Shown here in pieces: positions 1-62,708 of a stretch of DNA of 62,708 nt. Source of the stretch: an uncultured Parabacteroides sp. (GTDB lineage: Bacteria > Bacteroidota > Bacteroidia > Bacteroidales > Tannerellaceae); contig CASEMX010000011.1 of assembly GCA_949289155.1 (NCBI GenBank), forward strand, positions 1 through 62,708, read 5' to 3'. A program made the translations under genes and the position numbers. Below the pieces are notes generated by a model. It was not told where the DNA came from, made no database searches, and saw only the letters and a program-made list of their open reading frames with translations. The first letter of the stretch is position 1; every line of letters begins with the position of its first letter.

Positions 1-1
1 C

Positions 2-562
2 TTGTCGATGGTGTTTTTCTTAATTACCAGTGGTTTGACCGCGCTCGACAAGGCAGTGCAGGCGGCGGCTAAGTTGCTGAACATTTTGGTTGCGAAGTAC
101 AAAGGCATTCAGGGCCGCTCGGATGACGAGGAGACCGGGTTGATTCGCGGCTTCTTGCAGGACCTCCGAAAGGAGGAGTATCAGGCAGCGGTCGCGACGC
201 TGAAGTTGGAAGACCTCATGACGCAGTTAGAGGCAGCCAACGAAGCCTTTGCAACGAAGAAGGCGGCACGCCGGCAGGCTCGCCAGACACGTTACATGCA
301 GTTATCTACCGAAGATTTGCGCAAGTTGGCAGACGAGACATTGGGTGAAATTCAAGACCTTATCCGCGCCAGCGGCATCATCGCCTCGGTGACAGAAGGG
401 CAGCAAGACACGGTGACCTTCGCCGAGCAACTCATCAACGAGATGAACGGTGTAATCCGTGGATTCAAGCAGACGCTGAACCAGAGTGAGGCGCAAAAGA
501 AGGCGCATAAGGAGGAGGGCGGCGATGAGCCGGAACCGACTCCGGAGGAGGCTGTTGAATAA
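2..562 (+). CDS. DUF6261-like protein, 5' partial
   Basis: The reading frame is already open at the window edge, so the N-terminus is missing and the TTG at position 2 is probably not the true start. The visible 186 residues are largely alpha-helical and charged, with an Ala/Leu-rich helix, a segment containing DDEETGLI, and an acidic tail rich in Glu and Pro. This resembles the C-terminal half of DUF6261 proteins, a Bacteroidales family of unknown function often present as many paralogues per genome. The assignment comes from overall pattern rather than a catalytic motif. The acidic tail recalls the tails of the two HU-like proteins at 21.3 and 30.5 kb. Confidence 0.6.
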   Translation: MSMVFFLITSGLTALDKAVQAAAKLLNILVAKYKGIQGRSDDEETGLIRGFLQDLRKEEYQAAVATLKLEDLMTQLEAANEAFATKKAARRQARQTRYMQLSTEDLRKLADETLGEIQDLIRASGIIASVTEGQQDTVTFAEQLINEMNGVIRGFKQTLNQSEAQKKAHKEEGGDEPEPTPEEAVE

Positions 563-568
563 AACAAC

Positions 569-677
569 TAACTCCGAACTCCCTCCCCCCTTCGGGGTAC
601 TCCCTCTATAAACAGAGGGAGAGTTCCGAGTTGAGAGCTCCTCCTCTGTTCATAGAGGAGGTGGGCCGGAGGAGTTC
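569..677. repeat. Composite inverted-repeat element downstream of the DUF6261 gene
   Basis: The stretch holds two hairpin modules (CCCTCTataaacAGAGGG near 603-620 and CCTCCTCTgttcatAGAGGAGG near 640-662), bounded by AACTCC at the left and GGAGTT at the right. It probably terminates transcription of the upstream gene. The layout resembles the 1743-1875 and 31320-31436 elements, though the sequence is not the same. Confidence 0.6.
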
Positions 678-793
678 AAAAACAACTAAAGAAACAATTT
701 AGAAAAAGAAATAATTAACTGATTTATTAACTCGAAGCCCTGAAAAGAGGAGAAGGGAAGCGTTCTTTGACAAGGTGGGAAAGGTGTTGGAAT

Positions 794-809
794 AAGCCGG
801 TGGAACCGG
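794..809 (+). repeat. 16-bp direct repeat, left copy, flanking the GNAT cassette
   Basis: AAGCCGGTGGAACCGG occurs here and again, identically, at 1698-1713. The two copies bracket the small ORF and GNAT gene. The unit is itself a hairpin (CCGG-tggaa-CCGG). It may mark the edges of an inserted cassette; no integrase is nearby. Confidence 0.6.
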
Positions 810-821
810 CTCACGATGCGT

Positions 822-936
822 AACCGGCTGGTGAGCGTAGCGAACCTGCGGGGAAGGATGCCTCAAGGGAACGGCCTTGATAGAGGTCGAATGCGACTCA
901 TTCCCGCAGGCTCGCTATCGCTCGCGCAGTCGGTTA
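822..936. repeat. Large imperfect inverted repeat upstream of the GNAT promoter
   Basis: The left arm (about 822-854) and right arm (about 901-936) are near reverse complements, sharing AACCG, CTG, GAGCG, AGCGA and CCTGCGGG blocks, with a loop of about 46 bases. The element could fold into one long hairpin in RNA or be a MITE-like remnant. The open frame across it (816-1022) has no protein-like features and is not called as a gene. Confidence 0.6.
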
Positions 937-981
937 AGCATAGTTGGACAGCTCCGCTGCCCGCAAAATATGGAATGGCAG

Positions 982-1011
982 TTGGAGATACGGAAAGTAT
1001 CGCTATCTTTG
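982..1011 (+). promoter_or_regulatory. Bacteroidales-type promoter for the small ORF/GNAT unit
   Basis: TTG at 982-984 and TATCTTTG at 1004-1011 are separated by 19 bp, matching the -33/-7 consensus of the primary sigma factor in Bacteroidales. The first downstream ATG is at 1051. Confidence 0.65.
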
Positions 1012-1050
1012 TAGTCGAATAAATGATTGTTTCACTAAAACATTAAAACT

Positions 1051-1152
1051 ATGAAATTTCCATGGAAAGAGACCCCGATGCGTCGGGCGAATGCAGAAGC
1101 GTTGGAAAAAGAGTATCAAAACGCATGTAAACGAATACAAATCTTAATTTGA
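1051..1152 (+). CDS. Small 33-aa ORF ahead of GNAT; possible partner protein
   Basis: This short ORF starts with ATG about 40 bases after a good promoter and stops 4 bases before the GNAT start, so the two are almost certainly co-transcribed. The product is basic at its N-terminus (KFPWKETPMRR) and then a Glu/Lys-rich amphipathic helix. I do not recognise the family, and it is too short for a classical ribbon-helix-helix antitoxin. Its position is where an antitoxin would sit in a TacAT-type module. It could equally be a leader peptide or a remnant of a longer antitoxin. Confidence 0.5.
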   Translation: MKFPWKETPMRRANAEALEKEYQNACKRIQILI

Positions 1153-1156
1153 CGCT

Positions 1157-1675
1157 ATGAAACTGATTCAACTGACCTCTGACTATGAAATGAAACCATT
1201 CGACTGCGGGGACCCCGCGTTGAATGGCTTCTTGCAAGATGATGCCAAATTGTTTTTGGAAGCCCGTTTAGCAAAAACTTATTTGTTATGTGACGAAGAC
1301 AAGATTGTCGGTTATTATTGTTTGTTGAATGACAAGCTTTCAAAACAAGAAATGCCGAACAATGAATGGCGAAAAATCAAGAAATTGTTTCCACATTCGA
1401 AGCATTTTGGCAGCTATCCGGCTGTAAAATTAGGACGTTTTGCCGTATCTGTCCATTATCGGAATCAAGGATGGGGCAGAGAAATGCTGTCTATCATTAA
1501 ACGGCGTTTGAAGCAAGACATTGGTGATTCCCAATTCCGTTTCCTGACGGTCGATGCCTATCTGACTGCTGTCCCGTTCTATGAGCGGAACGGTTTCAAG
1601 CGATTGGCTCCGACACAGGAGCAGGGCAATACGCAGGCGATGTATTTCGACATAAAGTCGATATTGGAACCGTAG
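1157..1675 (+). CDS. GNAT family N-acetyltransferase, TacT-like (candidate toxin)
   Basis: The 172-residue protein has a complete GNAT fold signature. Residues 15-30 (FDCGDPALNGFL then acidic) match the opening block typical of TacT/AtaT-type toxins, which acetylate aminoacyl-tRNA. The acetyl-CoA loop RxxGxG is at 102-107 (RNQGWG), in the block KLGRFAVSVHYRNQG. The likely catalytic Tyr is 142, in FYERNGF. The gene follows a 33-codon ORF by 4 bases and is bracketed by identical 16-bp repeats, which suggests a mobile cassette. The toxin role is inferred from family resemblance; a metabolic acetyltransferase is the alternative. Confidence 0.85.
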   Translation: MKLIQLTSDYEMKPFDCGDPALNGFLQDDAKLFLEARLAKTYLLCDEDKIVGYYCLLNDKLSKQEMPNNEWRKIKKLFPHSKHFGSYPAVKLGRFAVSVHYRNQGWGREMLSIIKRRLKQDIGDSQFRFLTVDAYLTAVPFYERNGFKRLAPTQEQGNTQAMYFDIKSILEP

Positions 1676-1697
1676 TTTCCGAGTTATGAGCTATGGC

Positions 1698-1713
1698 AAG
1701 CCGGTGGAACCGG
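1698..1713 (+). repeat. 16-bp direct repeat, right copy
   Basis: This is identical to 794-809 and lies just after the GNAT stop codon. The preceding bases (TTCCGAGTTATGAGCT at 1677) also resemble TTCCGAGTTGAGAGCT at 624, so the flanks share two blocks. Confidence 0.6.
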
Positions 1714-1742
1714 ATATAAAGATTTGCTTTAAAGCTATTTAA

Positions 1743-1875
1743 AAAAGCTCCCCTGTCTTAGGGGAGCTCCCCGGAGGGGTGAGGGGTTATTTCTTTTTTA
1801 GAGGCATTTGTCCCTCAGTCACGGACCCCTCAGTCACGCTGCGCGTGCCAGCTCCCCTAAAACAGGGGAGCTTTT
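1743..1875. repeat. Dispersed palindromic element, copy 1
   Basis: The ends are AGCTCCCCTgtcttAGGGGAGCT and AGCTCCCCTaaaacAGGGGAGCT, each a hairpin, with inner arms GTGAGGGGT and CCCCTCAGTCACG. A second copy of the same design lies at 31320-31436. It contains no ORF. It could be a MITE or REP-like element and may also terminate transcription. Confidence 0.75.
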
Positions 1876-1925
1876 CAGATAGCCTTCAGTTCGAAATTCA
1901 TAATTCGTAATTCTCTTATTCTTCC

Positions 1926-2026
1926 CGTCATTCTGAGCGCAGCTCGGAGAGCGGAGTCGAAGAATCTCCATTAATAGATAGGAGATCCTTCGGCTGCGTT
2001 CCTGCGGAACTCCACTCAGGATGACG
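1926..2026. repeat. Dispersed inverted repeat of the GTCATTCTGAGCG...GGATGAC type
   Basis: The outer ends CGTCATTCTGAG and CTCAGGATGACG form a terminal inverted repeat, with inner AGAATCT and AGATCCTTCGGCTGCG blocks. Elements of this style are common as dispersed non-coding repeats in many bacterial genomes. It lies directly upstream of the 824-residue secreted protein. Confidence 0.65.
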
Positions 2027-2073
2027 TGATAGAGGAGAGGTTTGGAGGGACTTCTATTAAACTTAGAAGATAG

Positions 2074-4548
2074 ATGAGGAAGATTTTTACGTTTCTACTC
2101 TTTGCTTTATGGTTGCCCGCCACGGCGTTGGCGGCGGAAAATGTTCCTGCTACACTGATTGTAGGCGGAACGGACGTAAAAAGCGGTGGCTACTGGACGA
2201 CGGACACGGACGGCAAGTTGACCAGCGGCTCCGAAAGCTCCTGGAACGTCCACTATGACGCAAGCGCCAACACCCTGACCTTGAACAATGCGACGATTGC
2301 AGGTGCAAGCTCGGAGAGTACCCTGCATAATACCGTCGGCATCTATGCGTCCAGCAGTTCTAGGGATGTGTCGTTGACCATCAGCTTGCAGGGCGAGAAC
2401 ACGATCACCAGCAACGGCAGCGGAATTTATGTATATTCATCAACTACCGGCGACGCCAGCCTGACCATCACGGGTAGCGGCAGTCTGGATGCCAGTGGTA
2501 GTCAGACTGGCATTGGGGTTGTGAGCAACGGCGGCGATGCCGCACTGATAATCAACAGTGCCGAAGTAAAGGCCGTGGGCGGTACCTATACGAGTTATAG
2601 CGGCGTTTGGGTGCAAGCTCAGAATGGCTCGGACGTATCGCTGACCGTTGACGGCGGCAGTCTGACCGCCAGCGGCGATACTGGTATCTGCTTTCAGTTT
2701 GGCACCAGCGAATCCGGCTCCGGCACGCCCAGCCTGAACGTCAGCGGCAACGCCGTGGTGAAAGCCAGCGGCGGCGGGATCGTTGACAATTCCAGCACTG
2801 ACATTCAGATCGGCGCGGACAGCAGCGGAAACACCGGCGGCATCGTTTTTGACGGCGGCGAGGGCACCGTGTACGGCGATCTGACTCTGCCCGAAGGCGT
2901 AACGTTCCCGGAAAATATAACCTTAAATATTCCCAAAGATGCAACCCTTAATTTGCCGGACGATTTTGCCTGGCCGGAGGGTATTAAAGTGACGGGGGAA
3001 GGAACAATCACACCGGATACTGAGAAAGTGCCGGCAACGATTACTCTCAATGACGACCTAATATTTGCGACAGGGAATCCAATAAACTTGAATTATACCT
3101 ATAACGGTAATGGACAGGTGACTATTACATGGTATGAAGATGAGGATAAAACACAGAAACTCCAGGGAGCACCCAAAGGCGGACGTTCTTATTGGATAGA
3201 GCTATCCGCAGAAGCTACCAATTTATATCAGGCAGTTTTGAAAACAGAAGAAGTCGAAGTTAAAAAAGGAGGAAAAGCGGCTGAGATTCCAACTGTTAGT
3301 CAGACTAAGGCTGGCAGCATTACCGTCAATACAGTTTCGGGGCAGAAGTATATCTGTACAACCAGTAGTGAGCCTCCAAGTATGGATGATAGTGGCTGGA
3401 TTGAAGGGACGGGAGAAACATATACATTCGAAAATCTCCAACCTGCTACACAGTATTACATACATACCTACTTTACGGGGAACGATTATTTGGATACATC
3501 TTCTATCGTATGTAAAGATGTGGAAACATTGGCGGAATATACCATAACTTTTGACTCCCAAGGTGGCAGCGAAGTAGCGGAGCAAACCGTAGAGGAGGGA
3601 GGAAAAATAACAAAGCCGGAAAACCCGACTCGCCTTAACCATGTCTTTAATGGATGGTATAGTGATGAGGCCTGCACTACTGTATGGAATTTTGACGACG
3701 AGGTTTCAGGGTCCATGACACTTTATGCAAAATGGACAAAACAGCTTATCAAAGCAGAAGGCGAAACGGAAATCTCTTTGGATTTGGAAACCGGAAGTAC
3801 GACTTTGACTGCCATTATAGAAAGCGAAGTTGATTTATCCGCTGGAGGTGAATGGCACTGGGAAAGTAACGATGAATCAGTCGCAATAGTAACTCCTAAT
3901 GAGGGAGAACCTGTTTTTAAGGGGAGTGCGACTGTAACGGCAAAAGGTGCAGGAACAGCAGAGATTACAGCGACTTATGCATCTGACAACTATACCGGCT
4001 CTGTATCCTATACGCTGACTGTAACAAAAGCAGAAGACCCCGACACCCCAGTCATCCCCGACATGCCGAAATACTATAATATAATGGTAGAGGAATGCGA
4101 GGGCGTAACGGTAGAGACCAGTAGCACGGTAGTACGGGAAGGGCAAAGCATGACCTTCACCGTTGATGTAGCCGAAGGATATTCAGCCGAGGACATGACG
4201 GTAAAAGTAAAGCGCAGCCTGTTCGGAACAACCGACATCATCGAACCCAACAACGAAGGCATCTATGAAATCAAGAATATCTACACCGATATCTACATCA
4301 CAGTGGACGGAGTAGAGGAGGAAGAAGAAGAAACCCCGACCGGAATGGAAGACATCGAAGGCGTGGAGGTATATTCCAAAGACGGCAGCATCTATGTGCA
4401 GACCCCGAAGCAGGAGCGAGTGCAGATAATCTCGATAAGCGGCGCAGTCGTGAAGAACGAAACGCAAGTGGGATTGCAACGCTATGACCTGCCGAGAGGT
4501 ATCTATATAATATGTATCGGAGAAGAGCGGATTAAGGTGCGGAATTAG
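2074..4548 (+). CDS. Secreted mosaic protein with carbohydrate-binding-like and InlB B-repeat domains
   Basis: The 824-residue protein starts with a Sec signal peptide ending near ALAAE. Residues about 25-320 are Gly/Ser/Thr-rich beta repeats (ASANTLTLNNATI, LTITGSGSLDASG) resembling the Cthe_2159-type carbohydrate-binding family. Ig/Fn3-like segments follow. A Listeria-Bacteroides (InlB B) repeat occupies about 489-558 (YTITFDSQGG...FNGWYSDEA...MTLYAKW), then a Big2-like region. The last 70 residues (IISISGAVVKN...LPRGIYIICIGEERIKV) look like a C-terminal sorting domain of the T9SS/DUF6383 kind. The first third is visibly richer in G+C than the rest, which suggests joining of pieces of different origin. 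A surface adhesin or glycan-binding role is inferred. Confidence 0.8.
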   Translation: MRKIFTFLLFALWLPATALAAENVPATLIVGGTDVKSGGYWTTDTDGKLTSGSESSWNVHYDASANTLTLNNATIAGASSESTLHNTVGIYASSSSRDVSLTISLQGENTITSNGSGIYVYSSTTGDASLTITGSGSLDASGSQTGIGVVSNGGDAALIINSAEVKAVGGTYTSYSGVWVQAQNGSDVSLTVDGGSLTASGDTGICFQFGTSESGSGTPSLNVSGNAVVKASGGGIVDNSSTDIQIGADSSGNTGGIVFDGGEGTVYGDLTLPEGVTFPENITLNIPKDATLNLPDDFAWPEGIKVTGEGTITPDTEKVPATITLNDDLIFATGNPINLNYTYNGNGQVTITWYEDEDKTQKLQGAPKGGRSYWIELSAEATNLYQAVLKTEEVEVKKGGKAAEIPTVSQTKAGSITVNTVSGQKYICTTSSEPPSMDDSGWIEGTGETYTFENLQPATQYYIHTYFTGNDYLDTSSIVCKDVETLAEYTITFDSQGGSEVAEQTVEEGGKITKPENPTRLNHVFNGWYSDEACTTVWNFDDEVSGSMTLYAKWTKQLIKAEGETEISLDLETGSTTLTAIIESEVDLSAGGEWHWESNDESVAIVTPNEGEPVFKGSATVTAKGAGTAEITATYASDNYTGSVSYTLTVTKAEDPDTPVIPDMPKYYNIMVEECEGVTVETSSTVVREGQSMTFTVDVAEGYSAEDMTVKVKRSLFGTTDIIEPNNEGIYEIKNIYTDIYITVDGVEEEEEETPTGMEDIEGVEVYSKDGSIYVQTPKQERVQIISISGAVVKNETQVGLQRYDLPRGIYIICIGEERIKVRN

Positions 4549-4572
4549 CATCCACCTCTCCTCTCAAATCAG

Positions 4573-4611
4573 AAAAACAGTCGTTCCAATTCATTTCGGA
4601 GCGACTGTTTT
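4573..4611. terminator. Bidirectional terminator between convergent genes
   Basis: AAAACAGTCGTTCC and GGAGCGACTGTTTT form a 14-bp stem with one mismatch. A-rich and T-rich flanks allow it to work on both strands. Confidence 0.85.
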
Positions 4612-4623
4612 CGTATAAGAGAA

Positions 4624-6219
4624 TTATCCCATATCGTCGCCCGTCTTCACCACATCCACTTTGACCGTCTTATGGAACGGAATAAAGCGCGAAATAATGG
4701 CAATGATGAGCGTGGCAATCAGCAAATAGCCCAATAGCGTCTTGAGGGCAAGCAAAAGACTCTGCTGCTGCACGAGGGAATAGAGCGTGTTCGTTGCCAA
4801 CTGCTGCGCCTCTGCCATGCCATGCCCTGCAGCCAACGAAGACTGAAGCGAATCGGCATACTTATTCGCAGCCAGCGGGTCGGCAAGCGTCACCTGTTCC
4901 GACAAACGATGCAGCGCCTGCTGTTGCAATCCATACAAGGCATTATTATAAAAAGAAACACCCATGACGGGACCCAACGCCGAACGCACGCCAATCACGA
5001 AGAAGGCATTGGTCAGCATCAGCTTCGGTTCAATCTCCTCTACCACGAATACACCGAAGGCGATGACCAATATCATCATCCCCAGACCGCGCAAGAACAT
5101 CGGGAAATAGAGCATCTCATAGGTACTCGAAGGCGAGATACCGAAATAGAGCATGCCGAAATAGAGTGCATAGCATGCCATTCCCCCCGCAATCAGGAAA
5201 CGGAAACGCCATCGCTGCCAGCGGAACCACCAGAAGCAAATAAATCCCCCCACTGCAAAACCGGGAATCAGGAAAAGGCTCAGCGTATTGGTATGCACGC
5301 TATCCACTCCGAGAACAGAATTCAGATAGGTCGTGGTCAAGGTGCTGGAGGCACTGAAAAACATCGTCAGGAACATATAGAAGTAGCCCAACACCGACTT
5401 CGGGCGATGCAAGATTCGGAGAAAGACATGCGGCTTTTCTGCCGTGCGTTGCTGCCAAACGAAAAGAAGGATGAGCAATGGGGCAAGGAAAACATAGAGA
5501 CTTATCTTGGGCGACGCGAACCAATCGAGCACTTTGCCATAAGAGAAGACATAGAGCAGCATCAGCAATGCCGTCGAGATAATCAGCATCCCTCGGAAGT
5601 CGATATCCCGCCACGGGAAACGAGCCGTCACCTTGGCATAGCGGAAGCACACAAGGATGGAAATAATCGCCACAAGGATACCCAGCATCATGAAGTAATA
5701 CATATACTTCCAATCATAATAGTAAGCCAGTTGGGCGGTTACCGCCATCGAGACCTGTCCCATCGCAAAGACCAGCGGGAAGAAATAGGAATAAAACTCG
5801 CTTCGGACATTATCCGGCGTGAAAAGCGGCTGGATATGGATAATGCACCAGAGCATCACGAACGATTTCAGGATGCCGATAAAGAAACTGCATACAATAA
5901 TGATATCGATATTCCCCGAACAGGAACAGAAATAGCTGAGCAATGCCTGAAGAGGAAGGTCGCCCAGCAACAACGATTTAGGAGGTACGGAATCGAGCAC
6001 CTTGCGGACTATGGGATAAGCCACCGCCATACCGACCGACGTGGCATAATATCCCATCGATATATCCTCGCTAAAGACACCGAGCGAATTGGACAATTCC
6101 AGCATGCTCCCCGTATAGGCTCCGTTGAGCATCGAAGTGGGCAAGAATATCAAAAAGATGACCAGCGCCCCCAACCATTGCGGGACCCACGGGCGAAGCG
6201 GCAAATCGAGTTTCACCAT
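4624..6219 (-). CDS. MFS multidrug transporter, EmrB/DHA2-like
   Basis: The 531-residue integral membrane protein has 12-14 hydrophobic segments, consistent with the 14-TM DHA2 (EmrB/QacA) drug:H+ antiporters. It is the last gene of a three-gene minus-strand operon, 9 bases after the HlyD-family adaptor, which itself follows a TolC-family channel. This is the usual EmrAB-TolC arrangement for moving small toxic compounds across both membranes. The protein ends in a cytoplasmic charged tail. The substrate cannot be told from the sequence. A bidirectional terminator closes the operon. Confidence 0.85.
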   Translation of the reverse strand: MVKLDLPLRPWVPQWLGALVIFLIFLPTSMLNGAYTGSMLELSNSLGVFSEDISMGYYATSVGMAVAYPIVRKVLDSVPPKSLLLGDLPLQALLSYFCSCSGNIDIIIVCSFFIGILKSFVMLWCIIHIQPLFTPDNVRSEFYSYFFPLVFAMGQVSMAVTAQLAYYYDWKYMYYFMMLGILVAIISILVCFRYAKVTARFPWRDIDFRGMLIISTALLMLLYVFSYGKVLDWFASPKISLYVFLAPLLILLFVWQQRTAEKPHVFLRILHRPKSVLGYFYMFLTMFFSASSTLTTTYLNSVLGVDSVHTNTLSLFLIPGFAVGGFICFWWFRWQRWRFRFLIAGGMACYALYFGMLYFGISPSSTYEMLYFPMFLRGLGMMILVIAFGVFVVEEIEPKLMLTNAFFVIGVRSALGPVMGVSFYNNALYGLQQQALHRLSEQVTLADPLAANKYADSLQSSLAAGHGMAEAQQLATNTLYSLVQQQSLLLALKTLLGYLLIATLIIAIISRFIPFHKTVKVDVVKTGDDMG

Positions 6220-6228
6220 AGCCCTACC

Positions 6229-7296
6229 CTACTTCTTTAATGCTTCGGTAATCACCATCATGCCGGCACGGAACTGCGCCATCTCCTCTTCGCTCACACC
6301 TATCAAATCGATACGGACCGGAATGCGTTGCTGCACCTTGACGAAATTGCCCGCCGAATTATCCGTCGGGACCAGCGAATATTTTGAGCCGGTAGCTTCG
6401 GAGATAGCCGTCACCCTTCCTGTAAACGTTTTTCCGGAAATAGCATCCACCCGGATACGCACCTCCTGACCGATATAGATATTGGAAATCTGCGTCTCCC
6501 GATAGTTTGCCGTAATCCATTTGTCTTTGCTTCGGACAAGATAAGAGATGGTCTGCCCTGCCGAGACATATTGTCCCGGTTCCAAGGTGCGCCGTCCCAT
6601 GTATCCGTCATAAGGAGCCGTAACCACCGTATAAGAGAGATTCAACTTGGCAAGGTCCAAATCCGCTTCCCTGCGCAGGATATTGGCTTCGGCTCCGGTC
6701 TGCCGTTTCGAGGTCTCGGCATATTGGGAAACCACCGCCTCTTTTTGCTGCACCAACGCTTGATAACGGGCTTGGGCCGCTTCATACGTCGCTTTAACCT
6801 GCTCGAATTGCTGCTCTGCCACCGATTCATCTTTCAGGAGCCGCGCATAGCGGTGATAATCCTGTTCGCTCTGCCACAGGCGGGCTTTGGCTTCGGCAAT
6901 ATTCGCATCCTGCACGGCAATATTGGCTTGCGATGCTTGAATGCCGGAATGCAGCACCTCTTTCGAACCTTGCGCGTCCAGCAAAGCCGCTTCCGCCTCC
7001 TTAACATGGATTTTGTATTCCCGATTATCCAGAATCAGGAGCGTATCCCCTTTGTGTACATACTGATGCTCGCGGAAACGCACCTCTTGAATGTATCCTG
7101 CCACGCGAATATTCAGCGGAGCAATATATTGGTCCACGTACGCATCATTTGTAATCTCATAATTCACGTACCGCCAGAAATAATGTACCGTCCAACCGAT
7201 ACCGGAGAGGGCGAGTAATATACAAACCGTGTTTAATATCGTATTGCGGAGCTTCAATCTCCAAGACAAATTCTGTTTATCGTTAAGTGCCGTCAT
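6229..7296 (-). CDS. HlyD/EmrA family periplasmic adaptor
   Basis: The chosen start is the ATG at 7296 (MTALNDKQ), 52 bases after the TolC-family stop. An upstream extension is open but would run into that gene. One N-terminal TM helix is followed by a barrel-sandwich half (GYIQEVRFREHQYVHKGD), a long alpha-helical hairpin rich in Ala/Gln/Glu, and the second lipoyl half (VTAPYDGYMGRRTLEPGQYV). The C-terminal beta domain contains VPTDNSAGNFVKVQQRIPVRID, a pattern typical of EmrA adaptors. It bridges the MFS pump and the outer-membrane channel. Confidence 0.9.
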   Translation of the reverse strand: MTALNDKQNLSWRLKLRNTILNTVCILLALSGIGWTVHYFWRYVNYEITNDAYVDQYIAPLNIRVAGYIQEVRFREHQYVHKGDTLLILDNREYKIHVKEAEAALLDAQGSKEVLHSGIQASQANIAVQDANIAEAKARLWQSEQDYHRYARLLKDESVAEQQFEQVKATYEAAQARYQALVQQKEAVVSQYAETSKRQTGAEANILRREADLDLAKLNLSYTVVTAPYDGYMGRRTLEPGQYVSAGQTISYLVRSKDKWITANYRETQISNIYIGQEVRIRVDAISGKTFTGRVTAISEATGSKYSLVPTDNSAGNFVKVQQRIPVRIDLIGVSEEEMAQFRAGMMVITEALKK

Positions 7297-7348
7297 ATTT
7301 ACGCCTATATTTAAGATGAAAATAAACCATAATCCAAATAAACTATCC

Positions 7349-8671
7349 CTATAAACGTCCGCATGCATGCTGCAGTTCATAATAGGTATAGACCACCTGC
7401 GTACGGGCAGTCGTCAGTTGCAGTTCCGCATCGAGCAATACGCTATTCGCATCCAAGAGGTCGGTCAAGATAGCCAACTGGCTTAAATAGCGGTTCTGGA
7501 CGATGCGGTAATTCTCTTGCGCTTGCCGCACGGAAAGTTTCAATGCTTCGACTCGCTCGACCGCCTCTTTATGCCGAAGATAAGCCGTACGGATTGTCAA
7601 CCGCGCCTGTTGCTTGAGCTGTTCCTCCTCATTCTCCCGAAGATAAACGTTCAGGCGGGCAGCATTCAACCGATGTTTGTTTTTATAAAGGGAAGAGAGC
7701 GGATAAGAAACCGACAGACCGATATTCCACGTGTTGTTATACATGTCTGCCATCGTTCGTTGTACCGGACGCGCCAATGTATTCCCGGCATAAAGCGATA
7801 TGGTCGGACGATTATCCGCCTTTGTCAATTCTACCTCGTTGCGGGCAAGCAAAGTTTGTTGACGGGCAAGCAACATGGAAGGGTCATTTTCGTAGGCTTC
7901 ATCCACATACTGGAAATAATGTCCGGTCGGTGTCGATTGGTTCAAGAGCGAAGTATCAGGAATAATGTATAAATGTTCATCCAGTCCCAACAAAATATCC
8001 AATTGCTGCGAAAGAAGGATGAGCGTATTCTCTGTTTCCTGAAGAGCGAGGCGGTCTGTCGTCAGTTGTAATTCGCTTCGGAGGACATCATTATTCGTTA
8101 TTACACCCTCCTCTTTCAGCCGTTTGATATCTTTCAACCGTCGCTCGGACTCTTCGATATTCCTCGCCAACACTTCATATTGCTTATAATAACTGAAGAG
8201 ATTCATGTATTGCTGCAGGAGCCCTAACTTAATATCCGCTTGGTCCGTTCGCGTTTGGAGAAAAGCGATTTGCCGTTCAATATCTGCCCGACGGATATTT
8301 TGTTTTATCTTCCCTCCTTGATAAAGCGGTTGGGTAAGGTTAAGCGCATAGTTCTGCGACCAATCCGGTGTTTCGGGACGTGTCGGATGACTTAATCCGC
8401 GTTCAAACAGAATAGGTTGCCCCACATATCCACCGTTCAATCCTATTTCTATATCGGGGAGTTGCGCTTTGCGGGCAGTTTGACTTTGTTCGCCCGCCTG
8501 TTGTTCCCGCAACTTATCGGCTTGGATATGCAAACTGTTTTCAATGCCTAAATCAAAGAGTTGTCTGACTGTAAGAAAAAGAGAATCCGTCTGAGCGGAC
8601 AAAGGACTGCAAATGAAGAATGCACCTGCGCATATATTTAAACAACAATTAAATAACCTTCTATACATCAT
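7349..8671 (-). CDS. TolC family outer-membrane efflux channel
   Basis: The start is taken at the ATG at 8671, which has AAAGG 7 bases upstream; the frame opens at a TTG 15 bases earlier. A signal peptide ends near PLSAQ. Two outer-membrane efflux repeats with long helices follow (for example LKEEGVITNNDVLRSE), as expected for OEP proteins, and the length is normal at about 440 residues. It is the first gene of the operon with the adaptor and MFS pump. A matching promoter lies upstream at 8750-8780 on the minus strand. Confidence 0.9.
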   Translation of the reverse strand: MMYRRLFNCCLNICAGAFFICSPLSAQTDSLFLTVRQLFDLGIENSLHIQADKLREQQAGEQSQTARKAQLPDIEIGLNGGYVGQPILFERGLSHPTRPETPDWSQNYALNLTQPLYQGGKIKQNIRRADIERQIAFLQTRTDQADIKLGLLQQYMNLFSYYKQYEVLARNIEESERRLKDIKRLKEEGVITNNDVLRSELQLTTDRLALQETENTLILLSQQLDILLGLDEHLYIIPDTSLLNQSTPTGHYFQYVDEAYENDPSMLLARQQTLLARNEVELTKADNRPTISLYAGNTLARPVQRTMADMYNNTWNIGLSVSYPLSSLYKNKHRLNAARLNVYLRENEEEQLKQQARLTIRTAYLRHKEAVERVEALKLSVRQAQENYRIVQNRYLSQLAILTDLLDANSVLLDAELQLTTARTQVVYTYYELQHACGRL

Positions 8672-8749
8672 GTGATAACCTTTCAAATCTTATCCGTATG
8701 CCCATCGCTCTGTCCGCATACGACCTGACTTATTTTCCTTTCGCCTCCG

Positions 8750-8780
8750 CAAAGGTACAGATTCTGCACGAAATGGTCAA
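8750..8780 (-). promoter_or_regulatory. Promoter of the EmrAB-TolC-like operon
   Basis: On the minus strand TTG (8780-8778) and TACCTTTG (8757-8750) are separated by 20 bp, matching the Bacteroidales consensus. It lies about 80 bases upstream of the TolC-family start. Confidence 0.7.
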
Positions 8781-8855
8781 GTATTTCCCATTGCGCAAAG
8801 GATAGATGCCCCCTCTCCTCCATGCTATTTGCAGAAAGTTGACTATTTTTGCGGC

Positions 8856-9983
8856 ATGGAACAGGTGCGAAAAATCATACATATCGACATGGATGCTTTT
8901 TATGCTTCGATAGAACAACGGGACAATCCGGATTTGCGTGGAAAACCTGTGGCAGTAGGTCACGCAGAAGAGCGGGGCGTAGTAGCAGCCGCCAGTTATG
9001 AAGCACGAAAATTCGGTGTCCGTTCGGCAATGGCTTCGCTAAGAGCCAAACGAATATGCCCCCAATTGATTTTTGTTCCGGGGCGGATGGAGGTTTATAA
9101 GGCGGTCTCTGCCCAAATTCACGAGGTGTTTCATGAATACACCGACCTTGTCGAACCGATTTCTTTGGACGAAGCATTTTTAGATGTGACCGAAAACAAA
9201 CCGCATATCGAACTGGCGGTCGATATTGCCAAGGAAATCAAAGCAAAGATTCGGGAACGTTGCCAATTGATAGCCTCTGCCGGCATTTCTTATAACAAAT
9301 TCTTGGCAAAGATAGCGTCTGACTACCGCAAGCCGGACGGTTTGTGTACGATTCACCCATCGCAGGCATTGGACTTCATCGCCCGTCTGCCCATCGAATC
9401 CTTTTGGGGAGTAGGACCTGTTACCGCTCGGAAAATGCACCGATTGGGCATACACAATGGTGCGCAACTCCGCGAATGTTCGTTGGATATGTTGACAAGG
9501 CAATTCGGTAAAGCTGGCACGATTTATTATCATTTCGCTCGAGGAGAGGACAATCGCCCAGTAGAAGCCGTGCGGATTCGGAAATCCATCGGCTGCGAAC
9601 GGACATTAGAGCATGATATTACAAAGCAATCCAATATTATTATCGAACTATACAACGTAGCTCTTGAATTGGTCGAACGTATCCGGAAGAAAGCCTTTAA
9701 AGGAAATACGCTGACGCTGAAAATCAAATTCGGCGACTTCGAACAAATCACTCGGAGCATTAGTGTAAAACAGACATTAGAGAGCATGGAAGAGATTCTC
9801 CCTTTGGCAAAGAAACTGATGCAGCAGGTCGATTATGCCCATCATCCCGTGCGCCTAATTGGACTTTATGTCTCGAATCCGACCGACGAACATTCCCATC
9901 CCACTGAATGGACCCAGCTGGAAATCGAATTCGATTATGGGAAGAACGGATATTCTGCGGGAAATATCCGTTCTTCCCTCTGA
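8856..9983 (+). CDS. dinB: DNA polymerase IV (Y family)
   Basis: This is a translesion polymerase. The N-terminus IIHIDMDAFYASIE carries the first catalytic Asp and the steric residues. SLDEAF near residue 108 gives the second acidic pair, and the helix-hairpin-helix region includes FWGVGPVTARKMHRLG. The ATG at 8856 is preferred over an upstream TTG because it matches the family N-terminus. QLEIEFDY near the end looks like a beta-clamp-binding motif, where such proteins usually stop. Here about 14 more residues (GKNGYSAGNIRSSL) follow, and they are encoded by a palindromic array that has run into the 3' end of the gene. Confidence 0.93.
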   Translation: MEQVRKIIHIDMDAFYASIEQRDNPDLRGKPVAVGHAEERGVVAAASYEARKFGVRSAMASLRAKRICPQLIFVPGRMEVYKAVSAQIHEVFHEYTDLVEPISLDEAFLDVTENKPHIELAVDIAKEIKAKIRERCQLIASAGISYNKFLAKIASDYRKPDGLCTIHPSQALDFIARLPIESFWGVGPVTARKMHRLGIHNGAQLRECSLDMLTRQFGKAGTIYYHFARGEDNRPVEAVRIRKSIGCERTLEHDITKQSNIIIELYNVALELVERIRKKAFKGNTLTLKIKFGDFEQITRSISVKQTLESMEEILPLAKKLMQQVDYAHHPVRLIGLYVSNPTDEHSHPTEWTQLEIEFDYGKNGYSAGNIRSSL

Positions 9984-10002
9984 AATATCCGTTCTTTCTC
10001 CC
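9942..10002. repeat. Short palindromic array (21-bp step) at the dinB 3' end
   Basis: ATATCCGTTCTT occurs at 9964 and again 21 bases later, with one inverted copy (AAGAACGGATAT) at 9942. The inverted and direct copies can form a hairpin. The array lies between convergent genes and may serve as a terminator. Its left part is translated as the dinB tail. Confidence 0.7.
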
Positions 10003-10014
10003 GCGAGGTCGGGG

Positions 10015-10644
10015 CTACCATACATTATGGTGGATTCTATCCTCCACGCGTATGACTTTTTGCTTGCAGATATGTGCATTCGGTGCAGGATAACCGATGG
10101 CTAAGAAACAGGTAAACTCATAATCTTCGGGCGCTCCTATAATTTGTTTTACATATTCCGGTTCATTATGGATAGGTATGCGGAATGCGCAAGCCAATCC
10201 TTCAGCAGTAGCCGCAAGCAAGATATTTTCCAATGCTGCCCAAGCCGATGCGAAATAATTGAGAGAGCTTTGCTCGGCGGGTCGGCACAACGGATAGTCC
10301 TTCTGCCGGAAAAAGGGCAACACAAGGCAGTTGCTCTGCATCAACATCCGTTGTTGTTTCGGAAGCGCATCGACAAACATCGCATGTTCATCTTTATCCA
10401 TACTCTCCGCTCCCATTTGGAGAGCTTTCTGCTGGATATTTTCCGTATTCTCAGCTACAGGCGAGATGAGTCGGGCGATGTTCTCCTGTCCCCTCACGAC
10501 AACAAATTCGAATTGACGCAAATGGTCGTTCGTAGGCGCTTTGAATGCCGCAGCCAAAACCTTGTTTAATACTTCATCTGTTACTTCCTTGTCGGAGAAA
10601 TCGCGGATAGTCCGTCTCTTCTCCAATACTTCATAGAAATCCAT
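10015..10644 (-). CDS. Nitroreductase family protein
   Basis: The FMN-dependent nitroreductase fold is indicated by the N-terminal block FYEVLEKRRTIRDFSDKEV, by KAPTNDHLRQFEFVVV (FMN-contact region) and by NILLAATAEGLACAFRIPI. The length of about 209 residues is normal. The start is placed at the ATG at 10644, two codons after an open TTG. It is transcribed away from an AraC-family regulator whose start is 128 bases off, so control by that regulator is plausible. The substrate is unknown. Confidence 0.87.
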   Translation of the reverse strand: MDFYEVLEKRRTIRDFSDKEVTDEVLNKVLAAAFKAPTNDHLRQFEFVVVRGQENIARLISPVAENTENIQQKALQMGAESMDKDEHAMFVDALPKQQRMLMQSNCLVLPFFRQKDYPLCRPAEQSSLNYFASAWAALENILLAATAEGLACAFRIPIHNEPEYVKQIIGAPEDYEFTCFLAIGYPAPNAHICKQKVIRVEDRIHHNVW

Positions 10645-10687
10645 GTCCAATAGCTTTTTAAAGGTAATTATTCATTTGTCAGTGATG

Positions 10688-10695
10688 CAAAGGTA
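10688..10695 (-). promoter_or_regulatory. -7 element for the nitroreductase gene
   Basis: TACCTTTG on the minus strand lies about 44 bases upstream of the ATG. No clear -33 TTTG is seen at 19-21 bp, which fits a promoter that needs an activator. Confidence 0.45.
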
Positions 10696-10772
10696 AACCG
10701 TTCTTCTGTCCTCTATTTGCTTTATTTTCTCAAATATTTGTCTCATATTTGCAATCACTAAGAATAGGTACT

Positions 10773-11642
10773 ATGGACGAAACAAGTATTCCTTATGAAT
10801 TGCCGGAGACAGAGAATCATTCCTTCTTCTTCATTGACCAGCATATCGACTATCGGCTGGAGGCTAAATTGCATAGCCATGAGGCATGGGAATTGTATTA
10901 TGTAGTAAAAGGGCGCGGGACGCGAATGGCTGGCGACACGTTATTACCCTTTTCGGAAGGCGACGTAGCATTACTCCCTCCCTCCATGCATCATTATTGG
11001 AAATATTCCCCCGATTCGGCCGATGATGACGGGTGTATCCGCTATTTGATGGTGGCATTTAGTCCTGATTTGGTGCAACGGTGCATCGATACCTTCCCTG
11101 AACTGCGCAACCGATTGGCGGGGATATCATTCCCGGCCGATGCGTTGACCTTCGGAACGGAGAGTTCGCGCATTATCCGACGCTCGCTATCGGCAATGAA
11201 CCGCATGGATGAATTAGGGCGTCTCAGTGAGATGCTCCGTTTATTACCCTTCCTCTTCACTACGACCGATTATACTTTTGCCGGAAAGGCTATGCGGATA
11301 GAACGGAACGTACGCCGTATGCAACAAATCAGTACGTATGTAATGGCACATTATGCTCATCCTATATCTTTAACTGATATTGCTACCGAAGTAGGGATGA
11401 ACCGCTCTGCCTTTTGCACCTACTTCAAACGGAACAAGGGGATGACCTTCTCGCGGTTCGTCATGCAATACCGGCTGAATACGGCATGTGAACTGTTGAA
11501 ACGGTCGCACAAGTCTGTCTCCGAGATTTGTTATCTGGTAGGATTCAATGACCTCCCCTACTTCGTACGGCTCTTTACGGCTGAAATGGGCATGTCACCT
11601 ACCAAATATCGGAAAGCTCATTCAATGGGGAAGGATGAATAG
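10773..11642 (+). CDS. AraC family transcriptional regulator
   Basis: The 289-residue protein (ATG at 10773, after an open TTG) has an N-terminal cupin-like sensor domain (LHSHEAWELYYVVKGRG and FSEGDVALLPPSMHHYW). The C-terminal AraC/XylS double helix-turn-helix contains ISLTDIATEVGMNRSAFCTYFKRNKGM and SVSEICYLVGFNDLPYFVRLF. It is divergent from the nitroreductase gene, the likely target. The ligand is unknown. Confidence 0.9.
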   Translation: MDETSIPYELPETENHSFFFIDQHIDYRLEAKLHSHEAWELYYVVKGRGTRMAGDTLLPFSEGDVALLPPSMHHYWKYSPDSADDDGCIRYLMVAFSPDLVQRCIDTFPELRNRLAGISFPADALTFGTESSRIIRRSLSAMNRMDELGRLSEMLRLLPFLFTTTDYTFAGKAMRIERNVRRMQQISTYVMAHYAHPISLTDIATEVGMNRSAFCTYFKRNKGMTFSRFVMQYRLNTACELLKRSHKSVSEICYLVGFNDLPYFVRLFTAEMGMSPTKYRKAHSMGKDE

Positions 11643-11707
11643 GCTCCTCCCCGGCGGTTATTTCAGGGATTTATTGTAAGTTTGCGTCCCAATTAAACAG
11701 TTCGACG

Positions 11708-13711
11708 GTGGAATTCGTAATAGATACAGACAATCGGGTGTTCCAAGAGGCATTGCAACTGATAAGCTTCACGCGGCAATCCGTATTCTTGACAGGGAAG
11801 GCAGGGACCGGTAAGTCCACCTTCCTTAAATATATATGTGCCCATACGAAAAAGAAGTTTGTCGTGTTGGCTCCGACAGGTATTGCTGCAATCAACGCCG
11901 GGGGCGTCACACTGCACTCCTTCTTCAAGCTGCCCTTCCGTCCGATGCTGCCGGACGACCCCGACCTGAGCCTGCATAACGGGCGTATCTTCGAGTTCTT
12001 CAAATATACCAAGCAGCACCGGAAGATATTAGCTGACGTCGAACTGATTATCATTGACGAGATATCGATGGTGCGGGCGGATATCATCGACTGTGTGGAC
12101 CGTATCCTGCGTGTCTATTCGGGGAATATGCGTCTGCCCTTCGGAGGGAAACAGCTGTTGTTCGTGGGGGATGTGTTCCAGTTGGAGCCGGTCGTGCCTT
12201 CCGACCAGCGCAACATCTTGAGCCGCTTCTATCCGAATGCCTTCTTCTTCTCGGCGCGGGTCTTTCAGGAGATTCATCTCGTGCCGCTCGAACTGCAGAA
12301 GGTCTATCGCCAGAGCGACCCGGTCTTTATCCGTCTCTTGGATAAGATTCGGGGGAATACTGCGGGGCAAGCGGACCTGACAGTCCTGAACCAACGTTGC
12401 TTCCCGCACTTCGAGCCGAAGGATGATGATATGTATGTCACGCTTGCCACCCGCCGCGACCAAGTGGACTATATCAACGAGAAGAAGCTGGCGGAGCTCC
12501 CCGGTGACCTGTTCGTCTCCAAAGGGAAGATAACCGGCGAGTTCCCGGAGTCCTCCCTCCCTACTCAACTCAATCTTTCCATCAAGGAGCAGGCACAGGT
12601 CATCTTCATCGAGAACGACAGGGAGCGGCGCTGGGTGAACGGGACTATCGGTGTCATCTCCGGCATCGACCCCGAAGGGCACGTATTTGTCCTACTGGAG
12701 AATGGGAGCGAGTACTTGGTCGAGCCCTCCTCGTGGCGCAATTACCGGTATAAATATAATGAAGAGCAGAAGAAGATTGAGGAGGAGGTCATCGGCACGT
12801 TCGAGCAGCTCCCGCTCCGGCTGGCATGGGCGATTACCATCCATAAGAGTCAGGGGCTGACCTTCAGTCGCGTAGTGGTGGACCTGACCGGTGGTGTCTT
12901 TGCCGGAGGGCAGACCTATGTCGCCCTGAGCCGCTGCACCTCGCTGGAGGGGCTGGTACTGCGGGCTCCGGTCACGCTGGGCAATATCTTCGTCCGCCGC
13001 GAGATACTCGCTTTCAGCCGTCAGTTCAATAACCGGGAGCTGGTCAGTCAGCTGCTCCAAGAGAGCGAGGCGGAGATGCTCTATGTGCAGGCTGCCCGTA
13101 GCTTCGACCGGATGGAGATGCCCCAAGCCGTGCAGAGCTTTGCTGCCGCTGTGAAGAAGAACAACGCACTGGACCGCCCCGAAGTGCAACGCCTTATCCG
13201 CATGAAGCTGCAACGGTTCCAGCGCCAGCGGGAGACTATCAAGGCATTGCAGGAGGAGCTGCAGTCGGTGCGCGAGGGACTGAAGGAGTTCGCCCACGAG
13301 TACTACCTGATGGGCAACGAGTGCGTCACGAAGGCACACGACCTGCAGGCCGCATTGCGCTGCTTCGACAAGGCGTTGAAGATGGACCCTACCTATGTCG
13401 ATGCATGGGTGCGCAAGGGCGTAACGCTCTTCGACATGAATGAGCACTATGAGGCGCTGGCCTGCTTCAACAAGGCAGTCGGGTTGGCCCCGCAGTCCTT
13501 CAAGGCGCGCTACAATCGGGCGAAGGCCTTCTATGCCATGGGCCATAGCGACGAGGCGTTGTCCGACTTCATCAAAGCCTCTCATCTGAAGGAGGAGCAC
13601 ATCCCGACGCATGAGTACCTTTCCGAACTGTTCCTCCTCTTGGGCGACAGGGATATGGCGGAGCGACATGCCCGCAAAGCCGAGCAACTCCGCCGTAAGA
13701 AGCGGCGGTAA
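11708..13711 (+). CDS. Pif1-like helicase/AAA ATPase with C-terminal TPRs
   Basis: The 667-residue protein begins at a GTG; no earlier or nearby ATG fits. Walker A is GKAGTGKST near residue 30, Walker B is IIIDEISM near 115, and GGKQLLFVGDVFQLEPV follows, as in Pif1/RecD-like superfamily 1 helicases. AWAITIHKSQGLTF near 373 is the helicase C motif. From about 470 a coiled coil and TPR units follow (ALRCFDKALKMDPTYVDAWVRKG, ALACFNKAVGLAPQSFKARYNRA). A role in unwinding structured DNA or RNA:DNA hybrids is inferred. TAAGTTTG at 11677-11684 may be the -7 element. Confidence 0.9.
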   Translation: MEFVIDTDNRVFQEALQLISFTRQSVFLTGKAGTGKSTFLKYICAHTKKKFVVLAPTGIAAINAGGVTLHSFFKLPFRPMLPDDPDLSLHNGRIFEFFKYTKQHRKILADVELIIIDEISMVRADIIDCVDRILRVYSGNMRLPFGGKQLLFVGDVFQLEPVVPSDQRNILSRFYPNAFFFSARVFQEIHLVPLELQKVYRQSDPVFIRLLDKIRGNTAGQADLTVLNQRCFPHFEPKDDDMYVTLATRRDQVDYINEKKLAELPGDLFVSKGKITGEFPESSLPTQLNLSIKEQAQVIFIENDRERRWVNGTIGVISGIDPEGHVFVLLENGSEYLVEPSSWRNYRYKYNEEQKKIEEEVIGTFEQLPLRLAWAITIHKSQGLTFSRVVVDLTGGVFAGGQTYVALSRCTSLEGLVLRAPVTLGNIFVRREILAFSRQFNNRELVSQLLQESEAEMLYVQAARSFDRMEMPQAVQSFAAAVKKNNALDRPEVQRLIRMKLQRFQRQRETIKALQEELQSVREGLKEFAHEYYLMGNECVTKAHDLQAALRCFDKALKMDPTYVDAWVRKGVTLFDMNEHYEALACFNKAVGLAPQSFKARYNRAKAFYAMGHSDEALSDFIKASHLKEEHIPTHEYLSELFLLLGDRDMAERHARKAEQLRRKKRR

Positions 13712-13779
13712 TCCTCCCTAATCTCCCTTTCCGATGCATTATAGAGGAAAATAGTGCTTCACTATGGACTAAAATACCT

Positions 13780-13972
13780 GTTCATTAAGGAGATAACTAT
13801 CCGTTCATTAGTATATCTTCTATAATTCACGTCGTGGTTTATACAATTCACGTCGTGAATTATAGATTAGACAATAGTCTCCGGATAGTTTAGTCCTTAG
13901 TGAGGGAGGGTTTTCCTCCTTAGTGACCCACTGTTTTCTTCCGTAATGGTCCATTACCTTTCCCTATGGTGG
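13780..13972. repeat. Degenerate palindromic array (mainly 23-bp step) in a 408-bp gene-free stretch
   Basis: GTTCATTA lies at 13780 and 13803 (step 23). CACGTCGTG lies at 13828 and 13849 (step 21). TAGT cores lie at 13875, 13898 and 13921, with TAAT at 13944 (steps of 23). Most copies sit in small inverted repeats such as AATTCACGTCGTGAATT. There is no ORF. The array lies between the helicase gene and the iron-uptake operon. Confidence 0.6.
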
Positions 13973-14042
13973 ACTGAAGGCATACCTACATATAGGGAGC
14001 AGGCAGGGAATATGGGAGAGGCAAAATACCGAATAGAGGCGA

Positions 14043-14073
14043 TTGACCTGCCCCCCTATTCCCTCTACCTTTG
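14043..14073 (+). promoter_or_regulatory. Promoter of the TonB/DUF4374/PepSY operon
   Basis: TTG at 14043-14045, a 20-bp gap and TACCTTTG at 14066-14073 match the Bacteroidales promoter consensus. The ATG is 46 bases further on. An iron-responsive operator is expected, but I cannot recognise one. Confidence 0.75.
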
Positions 14074-14119
14074 CAGCGCAAATCTAAACAATGCATATAC
14101 ATTAAAACGAAGATAACGA

Positions 14120-16555
14120 ATGGACAACAGACACGCACTGACGCTCGCAGGACTCTTCCTGCTGACCTCTCTGCCGCCTGCATTGGGGCAAGGGTATGAG
14201 GCACTCGCCCACCAGCACGCTACCGAACAGAAAGCCCTGCTGAAGGGACGCATCCTGTCGCACGATAAGGAGCAGATTGACTTCGCTACGGTCTATCTGA
14301 AGGATACGCAATATGGGGCTATCACCGACGGAGAGGGGCATTTCCGGCTGGAGGCTCCGGCGGGGGAGTATATATTAGTGGTATCTGCGATGGGATTCGA
14401 GACGGTCGAACGCCCCGTGAAGCTCTCGCCCCGCCAGCCGGTCTCGGTGGAGTTGCGCATGAAGTCGCAAGCCATGGAGCTGGAGGCGGTCGAGGTGGTG
14501 TCCAGTGGCGTGAGCCGTGTGAAGCGGTCGGCATTCAATGCGGTGGCGCTCGACACGAGAGAGTTCGAGAACTCGACCAAGAGCCTCAGTGATGCCTTGG
14601 CAAAGACACCGGGCATGAAGCTCCGCGAGTCGGGCGGCGTAGGCTCGGACATGCAGCTGATGATGGATGGTTTCAGCGGGAAGCATATCAAGGTCTTTAT
14701 CGATGGCGTGCCGCAGGAGGGCGTAGGCAGCTCCTTCGGTCTGAATAACATACCGGTCAACTTCGCCGAGCGTATCGAGGTCTATAAGGGCGTAGTGCCG
14801 GTGGGCTTCGGGACGGATGCTATCGGCGGGGTGGTCAATATCATTACGAAGAAGAAGCGCGAGCGGTGGTTTGCGGATGCCTCCTATTCGTATGGCTCGT
14901 TCAATACGCATAAGTCCTACATTAACTTTGGGCAGACCTTCAAGTCAGGACTTACCTACGAGGTGAATGCCTTCCAGAACTACTCGGACAACGACTACCA
15001 TGTGGATGCCAACGTCGAGGTATTCAAGTTCAACCCCGACGGCTCGGTCTCTACCTATATCGATAACAGGAACAAGGTGCGGGTGAAGCGGTTCAATGAC
15101 ACCTACCACAACGAAGCGGTCATGGCGAAAGTCGGTGTGGTGGACAAGCCTTGGGCAGACCGGCTGATGCTGGGCTTTACCTATTCGCACATGTATCAGG
15201 AGGTACAGACCGGCGTCCGTCAGATAACGGTCTATGGCGACAAACATCGGCGGGGACACTCGCTCATGCCCTCGGTCGAGTACCGCAAGCGGGACCTGTT
15301 GACTCCGGGACTGGATGTAGTATTCACTGCCAACTACAACCGCAATGTGACTACCAATATCGATACCTCCTATTACCACTATAACTGGTACGGTGAACGC
15401 TACCGCATGAATACGCCGGGCGAGCAGAGCCGGCAGCATTCGAGGGCGGACAATGATAACTGGAACGGAACGTTGACCCTCAATTACCGTATCGGCAGGA
15501 TGCATACCTTCACCTTCAACCATGTGCTCAATGCCTTCCACCGCCGCAATACTTCACTCTTGGCAGAGGAGGAGGCAGAAGATGCCATCCCGAAGGAGAC
15601 CCGGAAGAACATCTCCGGCCTCTCCTACCGCCTCATGCCTACGGATAAATGGAACCTCTCCCTCTTCGGGAAGTATTACCATCAATACGTGGCAGGGCCG
15701 ATGGCGGAAGATGAGACACAGAGCAACTACATCCGTAAGGACCGGAAGGTGAGTTCGATGGGATATGGTGCGGCAGGTACTTACTTCGTCCTGCCGGAGC
15801 TACAGGCGAAGCTCTCGTATGAGAAGGCATATCGCCTCCCGACTATCGAAGAGATGTTCGGCGACGAGGACCTTGAGATGGGCGACCTCTCCATACGGCC
15901 GGAGAACAGCAACAATATCAATCTCAATGTGAGCTATAACAAGACCTTCGGGCGGCATTCGCTCTATGTCGAGGGCGGATTGGTCTATCGTCATACGAAG
16001 GACTACATCCAGCGCAACATCACTGACCTGAGCGGAGGAAAAGAGGGCGCGACCTATATCAACTATGGCAAGGTGGAGACGAAGGGCTACAACCTCTCCC
16101 TGCGGTATGGGTTCGGCAACTGGCTCAGTGTGGGCGGCAACTTCACCCGTATGGATGTGCGCGACCGGCAGAAGGTGCAGCTGGGCACGACCACGGCGAA
16201 CCTCGCCTACGGAGCACGGATGCCCAACATCCCTTACCAGTTTGCCGACATGGACATCTCCCTCTTCTGGCACGACCTTTTCCGCAAGGGAAACACGCTG
16301 ACGCTTACCTATGACAACCAGTACCTGCATGGCTTCTCCTACTACTCCGAAGTGATAGGAAGCAGCAATGCCGACTATCTTGTACCCGACCAGTTTGCCC
16401 ATAATCTATCCCTCTCCTACAGCTTGGGGAAGGGGCGGTATAACATCTCGGTCGAGTGCCGCAACTTTACGGATGAAGACCTCTATGACAACTTCAGTCT
16501 GCAGAAGGCAGGGCGTGCGTTCTATGGCAAGGTGAGGGTCTATTTCGGGAATTAA
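14120..16555 (+). CDS. TonB-dependent outer-membrane receptor (XusA-like)
   Basis: The 811-residue protein has a signal peptide (ALGQG) and a carboxypeptidase-regulatory-like domain at about 40-115. The plug domain follows (SLSDALAKTPGMKLRE, VFIDGVPQEG, RIEVYKGVVPVGFGTDAIGGVVNI), then a 22-strand-type barrel ending in an aromatic residue pattern (FYGKVRVYFGN). It is followed by a DUF4374 lipoprotein and a PepSY membrane protein. This is the same trio as the XusABC xenosiderophore uptake system of Bacteroides thetaiotaomicron, so import of a ferric siderophore or haem-like ligand is likely. The exact ligand is not determined. A palindromic array separates it from the next gene. Confidence 0.88.
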   Translation: MDNRHALTLAGLFLLTSLPPALGQGYEALAHQHATEQKALLKGRILSHDKEQIDFATVYLKDTQYGAITDGEGHFRLEAPAGEYILVVSAMGFETVERPVKLSPRQPVSVELRMKSQAMELEAVEVVSSGVSRVKRSAFNAVALDTREFENSTKSLSDALAKTPGMKLRESGGVGSDMQLMMDGFSGKHIKVFIDGVPQEGVGSSFGLNNIPVNFAERIEVYKGVVPVGFGTDAIGGVVNIITKKKRERWFADASYSYGSFNTHKSYINFGQTFKSGLTYEVNAFQNYSDNDYHVDANVEVFKFNPDGSVSTYIDNRNKVRVKRFNDTYHNEAVMAKVGVVDKPWADRLMLGFTYSHMYQEVQTGVRQITVYGDKHRRGHSLMPSVEYRKRDLLTPGLDVVFTANYNRNVTTNIDTSYYHYNWYGERYRMNTPGEQSRQHSRADNDNWNGTLTLNYRIGRMHTFTFNHVLNAFHRRNTSLLAEEEAEDAIPKETRKNISGLSYRLMPTDKWNLSLFGKYYHQYVAGPMAEDETQSNYIRKDRKVSSMGYGAAGTYFVLPELQAKLSYEKAYRLPTIEEMFGDEDLEMGDLSIRPENSNNINLNVSYNKTFGRHSLYVEGGLVYRHTKDYIQRNITDLSGGKEGATYINYGKVETKGYNLSLRYGFGNWLSVGGNFTRMDVRDRQKVQLGTTTANLAYGARMPNIPYQFADMDISLFWHDLFRKGNTLTLTYDNQYLHGFSYYSEVIGSSNADYLVPDQFAHNLSLSYSLGKGRYNISVECRNFTDEDLYDNFSLQKAGRAFYGKVRVYFGN

Positions 16556-16583
16556 CCCCGCAGGTATGAGGGGGAAACCTTCA

Positions 16584-16705
16584 CCACTGTCAAGGTGAAA
16601 ACCTCACCATGGTGAGGTCGGGGAGTTCACCATGGTCAGGTAGGGGGGGTTCACCATGGTCAGGTAGGCAACCTCGCCTTGGTGAGGTTCCGGCCTTCGT
16701 CGAGG
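16584..16705. repeat. Palindromic CCATGG array (23-bp step) inside the iron-uptake operon
   Basis: Cores start at 16584 (CCACTG), 16607, 16630, 16654 (CCATGG) and 16677 (CCTTGG), with steps of 23, 23, 24 and 23. The arms are CTCACC and GGTGAG or GGTCAG. The one 24-bp step contains a run of seven Gs. The array lies between the receptor and lipoprotein genes and would be transcribed as operon RNA, where it could form hairpins that set the relative expression of the two. Confidence 0.8.
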
Positions 16706-16782
16706 AGGCATTTCCCGACAGGGAGAGATGAATGATAATAATTTAATAAATAGTATATTAACGATAAACAAAGACAAACAAG

Positions 16783-18204
16783 ATGAAGAAGAACTATCTC
16801 TTGGCAGCATTGCCCCTTGTGGCACTTAGCTTTTTAGCATCCTGCAGCGATGACAACGACCCCGTACTGAACGGCGGAGGAACAACCCCGGTGGCGGAGC
16901 CCTTCTCCCGTTACATCGTGTCCACCTCTACTACCGCATCGAGCAATACGGCACATACCCTGCTGACGGCTCAGGCGTTGAACAACGGGCAGGTATCAGC
17001 AGCCGGCAACGGACTGCTCAACGATGGCGCCTCCTACTGGATATACTACGGCGACAAGTACCTCTACGGGTTGCAGTATAACGACGGCAACGGCGGGACC
17101 ACCGCCTCCTATGTACTGAATGCCGACAGCACAGTGGAGAAGCGGAGCATCGAATATACCATCCGCCGATTCACCACCTACGGTATCTATGACCGCTATA
17201 TCATGACCTCTTCGACCGGCGACGGTCCTACCGAATGGGCAGACGAGAACGGGTACGTCCCGCAGTCCTTCCTGATATCCTATCTCGACGTAGAGGCGGA
17301 GGAATATACCACCAACGACACCCAGCAGGAGGCCTACCTCTCCGAGAACTTCCTCGGCAATGGAGAATATGTTACCCTCTCCGGTCTCCTCGAACATGAG
17401 GGCAAGATTTACTCTGCCGCCGTACCGATGGGACTGAGCCAGTACGGTTGTATGCAAAAGGATGAAGCCGGGAACTACCTATGGGTGCTGCCGGGCAATG
17501 AGGACCTCATCAAGACCGAGAGCGGAGGACAGGGAAGCGGCGCGTATGACAAAGATGAACTGCAATGGACGCAATATCCCAACGAGTGCTGGGTAGCGAT
17601 ATTCGACGACGAGACCCTCACCACCAAGAAGCTCATCAAGACCGATAAGATAAGCTATGCCGCAGGCCGGCGGAAGTCGCAGTACTACCAGATGATATGG
17701 GAGGCAGGCAATGGGGACGTCTATGTCTTCTCGCCCTCTTATGCCAAGACCATGGCCGATGTGCGCCAGCAGACCACACTGCCGGCAGGCGTAGTGCGCA
17801 TCCCCGCCGGAACCGAGGCGTTCGACGACTACTACTGCAACATCGAAGCGCAGAGCAATGGCAAGAGCTTCCTCCGTGTATGGCCTATCGCCGACGATTA
17901 CTTCCTGATGCTGATGTACGACCGACCGTTGACCGAAGAGGGCTTTGCCGCTACCGAGCTGGCTGTATTCAAGGCGGAAGACCAACAACTGACTTATGTG
18001 ACCGGTCTGCCTCAGTCGATAAGCGGCTTCGGCGATACTCCCTACGTGGAGAACGGAATAGCCTATATCGCGGTGACAACTACGGACGGCAACCCGGCTG
18101 TCTATGCTATCGACCCAGCGACGGCACAGGCATCAAGGGGACTGGAAGTAGATGCCACACAGATAACCGGCATAGGCAAGCTCACCTATAATCCAGCAGA
18201 GTAA
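16783..18204 (+). CDS. DUF4374 lipoprotein (XusB-like)
   Basis: The 473-residue protein has a lipoprotein signal peptide with the lipobox LASC, followed by an acidic SDDNDP linker that fits surface export in Bacteroidales. The remainder is a predicted beta-propeller-like DUF4374 domain with repeated aromatic/Gly units. It is the second gene of the operon, between a TonB receptor and a PepSY protein. In the XusABC system the corresponding lipoprotein captures ferric siderophore at the cell surface; that role is inferred here from family and context. Confidence 0.85.
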
Positions 18205-18205
18205 G

Positions 18206-18886
18206 ATGCGCCGGTTCATCCATCACCTCCACCTGTGGATATCCCTGCCGTTGGGCATACTCTTCAGCGTAATCTGCCTGACGGGGGCTATCCTCGTGTT
18301 CGAAGATGAAACACTCCAGCTGCTCAATCCCCATGTGGATATCTCCTCGATGAAGAAGCATGACCCGGCAAAGCGGGAACTGGCAGGCTACGGCTTTTTC
18401 CGTAATACCCTCCGCCTCCACCGCTGGCTATTGGACAGCCCTGCCAAGAAGGGAGAACGGACCCTCGGCAAAGAGGTCGTAGGCTATGGGACCTTAGCGA
18501 TGGGCGTGGTACTGACAAGCGGAGTTATCCTCTGGTGGCCCCGCAATCGGAAGGTACTGAAGAATAGGCTCACGGTGAGCTATACAAAGGGATGGCGCAG
18601 GTTCTGGTATGACAGCCACGTGTCGGTTGGGTTCTATGCCACGCTCCTGCTTCTGGTGATGTGTATCACGGGATTGGTATGGTCCTTCCCTTGGTGGCGC
18701 GAAGCCTTCTGGGCAGTGTTCGACTTCGTTCCCCCGGAAGAGCGGAAGCGGTTCCTCTACACGCTGCATACCGGATTATGGGGAGGGACTGTCACGCAAG
18801 TCCTCTACTTCCTCGCCGCACTGATAGGAGCAGCTCTACCCTTGACCGGGTATTACCTTTGGTGGAAGAAGCAGAGAAGACACTAA
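18206..18886 (+). CDS. PepSY-associated TM protein (XusC-like)
   Basis: The ATG begins one base after the DUF4374 stop, indicating translational coupling. The 226-residue product has four hydrophobic segments with conserved His-containing blocks (HHLHLW, LRLHRWLLD, DSHVSVGFYA, LHTGLWGG), characteristic of PepSY-TM inner-membrane proteins thought to act as ferric reductases. As the third gene of the operon it would reduce or release iron after import. It is short compared with many PepSY proteins, but no frameshift is apparent. Confidence 0.87.
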   Translation: MRRFIHHLHLWISLPLGILFSVICLTGAILVFEDETLQLLNPHVDISSMKKHDPAKRELAGYGFFRNTLRLHRWLLDSPAKKGERTLGKEVVGYGTLAMGVVLTSGVILWWPRNRKVLKNRLTVSYTKGWRRFWYDSHVSVGFYATLLLLVMCITGLVWSFPWWREAFWAVFDFVPPEERKRFLYTLHTGLWGGTVTQVLYFLAALIGAALPLTGYYLWWKKQRRH

Positions 18887-18888
18887 AG

Positions 18889-18970
18889 GATGAAGAACGA
18901 GGAATGAAGAATGAGGAATCATCGGCATCATCTCTTTGATTCTTCATTCTTCATTTTTACCTCTTCATTC
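18889..18970. repeat. Inverted ATGAAGAATGAGG repeats between convergent genes
   Basis: GATGAAGAACGAGG and GAATGAAGAATGAGG on the left face ATTCTTCATTCTTCATTTTTACCTCTTCATT on the right as reverse complements (the right side is spread over several short units). The structure probably acts as a terminator for the PepSY gene and the nitroreductase on the other strand. Confidence 0.6.
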
Positions 18971-18975
18971 CCTAC

Positions 18976-19614
18976 TTACTTATGCCCTACCGGATGATTC
19001 AAGAGCAATACCTGCGTACTCTTCAGCTTCAACTTCTGAGCCAGCTGCTCCTTATCCATCGAGGCACGTGGTACGGTAGCCAACCCTAAACCGGCACAAG
19101 CAATCGAGATATTCTCCGATACGATACCGGCATCCATCGCACCGATAAGGCGGTTCGCCTCGGTATCCCCTCCGCGCATCTTCGATAAATCACTCACCAA
19201 TACCAATACGACCGGCGCCTGCTTCACGAACGCTTGGGCGCCGCCGACGATACCCCGCAAGTCCTCCTGTACGACCGGAACAAGCTGCTGCCTCTTAGCG
19301 TCATACAGATAAGCCCCCGATGCCATGCAGACATAGATATCCACGTCCTGATAATTCAGTGCGCTCGGTGCTGTACGCATCCCCTTCTCCGGACGATTGA
19401 TGCCATTCGCCGCCCATAAGAGGTCGGACAGCTCCTGCGTGCTCAGTTCCTTGTCCGAATAGGTGCGGATAGATTGACGTTGGGCAAAAGCCTCCATCAC
19501 GGTCAGTCCTCCCTTTTGCGTAGGCGCATTCAAGGGAATAGGACTCAACTCCTGTGCAGCCACGCCACAACTCAAGGCGCAAGCTGCCAAAAACATAGTG
19601 ATAACCTTTCTCAT
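18976..19614 (-). CDS. Exported SagB/nitroreductase-like protein
   Basis: The start is taken at 19614 (MRKVITMFLAAC), giving a signal peptide ending near VAAQ; the longer open frame would overlap the rpsP terminator. The body is a nitroreductase-fold domain: FAQRQSIRTYSDKELSTQELSDLLWAANGI, then AGLGLATVPRASM and a C-terminal LLLNHPVGHK. Proteins of this SagB-like kind bind FMN. Export to the periplasm is unusual for flavin reductases but common in this Bacteroidales group. The function is unknown. Confidence 0.8.
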   Translation of the reverse strand: MRKVITMFLAACALSCGVAAQELSPIPLNAPTQKGGLTVMEAFAQRQSIRTYSDKELSTQELSDLLWAANGINRPEKGMRTAPSALNYQDVDIYVCMASGAYLYDAKRQQLVPVVQEDLRGIVGGAQAFVKQAPVVLVLVSDLSKMRGGDTEANRLIGAMDAGIVSENISIACAGLGLATVPRASMDKEQLAQKLKLKSTQVLLLNHPVGHK

Positions 19615-19683
19615 TGTCTTATGTATATATATATCCGCACGAAGATACATATTCTTCGGATAATAACTTGCAAAGGCAATAAC

Positions 19684-19718
19684 AAAAAAGGAGAGCCCCT
19701 TTCGGAGTTCTCCTTTTA
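19684..19718 (-). terminator. rpsP terminator
   Basis: The hairpin AAAAGGAGAgccccTTTCGGAGTTCTCCTTTT lies 19 bases after the rpsP stop on the minus strand and ends in a T-run there. Confidence 0.75.
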
Positions 19719-19736
19719 TTGTGGCTTGATGCACGA

Positions 19737-20273
19737 TTATTCTGCGCTTTCAGCCGGTGCTTCTTCAGTTGCAGCAGCCTCTTCTGCCTGCTTAGCAGCT
19801 TCGGCAGCAGCCTTTTCAGCTTTCTTCTGAGCTACAGCCTCTGCTTTAGCCTTGTTCACTTCCTTCTCAGCTTCCAAGCGAGCTGCCTTAGCAGCCTTCA
19901 AAGCCTCAACGTCTTTGTTCTTGATAGCGTCGAGGATAGCGACTTTCTTTTCTTTCCAAGCATTGAACTTAGCTTGAGCAGTAGCCTCGTCGAACGCACC
20001 CTTCTTTACACCGCCCAAGAGATGCTTCATCAAGCATACACCTTCGCGAGAAAGGATGTTACGTACAGTGTCAGAAGGCTGAGCACCTACTTGTAACCAA
20101 TACAAAGCTCTCTCAAATTTCAAATCTACTGTAGCAGGATTAGTGTTCGGATTATAAGAACCTATCCTTTCAATAAACTTTCCATCACGTGGAGCCCTGC
20201 TGTCTGCGACTACGATCTGATAGAAGGCATAACCTTTGCGACCGTGTCTTTGCAATCTAATTCTTGTTGCCAT
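19737..20273 (-). CDS. rpsP: 30S ribosomal protein S16
   Basis: The N-terminus ([41 protein letters not shown], read in parts) is the S16 signature. The usual domain ends near residue 80. An Ala/Lys/Glu-rich tail then extends to 178 residues, as in other Bacteroidota S16 proteins. S16 binds 16S rRNA early in small-subunit assembly. It stands alone with its own promoter and terminator. Confidence 0.97.
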
Positions 20274-20322
20274 TTTGAAATAATAATTTTATTAAGCTGT
20301 TTGTATTAGTAATTTTCGGGCG

Positions 20323-20354
20323 CAAAGGTAAGAAGTTTCTCTATATGTGCCAAA
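20323..20354 (-). promoter_or_regulatory. rpsP promoter
   Basis: On the minus strand TTTG (20354-20351), a 20-bp gap and TACCTTTG (20330-20323) match the consensus well, 50 bases before the ATG. Confidence 0.8.
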
Positions 20355-20363
20355 TGTTTCCCC

Positions 20364-20855
20364 TTATTTCTTTAGCAAGAAACTGTCGATTTGCTTCACG
20401 AACTCCTCTTTAGGCAGTGCGCCCTGCGCCAACATGGGTTTCCCCTCCTTCGGAACAAACAGGATAGTCGGGATGCTCCGCACGCCGAACACGCCAGCCA
20501 GTTCCTTTTCCTTATCTACATTTATCTTATAGATGATGATTTCTCCCTTGTATTGCTTCGCCAGCTCCTCCAATATCAGAGAGACAGCCCGGCAGGGTCC
20601 GCACCAGTCGGCATAGAAATCGACAATGCAAGGCTTGTCCCCCTCATAAATCCACTGCGTAGGGTTCTTCTCGTAGTTGAATATCTTTGTCAGGAAGTCT
20701 GCCTTCGTGATATGCACCACTGTGCCATCGGTTGCCGTACGTTCAGTCGCCTCTGCCCCCCTACTCTCTTCCGGCATGTCGTTGTTTGCCGACAGCGGAC
20801 AGCTCAACAAGGCACATGCGACACTCAAAAGGGTGATGTTCTTAATCTTGCGCAT
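20364..20855 (-). CDS. Periplasmic thioredoxin-family protein
   Basis: The 163-residue protein has a signal peptide (LLSCPLSANN, possibly a lipobox) and a thioredoxin domain with active site WCGPC near residue 88, the cis-Pro loop VRSIPTILF, and a C-terminal helix. It lacks the lid insertions of DsbE/TlpA proteins and looks like a plain thioredoxin carried to the envelope. It probably acts in periplasmic thiol exchange. TAGCTTTG at 20897-20890 on the minus strand may be its -7 element. Confidence 0.9.
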   Translation of the reverse strand: MRKIKNITLLSVACALLSCPLSANNDMPEESRGAEATERTATDGTVVHITKADFLTKIFNYEKNPTQWIYEGDKPCIVDFYADWCGPCRAVSLILEELAKQYKGEIIIYKINVDKEKELAGVFGVRSIPTILFVPKEGKPMLAQGALPKEEFVKQIDSFLLKK

Positions 20856-20994
20856 ACTCTTTATCGTTATTATTATATGGTTCCGGCTGCAAAGCTATGA
20901 AAAAAGGAGTAGATAGGCATCAATCCGGAAGAAAAAATCTCCGTGCCCTTGTGCTTTTATCCTCTTCGCAGGAGACTCTCCCAACTCCCCTTCG

Positions 20995-21012
20995 GACAGT
21001 TACGTAACTGTC
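20995..21012. repeat. Outlying palindrome matching the 21.1-kb array
   Basis: GACAGTTACGTAACTGTC is a perfect 18-bp palindrome, identical to the last copy of the array at 21108-21219 but 114 bases before its first copy. Confidence 0.75.
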
Positions 21013-21107
21013 TTACAGATTTAATGGAAAAAATAATTGGGATTTTATTTGGCACTTCAAATATTTGTCCCTTTCTTTGCATATAGACACCCTCTAAACT
21101 CTCTTCT

Positions 21108-21219
21108 GGACACTTACGTATGTGTCCAGTCGACACTTACGTATGTGTCCCCCGGAGAGTTACGTATGTGTCCACTCGACACTTACGTATGTGTCCGACC
21201 GACAGTTACGTAACTGTCC
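21108..21219. repeat. Palindromic TTACGTA array (23-bp step) upstream of the HU-like gene
   Basis: TACGTA cores start at 21115, 21138, 21161, 21184 and 21207, all exactly 23 bases apart. Most units read GACACTTACGTATGTGTC. The last reads GACAGTTACGTAACTGTC, where both arms changed together. The array ends 58 bases before the HU-like start codon and lies between divergent genes, so it could be an operator region. Confidence 0.85.
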
Positions 21220-21277
21220 GGAGGGGAGTTTAGACAGAGATAAACCATTTCATTACTAACTTATAAATCAAATAGAT

Positions 21278-21781
21278 ATGGGAATACCGTACAAAATGCA
21301 GCGGAAGAAGAATCCGCAGAAGCGTACCGAGCCGGGAAAATGGTACGCTGTGCCTAAAACAGGGACGCCGGTAGAAGACAAAGTGATGTCGCGCATGGCT
21401 ACGGCAGACACTACCGTAGCTGACTTCGAGTTAGAAGGCTCGGCAAAGCTTATCTCTAAATGGCTTTATACACAGTTTATGAATGGGAAACGTGCCAGAG
21501 TGCCGGGCTTGGGTACGTTCCGTATTACCTTTGGCAGCGAGGGCGTAGATGATATCCGCGATTTCCACACAGGCTTGATTCGGAATGTCAAAATTGCCTT
21601 TATCCCAGATTCCGACTTGCGCGACAAAGTGCTGCAAGACATCACTTTCGAGAACGCAGGTGTAGAGGAAGATGGCGTTTACTATGGCTCATTAGAGAAT
21701 TATAAGCAGGTGAAAGGCCTGACCGATTCTCCGGCTGAACCCGATGATGAGGAAGGGGAACAGGGTATCCCGAACCCTTAA
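21278..21781 (+). CDS. HU-like DNA-binding protein with acidic tail
   Basis: The 167-residue protein has an HU/IHF-like core at about 5-125 (KVMSRMATADTTVADFELEGSAKLISKWL, then MNGKRARVPGLGTFRITFGSEGV) of the Bacteroidales-expanded HU clade (HU-HIG type). The DNA-gripping beta arms are modified compared with classical HU. The last 20 residues are acidic and end in EQGIPNP. The downstream HU-like gene at 30477 ends in a very similar tail. The gene stands alone between a 23-bp palindromic array and a terminator. DNA binding is inferred from the fold; the binding site is unknown. Confidence 0.85.
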   Translation: MGIPYKMQRKKNPQKRTEPGKWYAVPKTGTPVEDKVMSRMATADTTVADFELEGSAKLISKWLYTQFMNGKRARVPGLGTFRITFGSEGVDDIRDFHTGLIRNVKIAFIPDSDLRDKVLQDITFENAGVEEDGVYYGSLENYKQVKGLTDSPAEPDDEEGEQGIPNP

Positions 21782-21813
21782 TAAACGGGAAGTTGAGAAT
21801 TGAAGATTGAGAC

Positions 21814-21860
21814 CTCTCCCCCTTGGGCATGAAAGCGCCGAAGGGGGAGAATTCTTTTTC
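21814..21860. terminator. Bidirectional terminator (HU-like gene / GH43)
   Basis: CTCTCCCCCTT and AAGGGGGAGA form a stem around a 16-base loop, followed by ATTCTTTTTC. It lies between convergent stop codons at 21781 and 21866. Confidence 0.8.
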
Positions 21861-21865
21861 CCTCC

Positions 21866-22873
21866 TTACCGTATCGTCTGGGCAGGGACACCCTCGAAGG
21901 TGATTTTTACCGGGTTGATATGGCCGTTCTCGTCGAAGGTCATTCGGTCGATGCAGGTCACACGGTGGTTCCCGTCCTTATCGTTCAGCGGATGCCGGTG
22001 GTAAACAATGTAATAATCCTCCGTGTTCGGGACATGGATGACAGAGTGATGCCCTGCGCCGGTTCCGACCTGCGGGTCTTGCTGGAGGATTTTCCCGATG
22101 CGCTTGAACGGACCGAAAGGCGAATCGGCTATTGCATAAGCCACACAATAATCCGGGCCGGTCCATCCTCCTTCGCTCCACATGAAGTAATATTTCCCGT
22201 CCTTCTTGAACATAAACGGACCCTCTACATAATTCTCCGGAGTGACCTCTTTATAGATTTCTCCATCCTCAAACGGAACCAGACCGGTGAAGTCGTCGTT
22301 CAACTTGACCATATTGCAATGACCCCAGCCGCCATAATACATATAATAGGTCCCGTTGTCATTATAGACGAACTGGTCGATAGGCTGTGCCCCATTGATG
22401 ATGTCATTAATCAGCGGCTTGCCCAGCAGGTCACGGTAAGGGCCTTCCGGCTTATCGGCTACTGCGACACCGATACCGCCTATCTCTCCCTCATGCACAT
22501 CGTTTGCCCCGAAGAAGAAGTAATACTTCCCATCTTTCGAGATAACCGACGGAGCCCACATCGCCCGCTTTGCCCACTTCACGGCAGCCGAATCGAGAAT
22601 GTTCTCATGTTTGGTCCATGTCACCAAATCCTTGGACGAAAAGGCATCGAAATGGACCTGCTCATCGTAAGGATGACTGTAAGTCGGATAAATCCAATAA
22701 GTATCGCCATAGACAATGGCTTCCGGGTCGGCATACCATCCTTCGAACACCGGATTACCACTCGTAGGCGCAGCGGCTTCCGAGTCCTTTTGTTGCTTCG
22801 TCTGTCCGCAAGCCGTCAATAACAGTGCAGCCATCATGCACCATGCTGCATTTTTCAGTTTCACGTTTGTCAT
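21866..22873 (-). CDS. GH43 family glycoside hydrolase lipoprotein
   Basis: The start is at the ATG at 22873; the lipobox LLTAC is near residue 21. The five-bladed propeller features of GH43 are visible: YADPEAIVYGDTYW carries the catalytic base Asp, IDQFVYNDNGTYYMYYGG carries the pKa-modulating Asp, and YVEGPFMFKKDGKYYFMWSEGG carries the acid Glu. AGHHSVIHV is the metal-binding His region. It likely removes arabinose or xylose side chains at the cell surface or periplasm. It lies 54 bases after fmt on the same strand. Confidence 0.9.
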   Translation of the reverse strand: MTNVKLKNAAWCMMAALLLTACGQTKQQKDSEAAAPTSGNPVFEGWYADPEAIVYGDTYWIYPTYSHPYDEQVHFDAFSSKDLVTWTKHENILDSAAVKWAKRAMWAPSVISKDGKYYFFFGANDVHEGEIGGIGVAVADKPEGPYRDLLGKPLINDIINGAQPIDQFVYNDNGTYYMYYGGWGHCNMVKLNDDFTGLVPFEDGEIYKEVTPENYVEGPFMFKKDGKYYFMWSEGGWTGPDYCVAYAIADSPFGPFKRIGKILQQDPQVGTGAGHHSVIHVPNTEDYYIVYHRHPLNDKDGNHRVTCIDRMTFDENGHINPVKITFEGVPAQTIR

Positions 22874-22927
22874 ATTAAGATAGATTTGATAAATAAAAAC
22901 TCCCACTATTCGTAACCTCCTGCCGGT

Positions 22928-23902
22928 TCAATTTGCCCGATAAAGGGCTATTTGCTTGAACCCATTCAGGAAATCGTGTATCGGCATCCGCTTCTTCCCT
23001 GCCAACTGCACAGACAACAGGCGGATATATCCGTCGGCCGTGGCAACATCCACATACGATTTGCCATCCGAATGAATCGAACCCACCGGGAACGTATGCG
23101 TGGCCAACCGCTTCTCAGTCTGATAGACCTTCAGTACCATACATTTGCCATCCGGAGCGACCAATTCCGTCCATGCCGCAGGATAGGGAGAAAGCCCCCG
23201 AATGAAGTCATAGACCGCCTTCGTCGATTGCTGCCAATCGATGCGGCACGTCTCTTTGAATATCTTCGGCGCCGGACGGAGCTCTTCCCCTTCCCGGTAG
23301 AACTGCTCCTGCGGGACCGCCTCCGCTTTGTCCTCCAGAATCAAATCGACCGTCTCGACTACCAAGTCCGCGCCCATCGCCATCAGCTTGTCATGAACGA
23401 TTCCAACATCATCAGTATCGGCTATTGGCAATCGTTTCTGGCGGATAATCTTCCCCGTATCAATCTCATGAGTCAGGAAGAAAGTCGTTACACCGGTCTC
23501 CGTATCACCATGAATAATCGACCAATTGATAGGCGCAGCCCCACGATACTGAGGCAACAACGAAGCATGGAGGTTGAACGTCCCCAGACGCGGCATATTC
23601 CAAACCACCTCCGGAAGCATCCGGAAAGCAACGACAATCTGCAGGTCAGCGTTCCATGCCCGCAACTGCTGCAGGAACTCCTCGTTCTTCAACTTCTCCG
23701 GCTGCAGGACAGGCAACCCTACCGACTCGGCATATTGCTTTACCGCACTGGACTGCAACACGCTCCCGTGCCGTCCCATCGGCTTGTCCGGCATCGTAAT
23801 CACCCCGACGACATTATACCCGCCTTCCACTAACGCCTTCAGGCTCGCCACCGCAAATTCCGGCGTGCCCATATATACGATTCTTAAATCTTCCTTCTTC
23901 AT
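22928..23902 (-). CDS. fmt: Methionyl-tRNA formyltransferase
   Basis: The 324-residue enzyme formylates initiator Met-tRNA. The N-terminal Rossmann domain begins with RIVYMGTPEFAVASLKAL. The catalytic and signature block is SLLPQYRGAAPINWSIIHGDTETGVT, near residues 110-135, containing the HASLLP motif. The C-terminal OB-like domain (FIRGLSPYPAAWT) follows. It is upstream of GH43 on the same strand; co-transcription is possible but functionally incidental. Confidence 0.97.
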   Translation of the reverse strand: MKKEDLRIVYMGTPEFAVASLKALVEGGYNVVGVITMPDKPMGRHGSVLQSSAVKQYAESVGLPVLQPEKLKNEEFLQQLRAWNADLQIVVAFRMLPEVVWNMPRLGTFNLHASLLPQYRGAAPINWSIIHGDTETGVTTFFLTHEIDTGKIIRQKRLPIADTDDVGIVHDKLMAMGADLVVETVDLILEDKAEAVPQEQFYREGEELRPAPKIFKETCRIDWQQSTKAVYDFIRGLSPYPAAWTELVAPDGKCMVLKVYQTEKRLATHTFPVGSIHSDGKSYVDVATADGYIRLLSVQLAGKKRMPIHDFLNGFKQIALYRAN

Positions 23903-24055
23903 TCTTCCTAATTTATAATTAATGATTTCATATCCGCTGTAAAAGCCATCAAAGTTAACTGTCGGACCTGACTCGGTTAAGTGTCTGACTTAACTTCGGT
24001 ACAAATAATTTCTGATAATACAGCATCTTACACAACATCCCCAAAAGGCATGAAT

Positions 24056-24526
24056 TTACCGGCAAAGCCATTGATACAACATTGTCAATGCCGCCTCCGA
24101 AGCCGCTTCTATATTCCCTGCTCTATCGGCAGAAAAATGGAAACACCGGGAAGTGACCTCGTCTTTATAGGCAGCCGCAATCCATACCGTGCCGACCGGC
24201 TTGCCGGGTACAGCGCCCGACGGACCGGCAATCCCCGAAGTAGCCACAGCACAATCACAACCGAGCACCCTGACTGCACCTAAAGCCATCTGCTCGACCA
24301 CCGGCTGGCTGACCGCTCCGTAATCGAGCAAATCCTTTGCCGAAACCCCCAGCACCTGCTGCTTTACTTCATTGCAATAAGACACGACACTCCCCTTGAA
24401 ATAGGCAGAGCTTCCGGCTTTGGAGGTAATCAGATGGGCAATCATTCCCCCTGTGCAACTCTCAGCCGTACCCATCATCAGCCGTTTCTCCAACAGAAGG
24501 GCCGCAAGATTGTCAACTATATTCAT
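24056..24526 (-). CDS. CinA C-terminal domain protein (nicotinamide-nucleotide amidase)
   Basis: The 156-residue product corresponds to the stand-alone PncC/CinA-C amidase, which converts NMN to nicotinate mononucleotide in pyridine-nucleotide salvage. Motifs are MMGTAESCTGGMIAHLIT, SVVSYCNEVKQQVLGV and ATSGIAGPSGAVPGKPVGTVWIA. Its ATG overlaps the tsaD stop by 4 bases, so translation is coupled. Confidence 0.93.
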   Translation of the reverse strand: MNIVDNLAALLLEKRLMMGTAESCTGGMIAHLITSKAGSSAYFKGSVVSYCNEVKQQVLGVSAKDLLDYGAVSQPVVEQMALGAVRVLGCDCAVATSGIAGPSGAVPGKPVGTVWIAAAYKDEVTSRCFHFSADRAGNIEAASEAALTMLYQWLCR

Positions 24527-25542
24527 ATCTGTACTCTTGAAAAGGGAGCCGCGCTCATCGGGCAGAACTCCTTATCCATATATTTATAATAACCCGTAAT
24601 CGCCACCATCGCAGCATTGTCGGTAGTAAATGAGAACTTCGGAATATGCACCTTCCAGCCATACTTATCCGCATGGTCGAGGAACGCCTGCCGCAATCCG
24701 GAATTGGCCGATACGCCACCAGCCACAGCTACCTCCTTAATATGCAAATCCTTTGCTGCCTTCCGGAGCTTGTCCATCAAAATATTGATAACCGTCGCCT
24801 GCAGCGAAGCACATAAGTCCTGTTTGTTTTTCTCAATAAAGTCAGGGTCCTTCAGCAATTCGTCACGCAGCGTATAAAGGAAAGAGGTCTTCAGTCCACT
24901 AAAGCTGTAATCATATCCTGCAATATGCGGCTTACTGAACGCAAAAGCCTTCGGATTGCCCTCGTTTGCCAACTTATTAACGACAGGCCCGCCGGGATAC
25001 CCCAAGCCCATCACCTTCGCGCATTTATCGAAAGCCTCCCCTGCAGCATCATCTATCGTCTGCCCGATTACTTCCATATCATTATAGGCATTCACCTTGA
25101 TAATCTGGGAATTTCCACCTGAGACCAATAAACATAAGAACGGGAAAGAAGGAGCATGGTTATCCTCCGGTGTCTCCTTGATAAAATGAGCCAATACATG
25201 CGCTTGCAAATGGTTTACCTCAATCATCGGAATGTGTAAAGAGGCTGCAAGACCTTTTGCGAAAGAGGTTCCCACCAACAACGAACCCATCAGTCCGGGT
25301 CCCCGTGTAAAGGCTATGGCATCTATTTCCGCTTTATCGATTCCGGCACGCTTTATAGCTTCTGAAACCACAGGAATGATATTTTGCTGATGTGCCCGTG
25401 AAGCCAATTCTGGAACGACACCGCCGTAGGCTTCATGCACTGCTTGACTGGCTATTACGTTCGATAGCATCACTCCATCCCTGATTACAGAAGAAGAGGT
25501 ATCATCACAAGAAGATTCAATTCCTAAAATAGTTATACTCAT
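24523..25542 (-). CDS. tsaD: tRNA t6A threonylcarbamoyltransferase subunit TsaD
   Basis: TsaD transfers threonylcarbamoyl to A37 of ANN-decoding tRNAs together with TsaB and TsaE. The start MSITILGIESSCDDTSSS is at 25542; the earlier open frame lacks family features. The Fe-binding HxxxH is in IEVNHLQAHVLAH. The ATPase motifs SGGNSQI, YPGGPVVNKLA and VAGGVSANSGLR are all present. It is divergent from the TamB-like gene, sharing a short intergenic region. Confidence 0.97.
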   Translation of the reverse strand: MSITILGIESSCDDTSSSVIRDGVMLSNVIASQAVHEAYGGVVPELASRAHQQNIIPVVSEAIKRAGIDKAEIDAIAFTRGPGLMGSLLVGTSFAKGLAASLHIPMIEVNHLQAHVLAHFIKETPEDNHAPSFPFLCLLVSGGNSQIIKVNAYNDMEVIGQTIDDAAGEAFDKCAKVMGLGYPGGPVVNKLANEGNPKAFAFSKPHIAGYDYSFSGLKTSFLYTLRDELLKDPDFIEKNKQDLCASLQATVINILMDKLRKAAKDLHIKEVAVAGGVSANSGLRQAFLDHADKYGWKVHIPKFSFTTDNAAMVAITGYYKYMDKEFCPMSAAPFSRVQI

Positions 25543-25599
25543 ATATCCGTCGTATTTTTTCTGCAAAATAACGAAAATTCTCACGATATTGTTTTATTT

Positions 25600-28500
25600 T
25601 TGTCCTCACAATTTAAACAGAAAAACATTAGAGGCTTAAAATACATAGTCATAGTCCTGCTCTCATTGGCATGGATTCTGTATATATTACCCAGCTTATT
25701 GGTGAATATTCCGTTTGTGCAGTCTAAGATAGCAGGGACTGTTACTGCGGAGCTTTCCAAAAAGTTGGGTGTCCCGGTAAAGATTGAGCAGGTGGATATC
25801 GAATGGTTCAACCGTTTGGTACTGGAAGGATTGTATCTCGAAGACCAGAACGGGATACAGCTATTCAAGGCGAACCATATAGCTGCCGGGTTTGATATCT
25901 TGCCTTTACTGGAAGGCAGGTTGGTATTCAACACCGTCCGCCTGTTCGGACCAGAGGTTTATTTGTATAAGAAAAGCGAGACCGACCCGCTAAATCTGCA
26001 ATTTGTAATCGACGCATTTGCCAGCAAAGATACAACTTCCAAGCCAAAGCCAAAGATTGACCTACGTTTCAATACAGTCCTTATTCGTCAAGGGCATTTC
26101 CGTTATGATATTGAAAATGTCCCGGCTACGCCAGGTAAGTTTAATGCCAAGCATATCGATATCCATAATCTAAGTGCAAAAATCTCCTTGAAAGTCTTGC
26201 GTAATGATAGCATTAATGCACAAATAAAGAAGCTGAACTTGGATGAAGCCTCCGGATTCTCGTTGGAGAAGCTATCTTTATCAGTGGTCGGAAACCCCGA
26301 TAGCATCCATGTCCAAAACTTCTCTATAGGTTTGCCCCGAACGAATCTACGCATAGCCGAGGCAAAAGTGGATTTGACGGAGATAGATACATTCAAGACA
26401 GACATACTGGATAAAGCAGCGCTGACGCTGAAGATATCCCCTTCCCATATCTGTTTAAAAGATATTTCTCCTTTCGTGTCGGCATTCAAGAACTTTGCAG
26501 ATACTATCGGACTCTCCGCCAAAGCAAACGGTTTCATCAACCAAATCAACCTTGAGAACCTGACCTTGAAGTACAGTGATAAGATGTTGTTGGTAGGGCG
26601 GATGAACCTTAAAGGAATAACCCATCCTGCCGATGCGTTTGTCAATGGGCAGGTTAATAAGATGTACATTACTTCCAGCGGTTGGCAGAATCTGCTGAAC
26701 AACTTCAGCAAAGACAAGGTAAAACTGCCGCCTCAATTGGTGGAATTAGGCACAATCAACTTTACGGGGGAAATCTCCGGCTTCTTTGACCATCTGATAG
26801 CCTATGGAAAACTATCAACCGCCATTGGGACAGTACAGACCGACCTCTTCTTCGGGAAGAACAAGAAGGAGAATGTAGCTGCATTCCTGAAGGGGCGTAT
26901 CCACACCGACGAACTGAACTTAAACCGCTTCTTGGGAGGCAACAATGACTTCGGGAAGGTGCAATGCGCCATAGAGATAGATGCTCAGCGACCGACCAAT
27001 GGGCACTTCGCAGGGAATATCCAAGCCCATATCGACCGATTCGACTTTAAGAATTATACCTACAACGACATTCATCTGGCAGGCAACTTCCGGAGGAATG
27101 CGTTCGACGGGACGATACAGGTAAATGATCCGAATGGCTCCCTATCTGCCAATGGTATATTCGAACATTTAGGGGCGCACTCCGTATTCAACTTTACAGC
27201 CCATATCGACCATTTCCGTCCGGATAGGTTGAACCTCTCACAGAAGTATGAGGAACCTGATATATCCTTAGGCATGAAAGCCGACTTCACAGGGAACAAC
27301 ATCGACAACTTGGAGGGGAGCATCCAAATAGACAGCCTGCACTTCCAGACTAAGCCCAGCGACTTCTTCCTCAAACAAATATTGGTCAAGGCTTCGGGAC
27401 ACAGCGAGGACAGGAGGCTCTCTATCGCTTCGGACATCATCAATGGTGAAGTGAACGGTGCCTACTCCTTTGCTACGATAGTGCCCAGCTTCATGAATAC
27501 CTTCAAGGCATACGTCCCTGCCTTGATCAATGCAGCACAGAGAGAGCAGAAAGTGGAGGGCAATAACTTCTCTATGTTGTTGACCATAGAGAATACAGAG
27601 GCGCTATCCACTACGCTGAAGCTCCCCTTTACCGTGAAGCAGCCTGTCCGTATTACGGGGTCTTATAATAACAGCTACAACAAGTACCGGTTTGAGGCGT
27701 ACCTTCCCTTGTTTAATATCGGCAAGTCCTCGTTCGAGAATGGGTACTTGGCATGTAGCAATCCGGAGGATAAGATGGACCTGACGGTAAGGGCGACCCA
27801 GTTCAATGCGAAAGGGATGCGCAACTACCTTGATATGCACGCTACGGCAAAGGACAACTGTATCGAGACCCTTATCCAGTGGGCAAACAACAAGGAGCAT
27901 ACGTTCCGTGCCGACCTCTCCGCTTCAACGTGTTTCATGGAGGATACTTGCGAGGCTGAGGAGGGGCATACTCCTTCGTTGAGGACGGAGATTACCCTGC
28001 ATGAGACCCCGTTGGTGATTAACGATACGATGTGGCATATACAGCCCTCTAAGGTGGTTATCCACGGGGGCAAGGTGGATGTCCACCGCTTCCGCGTGGC
28101 AAGGGAGGAGGAGTACCTGACTCTGGACGGCAGGGTATCCGAAGTGCCTACCGACACCCTGAACCTGCGGCTGAACAACATAGAGCTGGGCTATATATTC
28201 GATATCCTTAATATAGAGAATGTCCGCTTTGCGGGGAAGGCTACGGGGACGTTCAACATCTGCGACCTGAAGGGCAGCCGGCGTATCGATACGGACCTCG
28301 ACGTGCGTCATTTCTCATTCAACAGTGTGCCCTTGGGGAATCTCGCGCTATTCAGTGCGTGGGATGACGGGCAGGAGGGTATATTCATGAAGGGGGATAT
28401 CCTGAACGGGGATACCTCGCGTACGGGGGTCGAGGGATACATCTACCCCGTCCGGCGGCCTGACCGTGAGCCGGGTCTCTCGTTAAGGTTCGATGCGCAG

Positions 28501-30150
28501 GATATTAATGTCGCCTTCCTTCAGCCTTTCATGGAGAAGATAGCCACCGGCTTCCGGGGGCACGGGTACGGGAATATCCATCTGTATGGGGCATTCAAGG
28601 CGCTGAACGTGGAGGGGGATGCCTTCGTACGCGACGGGGGGCTTGGCATTGACTTCCTCGACACCTATTATACCTTCTCCGACTCCGTACATCTGGACAA
28701 ACACAGCATCCGGTTGCGGGACGTAACGCTATACGACAAATTCCGCAACCGCGGGAAGGTAGACCTGACCGTCAACCATACCCACTTCAAGAACTTCGAC
28801 TACCACGTACATGTACAAGCCGACAATATGCTGATGTATGACGTACCGGAGAAGCACAACCCGATGGTCTACGGGACGGTGTATGGCTCGGGAACGGCAG
28901 GCATCAATGGCAACAGCCAGGTCATCAACATTGACGTCAACATGCAGAGCCGCCCTAAGACGCACGTCTATCTGGACTTTATGCGCAACTCCACTGCCGC
29001 GGAATATGACTTCATCACCTTCGTGGACCGAAAGAAACTGGCTGACGAGATGGCTAAGGAGGACAACCACGCGGTACGCGACTCCATCGCCAACGAGATA
29101 TTGAGCACGGGGGACGACGGGGCTGAGATGAGGATGAACTTCCTGTTAGACATTACCCCTGATGCGGACATTGAGCTGGTCATGGACCCCAACGCCGGAG
29201 ACAGAATCAAGGGGCATGGTGCAGGCAGCCTCCAGATACAGTATGGCAACAGGTCCGACCTGCGTATGTATGGCAACTTCACCATACAGGACGGTAGTTA
29301 TAACTTCAGCCTCCAGCAGCTGATACGCAAGGAGTTCCAGATAAGGGAGGGCAGTATGATATCCTTCAATGGGGACCCCTTCAACGCGGTAATGGATATC
29401 AATGCCATATACAACGTGACGGCTAACCTCAGCGACCTCGATCAGAGCCTCGCACTCGAGAGCCCGCGTACCAGCGTACCCGTCAACTGTGTGCTGATGC
29501 TGAACGGTATGCTGCGGCAACCCAGCATCAGCTTCGACCTCGAGCTGCCGGGTTCGAACGAGGAGCTGGAGCAACAGATGAAGAGTCTGATAGATACGGA
29601 TGACATGATGACGCGCCAAATCATCTACCTGCTGGTGCTGAACAAGTTCTATACGCCGGAGTACTATGCCGGTACGACCAGTGCGTCGGGCGAGTTTACT
29701 GCCGTAGCCTCCTCCACCCTTTCGGCGCAACTCTCCAGCCTCCTCAACTCCATCACCGATAAGGTACAAATAGGCACGAACATACGCGCGGGTCAGGATT
29801 GGGCGCTGGAGGGTACGGAGGTGGAGATGCTCCTGTCGAGCCAGCTACTCAACAACCGCCTGTTGCTGAATGGGAACTTCGGGTATAAGAACAATGCCAC
29901 GCAGAAGCAGGTGTTCATAGGGGAATTCGACCTTGAGTATAAGCTCACCCGTAGCGGGGACATCCGTCTCAAGGCCTACAATCACGCCAATGACATGTAC
30001 CAGTACCTGAAGCAATCCCTCACCACGCAGGGCGTAGGTATCATGTTCAAGAAGGACTTTACAAGGTTCGGTGACCTGTTCCGTAGGCGCCCGCGCCTTA
30101 CTCCGCTGGTGAGCGCCCCTGACACTACCCGTACGGAGATGCCCAAGTAG
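25600..30150 (+). CDS. TamB/AsmA-like translocation and assembly protein
   Basis: This very large protein (about 1510 residues) has one N-terminal TM helix (residues about 14-31) followed by thousands of bases of AsmA/TamB beta-helical repeats. The DUF490/TamB C-terminal domain at about 1150-1490 contains FTIQDGSYNFSL, REFQIREGSMISFNGDPFNAVMDINAIYNV and VQIGTNIRAGQDW. TamB-type proteins bridge the inner and outer membranes for lipid or outer-membrane protein transport. The start is unclear: no ATG or GTG precedes the TM helix. The TTG at 25600 sits inside a TATTTTTG promoter-like box (25595-25602), so an ATT start at 25624 is possible. Confidence 0.88.
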   Translation: MSSQFKQKNIRGLKYIVIVLLSLAWILYILPSLLVNIPFVQSKIAGTVTAELSKKLGVPVKIEQVDIEWFNRLVLEGLYLEDQNGIQLFKANHIAAGFDILPLLEGRLVFNTVRLFGPEVYLYKKSETDPLNLQFVIDAFASKDTTSKPKPKIDLRFNTVLIRQGHFRYDIENVPATPGKFNAKHIDIHNLSAKISLKVLRNDSINAQIKKLNLDEASGFSLEKLSLSVVGNPDSIHVQNFSIGLPRTNLRIAEAKVDLTEIDTFKTDILDKAALTLKISPSHICLKDISPFVSAFKNFADTIGLSAKANGFINQINLENLTLKYSDKMLLVGRMNLKGITHPADAFVNGQVNKMYITSSGWQNLLNNFSKDKVKLPPQLVELGTINFTGEISGFFDHLIAYGKLSTAIGTVQTDLFFGKNKKENVAAFLKGRIHTDELNLNRFLGGNNDFGKVQCAIEIDAQRPTNGHFAGNIQAHIDRFDFKNYTYNDIHLAGNFRRNAFDGTIQVNDPNGSLSANGIFEHLGAHSVFNFTAHIDHFRPDRLNLSQKYEEPDISLGMKADFTGNNIDNLEGSIQIDSLHFQTKPSDFFLKQILVKASGHSEDRRLSIASDIINGEVNGAYSFATIVPSFMNTFKAYVPALINAAQREQKVEGNNFSMLLTIENTEALSTTLKLPFTVKQPVRITGSYNNSYNKYRFEAYLPLFNIGKSSFENGYLACSNPEDKMDLTVRATQFNAKGMRNYLDMHATAKDNCIETLIQWANNKEHTFRADLSASTCFMEDTCEAEEGHTPSLRTEITLHETPLVINDTMWHIQPSKVVIHGGKVDVHRFRVAREEEYLTLDGRVSEVPTDTLNLRLNNIELGYIFDILNIENVRFAGKATGTFNICDLKGSRRIDTDLDVRHFSFNSVPLGNLALFSAWDDGQEGIFMKGDILNGDTSRTGVEGYIYPVRRPDREPGLSLRFDAQDINVAFLQPFMEKIATGFRGHGYGNIHLYGAFKALNVEGDAFVRDGGLGIDFLDTYYTFSDSVHLDKHSIRLRDVTLYDKFRNRGKVDLTVNHTHFKNFDYHVHVQADNMLMYDVPEKHNPMVYGTVYGSGTAGINGNSQVINIDVNMQSRPKTHVYLDFMRNSTAAEYDFITFVDRKKLADEMAKEDNHAVRDSIANEILSTGDDGAEMRMNFLLDITPDADIELVMDPNAGDRIKGHGAGSLQIQYGNRSDLRMYGNFTIQDGSYNFSLQQLIRKEFQIREGSMISFNGDPFNAVMDINAIYNVTANLSDLDQSLALESPRTSVPVNCVLMLNGMLRQPSISFDLELPGSNEELEQQMKSLIDTDDMMTRQIIYLLVLNKFYTPEYYAGTTSASGEFTAVASSTLSAQLSSLLNSITDKVQIGTNIRAGQDWALEGTEVEMLLSSQLLNNRLLLNGNFGYKNNATQKQVFIGEFDLEYKLTRSGDIRLKAYNHANDMYQYLKQSLTTQGVGIMFKKDFTRFGDLFRRRPRLTPLVSAPDTTRTEMPK

Positions 30151-30289
30151 ACGCCGCCTCCCTCTCCCGCCCCTTTTTTCCGGGAAACATGTTGCACAAC
30201 ATATAAAAAGTACTTGACAAGACTGCCCTCGGAGTAGTATATTTGTACCGAACGGGAGATATTCCCGCCCTGCGATAGTGGAGAGGGGG

Positions 30290-30395
30290 CTCCCATAGGT
30301 GCATGGGAGGGGTCTCCCATAGGTAATGGGGAGGGTCAGCCCATATAGGCATGGGAGGGTGCTCCCATAGGTAATGGGGAGGGGTCTCCCATGGA
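30290..30395. repeat. Palindromic CCCATAGGTAATGGG array (24-bp step) upstream of the second HU-like gene
   Basis: CCC anchors lie at 30292, 30316, 30340, 30364 and 30388, each exactly 24 bases apart. Each unit is a CCCAT...ATGGG hairpin with a short AGGTA-type loop, except that the last unit is truncated to CCCATGG. The array ends about 82 bases before the start of the HU/DUF4469 gene. Confidence 0.85.
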
Positions 30396-30476
30396 TTAGG
30401 ATGGTTGCTGCTGGCACGTGACGGTGGCATACCGGTGATACAATTTATACAGTAATAACCAATTAAATGCAATGTT

Positions 30477-31256
30477 ATGGCAAATACTGAGATTAAACAC
30501 CAGTTAAATGTACAGAGCATGGACAATCCCTTAGCTAAGGAAAAGGGGGAGAAAAGGTTTGTATTGATACCTAATGGTATAGCTGACTTCAACCGCGTCA
30601 TAGCTGAAATGATGGCAGTCAACCCGGGTTTCGAACGGGAGATTGTAGAGGCTGTGGTTAAGTTGGAGCACCGCACCATACAGCGTCTCACGCTGAGCGG
30701 TATGCGGGTATCTAATGGGCTGTTTACAGCTGTTGCATCGCCTAAGGGTCGCGCAGGTGCGTCATGGGACCCTTCGGTCAATCAGTTGAATATTACTATT
30801 TCACAAGGCGCCAGCTGGCGTGAGGCTATACGGAATACGACGGTGAACGTGGTTGGGGATAAGTCGGAGGTAATGTATATCAGCAATGTGATAGACGTAT
30901 CTACCCAGTCGACCGACCGTACGGCTACCGTGGGCTATCCTTTCTTTGTGGAGGGGAATTACCTGAAGATTGCGGGTGAGGACCCAAGTGTGGGCATATT
31001 CCTTATCAACGGGGAGGACGAGGAGACGCGTATAGATGCGAGCATGATTGTGATAAACGAACCGAAGAAGCTGGCGTTCATCCTACCGAGTACGCTGGCG
31101 GTGGGCGCATATACGCTGCGTATCGTGTCACAATACAGCAGTCATGGCAAGCTCGTCAAGACGCCTCATGCGGTAGAGACCCAGATTAATGTGGTTGCCC
31201 CCGCTACTTCACCGGAGGAGGAGGAGGGTGAAGAGGAAGGTGTACCGCACCCATAA
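30477..31256 (+). CDS. HU-like/DUF4469 protein (HU-Ig type)
   Basis: The 259-residue protein has an N-terminal HU/IHF-like domain at about 1-125 (MDNPLAKEKGEKRFVL, ADFNRVIAEMMAVNPGFEREIVEAVVKLEHRTIQRLTLSG). An Ig-like DUF4469 domain at about 140-240 follows (YPFFVEGNYLKIAGEDPSVGIFLI and FILPSTLAVGAYTLRIVSQYS). The acidic tail ends GEEEGVPHP. HU domains fused to Ig or winged-helix modules are strongly expanded in Bacteroidota and have been proposed to recognise foreign or structured DNA. It stands alone, downstream of a 24-bp palindromic array. Confidence 0.87.
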   Translation: MANTEIKHQLNVQSMDNPLAKEKGEKRFVLIPNGIADFNRVIAEMMAVNPGFEREIVEAVVKLEHRTIQRLTLSGMRVSNGLFTAVASPKGRAGASWDPSVNQLNITISQGASWREAIRNTTVNVVGDKSEVMYISNVIDVSTQSTDRTATVGYPFFVEGNYLKIAGEDPSVGIFLINGEDEETRIDASMIVINEPKKLAFILPSTLAVGAYTLRIVSQYSSHGKLVKTPHAVETQINVVAPATSPEEEEGEEEGVPHP

Positions 31257-31319
31257 CAGGGGATGATAGAACCGGTAATTACTAAGGTAGGTGATATAGA
31301 ATAATGCCTATCCTCTGAA

Positions 31320-31436
31320 AGGCTCCCCTATTTTAGGGGAGCTCCCTGAAGGGATGAGGGGTGAATGACACATTAAGTGTGGATTAACCCCTCAGTCTCG
31401 CTTATGGTGAGCCGGCTCCCCTAAAACAGGGGAGCT
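31320..31436. repeat. Dispersed palindromic element, copy 2
   Basis: This has the same architecture as 1743-1875: a GGCTCCCCTattttAGGGGAGC hairpin at the left, GATGAGGGGT and CCCCTCAGTCTCG inner arms, and GGCTCCCCTaaaacAGGGGAGCT at the right. The outer hairpins are nearly identical to copy 1 while the interior differs, which suggests a transposing or recombining element family. Confidence 0.75.
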
Positions 31437-31452
31437 ATTCAGGATGTAAATG

Positions 31453-31497
31453 ATAATAGTATATAGGTAAAATGGCATAATAGTATATAGGTAAATA
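31453..31497 (+). repeat. Two-copy 24-bp direct repeat upstream of ettA
   Basis: ATAATAGTATATAGGTAAA occurs at 31453 and again 24 bases later. It lies 18 bases before the ettA start, within the presumed leader. Confidence 0.7.
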
Positions 31498-31514
31498 GAT
31501 AAACGATAGAATGC

Positions 31515-33203
31515 ATGGCAGACGATAAGAAGATTATATTTTCGATGGTGGGGGTGAGCAAGGTATTTCCCCCGCAGAAGCAAGTACTGAAGAATATCTA
31601 CCTATCCTTCTTCTATGGGGCGAAGATAGGTATCATCGGATTGAATGGTTCGGGTAAATCCACGTTGCTGAAGATTATTGCCGGACTGGACAAGGACTAT
31701 CAGGGGGAAGTAGTGTTCTCGCCGGGCTACTCCGTAGGCTATCTGGAACAGGACCCTAAGCTGGAAAGCGGCAAGACGGTCAAGGAGATAGTGCAGGAAG
31801 GGGTGCAGGAGATAGTGGATATCCTGAAAGAGTATGAGGAGGTGAACGAGAGATTCGGCGACCCGGAGGTATTAGAAGACCCGGACAAGATGGATGCCCT
31901 TATCACCAGACAGGCAGAGCTGCAAGACAAGATAGATGCTACGGACGCATGGAACTTGGACACTAAGCTGGAACGGGCGATGGATGCCCTACGGTGTCCG
32001 CCGGAGGACCAAGTGGTGGATACGCTGTCGGGAGGGGAGCGGCGCCGTGTGGCATTGTGCCGCCTGCTGCTTCAGCAACCGGATGTACTGTTGCTGGATG
32101 AACCTACGAACCACCTTGATGCGGAGTCTATCGACTGGCTGGAGCAACATCTGCAGCAGTATGCAGGCACGGTAATATGCATCACTCATGACAGGTACTT
32201 CCTTGACCATGTAGCCGGGTGGATACTGGAGCTGGACCGTGGGGAGGGTATTCCTTGGAAGGGTAACTACTCATCATGGTTGGACCAGAAGACCAAGCGT
32301 ATGGCGCAGGAGGAGAAGCAGGCAAGTAAGCGGCGAAAGACGTTGGAGCGTGAGCTGGAATGGATTAATATGGCTCCTAAGGCAAGGCAGGCCAAGGGGA
32401 AGGCTCGTCTCAACTCCTACGAGAAGCTGCTGAACGAGGACCAGAAGGAGCGGGAGGCGAAGCTCGAAATCTTTATCCCGAATGGTCCCCGCTTAGGCAA
32501 TAAGGTGATAGAGGCACAACACGTCGCGAAAGCCTACGGGGATAAGCTGTTATTCGATGACCTGTGTTTCACCTTACCCCCTAACGGGATTGTAGGCGTA
32601 ATCGGTCCGAATGGTGCGGGTAAGACGACCCTCTTCAAGATGATTATGGGGATGGAGAGCATTGACAAAGGGACGTTCGAAGTCGGGGAAACGGTGCGCA
32701 TAGGCTACGCAGACCAGACGCATAAGGACATAGACCCGAACAAGTCGGTGTACCAAGTCATATCGGGAGGCAACGAGTTTATCCGCGTGGGCGGCAAGGA
32801 GGTCAACGCAAGGGCATACCTGTCGAAGTTCAATTTCTCGGGTGCAGACCAAGAGAAACTCTGTGGTGTGCTGTCGGGAGGAGAGCGCAACCGCCTGCAT
32901 TTGGCACTTACGCTCAAGTCGGAAGCCAATGTGCTGCTACTGGATGAGCCTACGAATGACATCGACGTAAATACGCTGCGTGCCCTTGAGGAGGGCTTGG
33001 AGAGTTTTGCCGGCTGTGCGGTCGTTGTGTCGCATGACCGTTGGTTCCTCGACCGTATCTGTACCCATATCCTCTCCTTCGAAGGGGACTCGAACGTGGT
33101 GTTCTATGAGGGAAGCTACTCGGAGTATGAGGACTACAAGCGCAAACAGTTGGGCTACGAAGAGCCTAAACGCGTACGCTATCGTAAATTAATCGCTGAT
33201 TAA
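31515..33203 (+). CDS. ettA: ABC-F translational throttle protein EttA
   Basis: The 562-residue ABC-F ATPase has two nucleotide-binding domains. Walker A motifs are GLNGSGKST (near 44) and GPNGAGKTT (near 361); signatures are LSGGERRRVALC and LSGGERNRLHLA. The linker includes the Arm and P-site tRNA interaction motif (EWINMAPKARQAKGKARLNSYEKLL). EttA gates the 70S ribosome entering elongation in response to ATP/ADP ratio. It is followed within 11 bases by a DUF1080 gene. Confidence 0.95.
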   Translation: MADDKKIIFSMVGVSKVFPPQKQVLKNIYLSFFYGAKIGIIGLNGSGKSTLLKIIAGLDKDYQGEVVFSPGYSVGYLEQDPKLESGKTVKEIVQEGVQEIVDILKEYEEVNERFGDPEVLEDPDKMDALITRQAELQDKIDATDAWNLDTKLERAMDALRCPPEDQVVDTLSGGERRRVALCRLLLQQPDVLLLDEPTNHLDAESIDWLEQHLQQYAGTVICITHDRYFLDHVAGWILELDRGEGIPWKGNYSSWLDQKTKRMAQEEKQASKRRKTLERELEWINMAPKARQAKGKARLNSYEKLLNEDQKEREAKLEIFIPNGPRLGNKVIEAQHVAKAYGDKLLFDDLCFTLPPNGIVGVIGPNGAGKTTLFKMIMGMESIDKGTFEVGETVRIGYADQTHKDIDPNKSVYQVISGGNEFIRVGGKEVNARAYLSKFNFSGADQEKLCGVLSGGERNRLHLALTLKSEANVLLLDEPTNDIDVNTLRALEEGLESFAGCAVVVSHDRWFLDRICTHILSFEGDSNVVFYEGSYSEYEDYKRKQLGYEEPKRVRYRKLIAD

Positions 33204-33214
33204 AGTATAATAAT

Positions 33215-33859
33215 ATGAGAAAGAAAGTCTTTGCTTATATGGCCGCAGCAGCGGCATTGCTTGGAGCTGCATCAGCACAAGCACAGAAACAGGTGAAGCT
33301 CTTCAATGGGAAGGACCTGTCCAACTGGAACTTTGTAGTGGATAAGGGGGCTGTCCCGGCAGAGCAGGTGTTCTCCGTAAAGGAGGGCGTGATACACATC
33401 ACCGGCGAACCCTTTGGGTACATGTACACCAAGGAGCGGTATGACAACTATAAATTACACGTGGAATGGAGATGGCCGGAGGGCAAGGCATCGAACAGTG
33501 GCATCTTCCTGATGATAGCTGACCCGAAATCGCCCTTCCCCAATGGTATAGAGTGCCAGTTGCACGCCGGTGACGCGGGAGACTTCGTCCTGTTGGGCGG
33601 GTCGGACCTCGTAGAATACTTCCAACGCCGGGGCGAGGTACGTCCGCAATTCCCCGTGGTAGAAAAGTACAAGGGCTCAAGCGAGAAGCCTGCAGGGGAA
33701 TGGAACGAGGCGAATATATACGTGAGAGATGGAGTGGCTACTGTGTATATAAATGGTGTACTACAAAATATAGGGACTAATCAGGTAAAAGAGGGCTATA
33801 TCGGCCTGCAGAGTGAAGGGGGACCGGTGGAGTTCCGGAACGTCACCCTGACCCGTTAG
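33215..33859 (+). CDS. Exported DUF1080 (3-keto-disaccharide hydrolase-like) protein
   Basis: The 214-residue protein has a signal peptide (ASAQAQ) and a concanavalin-like DUF1080 domain: KLFNGKDLSNWNFV, KEGVIHITGEPFGYMYTKERYDNYKLHVEWRWPEGKASNSGIFL (read in parts), and a C-terminal YIGLQSEGGPVEFRNVTL. DUF1080 members act on 3-keto glycosides in other Bacteroidota. It follows ettA closely but is probably a separate functional unit, and ends at a strong terminator. Confidence 0.88.
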   Translation: MRKKVFAYMAAAAALLGAASAQAQKQVKLFNGKDLSNWNFVVDKGAVPAEQVFSVKEGVIHITGEPFGYMYTKERYDNYKLHVEWRWPEGKASNSGIFLMIADPKSPFPNGIECQLHAGDAGDFVLLGGSDLVEYFQRRGEVRPQFPVVEKYKGSSEKPAGEWNEANIYVRDGVATVYINGVLQNIGTNQVKEGYIGLQSEGGPVEFRNVTLTR

Positions 33860-33887
33860 TCTCACCCGACATACAATCCTATAACAG

Positions 33888-33922
33888 AACAGGCACGGAC
33901 TCATTGGAATCCGTGCCTGTTT
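33888..33922. terminator. Terminator between convergent DUF1080 gene and fkp
   Basis: AACAGGCACGGA and TCCGTGCCTGTT form a 12-bp perfect stem, followed by TCTTT. Confidence 0.85.
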
Positions 33923-33962
33923 CTTTATATCCGTGGGTGGGGTATGCCTCCCCTGCCCCCCT

Positions 33963-36794
33963 TTAGGAGCGGCTTATCTGCAACCCCTTGCCGGAGAGAC
34001 CCATCTCCACCAAACGTGCGTTCGCATTGAAGGACAACCCCGCGAGTACCGTACGGATATGGGAGGCGGCATCCGGGTCCTTTGCCACGACATACAGGTA
34101 GCCTCCCCCACCCGCACCAGGCAGCTTATACCCTAAGGCGTAATCCTCTATCCGGTGGATAATCTCCTCTATGGCGGGAGGATTGGTCCCTGCATCTAGC
34201 GCCTTGTTCTGTTCCCATGTTCTCCGTACCAGCTCCCCATAGCGTGGAAAGTCCCCCAGTTGTATGGCTTCGTACATATCGAGTGCATGCTGTTTCATGC
34301 CCTCAAGCAGGGAAAGGTGGGTATGGCTGTTCAGGAACATACCCTGCACTATCTCTGCTAATATATGCTTGGCGGTCCTTGTAATGCCGGTATAATAGAG
34401 GATATGGCACGAACGGTACTCCGGTTGCGTAAAGAGGTACTCCGGCAACCAGCGTACTTGGGGGCTCTGGCGGAAGCCTTCGCCCGTCTGCAGCAGTTTA
34501 AGGCCGTGGAGTATTCCGCCGAACTGGTCTTGCCAGCCCCCGCCTGTAGTCAGTAACTGTTCCAATACTAAGGTGCGGTTGCCTATCTCGTTCTTGTCCC
34601 ATCCGAGTCCGCAGAAGTCGGAAAGGGAACCTAACACCGTAGCGGCCAAGATAGAGCTTGTCCCTAATCCTGACCCTGCGGGGATGGCTGCCAAAAGGGT
34701 AATCTCCATCCCACACCCGAACGCGCGGAGCTGTTCCTCTAATGACGTGTATGCCTCGGTCGAGAAGCGGGGCAGGAACCCGCTCAGTGCCAGTGCTGCC
34801 TTCGGTATCGAGAAGGGGGAACCTACGCGGTTGAAGTCGGACAGCTCCTCCCATGTGCTGATGACCTCCATCGCTCCCAAATCGATAGAACGCAGGATAA
34901 TCCTGTATTGTTGGGAGGGTTTGATATAGACCTGCAACGGGGGTTGCCCGTTCAACTCAATCGCCACATTGACCACGTTCCCACCTGAGAAGAGGCAGTA
35001 GGGAGGGGTGTCGGTCCAGCCCCCCGCAAGGTCGATACGTACCGGGCTCCTGCCCCACACTATCTGGTCGGGATAGACATTCATGCGGGGCGGTTTCGAT
35101 TCAGACACCATCCCCGTTAAGCCATCACGCAGCAGGGTGAAGGCAGCTTGTTGCTCGGGTAGGTACTCCCTACCTGTCAGCTGGAATACCTTCGAGCGGA
35201 GGATATGGTTGTGGATGCGTTTCATCAGGGGTTCGCCCTCCGGCAGTACCTCTGGAGCCTCTACGCCTAACCGGGCGAATGCATGGGCAGTATCCAACAG
35301 GTCCAGCTGGTAGAAGATGCTCTTGCTATGGTTCTTGGCTAACATCGGCAGGTTTTCCTTGCAGAACATCTCCCGTTGCCGGTAGAGGCGCGGAAGGTTG
35401 GCATGGTCCGAGAGTTGGTTGGCTGAGAGTCTCTCCTGATGTAGCCATAGCTCCCTGCCGGCAGCCAGCTGGGGCTCGGACACCATCCACCGTATCACCA
35501 CCTCCAATTCATCCACGGAGTCACATACCGGGAATAACCCTGCCTCCTGTATATCGGCAAAGTCCGGCAGCCGGACATCCCGCTCCTCTGCCCACTGGGT
35601 AATGGCTCTCCCCATCCAGAGGGTCGAAGCATCATTGCCTCCCTTGAACAAATCATAGAAGCCATAGGGTCGCGGGACATACTGGGTATCGCCCAACGGG
35701 ACAACGTCTAAACAGGTATAGGCAGGGAGTTGCAGTGCCCACTCGTTCTGGGGTATGCCTGTAATAATATGGTGGTGGTGGAGTACCCACTGCTTGCCGA
35801 TGCAGCTGTTCTCTACCCACAAATCGGAGTTAGCGGATGTCAAAGGCTGGTGGATAATGGCATTCTGCACAAACATAGCCGGGTGAGGCTTTACCTTCCG
35901 CTGCATGATTGCCCGCTGGTCGCGTACCAAGTTCTGCACTGCCAGCGTAGAGGAGATGAGCTCCTGACTGGTCCCATAGTGATAAAACTCCCCGCCCGGC
36001 AAGGGAAGGATAGCCACGGACAGCTGGTTCAGTATGGAGTGCTGGGTACGGGGATGTGCTCCCAGTGCTAACCCGAAATCGGCATACAGGTCATAGTAGT
36101 TCCATGTAGAGGCATCCTCTGACTTGGAATAGGACTGCAAGAGCCGTACTGCCTTGTCACTCAATAGCCATATACCGATATCCATCAGGAAGAGATGCGA
36201 TTCAGACAGGCCGGCGAGTTCCTCTAACGAGGGCTTCTGAAGCATGAAGTCGAGTACGTCAGGCGTCTTACGGTTGGAGACAAACACCCCATGGTGCGTG
36301 GCAAGGTTAGGGTCTACCCAAAGACCGTAGCAGACTACATCAGCATCCGGTATGGCCTGTAACGGTTCAGTGCTCCGTACGTAGATATCCCCGCTGGCGA
36401 TGAGCGTATGGAGGTTATCTGGGGCCTTCTCCATAATCCGGCGATAGAGGGGGAGCTGTAATGATAGGAGGTTCTGGGATAACCGCTGCCCGCGTGCCCA
36501 ACGGAATACGGGAATCGGGGTCAGCACCTTTCCCGAAGGAGCATAAGCAGGGAGCCGCCGGCTCTGCCCACCGGCATGCAACAGGATACGTTTATCCTTC
36601 GCTAACCAATCTGCAAAGGGCGTATCGGGGCACTCTGCCTGCCAACAGGACTCCAATAACCAGGTAGTCCCTCCACCCGAACCTAACCGTGCCCCCACGG
36701 GGTCGGAGGTACAGAACCACTCCTTGCAATCTGCATGCTCTATCTCGTAAAAACTGCCTACCACGTTTGGAGGCAAGGACAATAGTGTCTTCAT
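33963..36794 (-). CDS. fkp: Bifunctional L-fucokinase / L-fucose-1-phosphate guanylyltransferase
   Basis: The 943-residue protein makes GDP-L-fucose from free L-fucose, ATP and GTP, supplying fucose for capsule and glycoproteins in Bacteroidales. The N-terminal half is the guanylyltransferase with the nucleotide-binding GSGGGTTWLL near 35-45. The C-terminal half (from about 580) is a GHMP kinase with WGRSPVRIDLAGGWTDTPPY, PAGSGLGTSSILAATVLG near 705, and GYKLPGAGGGGYLYV. The length matches the known family. TATATTTG on the minus strand at 36846-36839 is a likely -7 box. Confidence 0.95.
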   Translation of the reverse strand: MKTLLSLPPNVVGSFYEIEHADCKEWFCTSDPVGARLGSGGGTTWLLESCWQAECPDTPFADWLAKDKRILLHAGGQSRRLPAYAPSGKVLTPIPVFRWARGQRLSQNLLSLQLPLYRRIMEKAPDNLHTLIASGDIYVRSTEPLQAIPDADVVCYGLWVDPNLATHHGVFVSNRKTPDVLDFMLQKPSLEELAGLSESHLFLMDIGIWLLSDKAVRLLQSYSKSEDASTWNYYDLYADFGLALGAHPRTQHSILNQLSVAILPLPGGEFYHYGTSQELISSTLAVQNLVRDQRAIMQRKVKPHPAMFVQNAIIHQPLTSANSDLWVENSCIGKQWVLHHHHIITGIPQNEWALQLPAYTCLDVVPLGDTQYVPRPYGFYDLFKGGNDASTLWMGRAITQWAEERDVRLPDFADIQEAGLFPVCDSVDELEVVIRWMVSEPQLAAGRELWLHQERLSANQLSDHANLPRLYRQREMFCKENLPMLAKNHSKSIFYQLDLLDTAHAFARLGVEAPEVLPEGEPLMKRIHNHILRSKVFQLTGREYLPEQQAAFTLLRDGLTGMVSESKPPRMNVYPDQIVWGRSPVRIDLAGGWTDTPPYCLFSGGNVVNVAIELNGQPPLQVYIKPSQQYRIILRSIDLGAMEVISTWEELSDFNRVGSPFSIPKAALALSGFLPRFSTEAYTSLEEQLRAFGCGMEITLLAAIPAGSGLGTSSILAATVLGSLSDFCGLGWDKNEIGNRTLVLEQLLTTGGGWQDQFGGILHGLKLLQTGEGFRQSPQVRWLPEYLFTQPEYRSCHILYYTGITRTAKHILAEIVQGMFLNSHTHLSLLEGMKQHALDMYEAIQLGDFPRYGELVRRTWEQNKALDAGTNPPAIEEIIHRIEDYALGYKLPGAGGGGYLYVVAKDPDAASHIRTVLAGLSFNANARLVEMGLSGKGLQISRS

Positions 36795-36828
36795 ATCTTA
36801 ACTGGTGTTATACTTATTATCTTAACTG
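36794..36828 (-). repeat. Two-copy 24-bp direct repeat in the fkp leader
   Basis: TATCTTAACTG occurs at 36794 and 36818 (plus strand reading), 24 bases apart. On the minus strand this lies immediately upstream of the fkp ATG, in the 5' untranslated region. Confidence 0.6.
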
Positions 36829-36838
36829 TTTCATAAGG

Positions 36839-36846
36839 CAAATATA
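36839..36846 (-). promoter_or_regulatory. -7 element for fkp
   Basis: TATATTTG on the minus strand matches TAnnTTTG. No good -33 element is seen. Confidence 0.45.
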
Positions 36847-36881
36847 GTATAAACACAGGGATAACGGAGCAGGTACATACC

Positions 36882-36920
36882 AAAAATATCGGCCATCCCC
36901 GTGGGAATGACCGATATTTA
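36882..36920 (-). terminator. Terminator of the GH106-like gene
   Basis: On the minus strand AAATATCGGTCAT and ATGGCCGATATTT form a stem with one G:T-type mismatch, followed by a short T-run. Confidence 0.75.
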
Positions 36921-36959
36921 CATGCCTGCCACCTATGCAGGAAACCTCTTATTCCATTC

Positions 36960-39803
36960 CTAATAGATACGCACCGGACCCTCCAGTCCCAGCTCACGCA
37001 TAGAGTGAGCATAGCGCTTGGCAGTAGGGTTATCCATTAGCGAGTTGGCATAATTCCCCAGCGGAGTAATGACCCGAATCGTAAGGGTATTGCTACCCTC
37101 CTTCAGCTTACCCGCGATATGGAACCTATGCTCACCGTACCAGTTCAGTCCTACCCGTTCACCGTTAACATACAATTCAGTAACCCCCCGTGCCTTCCCG
37201 GCATTCAACACGCTATACCGTTCCGGAGCATCTACATTCCACTCTATCGTATAAGAAACCATCCCCGCGAAGCTCCGAAACCATGGGAACGGTAAGGAAT
37301 TAAAGTCCTGCAACCGCTCCATTTCAAACTCCTTCACCGAACCATCGTAGTGTGAAGCCTTGACTTTCCATATACCGGCTATCGTGGTTGTACTATCCGG
37401 CTCACCCTCCCATGCAGAATAAGGCTCACCTCCTTTGTCCGTATCGAATACGATGAACTTTGCCTCTGCCGGGCTGAAAGAGAGCTCCAATCCGTTCCCC
37501 TTCTTAGGGAGCAAATAGCGTTCGCCCGTCTCCGGAATCCATACCCATGCCTGTTTCTTCATCAGTTCGGCAGGGAATTCCAAGCAAACCGTTCTGCCCT
37601 CCAACCGACTGAAGTTCGTAACGAAGAATATATCCCGCTTGCCGGATTTATAATAGTTATAGAACATCCACTTTGTCGGCTTGTCGATTTTCACATAAGG
37701 CGTCAGTTGCAAATCCTGCTGCACCTGCTGATACCATGCCGTCTGATTTCCTGCGATAGGTGCATCTATCCGTATGAACCGCTCCGGATAATCCGCTTGG
37801 ATACGGGAGATGATTTGCTTTACTTCAGCTGATTTCTCTTTATAATCCACGTAGCCCGCGCTTTGATAGGGAACCTTCCCGATACAAACGATGCGCCCGC
37901 CTGCAGCGACGAACTTCTCCAGCATCTCTGCCGTCTGCGGGTCCAGACTCTCCACCTCCATCAGCAGCAGTGTCTTATAGGAACGGGGACCAAAGCGGAG
38001 TTCGCCTCCTTTCACTGTTGCCTGCTGGATGATATGCTCACTGACATAATCGCATCCGTTGCCATTCTGGTGCAGATTCTGCCACAGGTCATGCGCATAG
38101 GCTGGATATACATTGGCAGGGAACGGGTCGCGCTGCTGGCCGAGTACCGACCACATATCCTCCAGCGGCGGGAGAATCGCGATATCCGCTTGAGGAATAC
38201 TATTCTGAAGCACGGCAGAGACGCGCGCCTTATAGTCCATCCAATATTTATAGTAGGGCCACATCGTATTCTTCTCGCTGAAATACTCGCCGAACTTAAT
38301 CCATCCGGGGAAGGGAGCCTCTTTCGGACTATAATTGAAGCCATGCAGGATGGAATGGTTCACGCCGGAGATATTGCTCATGTCGCCCGCTATCTTGATT
38401 TCCTCCAATGTCGATTGGAATATCTCGCCCGTATTGGTAATTTCCTCGCAGCTCACCCGCCCGTTCCCGGCAAGCAATGAGCCGGACGCGACAAATTTGT
38501 TGCTCATCGAGAAGGAATGCCCGCGGAAGATGTCATTATCCGGGAAGTCGGTCCCCAATCCGTCGCGGAACCACGTCTCGCACTCCGGAATGTCGATATA
38601 CATCGCCGATTCCAACGGATGAAGCGCCCTTCCGTAGGCTTGGACACGCGACTTCACGCCATTCTCCTGACACCATTTATTATAAGTATCGATGAAATTC
38701 TCTTGGAAGAGCCGTATCTGAAAACGTTCGAAGTCGTTGCGAACCCGCTGGACCACCTCCTTCGTGACCGACTCGGAAAATTCGCAACCGTAATCCTCCG
38801 GCAAGGGGTCGCCCATGTGCCCCACTTTTCGGATGACATACGGCAGATAGGGCAGCAGCGAATAGCCATAGTATGCCTCCCACTCCGCCAGCAGCTCGTC
38901 GCTCCAGTTGGCTCCCTCCAGTTCGAAGCTATCCACGAACGTGGCACGGATTTTCCCCTTCATCTGCGGACTGTTGAACTGCAGCTTGTCCGACAGCCGG
39001 TCGATATACGCCTGCACCGCCGCCTTGTCAAAATGGTTCAGCACCGGTCCGCAGGCTCCGGGTGCGCCCTCGATGACATTCATATATCCCGTCATCTTCA
39101 CAAAGAAATAGGCAACATACTGCCCGGCAGGCACGTCGAAGGAAATCTGCTCCTCCCCTACCAAATTATCATAGTTCACGCCCTCCGTAAACTGCTCCAC
39201 CTTCGCCGGCATCAGGCGGATATAGACCAACTCCTTCAGCGGATGGTCATTTTTCGACATAATCGGCGGATTCACCCGGTCCAACAGCTCCTGTTTATCG
39301 ATTGAAAAATGTTTCCCCGCCGAGCCTCCGTCAATCTTGACCGTCTCGACCGTCAGCATCTGCAGCTGCTGTTCGCGCGGCAGGAACTCCCCGCCAAAGG
39401 GCCAGCCCGAGCCGGCTATCATGTCGCACACCATCCCCCGCTCCCGGCAGCCCTCCGCCGCCAAGCGGACCATCTCCGCCCATTCGTCCGAAAGGTAGGG
39501 CTTTATCCGATACCCCAGACTGTCCGCCTCGCCGGGAAAACCGATGGAATTAATCTCCACGCCCCCGATTCCGATACTCTTCATCAGGTCCAGTTCGCGC
39601 AGAATCTCTTTCCCATCCACCCGCAGGCCATTCCACCACCAGCGCACAAACGGGCGATACTCCGCTCCCGGATTCCGGAACGTCTCATACAAATTATCCG
39701 ATTCGATGGCAATCTTCGACCGCGTCGGCAGTTTTTCGGCGTTTCCTAACGTCCCGAAAACCGACACCGCCAGTGCCGTCAGCATTACTCTATTCCATTT
39801 CAT
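36960..39803 (-). CDS. GH106-like glycoside hydrolase (alpha-L-rhamnosidase type)
   Basis: The 947-residue exported protein (signal near TLGNA) begins with FRNPGAEYRPFVRWWWNGLRVDGKEILRELDLMKSIGIGGVEI, the start typical of the Glyco_hydro_106 family. FVDSFELEGANWSDELLAEW and ESAMYIDIPECETW contain candidate catalytic acidic residues. A C-terminal jelly-roll (EWNVDAPERYSVLNAGKARGVTELYVNGERVG) resembles GH2-type sugar-binding modules. It likely removes rhamnose from plant pectin or glycans. It lies downstream of a 12-copy palindromic array and GH92, on the same strand. Confidence 0.85.
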   Translation of the reverse strand: MKWNRVMLTALAVSVFGTLGNAEKLPTRSKIAIESDNLYETFRNPGAEYRPFVRWWWNGLRVDGKEILRELDLMKSIGIGGVEINSIGFPGEADSLGYRIKPYLSDEWAEMVRLAAEGCRERGMVCDMIAGSGWPFGGEFLPREQQLQMLTVETVKIDGGSAGKHFSIDKQELLDRVNPPIMSKNDHPLKELVYIRLMPAKVEQFTEGVNYDNLVGEEQISFDVPAGQYVAYFFVKMTGYMNVIEGAPGACGPVLNHFDKAAVQAYIDRLSDKLQFNSPQMKGKIRATFVDSFELEGANWSDELLAEWEAYYGYSLLPYLPYVIRKVGHMGDPLPEDYGCEFSESVTKEVVQRVRNDFERFQIRLFQENFIDTYNKWCQENGVKSRVQAYGRALHPLESAMYIDIPECETWFRDGLGTDFPDNDIFRGHSFSMSNKFVASGSLLAGNGRVSCEEITNTGEIFQSTLEEIKIAGDMSNISGVNHSILHGFNYSPKEAPFPGWIKFGEYFSEKNTMWPYYKYWMDYKARVSAVLQNSIPQADIAILPPLEDMWSVLGQQRDPFPANVYPAYAHDLWQNLHQNGNGCDYVSEHIIQQATVKGGELRFGPRSYKTLLLMEVESLDPQTAEMLEKFVAAGGRIVCIGKVPYQSAGYVDYKEKSAEVKQIISRIQADYPERFIRIDAPIAGNQTAWYQQVQQDLQLTPYVKIDKPTKWMFYNYYKSGKRDIFFVTNFSRLEGRTVCLEFPAELMKKQAWVWIPETGERYLLPKKGNGLELSFSPAEAKFIVFDTDKGGEPYSAWEGEPDSTTTIAGIWKVKASHYDGSVKEFEMERLQDFNSLPFPWFRSFAGMVSYTIEWNVDAPERYSVLNAGKARGVTELYVNGERVGLNWYGEHRFHIAGKLKEGSNTLTIRVITPLGNYANSLMDNPTAKRYAHSMRELGLEGPVRIY

Positions 39804-39860
39804 GACATACTTATTTTAATACGTGTTTCTATTTTGTCGGTAAATAAATCGATTTTCCAG

Positions 39861-39868
39861 CAAAGATA
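39861..39868 (-). promoter_or_regulatory. -7 element for the GH106-like gene
   Basis: TATCTTTG on the minus strand lies about 58 bases upstream of the ATG. TTTG at 39887-39884 gives only a 15-bp gap, so the -33 element is uncertain. Confidence 0.5.
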
Positions 39869-39907
39869 ACCTTTTCTTTTTGACAAAAGATATATGCTTT
39901 TTGATAG

Positions 39908-40378
39908 TTCCGAGTCACTCAGAAGCTATGTTCGCCAAAAATTACCCCTTCTGAGTCACTCAGAAGCTATGCCACCCCAAAAACACTCCTTCTGAGTCAC
40001 TCAGAAGCTATGTCCGGCAAAAATTACTCCTTCCGAGCCACTCAGAAGCTATGTATTTTAAAAACTACCCCCTTCTGAGTGACTCAAAAGGCATGATTTT
40101 TAAAAGGTACTCTTTCTGAGTCACTCAGAAAGAGAAAAATTTAAAAACTACTCGTTTCGAGTGACTCAGAAGTGTCGAATTTTAAAAACCACCCTTTCCG
40201 AGTGACTCGGAGACACAAAATTTTAAAAACCATAGCTTCTGAGTGACTCAGAAGCATTTCCTTTTGAAAACCCTGCCTTCTGAGTGACTCGGAAGCATTT
40301 CCTTTTGAAAACCCTGCCTTCTGAGTGACTCAGAAGCACCCCTTTTCAAAAACCATCCCTTCTGAGTGACTCGGAAGG
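39908..40378. repeat. Twelve-copy palindromic array with 41-bp step
   Basis: A 19-bp palindrome CTTCTGAGTSACTCAGAAG recurs with centres at 39916, 39957, 39998, 40039, 40081, 40122, 40163, 40204, 40245, 40286, 40327 and 40368. All steps are 41 except one of 42. Copies 1-4 and 6 have C at the centre, the others G. Spacers of about 22 bases vary but keep a TTTAAAAAC/TTGAAAAC core. Some variants are paired (TTTCTGAG/CTCAGAAA in copy 6, CCGAG/CTCGG in copy 8). No cas genes are nearby and the spacers are related to each other, so this is not a CRISPR array. The stretch 39804-40470 holds no gene. Confidence 0.9.
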
Positions 40379-40470
40379 CCAATTATTCTGCCGGCGGCAA
40401 AAAAAAATGCGAGCTGACAGATTCACATCTCCCAACTCGCCACGCTTAAATCTAACTAAAAACAAATATA

Positions 40471-42774
40471 TTATTTCTTCTCGTTCGAGAATGAATAAGG
40501 CGCATCGTCCGGCTGCGTGCCGCGCTGCTTGTTCGGTGTGTTACCCATCTCGATATCCAACACGCCACCCTTCATCATCTCGTTATGGTCCAAATAGTTT
40601 TTCGTATATTCCTCGCCGTTGACCTTCATCGATTCGATATAAATATTCTCATCGCTGTTGGCAGGCGCATTTATTACCAAGCTCTTGCCGTTCTCGAAAT
40701 GAAGGATAGCCTTCTTGAACAACGGAGCGCCCAATACATACTGCGTCGAACCCGGGCAAACGGGATAGAATCCCAAAGCAGAGAATACATACCAAGCCGA
40801 AGTCTGGCCGTTATCCTCATCACCGCAATAACCGTCCGGCGTCGGCGTGTACATACGGTCCATCACCTGACGCAACCAATATTGCGCCTTCCACGGCTCA
40901 CCGGCATAATTATAAAGGTAAATCATGTGCTGGATAGGCTGGTTGCCGTGCGCATAGTTACCCATATTCATCACCGTCATCTCGCGGATTTCGTGGATGA
41001 CCTGTCCGTAGTAACTGTCATCGAAAATCGGCGGAACTGCGAAGACAGAATCCAGCATCTGGACAAACTCAGCCTTGCCGCCCATCAGATTAATCAATCC
41101 CTGCGGGTCGTGGAAGACAGACCAAGAGTAATGCCAGCTATTGCCTTCGGTAAAGGCATCGCCCCACTTCAACGGCGAGAACGGAGACTGGAACTTGCCG
41201 TCTTTGTTCTTTCCGCGCATCAGCTTGCTCTCCGGGTCATAAAGGTTCTTATAGTTCATCGCCCGTTTAGCAAAGAGGTCGATTTCACTCTTCGGACGTT
41301 TCAATTCCTTAGCCAACTGATACAAGCACCAGTCGTCGTACGCATATTCCAACGTGCGGGCAGCGTTCTCATTAATCTTTACGTCATAAGGGACATATCC
41401 CAATTCATTATAATACTGGTAACCCAAACGACCGGAAGAAGAGACCGTAGGATGAACGCCATTCACGGAAGCCATCAAACCTTTCCACAAGGTCTCGGTG
41501 TCGTCCACTTTCACGCCTTTCAGATAAGCATCAGCCAAAACCGAAGCGGTATTGTTTCCGACCATGCAACCACGATGGCCCGGACTTGACCATTCCGGAT
41601 AGAAGCCACTCTCCCGATAAGCGTTCAAGAAACTCTCCTGCATCTCCTTGTTGATAGAAGGATACATCATATTCAAGAAGGGGAACAGACAACGGAAGGT
41701 ATCCCATACGCCCGTACCGGTATAATAATACCCCGGCAGCACTTCGCCTGTGGTCGGGCTGTAATGCATTACCTTGCCATCCTTGTCGATTTCATAAAAC
41801 TTATGCGGGAATAACAACGAACGGTACATGCAAGAATAGAACACACGGTACTGGTCCAAGTTGCCGCCGTCCACTTCGATGCGTCCCAGCAAATCGTTCC
41901 ATGCCTTCTTGCCGTCAGCCTTTACCTTATCGAAGCTGTCGTTGCCTAACTCCTTCATGTTCAATTCAGCCTGCTCGAAGCTGATAAACGAAGAAGCCAC
42001 CTTAGCATGAACCAATTCGCCCTTCTTGGTCTTGAAGCCGATGATAGCACCGGCATGGTCAGCCTCCTGCTCCAGTTTGCCTTCCGTCACTGTGCCATCA
42101 GCTACTGTAGCCTGATAAGTAAAGGGCTTATCGAACTCAACAACAAAATAGTTCTTGAATCCTTCGGGTACGCCGCCGCTATTCTTCGTCGTATAACCGA
42201 TAATCTTGTTCTCTTCCGGAACGACCTTTACGTACGAACCCTTGTCGAATGGGTCCACTACGACATACGAATGCTCATTCTCCGGGAAAGTAAAGCGGAA
42301 CATCGCAGCGCGCTCTGTCGGAGTCAGCTCCGTTACGATATCATACTCTGCCAAATATACCTTATAATAATAAGGCTTCGATATTTCCCCTTTGTGAGAG
42401 AACCAGCTGGCACGCTTCTGCATATCGAACTCCGGTTTGCCGACCATCGGCATAATCGCAAACTGCCCGAAGTCATTAATCCACGGACTTGGCTGATGCG
42501 TCTGCTTGAATCCGTTAATCTTTGTCGCAGTATATTGATACTGCCATCCATCCCCCAACTTACCCGTCTGCGGAGTCCAGAAATTCATACCCCACGGACG
42601 TGCTGTCGCCGGATAAGTGTTTCCCGTTGATAACTCAAAGGTAGATTCAGAACCCATCAAAGGATTCACATACTCTACCGGGTCAAAAGTTTCTGTTGCC
42701 TGTACAATCGAAGGCTGCCCCATCCACATCAGGGAAGCGGCCAACGCCACAGTCCATACATTCTTCTTTTTCAT
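40471..42774 (-). CDS. GH92 family alpha-mannosidase
   Basis: The 767-residue exported protein (signal near IVQATE) is a GH92 exo-alpha-mannosidase, Ca2+-dependent enzymes that trim N-glycan or yeast mannans. It begins with VEYVNPLMGSESTFELSTGNTYPATARPWGMNFW (family start motif). It also has GTGVWDTFRCLFPFLNMMYP, GCMVGNNTASVLADAYLKG, and the active-site block GNEPIQHMIYLYNYAG-like (here GNQPIQHMIYLYNYAG) followed by YCGDEDNGQTSAWYVFSALGFYPVCPG. It follows the M28 peptidase by 30 bases, so both are probably one operon for glycoprotein breakdown. Confidence 0.93.
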   Translation of the reverse strand: MKKKNVWTVALAASLMWMGQPSIVQATETFDPVEYVNPLMGSESTFELSTGNTYPATARPWGMNFWTPQTGKLGDGWQYQYTATKINGFKQTHQPSPWINDFGQFAIMPMVGKPEFDMQKRASWFSHKGEISKPYYYKVYLAEYDIVTELTPTERAAMFRFTFPENEHSYVVVDPFDKGSYVKVVPEENKIIGYTTKNSGGVPEGFKNYFVVEFDKPFTYQATVADGTVTEGKLEQEADHAGAIIGFKTKKGELVHAKVASSFISFEQAELNMKELGNDSFDKVKADGKKAWNDLLGRIEVDGGNLDQYRVFYSCMYRSLLFPHKFYEIDKDGKVMHYSPTTGEVLPGYYYTGTGVWDTFRCLFPFLNMMYPSINKEMQESFLNAYRESGFYPEWSSPGHRGCMVGNNTASVLADAYLKGVKVDDTETLWKGLMASVNGVHPTVSSSGRLGYQYYNELGYVPYDVKINENAARTLEYAYDDWCLYQLAKELKRPKSEIDLFAKRAMNYKNLYDPESKLMRGKNKDGKFQSPFSPLKWGDAFTEGNSWHYSWSVFHDPQGLINLMGGKAEFVQMLDSVFAVPPIFDDSYYGQVIHEIREMTVMNMGNYAHGNQPIQHMIYLYNYAGEPWKAQYWLRQVMDRMYTPTPDGYCGDEDNGQTSAWYVFSALGFYPVCPGSTQYVLGAPLFKKAILHFENGKSLVINAPANSDENIYIESMKVNGEEYTKNYLDHNEMMKGGVLDIEMGNTPNKQRGTQPDDAPYSFSNEKK

Positions 42775-42804
42775 GATACGTTTTTAACTATTGAAATTAA
42801 TACT

Positions 42805-43809
42805 CTAAAAATTCTCTTCGTTAGCCATATTCCACATATTCAGGAACGAGGCTTTTGTGATATCGACGACCTTTTCCCAATTAATCTTGTCGGCATGGTC
42901 GCCCGGCTGATGATAATCGGGATGCGCGTCAGTATGATACCAAATAATCGGAATATTCAATTTAGCGAATGTGCCATTGTCACTGCCGCCTATAGGTTTA
43001 TCCCACGCACGATAGTTGGGTTTCAACTTCAGACCGTACTCTTTGATATCCTCCTTCAGCCATTGTTCGAAAACAGGATGCGCTTCGGTATAGAAATAAA
43101 CGACATGCTGCGGATTCGACTCGTCATTATTCCGGCCAATCATATCAAAATTCAGATAGCCTTTTACCTTATCGATATCTGCAAAGGTTTGCGCAAAAGC
43201 TCTCGAACCGAGCAGCCCCTTCTCTTCGCCATCCCAGAAAGCAAATATTACAGTACGTTCCGGTTGCTGGCCGGTTGCCAAAAATGCACGGGCGATTTGA
43301 AGAACGGCTGAGACACCGGAGGCATTATCATCCGCCCCATTATAGATTTGGTCACCATCCAACATAGGGTCATAGCCTATATGGTCATAATGTGCGCCGA
43401 CAATTACATATTCATCCGTTCTTTTCCCCGGAATAACCGCTAAAATATTATTTAAATCCAATTTTTGGTGGACTTTATCCTTTAATTTCGCAATCGAATC
43501 AGGTTCGACCTGCCAACGCTGGTTCTTGATTTGACGTTCGGCATGATAAACTTCAAAAGGATGGTAATAGGATGCTCCAAGCGGCTGAATCCCTAATGAT
43601 TTCAACACCGATACAATATAATGCCCCGCAATCCGTCCGCCGGGGAATCCGGCTTCACGACCCATCAGTTCATCACTTGCTAAAAATTCGATATGAGCTT
43701 CGGCGGTTTGTCTGTTGATTGACTCCACTCCTTTCTTCTCTGGAGAAGAGGCCAATAAGGAAGAGGCAGTCAAAAGAGATAGTGTACATAAAATAGCTTT
43801 TCGATTCAT
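42805..43809 (-). CDS. M28 family zinc aminopeptidase, exported
   Basis: The 334-residue protein has a signal peptide (SSLLASS) and the M28 di-zinc site: AHYDHIG (His), NGADDNASG (bridging Asp), FWDGEEKGLLGS (catalytic Glu and Glu ligand), YLNFDMIGR (Asp) and YHTDAHPDYHQPGD (His). It would release N-terminal residues from peptides in the periplasm. It is the first gene of a unit with GH92. TAGCTTTG on the minus strand at 43846-43839 is its probable -7 box. Confidence 0.93.
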   Translation of the reverse strand: MNRKAILCTLSLLTASSLLASSPEKKGVESINRQTAEAHIEFLASDELMGREAGFPGGRIAGHYIVSVLKSLGIQPLGASYYHPFEVYHAERQIKNQRWQVEPDSIAKLKDKVHQKLDLNNILAVIPGKRTDEYVIVGAHYDHIGYDPMLDGDQIYNGADDNASGVSAVLQIARAFLATGQQPERTVIFAFWDGEEKGLLGSRAFAQTFADIDKVKGYLNFDMIGRNNDESNPQHVVYFYTEAHPVFEQWLKEDIKEYGLKLKPNYRAWDKPIGGSDNGTFAKLNIPIIWYHTDAHPDYHQPGDHADKINWEKVVDITKASFLNMWNMANEENF

Positions 43810-43838
43810 ATTATTTGTATTTATTGTTAATCCCGTTA

Positions 43839-43846
43839 CAAAGCTA
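43839..43846 (-). promoter_or_regulatory. -7 element for the M28-GH92 unit
   Basis: TAGCTTTG on the minus strand, 30 bases upstream of the ATG. The -33 element is not clear. Confidence 0.5.
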
Positions 43847-44018
43847 TAAAAAATAACCGGATTTCATTCATTTGCATAAAAAAAGGTCCTTTCTTTCTGC
43901 AAATTCTTTTCTGCATCAGAAAGTCCCACCGCTTTATATCCCTTACCAACCCAAGGGTGGCAAGAGATTTCATCCAACATCTTTTTGCTTCAATAAAGGC
44001 ATTACGCCTCACAAATCA

Positions 44019-44177
44019 TTAATTAGCTGCTACCGTCATATTCAAAGAATGTTCCAAACGGCGAATTTCAGCATTCAACATTTGGCATTTCAACCCATTC
44101 TTCATCGACTGATAACGTGCTACCTGATAGCGTAACAATGCTATCGCTTTCATTACTTTGTCATCTTTTTCTATCAT
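44019..44177 (-). CDS. Small 52-aa coiled-coil-like protein
   Basis: This ATG-to-TAA frame on the minus strand encodes 52 residues rich in Lys, Arg, Gln and Leu (VMKAIALLRYQVARYQSM, LNAEIRRLEHSLNM), which looks like a helical protein. Upstream on the same strand are TATCTTTG (44269-44262) and a leader hairpin (GCCTCaagcGAGAGGC). The overlapping plus-strand frame at 43872-44135 has a less protein-like composition. I do not recognise the family. The rest of the 43.8-44.4 kb stretch shows no clear gene. Confidence 0.6.
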   Translation of the reverse strand: MIEKDDKVMKAIALLRYQVARYQSMKNGLKCQMLNAEIRRLEHSLNMTVAAN

Positions 44178-44261
44178 AACATTTTGGTTTTATGCCTCTC
44201 GCTTGAGGCTGGTTAATACTATTATATGATTTAATACAATCTTTCTGCCTTAATCACGCTG

Positions 44262-44269
44262 CAAAGATA
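44262..44269 (-). promoter_or_regulatory. -7 element for the 52-aa gene
   Basis: TATCTTTG followed by GCAGCG on the minus strand is a typical Bacteroidales -7 context. No -33 TTTG at 19-21 bp. Confidence 0.45.
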
Positions 44270-44413
44270 CCACTTTTTCTCAAATATATGCTCTACAACA
44301 TATAAAATAATTTCCTTTTTAGTTTTTTTCAATTATAGATAATTCTTATTTAGTAAAAAAGCACATATCGAAAAGTGCGAATCTCCCGATTTCCGACATG
44401 TGCTTTCTTGTTT

Positions 44414-45097
44414 TTATTCCAATGTGCCATTCTGTGCATCCTGAATCATTTGCTCATTCGGCAAAATCAGAATTTCCACACGGCGATTTAAGGCGCGGCC
44501 TTCCTCTGTCGTGTTATCAGCAATCGGTTCATGCACCCCTTTGCCCTCATACGACATACGTTTGCTACTTACGCCTTGGTCCACCATCAAATAATCGAAT
44601 ACACTTTTAGCCCGTTTCTCCGAAAGAGTTTGATTATAATCTACACTTCCTGTATTATCCGTATGACCGATAATTTTAATATCCGTATCCGGATTCTGAT
44701 TCAAACTCTCCGCTAACCCACGTAATGCACTTTTCGACGCATCGCTCAACGTACTTGAATTGGTTGCGAACAAAATACCGGAATCAAATGTTACTTTTAG
44801 CGCTTCCCCGTTATTGATTGTCTCGACAGTCGTCTCCTCCGGCAATGTAGCCTCCAATTCTTTCTTCTGTTTATCCATCTTTTTCCCGATTAATGCACCT
44901 GCCGTACCGCCTACTGCAGCGCCAATCACCGTACCTAATGCCGTATTACCTGCCAGAGCTCCAACGCCGGCTCCTACAGCTGCACCGCCGCCTACACCAA
45001 TAGCAGCACCTTTCTGTGTATTATTCCACGTGCCACAGCTTGAAAAAATCAATGTAGCTGACAACAGCACCGCCGGAATTGCTTTTGTATTCTTCAT
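44414..45097 (-). CDS. OmpA family lipoprotein with glycine-zipper
   Basis: The 227-residue protein has a lipobox (IFSSC). A Gly/Ala-rich zipper follows at about 30-70 (GAAIGVGGGAAVGAGVGALAG), and an OmpA C-terminal peptidoglycan-binding domain at about 100-220 (FATNSSTLSDASKSALRGLAESL, IIGHTDNTGSVDYNQTLSEKRAKSV, NRRVEILI). It likely anchors the outer membrane to peptidoglycan. A strong AAGGAGG site precedes the ATG. It is 18 bases after the 108-aa gene, in one unit. Confidence 0.93.
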   Translation of the reverse strand: MKNTKAIPAVLLSATLIFSSCGTWNNTQKGAAIGVGGGAAVGAGVGALAGNTALGTVIGAAVGGTAGALIGKKMDKQKKELEATLPEETTVETINNGEALKVTFDSGILFATNSSTLSDASKSALRGLAESLNQNPDTDIKIIGHTDNTGSVDYNQTLSEKRAKSVFDYLMVDQGVSSKRMSYEGKGVHEPIADNTTEEGRALNRRVEILILPNEQMIQDAQNGTLE

Positions 45098-45115
45098 TTC
45101 AACCTCCTTTTTATA

Positions 45116-45442
45116 TTAGTCAAACATGTGAATAGAATCACAATATTCCATTTCTCCTTGAACGATGAAAGTGACTTCTTCTGCCGTGAATTTTCCAACG
45201 CCATCCCTTTTTGCGTTCTTTATCACGAAATCTACTAATTCATCTTCGTCGATATCTACTTCAGCATCTTCATTCGAATCCTCTTTTAAAAAACCTTTGC
45301 TTTCATAGAACTCGTAAATCAAATCGACAATATAATTGATATCGTCATTGCTGAATTTCCCTTTCATTTCCTGAGGCAAATAATTCTGTATAAACGCTAC
45401 AGATTCGTCCTCGTCATAGATGAAATTTCCTTTTTCGTCCAT
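45116..45442 (-). CDS. Hypothetical acidic 108-aa protein
   Basis: The product is strongly acidic (DEKGNFIYDEDESVAFIQNYLP, EDAEVDIDEDELVDFVI) and predicted helical. It has no signal peptide and no motif I recognise, and looks like a cytoplasmic Bacteroidales-conserved hypothetical protein. It is the first gene of a unit with the OmpA-like lipoprotein. TATCTTTG on the minus strand at 45478-45471 is the likely -7 element. Confidence 0.8.
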   Translation of the reverse strand: MDEKGNFIYDEDESVAFIQNYLPQEMKGKFSNDDINYIVDLIYEFYESKGFLKEDSNEDAEVDIDEDELVDFVIKNAKRDGVGKFTAEEVTFIVQGEMEYCDSIHMFD

Positions 45443-45470
45443 AGCTTTATCGATTTTTGAATTTCTAACA

Positions 45471-45478
45471 CAAAGATA
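45471..45478 (-). promoter_or_regulatory. -7 element for the 108-aa gene / OmpA unit
   Basis: TATCTTTG on the minus strand, about 29 bases upstream of the ATG. Confidence 0.5.
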
Positions 45479-45576
45479 ACATTTAATTCGCCTGCATTGT
45501 TTTGCCTTTTCACGATTTTCTATTGCCTAAAAGAAAAATCGTCTGATTATTACGAAATAATACCGGACAAAAAAAT

Positions 45577-45616
45577 ATAATCCGGAAGCTTTTTGCATCA
45601 CTTCCGGATTATTTTT
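45577..45616 (-). terminator. clpB terminator
   Basis: ATAATCCGGAAG and CTTCCGGATTAT form a 12-bp perfect stem 19 bases after the clpB stop, with T-runs on both sides. Confidence 0.85.
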
Positions 45617-45634
45617 CTCACTCGCCTGAATTTA

Positions 45635-48223
45635 TCAATTCTGGAAACTCAACCCATCTCCGGCTTTATCGATAACGATAGGACGGCTGCGGTCAACCTT
45701 TCCGCTCAAGATTTCCTTCGACAGCTCGTTCAATACGTACCGCTGGATAACTCGCTTGACAGGACGCGCACCGAATTGTGGGTCGTATCCCTCATGACTG
45801 ATAAAGTCAAGAGCCGCATCGGTAAATTTCAACTCAATGCCATTCTGTGCCACCATCTTCTTGACGGTATTCAATTGCAAACCGACAATCTGGCGAATCT
45901 CGTTCTCCGTCAACGGCGTGAACATGATGATTTCATCAATACGGTTCAAGAACTCCGGACGAATTGTCTTTTTCAGCAATTCCAGCACCTCGCCTTTTGT
46001 CTGTTCAATGACTTGCGTACGATTAGCATCCGTTATTTTCTCAAAATTCTCCCGAATCAGCGACGAACCCATATTACTGGTCATAATAATAATGGTATTC
46101 TTGAAATTAACGGTCCTACCTTTGTTATCCGTAAGTCGTCCGTCATCCAAGACCTGCAACAAAATATTGAACACGTCCGGATGGGCTTTTTCTATTTCAT
46201 CGAACAACACAACCGAATAAGGCTTCCGACGAATAGCCTCCGTCAATTGACCGCCTTCATCATATCCGACATATCCCGGAGGCGCTCCGATAAGTCGGGT
46301 AGCACTGAACTTCTCTTGATATTCGCTCATATCGATTCGCGTCATCATATTCTCATCATCGAACAGATAATCGGCCAACGCCTTAGCCAACTCAGTCTTA
46401 CCTACACCCGTTGTCCCTAAGAAAATGAACGAACCGATAGGACGCTTCGGGTCTTGAAGCCCGGCACGGCTACGACGGACGGCATCTGCAATCGCATGGA
46501 TAGCTTCATCCTGACCGATAACCCGCTTATGCAATTCCTCTTCCAAATGCAACAGCTTATCTCGTTCGCTCTGCAACATCTTCGTTACTGGAATACCTGT
46601 CCAACGGGATACTACCTCCGCAATATCATCGCTATCGACCTCCTCTTTAATCATTGCCGAAGCACCTTGCATCGTATGCAATTTCTCTTGTACTTCTTTA
46701 ATGTCGTTCTCTTTTTCCTTTATTTTTCCATAACGTATCTCAGCTACTACGCCATAGTTGCCTTCACGTTCGGCTTTTTCGGCTTCAAACTTCAAGTTCT
46801 CGATGTCTATCTTATCCTGTTGGATTTTATTGATTAAAGACTTCTCGCTTTCCCATTGCGCCTTTTGTTTGGTCTCTTCATCCTTCAGGTCGGCAATCTC
46901 TTTATTCAACTGTTCCAACTTTTGCTTGTCGTCTTCCCGCTTAATTGCCTCCCGTTCTATCTCCAACTGTTTGATACGGCGGGAAACCTCATCCAATGCT
47001 TCCGGCACGGAATCCATCTGCATCCGCAAACGGGCTGCGGCTTCATCCATCAAGTCGATTGCCTTATCCGGCAGGAAACGGTCCGTGATATATCTTGTCG
47101 ATAATTGGACAGCGGCAATGATGGCATCATCCTTAATACGTACCTTGTGGTGGTTCTCATACTTCTCTTTCAAGCCACGCAAGATAGATATCGCATCCAA
47201 TTCATCCGGCTCATCTACCATGACTATCTGAAAGCGGCGTTCCAATGCCTTATCCTTCTCAAAATACTTCTGGTACTCGTCCAAGGTCGTCGCACCGATG
47301 GCACGCAACTCGCCACGCGCCAACGCAGGCTTCAAGATATTGGCGGCATCCATTGCGCCTTCTCCCTTGCCGGCTCCGACCAATGTATGGATTTCATCGA
47401 TAAACAGAATGATTTCGCCATCCGACTTTATCACTTCATTGACTACCGCCTTCAGCCGTTCCTCAAATTCGCCCTTATACTTCGCTCCGGCTATCAGAGC
47501 ACCCATATCCAACGAGTAAATCTGTTTCGACTTCAGGTTCTCCGGCACGTCACCCCGGATAATACGGTGCGCCAATCCCTCCGCAATGGCGGTTTTACCG
47601 ACACCCGGCTCACCTATTAATATAGGGTTATTCTTTGTACGGCGGCTCAATATCTGCAGCACACGCCGGATTTCTTCGTCTCGCCCAATCACCGGGTCCA
47701 ACTTTCCGCTCCGCGCACGCTCGTTCAGATTAATGGCATACTTGCTTAATGCCTCATACGTATCCTCCGCCGATTGAGACGTCACCTTATTCCCCTTGCG
47801 TAATTCTTCGATAGCCTTACGCAATTCGGCTTCGGTCACACCCGCATCCTTCAGAATCTGCGAAGCCGTACTCTTCTCAGTAAACAACGCCAAGAATATC
47901 GGCTCCAGCGAGACATATTGGTCGCCCAACTTCGAAGAATAATCGATAGCCTTCTGCAATACCGTATTTGTTTCACCGGAAAGGTAAGGCTCCCCGCCCG
48001 ACACTTTCGGCAACGATGCTATCTGGGCATCCAATGCCCGCACTACATTTTGCGAACTCACCCCTAACTTCTGGAACAAGAAATTAGTGATGCTTTCGCC
48101 CGTCATAATGACAGCCTTCAGCAAATGCACCGGCTCGATAGCCTGCTGGTTATTCTGCGTAACCAACTGCACCGCCTGCTGCACTGCCTCTTGCGCTTTA
48201 ATTGTAAAGTTATTAAAATTCAT
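45635..48223 (-). CDS. clpB: ATP-dependent disaggregase ClpB
   Basis: The 862-residue Hsp100 chaperone has an N-domain (1-145), AAA1 with GEPGVGKTA near 205 and arginine-finger region, a coiled-coil M-domain (about 405-525, [20 protein letters not shown]), and AAA2 with GTTGVGKTE near 605 and [15 protein letters not shown]. The M-domain distinguishes it from ClpA/ClpC. It resolves protein aggregates with DnaK after heat stress. It is divergent from mscL across a nested palindromic array. Confidence 0.97.
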
Positions 48224-48418
48224 ATCGCTAAGTTCCTTTCTTTTTTTCTGTGATTAATAAATTCACTATCCCTATGCACAAACGCAATGCCAAAGGGAGC
48301 ATCATGCCATTTTGTCATCGGCGCCCTACTTTCTCCCACCCGAAGCCTGCCTTTCTGTCCCTTCCCTTCCTCCATTTTGTCTCCTTCATAGGGAGAGTCC
48401 GTTCCTTCCCCCTCGAAG

Positions 48419-48667
48419 AAAAGTTTAAATCCTGCCGAAGAAAAGTTGAAAAGTACGGCAGGAAAAGTTATCTTCTCCGGGGAGAAATCTTAAAACGCCT
48501 GTGGCGTTTATAAAAACGACACAGGCAATTGTAAAAACGCCACAGGCGTTTATAGAAACGACAGTGGCGTTTTGACTTTTCTACGGCAGGAAAGCAACTT
48601 TTCCTCCCGGTGTATTCAACTTTACGCCGGGAGGAATCCAACTTTTCTTCGGCGAGGAAGAAACGTT
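48419..48667. repeat. Nested palindromic array between clpB and mscL (22-bp outer, 21-bp inner)
   Basis: AAAAGTT occurs at 48419, 48441 and 48463 with a degenerate copy at 48485 (22-bp steps). Then four ACG-anchored units with CGCC/GGCG palindromes lie at 48495, 48516, 48537 and 48558 (21-bp steps). Then the inverted form AACTTT lies at 48573, 48595, 48617, 48639 and 48661 (22-bp steps, the first and last degenerate). So a 21-bp array sits inside an inverted pair of 22-bp half-arrays. The 48224-48764 stretch has no gene. Confidence 0.8.
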
Positions 48668-48715
48668 TCTCCGAGGGGGAAACTGAAACAGATACGGGAT
48701 TGCATTAAGTTTTAT

Positions 48716-48746
48716 TTTGAATATAACAGCAGAGTTACTACCTTTA
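48716..48746 (+). promoter_or_regulatory. Promoter of mscL
   Basis: TTTG at 48716-48719, a 19-bp gap and TACCTTTA (one mismatch to TAnnTTTG) at 48739-48746. It supports the ATG at 48765 rather than an upstream start at 48717. Confidence 0.6.
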
Positions 48747-48764
48747 CCGCAAAATAAAGGGTAT

Positions 48765-49193
48765 ATGGGACAGTTTGTACAAGAGTTCAAGAAGTTCGCC
48801 ATGCGCGGCAACGTAATCGACATGGCGGTCGGTATCATTATCGGAGGAGCGTTCGGCAAAATCGTATCCTCGGTGGTAAATGACCTCGTCATGCCCGGAA
48901 TCGGGCTGATTATAGGCGGGGTTAACTTTAAAGAGTTGAAAATCGTCCTGAAAGAGGCGGTAATGGATGGCGAGACGGTCGTTTCTCCGGCGGTCTCTAT
49001 TAATTATGGTAACTTCTTGCAAACGACGTTCGACTTCCTGATTATCGCCTTCGCCGTGTTTATGCTGGTAAAGGCGGTCAATAAGCTGAGCAAGAAGAAG
49101 GAGGTGGAAGCCAAACCTGCCGCTCCTCCCGCCGATGTGCAGCTTCTGACGGAAATCAGGGATTTATTAAAGGAAAAGTATTCTAAAAAATAA
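48765..49193 (+). CDS. mscL: Large-conductance mechanosensitive channel MscL
   Basis: The 142-residue channel starts [23 protein letters not shown]; the frame is open 16 codons further upstream but that part overlaps the promoter. TM1 contains [25 protein letters not shown] and TM2 is near residues 85-105, followed by the C-terminal helical bundle ([12 protein letters not shown]). It opens to release solutes under hypo-osmotic shock. It is followed within 10 bases by an M48 protease with a good AAGGAGG site. Confidence 0.95.
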
Positions 49194-49203
49194 GGAGGTT
49201 ATT

Positions 49204-49995
49204 ATGAAAAGATGCATAGCGTCTATCTGTTTGCTGGCACTCTTGGCAGGGTGCAGCAGCGTTCCGTTGACCGGCAGGAAACAGTTGCTGCTGGTGAGCG
49301 ACCAAGAGGTATTGTCTGCCAGCCTGACGCAGTATTCCGACTATATGAAGACGGCTAAGAAGAGCTCGTCGGGGAAGGATGCTGCGATGGTCACGCGTGT
49401 CGGCAAAAAGATTGCTGCCGCGACCGAGCAATATCTCCGCCAAAGCGGAATGCAGGATGAAATAAAGAACTTCTCGTGGGAATTCAATCTGGTAAAGGAT
49501 GACCAAGTAAACGCGTTCTGTATGCCGGGCGGGAAAATCGTCGTGTATGAGGGACTGATGAATCTGGTAGAGTCGGACGACGAATTGGCAGTCGTATTGG
49601 GGCACGAAGTGGCGCACGCCGTTGCCAAACATAGCAACGAGCGAATGAGCCAGCAGCTGGTTGCACAGTACGGAGCCCAGATTCTGGGCGCGGCGGTTGC
49701 CAATAAGAGCCAAGCGGTCCAGACGGTGGCAAGTTCGGTCTATGGAATCGGCGCGCAATATGGCGTAATGCTGCCTTTTTCGCGCAAACATGAGAGCGAA
49801 GCGGATTACATGGGATTGATTCTGATGACAATGGCAGGGTATAATCCGGACGTTGCCGTCCATTTCTGGGAAAAGATGTCGGCAGGCTCCGGCGGAAAGG
49901 TTCCGGAGTTCATGAGCACGCACCCCAGCGATGCGCGACGCATTGCAGATATCGAGAAAGAGCTGCCTGCCATCAAAAAGAGCTTAGGGAAATAA
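49204..49995 (+). CDS. M48 family metalloprotease, lipoprotein
   Basis: The 263-residue protein has a lipobox (LLAGC) and M48 catalytic domain with the zinc motif HEVAH near residue 138 and the downstream Glu ligand in ESEADYMGL. It resembles LoiP/YcaL/BepA-type envelope proteases that remove damaged membrane proteins. It is co-directional with mscL, 10 bases downstream, so both may respond to envelope stress. Confidence 0.92.
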   Translation: MKRCIASICLLALLAGCSSVPLTGRKQLLLVSDQEVLSASLTQYSDYMKTAKKSSSGKDAAMVTRVGKKIAAATEQYLRQSGMQDEIKNFSWEFNLVKDDQVNAFCMPGGKIVVYEGLMNLVESDDELAVVLGHEVAHAVAKHSNERMSQQLVAQYGAQILGAAVANKSQAVQTVASSVYGIGAQYGVMLPFSRKHESEADYMGLILMTMAGYNPDVAVHFWEKMSAGSGGKVPEFMSTHPSDARRIADIEKELPAIKKSLGK

Positions 49996-50027
49996 AAAGC
50001 CCGAATGAGAGGCATATATATAAATGT

Positions 50028-50067
50028 AAAGATATCCGGCATAAGATTGGAAATGCCGGATATTTTT
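50028..50067. terminator. Bidirectional terminator
   Basis: AAAGATATCCGGCAT and ATGCCGGATATTTTT form a near-perfect stem between convergent stop codons (49995 and 50072). Confidence 0.85.
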
Positions 50068-50071
50068 ATGT

Positions 50072-51550
50072 TTACTTCGGATATTCGGAGAGATAATAAT
50101 AGGTCTCGCGCGACGGGAGGCTCTCGATATGATAGCGCGTCGAGGCAGTTACGACAAACAGATAGCCCTGTTCGCGCTCGGCGACCGGCAGATAAAGTTC
50201 CGTTCCCCGTATGTTCGTTGCCAAAATATGCTGGGCAGAATCGAGGTTTATCGTATCTCTCAGGGAATAATAGACGGTATAAGTCAAATCCTGCGTTTCT
50301 CCTTCCGGCTTTTTCCAAGAAAGCTTCAACTCGCCCGGCAAGCGTTCTACATGCAGGGCAGCAGGGGCAGCAGGGACAGAGTCGTTCAACCACGTGAGCG
50401 GAGGCAATTGCGCAGGATAACGGTAATAGATATCGCGCAATTCGTCATATATGCCCTTTTCGTTGGACAATATATTCCCGCAACGGAAGAAAGAGCAGCC
50501 CGCCGCGCCGAAATAGCGGCTATAATCGATTTGGTCGGTCAAATCGTTCACCGTCCAGTCCGCCTCTTCCTTCGCCAGCCGGTAAGCTCCCAGCCCCGGC
50601 ACAATCAACCGACCATTGGCATTCTCTACCCAATTATCTACGAAAGGGAAAAAGTTATCGTGCAAATAATACATCATCGGGACCAACATATCCTGCTTTC
50701 CTGCAGCCATCCACTGCTTCGCATCCTGATAAACGCTTTCGAAAGCGGTCCATCCTGCGTTCGGAACGCGCGGAATCCGGCTATATTTCCCCAACGGAGA
50801 GCTACTGACCTGCACCCAAGGCTTTATTTGCTTCACGCAATCATATATCCTGCCGACCAGCCGGTTGATATTCTCGCGCCGCCAATCCGCCAGGCTCTTC
50901 TTCTTGCCATACTTCCGATGCGCCGACTTATCCGGGAAACTTTTCGCCGCCTCCGGATAACGGATATAGTCGAAGTGGATACCGTCGATATCATAACCGC
51001 TCACAATCTCGCGCACCAATCCCAACAAATAATCGGTTGTTCCCGGAACGCCCGGGTCCAAAAACCATTCACCCTTGTGTCGTTTACAAAGCTCCGGATG
51101 CCGCTTTACCACCGAAAGCCTTCCCTGTGCTCTGACAGTACGGTCCGAGCCGACGGGGAACGTAACAAACCATGCATGGCATTCCATCCCGCGCCGATGG
51201 CATTCCTTCACCATAAATTCCAATGGGTCATATCCCGGAAGCTTACCGCATTTCCCGGAAAAGATAGCGGCAGCCGGTTCGATGTCCGACCGGTAAGCCA
51301 CATCCCCGCGCAAACGGACTTGGAAAAACACCGTATTGAAATTCGCCTCCTGCAAGCGGTCTAACAATTCGATGGCGGCTTTTTGCTGGGCGATGCGCGA
51401 CGCCTCCGACATTGCCTTGTTTCGTGGCCAATCCAACCCATAAATTGTCGTCAGCCATACCGCCCTTATCTCTTTCTTTGGATATTGAATCGCTCCCGCA
51501 AGCTGACAACACAGCCAGCCCACCAAAGCCAATAAGAAGATTCGCTTCAT
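50072..51550 (-). CDS. GHL10-type glycosyl hydrolase with C-terminal Fn3
   Basis: The 492-residue exported protein (signal near LAGAI) has a TIM-barrel of the GHL10/DUF187 family: KKEIRAVWLTTIYGLDWP, ANFNTVFFQVRLRGDVAYRSDIEP, ECHRRGMECHAWF and YDIDGIHFDYIRYP. The last contains the acidic residues of the putative active site. An Fn3-like domain follows at about 400-490. Such enzymes are thought to cleave denuded glycosaminoglycan or peptidoglycan-like chains. It starts 14 bases after the HD-domain gene. Confidence 0.88.
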   Translation of the reverse strand: MKRIFLLALVGWLCCQLAGAIQYPKKEIRAVWLTTIYGLDWPRNKAMSEASRIAQQKAAIELLDRLQEANFNTVFFQVRLRGDVAYRSDIEPAAAIFSGKCGKLPGYDPLEFMVKECHRRGMECHAWFVTFPVGSDRTVRAQGRLSVVKRHPELCKRHKGEWFLDPGVPGTTDYLLGLVREIVSGYDIDGIHFDYIRYPEAAKSFPDKSAHRKYGKKKSLADWRRENINRLVGRIYDCVKQIKPWVQVSSSPLGKYSRIPRVPNAGWTAFESVYQDAKQWMAAGKQDMLVPMMYYLHDNFFPFVDNWVENANGRLIVPGLGAYRLAKEEADWTVNDLTDQIDYSRYFGAAGCSFFRCGNILSNEKGIYDELRDIYYRYPAQLPPLTWLNDSVPAAPAALHVERLPGELKLSWKKPEGETQDLTYTVYYSLRDTINLDSAQHILATNIRGTELYLPVAEREQGYLFVVTASTRYHIESLPSRETYYYLSEYPK

Positions 51551-51564
51551 CGTTTACCAACCAT

Positions 51565-53616
51565 TCAATCTTTTCTCTCCCTCGTCTTCTTCAAATCCGG
51601 ATAACTGATGCGCGTATGGTACATTATCTTCAATTTCTCGATAAAGACCTGCTTGACCGATTCCACATCCCGGAAGGTTAGCGGAGCATTGCGCAGTAAT
51701 CCGTCGGCAATCTGCCCATCGATAATCTTATTGACCAATTGTTTTATTCCCTCTTCAGTATGCTCTTTCAAACTACGCGAAGCCGCTTCGACTGAATCCG
51801 CCATCATCACAATAGCCGTCTCCTTCGAGAAGGGATTCGGTCCCGGATAGGTAAACAATTCCTCGTCAACCGGTTTGTCCGGATATTGGTTCTTATAGGA
51901 ATTATAGAAATACTTCGCTTTGCCGCGCCCATGATGCGTCCGGATAAAGTCGATAATCTCTTTCGGCAAACCGGCTTTTTCAGCAATCTTTACTCCTTCC
52001 GTCACATGGCTAATCACTCGCTGGGCACTCTCGATATAGGAAAGGCTGTTATGCGGATTGACATTCGTATTCTGATTCTCGGTAAAATAGAGCGGATTAC
52101 TCATCTTTCCGATATCATGATACAGTGCTCCGGTACGAACCAACTGAGCATTGGCTCCAATCTTGGTCGCCGCCTCTGACGCAATAATAGAAACTTGTAA
52201 GGAATGCTGGAATGTTCCCGGACAGGTCTCGCTCAACTTCTTCAAGACGCCATTATTGATGTTCGACAATTCGACCAATGTAATCGTAGATAAGTAACCG
52301 AACGTCTTTTCCAGCATATATACCAAGACATACGTAAACATCAGCAGGATAAAGTTGATACCGAAATAAAGCATCATGACCCAATGTATCTTATTATAGT
52401 CGGCATCCTGATAAAGCACCAAACTAATATAAGATAAGGTATAGGAAAGGAAGACAAACAACGCACAATGCATCAGCTGCGACCGTTGGGAAAGTTCCTT
52501 CAAACTGAATGTAACCACCATTCCGGCAATAATCTGAAGAATCAAGAACTCATGCGGGAAAGGAGTCATCACCGATGAAATCAATACCGTAATCAAATGG
52601 GTGAAAAGAGCCGTACGGGAATCGAAGAAGGTACGGACCACAATCGGTATAATTGCATAAGGGATGATATATACACTGAATAAATTATAGGTAACGCATA
52701 TCTCTGTAATCAAAACTGCCGAGAAGATACAGGACAAAAGAAAGAATGTGTTCCTACGATTGTGCAATATCTTCGGACGGAACGACCACAAGTAGAGCCA
52801 ATAACAGAACAACAGACCGAACACAAGGATAATCTGTCCCGCCAACATGAAATTGTGCCGCTGCGCACCACCGGATTTGGATTCATACACTGTCTTTAAT
52901 GAACGAAGGACATTATAAGTATGCGAATCGACTATCTCTCCCCTATCGACAATCCGTTCGCCGGCCTGGACTACTCCGGAAGATATCGGAACACTCTGCA
53001 ATAATTCATTTCTTACTTTGTCCGACATGTCTTGGTCGTAAGAGACATTCTCCGAGAGATAATTGTTGATATCGCAAGACTGGAGCAATGCCTTATTCAA
53101 CGAGGCAGGACAATTATTGATAATAAACTCATAAGCGCTCTTTACCGTAAACAAATCGGAGACATGGTGCTTGGATGAAATCGTATTCCGGAGCAGATTA
53201 ATATAGGTATAATTGGCAGCCCGCAGACTCTCGAAATCCTGCGAAGAGACAATTCCGTTCGTATAGAGTTGCTGGAGCATCTTCTCGATATACTGCATAT
53301 ATGCCGGAGTAACCTTTACCGAAAGATGGCTTTGGTAATCCGTCCTCAATTTATCAATTTGATTCGTCTCTATCATCGGATTCACCCGGTAATAGGGCTG
53401 GAATTTCTTCAGCGCACTGTCTTGCTCTGCTTTTACCTGTGCATCGCTTTTATAAATCGGGAAATTGCTTGGGGCAGTCAGCAGTCCGTAACGCCAAGGT
53501 TTCCCTTCGTAGAATTGATACTTGAATTTTCCTTCCCTCGGAAAGAAATAAGAAAGCAATAACGCCGCTACAATGAAGTAGATGGCCGGATGTACATTAT
53601 AATTCTTAATACTCAT
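51565..53616 (-). CDS. 7TM-HD phosphodiesterase (PgpH-like)
   Basis: The protein, about 683 residues from the ATG at 53616, has an N-terminal TM, a large extracytoplasmic 7TMR-HDED region, seven TM segments (about 255-450) and a cytoplasmic HD domain (PGTFQHSLQVSIIASEAA, LYHDIGKM, IDFIRTHHGRGK). This order is that of PgpH, which hydrolyses cyclic di-AMP. It lies upstream of GHL10 on the same strand and divergent from gltX. Confidence 0.92.
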   Translation of the reverse strand: MSIKNYNVHPAIYFIVAALLLSYFFPREGKFKYQFYEGKPWRYGLLTAPSNFPIYKSDAQVKAEQDSALKKFQPYYRVNPMIETNQIDKLRTDYQSHLSVKVTPAYMQYIEKMLQQLYTNGIVSSQDFESLRAANYTYINLLRNTISSKHHVSDLFTVKSAYEFIINNCPASLNKALLQSCDINNYLSENVSYDQDMSDKVRNELLQSVPISSGVVQAGERIVDRGEIVDSHTYNVLRSLKTVYESKSGGAQRHNFMLAGQIILVFGLLFCYWLYLWSFRPKILHNRRNTFFLLSCIFSAVLITEICVTYNLFSVYIIPYAIIPIVVRTFFDSRTALFTHLITVLISSVMTPFPHEFLILQIIAGMVVTFSLKELSQRSQLMHCALFVFLSYTLSYISLVLYQDADYNKIHWVMMLYFGINFILLMFTYVLVYMLEKTFGYLSTITLVELSNINNGVLKKLSETCPGTFQHSLQVSIIASEAATKIGANAQLVRTGALYHDIGKMSNPLYFTENQNTNVNPHNSLSYIESAQRVISHVTEGVKIAEKAGLPKEIIDFIRTHHGRGKAKYFYNSYKNQYPDKPVDEELFTYPGPNPFSKETAIVMMADSVEAASRSLKEHTEEGIKQLVNKIIDGQIADGLLRNAPLTFRDVESVKQVFIEKLKIMYHTRISYPDLKKTRERKD

Positions 53617-53674
53617 ATTCTTCAATTTGGGGCGAAATGTACGAAAAAAAGTTTAGGAAGAGAAAAAAAAGGCG

Positions 53675-53682
53675 TAATTTTG
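53675..53682 (+). promoter_or_regulatory. -7 element for gltX
   Basis: TAATTTTG matches TAnnTTTG, about 43 bases upstream of the gltX ATG. GTTTA at 53651 is a weak -33 at 19 bp. Confidence 0.5.
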
Positions 53683-53724
53683 CCGCGTTAATTATTAAGC
53701 ATAGTTTAAAAACAGAATAAAATT

Positions 53725-55242
53725 ATGACTCAAAGGAAAGTTAGAGTTCGTTTCGCGCCCAGTCCAACAGGTGCGCTGCACATCGGTGGTGTTCGTACAG
53801 CTTTATACAATTATTTATTTGCAAAACAGCATGGCGGAGATTTGATTCTTCGCATCGAAGATACCGATTCCCAACGTTTCGTTCCGGGAGCGGAAGCCTA
53901 TATTATTGAAGCCCTGACATGGTTAGGAATTCATTTCGACGAAGGCGTTGGATTCGGAGGAAATTACGGACCTTATCGCCAAAGCGAACGCCGGGATATT
54001 TACAAGAAATATGTGGACCAGTTGTTGGCATCCGGACATGCGTACATCGCATTCGATACGCCGGCTGAGTTGGAGGAGAAAAGAAAAGCGATACAGAACT
54101 TCCAATATGACGCTTCTACACGTATGCAGATGCGCAACTCTTTGACGCTTTCCGAAGATGAGACTAAAGCTTTGATAGAATCGGGCCATCAATATGTTGT
54201 CCGTGTAAAGATAGAACCGAACGAAGATATCCATGTCAATGATTTGATTCGTGGCGAGGTGGTTATTAATTCATCTATCTTGGATGACAAGGTGCTTTAC
54301 AAATCAGCCGACCAACTGCCTACTTATCACTTGGCAAATATCGTAGATGACCATTTGATGGAGGTCAGCCATGTAATCCGTGGTGAAGAGTGGTTGCCCA
54401 GTGCGCCGTTGCACGTACTTCTGTACCGTTATTTCGGTTGGGAAGAGACTATGCCGCAGTTCGCGCATCTCTCTTTGCTCTTGAAACCGGAAGGAAACGG
54501 CAAGTTGAGCAAACGGGATGGCGACAGATTGGGATTCCCGGTATTCCCGTTGGAGTGGCATGACCCGAAAACAGGCGATGTATCCTCAGGGTATCGTGAG
54601 AGCGGTTATCTCCCGGAAGCGGTGGTGAACTTCTTGGCACTGCTGGGATGGAATCCGGGCAACGACCAAGAGGTCATGAGCATGGACGAGCTTATCAAAG
54701 CCTTCGATTTGCGCCATTGCAGCAAGAGCGGAGCTAAATTCGATTACGAGAAAGGCAAATGGTTCAACCATCAATATATCCAGAAGAAGGATAACAAAGA
54801 GATTGCCGCTCTTTTTATGCCAATCTTGAAGGCGCATGGCGTAGATGCAGAACCGGCTTACGTCGAAAAGGTAGTCGGAATGATGAAAGACCGCGTCAGC
54901 TTCATCAAAGATTTGTGGGATGTGGCTTCGTTCTTCTTCGTGGCTCCGACAGAATATGACGAAAAGACCCGGAAGAAACGCTGGAAAGAGGATAGCGCGG
55001 CGCAACTGACCGAGTTCATCGAGGTATTGCGCGAGCATGAGCCGTTCGATATCGAAAGCACGGAGAATGCTGCCAAAGCATGGATTGAAAGCAAAGGGTA
55101 TCATTTGGGCAACATCATGAACGCTGCCCGTTTGGCTTTGGTGGGCGAAGGAAAAGGTCCGCATATCTTCGACATAACAGAAGCACTGGGTAAAGAGGAA
55201 TCCATCCGACGTATCCAACGGGCGATTGAGGTATTGAAATAA
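53725..55242 (+). CDS. gltX: Glutamyl-tRNA synthetase
   Basis: The 505-residue class I synthetase has the HIGH motif in [20 protein letters not shown] near residue 12, and the KMSKS-equivalent KLSKRDG near 258. The anticodon-binding domain follows. It charges tRNA-Glu. It is followed by a hairpin and waaA. Confidence 0.97.
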
Positions 55243-55257
55243 TTTTTTTGATAGTCA

Positions 55258-55293
55258 GGAGTTGGTAATTGGCAGTTTGTCATTACCAACTCC
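55258..55293. terminator. Hairpin between gltX and waaA
   Basis: GGAGTTGGTAAT and ATTACCAACTCC form a perfect 12-bp stem. There is no long T-run downstream, so partial termination or processing is possible. Confidence 0.65.
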
Positions 55294-55317
55294 CATTTTC
55301 ACCCCCACACAAACAAC

Positions 55318-56562
55318 ATGTACAGCATACTCATTCATTTTTATGCCTTCGTTGTCTCACTGATTGCTCCGTTCCATCGGAAAGCACGGATGATGCGGGC
55401 GGGACAACGCAAAACGTACCGGACTTTACGGGAAAATATCAAGAGTGGAGAAAAATACATCTGGTTTCATGCCGCCTCTTTGGGGGAATTCGAGCAGGGA
55501 CGCCCGATGATGGAAAAAATCAAAGCTGAGTATCCTGAATATAAGATTCTGCTGACCTTCTTCTCGCCTTCGGGCTATGAGGTGCGCAAGAATTATCCCG
55601 GCGCAGACGTGATTTGCTATCTCCCCTTCGATACGCCGTGCCGCGTAAACAAATTCTTGGATTTGGCGCGTCCTGTCGCTGCTGTCTTCATCAAGTATGA
55701 GTTCTGGGGAAATTACCTTTCGGCATTAAAAAAGAAGGGGATTCCTACGTTTATCATCTCGACCATCTTCCGCAGGGAGCAGCTGTTCTTCCAGTGGTTC
55801 GGTGCGCCCTACCGCAAGATGCTCCACTGCTTCACGCATCTTTTCGTACAGGATGAATACTCCAAAAAACTGTTGGCGGAGTATGGGATAACGAACGTCA
55901 CCATTGCGGGAGATACACGCTTCGACCGCGTGCAGGACATCCGCAATGCGGCAAAAGAGCTGCCGCTTATCGACAGCTTTGTACATGATGGGGAGGGCAA
56001 CGAGCGGTTCACTTTGGTGGCAGGCAGTTCGTGGCCGCAAGACGAAGCCTTCCTTCTCCCCTATTTCAACCGGCACGAGGAAATGAAACTGATTATCGCG
56101 CCGCACGAAATCCATGCGGAGCATCTGGCGGCCATCGAGTCGCAGCTCCGCCGTCCTTCTATCCGTCTGTCGCAAGTCCGCTCGGCGGCCGATTTGCAGG
56201 GGAAGGATTGCCTGATTATCGATTGCTTCGGCCTGCTCTCTTCGCTCTATCGCTACGGGCAGGTCGCTTATATCGGCGGAGGTTTCGGCGCAGGAATCCA
56301 CAACACGTTGGAGGCCGCTGTTTATGGGATTCCGGTACTGTTCGGTCCGAAATACCATAAATTCAAAGAGGCGAAAGACCTGATTGCCGCCGGAGGTGGT
56401 TTTGCCTTGCAGAATGGCTCGGAATTCGATGCGCGGATGGATGAGCTGATGGCATCGGAGCCCAAACGCAAGCAGGCGGGCAGGGCTGCAGGCGATTTCG
56501 TACATTCCCGCACCGGCGCTACGGCCTTAATTCTTCCGCAAATTATCAAGGCGTGTAAATAA
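55318..56562 (+). CDS. waaA: 3-deoxy-D-manno-octulosonic acid (Kdo) transferase
   Basis: The 414-residue GT-B glycosyltransferase attaches Kdo to lipid A precursor. It has an N-terminal anchor helix, IWFHAASLGEFEQGRPMME with the conserved Glu, LTFFSPSGYEV, and the C-terminal donor-binding block YIGGGFGAGIHNTLEAAVYGIPVLFGPKYHKFKEAKDLI (read in parts). Length and motifs are normal. A strong terminator follows. Confidence 0.95.
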   Translation: MYSILIHFYAFVVSLIAPFHRKARMMRAGQRKTYRTLRENIKSGEKYIWFHAASLGEFEQGRPMMEKIKAEYPEYKILLTFFSPSGYEVRKNYPGADVICYLPFDTPCRVNKFLDLARPVAAVFIKYEFWGNYLSALKKKGIPTFIISTIFRREQLFFQWFGAPYRKMLHCFTHLFVQDEYSKKLLAEYGITNVTIAGDTRFDRVQDIRNAAKELPLIDSFVHDGEGNERFTLVAGSSWPQDEAFLLPYFNRHEEMKLIIAPHEIHAEHLAAIESQLRRPSIRLSQVRSAADLQGKDCLIIDCFGLLSSLYRYGQVAYIGGGFGAGIHNTLEAAVYGIPVLFGPKYHKFKEAKDLIAAGGGFALQNGSEFDARMDELMASEPKRKQAGRAAGDFVHSRTGATALILPQIIKACK

Positions 56563-56578
56563 TGAACTTCAAAAATCG

Positions 56579-56622
56579 TTTTAAAGCTCTTCCGAGTGGT
56601 CGGGAGGGCTTTAAAACTTTTT
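56579..56622 (+). terminator. waaA terminator
   Basis: TTTTAAAGC and GCTTTAAAA arms with an inner CTTCC/GGGAGG pairing, then CTTTTTT. Confidence 0.8.
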
Positions 56623-56652
56623 TATCCCTCAAATAAAACCTCAAAAATGTCT

Positions 56653-56870
56653 CCCCACTCGTGGGATTCCATTCCCGTTAACATTTTTATATTTCCCCAC
56701 TCTGGGGTTTTATTTCCATTAACACGGAAATGATTTCCCACTTGTGGGATTCCATTTCTGTTAACATTTTTATATTTCCCCACTTTGGGTTTTTATTTCT
56801 GTTAACACGGAAATGATTTTCCACTCGTGGGGAGCTATTTCCAAGACCTTTTTAGTCTTTCCCCACGATT
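56653..56870. repeat. Palindromic CCCACtcgTGGG array (41-42-bp step)
   Basis: CCCAC anchors at 56654, 56696, 56737, 56779, 56820 (TCCAC) and 56862; steps are 42, 41, 42, 41, 42. Between them lies a second motif (GTTAACATTTTTAT or ATTAACACGGAAATG), so the unit is a pair of alternating palindromes with a higher-order period of about 83. It lies in the 594-bp gene-free stretch between convergent waaA and the permease gene. Confidence 0.8.
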
Positions 56871-57096
56871 TAGATATGATTTCCAATATCCAAAAAATAG
56901 CCCTGAAATAGTTCAATCTTATTTCCGAACCTTCGGAAACATTTCTGCACTTGTACAATTTCATTTCTGAACCCTCGGAAATGTTTTCGTACTTGTGCAA
57001 TCTTATTTCCGAACCCTCGGAAACGTTTCCGCACTTGTACAATTTGATTTCCGAACCCTCGGAAATGTCTCTGAACTATTTCAGTCCTATTTCCGG
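56839..57096. repeat. Palindromic TTTCCGAacccTCGGAAA array (42-bp step)
   Basis: TTCC anchors at 56839, 56881, 56923, 56965 (TTCT), 57007, 57049 and 57091, all exactly 42 bases apart. A second palindrome GCACTTGTAC alternates halfway, in one unit reading GTACTTGTGC (its near reverse complement). The array directly abuts the previous one with a different motif. Confidence 0.85.
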
Positions 57097-57100
57097 CAAT

Positions 57101-57132
57101 AAAAAAAGGCCTCCGGAATAGTCCGAAAGCCT
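57101..57132 (-). terminator. Terminator of the export operon
   Basis: On the minus strand AGGCTTTCGGACTATTCCGGAGGCCT is followed by seven Ts, 24 bases after the permease stop. Confidence 0.85.
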
Positions 57133-57156
57133 TCGCCTCTGTCTTCTGAAGCGTTT

Positions 57157-58383
57157 TCAGTTTTGCGCCTGCTCTGCCAACAGCCTTTTCTTGCTGCTGA
57201 TAATCTGATGGCGGTAAACCAAGCAGGCGGTGATGAAATAGACACCGGTCTGAACCCATAAAACACGATAGAAATGTTCGACCTCATTCAGCGTCGCCCC
57301 CATCGAATTGATTCCCACGAATCCCTGAATCCCGGCGGTCGATGGGAAGAGGTAACCCAGCGCTTTCCAAAAGGGCGGGACGGCTGACATGGGCCACGAG
57401 ATGCCGGAAATAAAGACCAGAATGACCGAAGTGAAGACGAACAGCAACATCGGCGCCTCGCGGTCCCGCACGAAACCGCTGAGCGTAATGGAAAAGAAAA
57501 TGCACGCCAGCAAATAGGGCAGCAGGAACAGGAGCAAATCCATGGGACGGCCTATCTGCGGCAGCGAAAAGAGATGCGGCACGATGACCAGCACCCAAAG
57601 GCAGACCACGACATAAATCAGCAGGTAAGCGAAACTCTTTCCGAGGACAATGCGCAACGTTCCGTTGAAATGCTCGGTTATCGGAACCAACAGATGGAAG
57701 CTGTTTTTCTCTCGCGCCGTGCCTCCCGCCATGCCGATACCCAGTATCAAGGTCTGCTGGATAACCAAAATCAAAATGGCAGGGACCAAGAAACTGGCAA
57801 AACCGTTCTGCGGATTAAAGAGCACCACCGATTCGGAAGGGATAGGCTGCACCGCAATCTCCTGCAACTGTCCGCTCGACTGCGGATGGTTCCGCGCGGT
57901 CCATTCCGCCCCCATATCCAGCGATACCTCCGTCGCCGTCAGCAAAAATGCCTTGTAATAAAGCAACGCGCTCATATCGCAATAGAGCGAAACAGTCGCC
58001 TGACGCCCGGCGTGCATATCCTTGCTGAAATCTGAAGGAATCAGCAAGATACCGAATGCCTCCTTCGCATCGACGCAATGCTTTGCAGCCGACATATCCT
58101 CTACACGCTGCACGACCTGAACCTCCGAAGAGGCATCGATACGCCGCGCAAACTCGCGGCTCAACGGCGAATCGCATTGGTCCACCACGACCATCTTCGC
58201 TTCATGCACCACTTCATTATTATATATAAAGGAATAAAGCACCGGATAAGCCAACGGAACCAAGAAGAAGAAAATCATGACCCCTTCGTCTTTAAAGATA
58301 TGCTGCAATTCTCTTTTCCAGATATAAAACATATCCTCGATGCCCTCTCGGATGATATGGCTCAATTTGTATTCATCTTTCAT
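57157..58383 (-). CDS. ABC-2 type permease, second subunit
   Basis: The 408-residue membrane protein has one N-terminal TM, a large extracytoplasmic domain (about 60-185) and five or six C-terminal TM segments, with the ABC-2 motif GISWPMSAVPPFWKALGYLFP. It follows the similar permease by 13 bases with an AGGAGG site. Together they resemble the YhhJ/YbhS-YbhR type export permeases. No ATPase gene is present in the operon. Confidence 0.88.
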   Translation of the reverse strand: MKDEYKLSHIIREGIEDMFYIWKRELQHIFKDEGVMIFFFLVPLAYPVLYSFIYNNEVVHEAKMVVVDQCDSPLSREFARRIDASSEVQVVQRVEDMSAAKHCVDAKEAFGILLIPSDFSKDMHAGRQATVSLYCDMSALLYYKAFLLTATEVSLDMGAEWTARNHPQSSGQLQEIAVQPIPSESVVLFNPQNGFASFLVPAILILVIQQTLILGIGMAGGTAREKNSFHLLVPITEHFNGTLRIVLGKSFAYLLIYVVVCLWVLVIVPHLFSLPQIGRPMDLLLFLLPYLLACIFFSITLSGFVRDREAPMLLFVFTSVILVFISGISWPMSAVPPFWKALGYLFPSTAGIQGFVGINSMGATLNEVEHFYRVLWVQTGVYFITACLVYRHQIISSKKRLLAEQAQN

Positions 58384-58396
58384 GTCTCCTCCTTTC

Positions 58397-59575
58397 TCAT
58401 GGAATATAGTTCAAATGAAGCAATGCCCGTTTCAGATTCTTCCCGACCAAGAACGGAAGGATTAAGAAACCCAGCAGCCATACATACTCGCTCCATGTAT
58501 AGAACAAATCACGGCCATTCAATGCTTGGTCCACATAAATCAGGAAATAATGCCTCAGCGGAAACAATCGCCCCAAGGCTTGCAACGTCGGGTCCATTGC
58601 CGGCAACGGATACGAGAATCCGACTATCGAAAAAGAAATCATCCCGAACAGGCAGGCGAAACTCAGACCCAACCGCAAGGTCGGCAACACACTAATCATG
58701 AACACCCCGACCGCCTGCGACGCTACAATCAGTAAAAACACAGCCGCCAGCATCGGCAACCATCCGCTCTGCAACGGAAAAGCATTAAAACTATACAACG
58801 TCACACACATCAGCACCCCAATCAACGTGAAGATGACCGTCTGCGGAAGCAATTTCCCTATCAAACTGACCAGCAGCGAATCTTTTCCCATGCCTAACCA
58901 TTTGCGGGCAGTCCCGTACTTTATCTCCGTCCCGATGCTGAATACCGTAATCATAAAGACGACCAACTGCAACACTCCGGGAAGCAGCGTATTGTTCAAG
59001 TAAATAGAATAATTCAGCCACGGATTCCCAATCGCGTGCGTATCGATGACTATCGGCTGCAACTGCCCCATGATAGCCGACTCGGTCATGCCTTTTGCCG
59101 TACCGGTCTGTAGTCCGACCGATGCATTTGCCAATACCGAAATCGTTTTCATATCCCGGAACAACAAAGAGGCAGCAATCAGATAGGAACCGTTCGTATA
59201 ATAAGAGAGTTTCGGTTGTTTCCCGGAAGTGGCTTCCTGTTCGAAATGCTCCGGGATATAGAATATTCCATAGATATTCCCTTTCTGCATCTCCTGCCGT
59301 GCCTCCGAGAAAGTATTCGTTTGCAACACGACTTGCGTTTGCTCGAAGGCATCGAGTTGGCGGACCAGCGTCCGTGACGTCGCGGAATTATCCAAATCGA
59401 CAACAGCTATCGGCAGATTGGTCGGCAACCCCTCGTGCATTAACGACAGGAAGAAAACCATCGAGATAACCGGCGCGACAATCATCCCGAAGAGATAAAT
59501 AGGCCGCGACATAATCCGAAGGGTTTCCCGCCGTGCAATTTGCCCAATACAATATATGGATTCACGTATTGTCAT
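58397..59575 (-). CDS. ABC-2 type permease, first subunit
   Basis: The start is taken at 59575 (MTIRESIY), with AAAGG upstream and 8 bases after the HlyD stop; a 10-codon extension would overlap that gene. The fold is as for its neighbour: N-terminal TM, extracytoplasmic domain (LPIAVVDLDNSATSRTLVRQLDA) and a six-TM C-terminal region with FSYPLPAMDPTLQALGRLFPLRHYF. The paired permeases likely form a heterodimer. Confidence 0.88.
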   Translation of the reverse strand: MTIRESIYCIGQIARRETLRIMSRPIYLFGMIVAPVISMVFFLSLMHEGLPTNLPIAVVDLDNSATSRTLVRQLDAFEQTQVVLQTNTFSEARQEMQKGNIYGIFYIPEHFEQEATSGKQPKLSYYTNGSYLIAASLLFRDMKTISVLANASVGLQTGTAKGMTESAIMGQLQPIVIDTHAIGNPWLNYSIYLNNTLLPGVLQLVVFMITVFSIGTEIKYGTARKWLGMGKDSLLVSLIGKLLPQTVIFTLIGVLMCVTLYSFNAFPLQSGWLPMLAAVFLLIVASQAVGVFMISVLPTLRLGLSFACLFGMISFSIVGFSYPLPAMDPTLQALGRLFPLRHYFLIYVDQALNGRDLFYTWSEYVWLLGFLILPFLVGKNLKRALLHLNYIP

Positions 59576-59583
59576 ATCATCCT

Positions 59584-60588
59584 TTACTTTTTGACAGGCT
59601 TCCAAATCACAGACATGCCCGGACGCAATCCCTCGACAGCCTGAACAGGACGGGCACGTACCTCGAATGTCTTCGCATCATATTGTCCGGTTGACTTCGT
59701 TGCCTTCCAAGCGGCATACGTTCCCATATCCTTCATATAATATACTTTCAAGGCTATTTCCTGATTTCCCAATGCCGGAACGAAAGCATGGATTTCATTC
59801 CCTATCCGTATCCCCGCCAACAAATCTTCGCGGATACTGAACGTCACCCACATATCCTCCATATTCGCAATATTCATAATCGGAGCGCCGCTGCCCACCA
59901 ACTCGCCAACCTCAGGGAAACGCTCTACTATCTCACCGTCAATCGGAGAAAGCAGCGCCTCTTCCTCTATATAGGATTCTACTTCCGCCACAGCTCCGCT
60001 CGCTTGATGAACCAATGCTTCCGCAGCGGCTTTATCCTCTTGGCGCGCTCCTTCCTTTGCCATTTCATACTGCGAACGAGCCGCCTTTTCCGTAGCCACC
60101 ATCGCGTTATAGTTCGCTTCCGCTTCATCCTTCTTCTGAGCAGACATTACGCCTTTTTCATATAAGTTACGCACCCGATTATAGGATTTTTCGGCAATCT
60201 CCAGTCCGGCTTTGGCCTTCTGCCACAATTCATACGCCGCCGTAACCTCTTGCTCTCTTGCACCCTTCATCGCCTTTGCATGTTGGGCTTCGGCAGCCGC
60301 CTTAGCCGCTTCCGCCTGCATCAGTTTGGCTTTTACCTCCGGTGTGTTCAGAAAGACCAACGTATCGCCGGCTTTTACTTTGTCTCCTTCTTGGAAACGA
60401 TAGGCCTCTATTCTACCCGGAACCTTTCCGGACACACGTACCGTCGTGGCTTCAGCCTGTCCCATCACAATCTCTTCGGCAGGTGTCAACAGGAAGAAGC
60501 CTGCCGCTGCAACCAATAACACAACCACCAATGTAGCTGCAAAAGCCAGCATCATATTGTTCAATGCATATTTCTTATTCTCTGACAT
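59584..60588 (-). CDS. HlyD family membrane-fusion protein
   Basis: The 334-residue protein has one N-terminal TM, lipoyl halves (VSGKVPGRIEAYRFQEGDKVKAGDTLVFLNTPEV and LSPIDGEIVERFPEVGELVGSG, read in parts) and a helical hairpin with many Ala/Glu/Lys residues. The C-terminal domain is YDAKTFEVRARPVQAVEGLRPGMSVIW. It is similar to YhiI/YbhG-type adaptors paired with ABC-2 permeases. It lies between the TolC-family channel and the permeases. Confidence 0.9.
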   Translation of the reverse strand: MSENKKYALNNMMLAFAATLVVVLLVAAAGFFLLTPAEEIVMGQAEATTVRVSGKVPGRIEAYRFQEGDKVKAGDTLVFLNTPEVKAKLMQAEAAKAAAEAQHAKAMKGAREQEVTAAYELWQKAKAGLEIAEKSYNRVRNLYEKGVMSAQKKDEAEANYNAMVATEKAARSQYEMAKEGARQEDKAAAEALVHQASGAVAEVESYIEEEALLSPIDGEIVERFPEVGELVGSGAPIMNIANMEDMWVTFSIREDLLAGIRIGNEIHAFVPALGNQEIALKVYYMKDMGTYAAWKATKSTGQYDAKTFEVRARPVQAVEGLRPGMSVIWKPVKK

Positions 60589-60637
60589 AGTATTTTGAGT
60601 TTTTGAGTTCTTTAGTTTGTTAGTTCTTTTAGCTTGT

Positions 60638-62020
60638 TTACTCCTTTAACGTTCCCAATGCCTTATTCAAATAAACGCGGGTCAACTTCATTTCTATCTG
60701 TGCATCGATTAAAGTAGAACGTGCCGATACCCATGCCGTCTGCGCTTCCATCAGATTCAAAGCCGGAATGACACCCTCTTCGAATCCGAAGTTCGCCCGG
60801 CGCAGGTTCTCTTCGGCATTCTCCATGTTCCGGTTCGAAGCAATCAGCTTCTTATTCGCTTCGTTCACCTTATAGACCGACTGGTTTACCTGCAGCTCTA
60901 TCTTCTCCCGTGCATCTTCCCATTCCAATTGCTTGATGCGCGTTTCCGCCCGAGCCGCATTCCGTTTATAAGTACCTTCCCACCAGCCTGTAATCGGTAT
61001 TCTTACAATAAATCCTAAATTGAACATCCCCCCGAAGTCATTCTTGAAGCCATTGAAAAGGTTCGGATTCGTCACCAAGTAGTTCGCCGAAAAAGCCACC
61101 GACGGCAACATATCCGCCAAGACTATCCGTTCCTTCTTCTTATAGATTTTCGAAGCCAAATCCAGACTACGCAATTCGCTCCGGTTCATAAACGCCTCGT
61201 TCACATCTGCCGCTACCGCTTCCGTACGGACAGGCAGGCTGTCCAAATCTTCATCTGCCAAACGCAACGGCTCATCCAGCGGCAAACCGCAAATCTGCGC
61301 CAATAACATACGCGACAGCGCCAGCCCGTTATCGACTTTCGTCTGCGTCATCTCGGCTTCGTTCAACTTAACCTTCACCGACAAGCCATCCGCTTCCGTC
61401 GCTACGCCCTCCGCAATCATCGCCGTAACATCTTCATCCATCTTCCGAAGCAATCCGACATAAGCATCCGCCAGCTTCTTCTTATTCACCAACGACACGA
61501 CCTGCCAATAGGTCTCGTCCGTCTTATAAAGCAAATCCTGCAACTGCTGGTCGTTCATCGAGATGGCCAACTCTTTCGCATATTCCGCTATTTGATTATA
61601 GGTAACAATCTTTCCGCCCATAAAGACCGGCTGCACCAAAGCAATATTCCCCAGCCAAATGTTCTGCACATCCAGATGCTGCACCTCACCCACGGCTCCG
61701 ACCGCCTGCTGAATAACGGGCAACTCTGCCAGCCCACCCAACGATGAAGCCAACGAACTGCTCAGTTGCCCCATGTCCAACAGATTCAAATCCTTTTGGT
61801 TCCACATATATGCGCCATTTGCCGACAACTGAGGGAAATATTTCGTCAACGCCGCTTTCTTTTCATAGCCTGCCACCTTTATCTTCTCGCCCGACACCTG
61901 CAGCTCCTTATTGTTCCGGACGGCCAAATCCCGGCATTCCTGCAAGCTCAACGATTGCTGCCCATAGGCGACCTGCCCGAAGAACAAACAGACCCAACAG
62001 CTTATTACTATCCTCTTCAT
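60638..62020 (-). CDS. TolC family outer-membrane channel (export operon)
   Basis: The start is taken at 62020 (MKRIVISCWVCLFF) with AGAAAG upstream; the longer open frame has no signal peptide at its start. The 460-residue mature-like protein has two OEP repeats with long helices (VKLNEAEMTQTKVDNGLALSRM, NANFGFEEGVIPALNLMEAQTAW-like). It is the first gene of a four-gene operon (channel, adaptor, two permeases). Upstream is a 9-copy palindromic array. Confidence 0.9.
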   Translation of the reverse strand: MKRIVISCWVCLFFGQVAYGQQSLSLQECRDLAVRNNKELQVSGEKIKVAGYEKKAALTKYFPQLSANGAYMWNQKDLNLLDMGQLSSSLASSLGGLAELPVIQQAVGAVGEVQHLDVQNIWLGNIALVQPVFMGGKIVTYNQIAEYAKELAISMNDQQLQDLLYKTDETYWQVVSLVNKKKLADAYVGLLRKMDEDVTAMIAEGVATEADGLSVKVKLNEAEMTQTKVDNGLALSRMLLAQICGLPLDEPLRLADEDLDSLPVRTEAVAADVNEAFMNRSELRSLDLASKIYKKKERIVLADMLPSVAFSANYLVTNPNLFNGFKNDFGGMFNLGFIVRIPITGWWEGTYKRNAARAETRIKQLEWEDAREKIELQVNQSVYKVNEANKKLIASNRNMENAEENLRRANFGFEEGVIPALNLMEAQTAWVSARSTLIDAQIEMKLTRVYLNKALGTLKE

Positions 62021-62162
62021 TACTTCTTTCTCTAAATTTATATACTCATAACAAACGAACCACAAAAGTTGTTTTCGGCACAAAGAAAAAATCACTCTCC
62101 CGGCACTTGCCATCTTCCCTACGGACAGATGGAAATTTGCTCCCGGACAAGCCGGAAAGTCC

Positions 62163-62352
62163 CTATCGTAGCGTTCGACAAGTCTATATCGTAGCGAGTG
62201 TTGCCTCTATATCGTAGCGACGAACCTCTCTATATCGTAGCGTCATCGGTCGCTACGATATAGACTTGTCAGCCGCTACGATAGGCAATTGTCAGGTCCT
62301 ACGATATAGACTTGCCGGGTTCTACGATAGGCAATTTTCAGATTGCTCGATA
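62163..62352. repeat. Nine-copy array (23-bp step) that inverts at its centre
   Basis: TCGTAGCG starts at 62166, 62189, 62212 and 62235. Its inverse CGCTACGA starts at 62251 and 62274, with variants at 62297, 62320 and 62343. Every step within each half is exactly 23. The forward halves read CTATATCGTAGCG, the inverted halves CGCTACGATATAG, so the whole array is a large inverted repeat centred near 62246. It lies between divergent genes. Confidence 0.9.
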
Positions 62353-62487
62353 GGGAAGATATCCTACGGCAATACCTATTTATTTATATGTATAGCTTCC
62401 TGCTTTAGCTTTAGAGGGCATTTATAAAGAAAATCCAATTACCACACGAGGAAATCCATAAAATCCCGATAAGATACTCACGAATTC

Positions 62488-62518
62488 TTGCACGAGAAAA
62501 TAAAAAGGACTATCTTTG
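62488..62518 (+). promoter_or_regulatory. Promoter of the gene at the right edge
   Basis: TTG at 62488-62490, a 20-bp gap and TATCTTTG at 62511-62518 match the consensus; the ATG is 64 bases downstream. Confidence 0.75.
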
Positions 62519-62582
62519 TGCAGTCTTATATGAATACATTATAAGTTTTCATTGTTAGTTAGAAACAAAAATATTAGCGATT

Positions 62583-62708
62583 ATGGTTTATTCACATGAA
62601 GTACAACAAATGTGTGTTGTAAAAAAGGGCGCTAACCATCCTTGCGCTCCGATTCCAGAAGAAGGAAAATGGGTGAGAGCTACTCAAATCACTGACATTT
62701 CAGGTTTG
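62583..62708 (+). CDS. 3'-truncated gene, possibly an iron-sulfur scaffold-like protein
   Basis: The first 42 codons encode MVYSHEVQQMCVVKKGANHP then CAPIPEEGKWVRATQITDISGL. The start has the feel of a Bacteroidales/Firmicutes protein family related to IscU/NifU-like scaffolds paired with the GGGtGRT protein. I rely on memory of the N-terminus alone; the region with the diagnostic Cys residues lies outside the window. The gene has a good promoter of its own. Confidence 0.55.
   Translation, partial: MVYSHEVQQMCVVKKGANHPCAPIPEEGKWVRATQITDISGL

Follow-up and report, generated by a model that had tools for sequence, protein, structure and literature searches.

A preliminary description of the DNA presented above reported palindromes that recur in intergenic DNA at fixed steps of 21-24 bp or 41-42 bp, which raised the question of what these arrays are and what sets their step. 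The analyzed stretch of 62,708 nucleotides (the window) is the whole of contig C11 from a genome of 2.88 Mb in 75 contigs, and its ClpB has its closest relatives in Parabacteroides (88% identity). We refer to arrays with a 41-42 bp step as class A and to those with a 21-24 bp step as class B. The answer that we consider likely, from the sequence comparisons below, is that HU-family proteins bind cooperatively to the sites of the class B arrays, and that an array located in the leader of an HU-type gene probably represses that gene.

Two step classes of intergenic arrays

We have submitted to TRF the intergenic DNA of the window and of a 392-kb sample of the same genome (195 segments, 60.5 kb in total), with ten dinucleotide shuffles of this DNA as the null and 385 kb of coding DNA for comparison. 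The intergenic DNA contained 29 arrays with a step of 20-25 bp, 23 with a step of 40-43 bp and 11 with other steps, against shuffled means of 0.0, 0.0 and 0.2, respectively; the coding DNA presented one, two and six. The scan for a step excess over shuffled intergenic DNA that the preliminary description had called for thus revealed such an excess in the window and the 392-kb sample, and both proposed classes of intergenic arrays were confirmed. The step classes are real, and we consider the earlier reading of a geometric constraint on the step to be right.

In a related background of 400 kb from eight related genomes, the 22-bp step accounted for 12 of the 18 merged arrays, and steps of 21-24 bp made up 45 of 94 arrays at 80 ClpB loci from Bacteroidales and neighbors, indicating that class B is widespread. 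Class A appeared in only one of the eight background genomes (G009). The E. coli control gave one 21-bp row in one 50-kb stretch, a sample too small to lean on.

The features of the window are listed in Table 1. TRF recovered most of the dozen or so loci of the preliminary description, but lowering the score to 40 still gave no array at 9.96 kb or at 36.8 kb. At 31.45 kb, where a two-copy palindrome had been proposed, a 24-bp repeat was indeed present, but it was AT-rich and not palindromic. The directional boxes of the 62.2-kb array point forward on the left side of its center and backward on the right, forming one large dyad.

Table 1. Arrays and associated features (window coordinates unless a locus is named)
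Feature	Position	Strand	TRF step (bp)	Evidence and remarks
21-bp-step array, family of the contig 41 HU-HIG gene (L024)	13824..13864	.	21	81% over 57 bases, E 4e-11
24-bp-step array, family of six places	16604..16690	.	24	TRF and family search
Isolated unit of the 21.1-kb family	20983..21012	.		97% over 30 bases
23-bp-step array, GACACTTACGTATGTGTC-type, before HU-HIG gene	21109..21219	+	23	TRF; 59-169 bp ahead of start codon
HU-HIG family gene, 167 aa	21278..21781	+		PF18291, E 2.5e-16; 60.3 bits vs curated cut-off of 26.2
Bacteroidetes-type -7 box (presumed), TATATTTG	30238..30245	+		45 bp ahead of the 30.3-kb array
24-bp-step array, probable 5' leader of HU-type gene	30283..30392	+	24	TRF, position
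HU-type gene, HU-DNA_bdg and Ig-like DUF4469	30477..31256	+		PF14848 5e-14, PF14734 3.4e-26; not a PF18291 member
AT-rich 24-bp direct repeat, doubtful member	31448..31502	.	24	TRF; 2.4 copies, not palindromic
41/42-bp-step array, second class, no HU link; shared plan	39908..40377	.	41	TRF
Composite array between clpB and next gene, family of the contig 14 HU-HIG gene (L027)	48390..48572	.	21 (at 48.50 kb)	92.5% over 120 bases, E 1e-45, to L027 leader; inner 21-bp part 48503-48572 (TRF), outer AAAAGTT boxes ~22 bp apart (by eye)
42-bp-step array, second class	56654..56866	.	42	TRF
42-bp-step array, second class	56903..57095	.	42	TRF; relative at L016:8192-8432
23-bp-step array, family of 14 places	62165..62352	.	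23 (62.18-62.35 kb)	TRF and family search
Other 41/42-bp arrays of the shared plan	L002:1816-2122; L008:18842-19244; L011:8360-8751; L012:12885-13157; L015:4353-4650; L019:16185-16489			

Class B arrays are enriched upstream of HU-type genes

Both known HU-type genes of the window lie directly behind arrays. The gene at 21278 belongs to the HU-HIG family (Pfam PF18291), reportedly described by Burroughs et al. in 2017, and the one at 30477 has the HU-DNA_bdg/DUF4469 architecture. We have therefore compiled the HU-type genes of the same genome by profile search with PF18291 and PF14848, which returned 21 distinct genes. An array (TRF score ≥50, period 20-25) was found at most 400 bp upstream of 13 of these genes and downstream of two, whereas 301 background genes of this genome had 32 upstream and 24 downstream (P about 7e-8 by Fisher's test, after removal of two HU genes from the background count). 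One of the 13 positives (L026) has an AT-rich, doubtful array. For PF18291, 16 of the 19 matches in this genome were above the curated cut-off; nine of the 14 control genomes, among them E. coli, also gave matches to this profile, and the 21 genes therefore probably include some plain HU. Genomes of the same genus differed in their number of PF18291 matches, with 43-54 in G004, G019, G022 and G024 versus 4-8 in several others, so that HU-HIG has undergone a strong expansion in some Parabacteroides.

The association was then evaluated in relatives (here and in later tests, TRF score ≥55, period 21-24), using 22 best-hit loci and 60 more chosen by coordinate and open-frame length, with their upstream DNA then unseen. 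Genes coding for long HU-HIG proteins (190-234 aa) had an array upstream in 30 of 51 cases and downstream in none. The corresponding counts were one upstream and three downstream for 31 short genes, and 10 upstream and 13 downstream for 259 background genes. The step in the long leaders was 22 bp in 37 of 38 TRF rows and 23 bp in the other.

Taking this genome and its relatives together, 35 of the 56 genes of 190-234 aa presented a TRF array (38 of the 60 genes of at least 190 aa, minus three longer than 234 aa). Seventeen of the remaining 21 gave a significant signal at lags of 21-24, a test that alone is not specific, since 15 of 43 short genes also reached P 0.05. With TRF and weak arrays combined, an upstream array was present in 52 of the 56 long genes. 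Other families of the order had an array upstream at 11 of 24 loci and downstream at three; by gene length, the upstream arrays were found in 9/16 long, 2/3 intermediate and 0/5 short genes.

We found no description of a cognate DNA element for HU-HIG in the literature searched, largely outside subscription journals, nor of such arrays in that on the HU/IHF superfamily and on Parabacteroides palindromic repeats.

Leader arrays lie just behind a promoter-like box

Leader boxes were called on TAnnTTTG, which we take to be the Bacteroidetes -7 motif. Array starts came from TRF, or from the lag scan where arrays were weak, and five of the 56 long genes were omitted owing to too weak a signal. A box was located 15-60 bp ahead of the array in 32 of the 51 leaders, whereas control intervals further upstream yielded 1, 0 and 1 of 51. 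Among 33 boxes, 21 were spaced 22-30 bp from the array. The array ended at a median of 63 bp from the start codon. With such spacing, the leader array would begin about 10-15 bp past the putative transcription start.

Most arrays belong to dispersed families

Each locus had been thought to carry a private palindrome. We observed instead that most arrays are members of small dispersed families, with units that are alike inside one array and no sequence relationship between families, those of this genome included. REP/BIME elements, for comparison, are defined by a single REP sequence used throughout a genome together with a RAYT transposase. The 21.1-kb array heads a family with four other multi-unit places on contigs 9, 42, 3 and 8 (77-87% identity). 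For the 48.4-kb array there were at least 10 relatives, its probable head included (40 of 80 candidates scored), and the 62.2-kb and 16.6-kb arrays had at least 13 and at least five (40 of 56 candidates scored); given these scored fractions, the family sizes are lower bounds. The 13.8-, 39.9- and 56.9-kb arrays have relatives within the 392-kb sample, where the 56.65-kb array had one 34-base match and the 30.3-kb array none, although by eye a motif similar to the latter precedes an M3 peptidase gene of the same genome (L354). Privacy holds per family, and often per HU-type gene.

Half of the non-leader class B arrays sampled from this genome (14 of 28) matched an HU-type gene leader within that genome. 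No such match was given by any of the 23 class A arrays or by the initial 200 bp of any of 68 array-free gaps. The other 14 class B arrays, with the 62.2- and 16.6-kb arrays among them, matched no HU leader. Counted from the leader arrays, further places numbered at least 11 for L021, at least 10 for L027, four for the 21.1-kb array and one each for L024, L037 and L032. For six of the 12 leader arrays, no additional copy reached E ≤1e-3 (40 of 80 candidates scored), although one of them, that of L022, did have one in the comparison of sampled class B arrays with HU leaders. Leader arrays with dispersed copies were also found in five further genomes, such as G016 (two leaders, eight dispersed copies each) and G012 (two leaders, at least 10 copies).

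We have also looked for HU heads of the 62.2-kb, 16.6-kb and CCCACnnGTGGG families, and none stood in promoter-array-gene order at the places examined. No HU-type gene was found beside the 16.6-kb family at its six places, and in the 62.2-kb family one member precedes a short HU-HIG gene on contig 45 by ~500 bp, a promoter-like box separating the two. The interval L003:9834-10166 gave a weak HU-profile match (E 0.02) and is absent from the PF18291/PF14848 gene lists.

None of 20 dispersed arrays (16 from G016, 4 from G012) showed the leader geometry, and the orientations of their flanking genes were mixed (-+ 8, ++ 5, +- 4, -- 3). A purely promoter role of the dispersed arrays was thus unsupported, which makes classical gene control no more likely than docking, chromosome folding or titration.

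As for class A, a link to HU was likewise unsupported (0/23 matches to an HU leader) and no partner protein was found. Its 41/42-bp arrays share a plan, namely a CTTCTG..CAGAAG-like dyad and a spacer with AAAAAC, with cores that differ per locus and a step that alternates between 41 and 42 bp. In the sample, 10 of 24 intergenic arrays of this class lie between convergent genes.

The repeat unit resembles inverted half-sites

Phased hairpins had been put forward as a possible basis of the step. We have examined three families (38, 21 and 29 units) and found mostly independent variation in the two palindrome halves. Dyad pairing was at or below the expectation under independence in many of the variable columns (0.45 vs 0.52, 0.41 vs 0.59 and 0.34 vs 0.51), with a few columns pairing above it (0.42 vs 0.28; 0.45 vs 0.37, the latter with 10 double changes in 31 units). 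The invariance of the core is partly built in, since its columns belonged to the unit-search pattern; outer columns that played no part in the pattern (for instance GA, positions 10-11) nevertheless hardly varied in two of the families.

Mismatches in the HU leaders did not discriminate clearly in favor of G:U, with 108 G:U vs 100 A:C over the whole dyad (P 0.63) and a weak lean at the unit level (74 vs 54, P 0.09). The sense strand folded better in 27 of 43 cases (P 0.09). The halves were also near independence in the cleaner class A arrays, with 31 G:U vs 29 A:C. Pooled class A pairing amounted to 571 against an expected 508, of 702, an excess explained at least in part by the centers having been picked by pairing. 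Mostly independent halves and the lack of a clear G:U bias disfavor hairpins, and a unit composed of protein half-sites in inverted orientation, spaced about 11 bp apart, would fit better than a stem.

Two further explanations are affected by these data. The arrays could operate as RNA, folding into hairpins within the 5' leaders of HU-type mRNAs and acting through attenuation, stability or translation control, as their leader position and the two leans at P 0.09 (unit-level G:U and sense-strand folding) would suggest. Yet neither compensatory pairing nor G:U tolerance was found, the dispersed copies lack the leader geometry and no Rfam match reached the gathering score in the window, so that we regard RNA leaders as quite improbable. 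The other explanation is that HU recognizes the shape of cruciform or hairpin DNA, the palindrome alone being what matters. HU binds junctions and bent DNA, which favors this possibility, and a study of the P. gingivalis HU protein PG0121 had a 77-bp inverted repeat in view (PMC3969353). However, pairing near or below independence at most variable columns, together with the nearly invariant outer GA in two of the three families, indicates that sequence is conserved more than pairing, making shape recognition very improbable.

Array positions are stable between sister species and turn over at larger distances

The dispersed arrays of G016 were compared with those of its sister genome G017, from which ten reverse-strand duplicate places had been dropped beforehand. 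Eleven of the 16 arrays aligned with an array at the same place, with no indel inside and no gain or loss of a unit. The other five corresponded to three arrays with no equivalent in the set of G017 array loci retrieved, one with a weak flank match and one cut by a contig end. Identity was 675/757 in the arrays and 2361/2691 in the flanks (one pair cut by a contig end included in the latter). Such conservation speaks against the copying mechanism that measures length, as proposed in the preliminary description.

The same alignments bear on the idea of neutral minisatellites generated by replication slippage, with a step set by the replication machinery. Slippage would yield copies that are alike within an array and families that are mutually unrelated, but the near confinement of the arrays to intergenic DNA, the constant unit number in the 11 aligned arrays and the nearly invariant columns across dispersed copies leave it with hardly any likelihood.

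Over larger species distances array positions turn over. In the gap before the M3 peptidase gene, a class B array was present in 4 of 21 orthologues (G019, G022, G024 and the genome of the window). The 17 others had no class B array (two of them, L350 and L352, with short upstream DNA), and one of these had a 42-bp array about 1 kb upstream. Two different array motifs, depending on the species, occupy this gap (L354 in the genome of the window vs L336-L338).

Relation to the BrickBuilt elements of P. gingivalis

BrickBuilt had been named as the nearest known relative, which proved to be a good lead. The published description (PMC4596501) presents the BrickBuilt/MITE464/PgRS elements of P. gingivalis as intergenic, with 23-, 22- and 41-nt repeats of unrelated sequence. 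Our arrays resemble them in their intergenic 23- and 41-nt steps, unrelated sequences and dispersed copies, and one P. gingivalis element adjoins clpB (PMC4596501), as does the 48.4-kb array. The shortest element, BrickBuilt_14 (84 nt), lies between PGN_0871 (-) and PGN_0872 (+), the latter coding for a PF00216 DNA-binding protein (PMC4596501, Table 1). By strand, it would thus be upstream of an HU-family gene, as our model predicts, which with 19 elements may be chance. In our own reading, the BrickBuilt consensus AGAYCATARTATCCTCTCRTRTG, taken circularly, would contain TATG-N4-CATA.

The differences are also clear. Many BrickBuilt copies have leader/tail arms and IS5-like ends, and their repeat number varies by strain (PMC4596501), whereas the Parabacteroides arrays showed no enrichment of such ends in the window and no unit change in the 11 aligned arrays. 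We counted 25 matches to the IS5-like ends in the window (≤2 mismatches) against 27 expected; none flanked an array on both sides, and one directly followed the 13.8-kb array. The BrickBuilt consensus had no exact match in the 406 loci searched. Arrays with a 23-bp step exist here, with other steps equally common.

The arrays might be MITE-like elements of the BrickBuilt/MITE464 kind, that is, non-autonomous transposons carrying minisatellites. The shared 23-, 22- and 41-nt steps of the 19 intergenic P. gingivalis copies, the dispersed families in this genome and its relatives and the position turnover at the M3 peptidase gap all agree with such an origin. It is opposed by the IS5-like ends not being enriched in the window and by the 11 of 16 positions common to sister species with arrays free of indels, and it leaves the fixed promoter-array-HU gene order unexplained. 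Overall, we consider a transposon origin unlikely.

Domains of the HU proteins behind leader arrays

A winged helix (PF08220) scored above the cut-off in two of seven long proteins scanned (L021 and L138), and the other five had weak or no HTH matches, none above the cut-off. By eye, most long C-termini show a winged-helix-like pattern. Several head genes code for proteins without a winged helix, those behind the 21.1- and 30.3-kb arrays included. A single-sequence structure model of an HU/winged-helix protein had a mean pLDDT of 35 and was unusable.

Array similarity increased from 0.42 to 0.75 with winged-helix identity (49 of the 56 genes; 0/500 permutations). It tracked the HU domain and the winged helix alike (partial values of 0.24 and 0.22), so descent alone could explain the covariation of array and protein.

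DISCUSSION

The arrangement that would account for class B is one in which HU-family proteins, mainly HU-HIG and above all the form combining HU with a winged helix, bind the arrays cooperatively. The unit would consist of two inverted half-sites of ~11 bp, one per helical turn, and each 22-bp step would accommodate one bound dimer on one face of the DNA, the step being kept to the base. A protein filament, one of the possibilities raised in the preliminary description, is accepted here as a candidate. Each paralogue would have its own half-site, with one array positioned immediately past the promoter of its own gene, within the 5' leader, where binding would probably repress by occlusion. Arrays of the same half-site scattered over the genome may serve as docking, target or titration sites.

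Several known systems offer comparisons. In MatP/matS, Noc/NBS, SlmA/SBS and ParB/parS, one protein recognizes a short palindrome that occurs at scattered positions, not all of them at promoters. The arrays share with these systems the scattered palindromic sites, some not at promoters, and differ in involving many paralogues, each apparently with its own site and with an array in its own leader, and in the exact 22-bp step of the arrays. Plasmid iterons are direct repeats, typically with autoregulation before their own gene. BldC is a filament-forming regulator that acts on periodic direct repeats (PMC5859096). The candidate binding described here would resemble that of BldC and iterons in the cooperative multimers on repeated sites; unlike those direct repeats, the half-sites alternate direction about every 11 bp. 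To HU-HIG itself the likeness is at the Pfam level, the proteins belonging to the same family (PF18291).

A broader and much more tentative proposal, to which we would give rather low odds, is that a Bacteroidales chromosome harbors many parallel, mutually private nucleoid systems. Paralogue filaments would form on their own 22-bp arrays at some 10 dispersed places, sense their own level through the leader array and be tuned by the winged helix, the step being set by the protein while the site drifts; the set would extend to BrickBuilt and the 41-42 bp arrays. If this were true, numerous site codes of the MatP or ParB kind would operate in parallel in one genome.

The arrays provide a candidate partner, readable from sequence, for many HU-HIG paralogues, turning minisatellites into predicted binding sites. 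The link to HU also suggests a testable reading of the BrickBuilt repeats, and the putative protein/site pairs may offer a means to study how specificity drifts under a fixed geometry.
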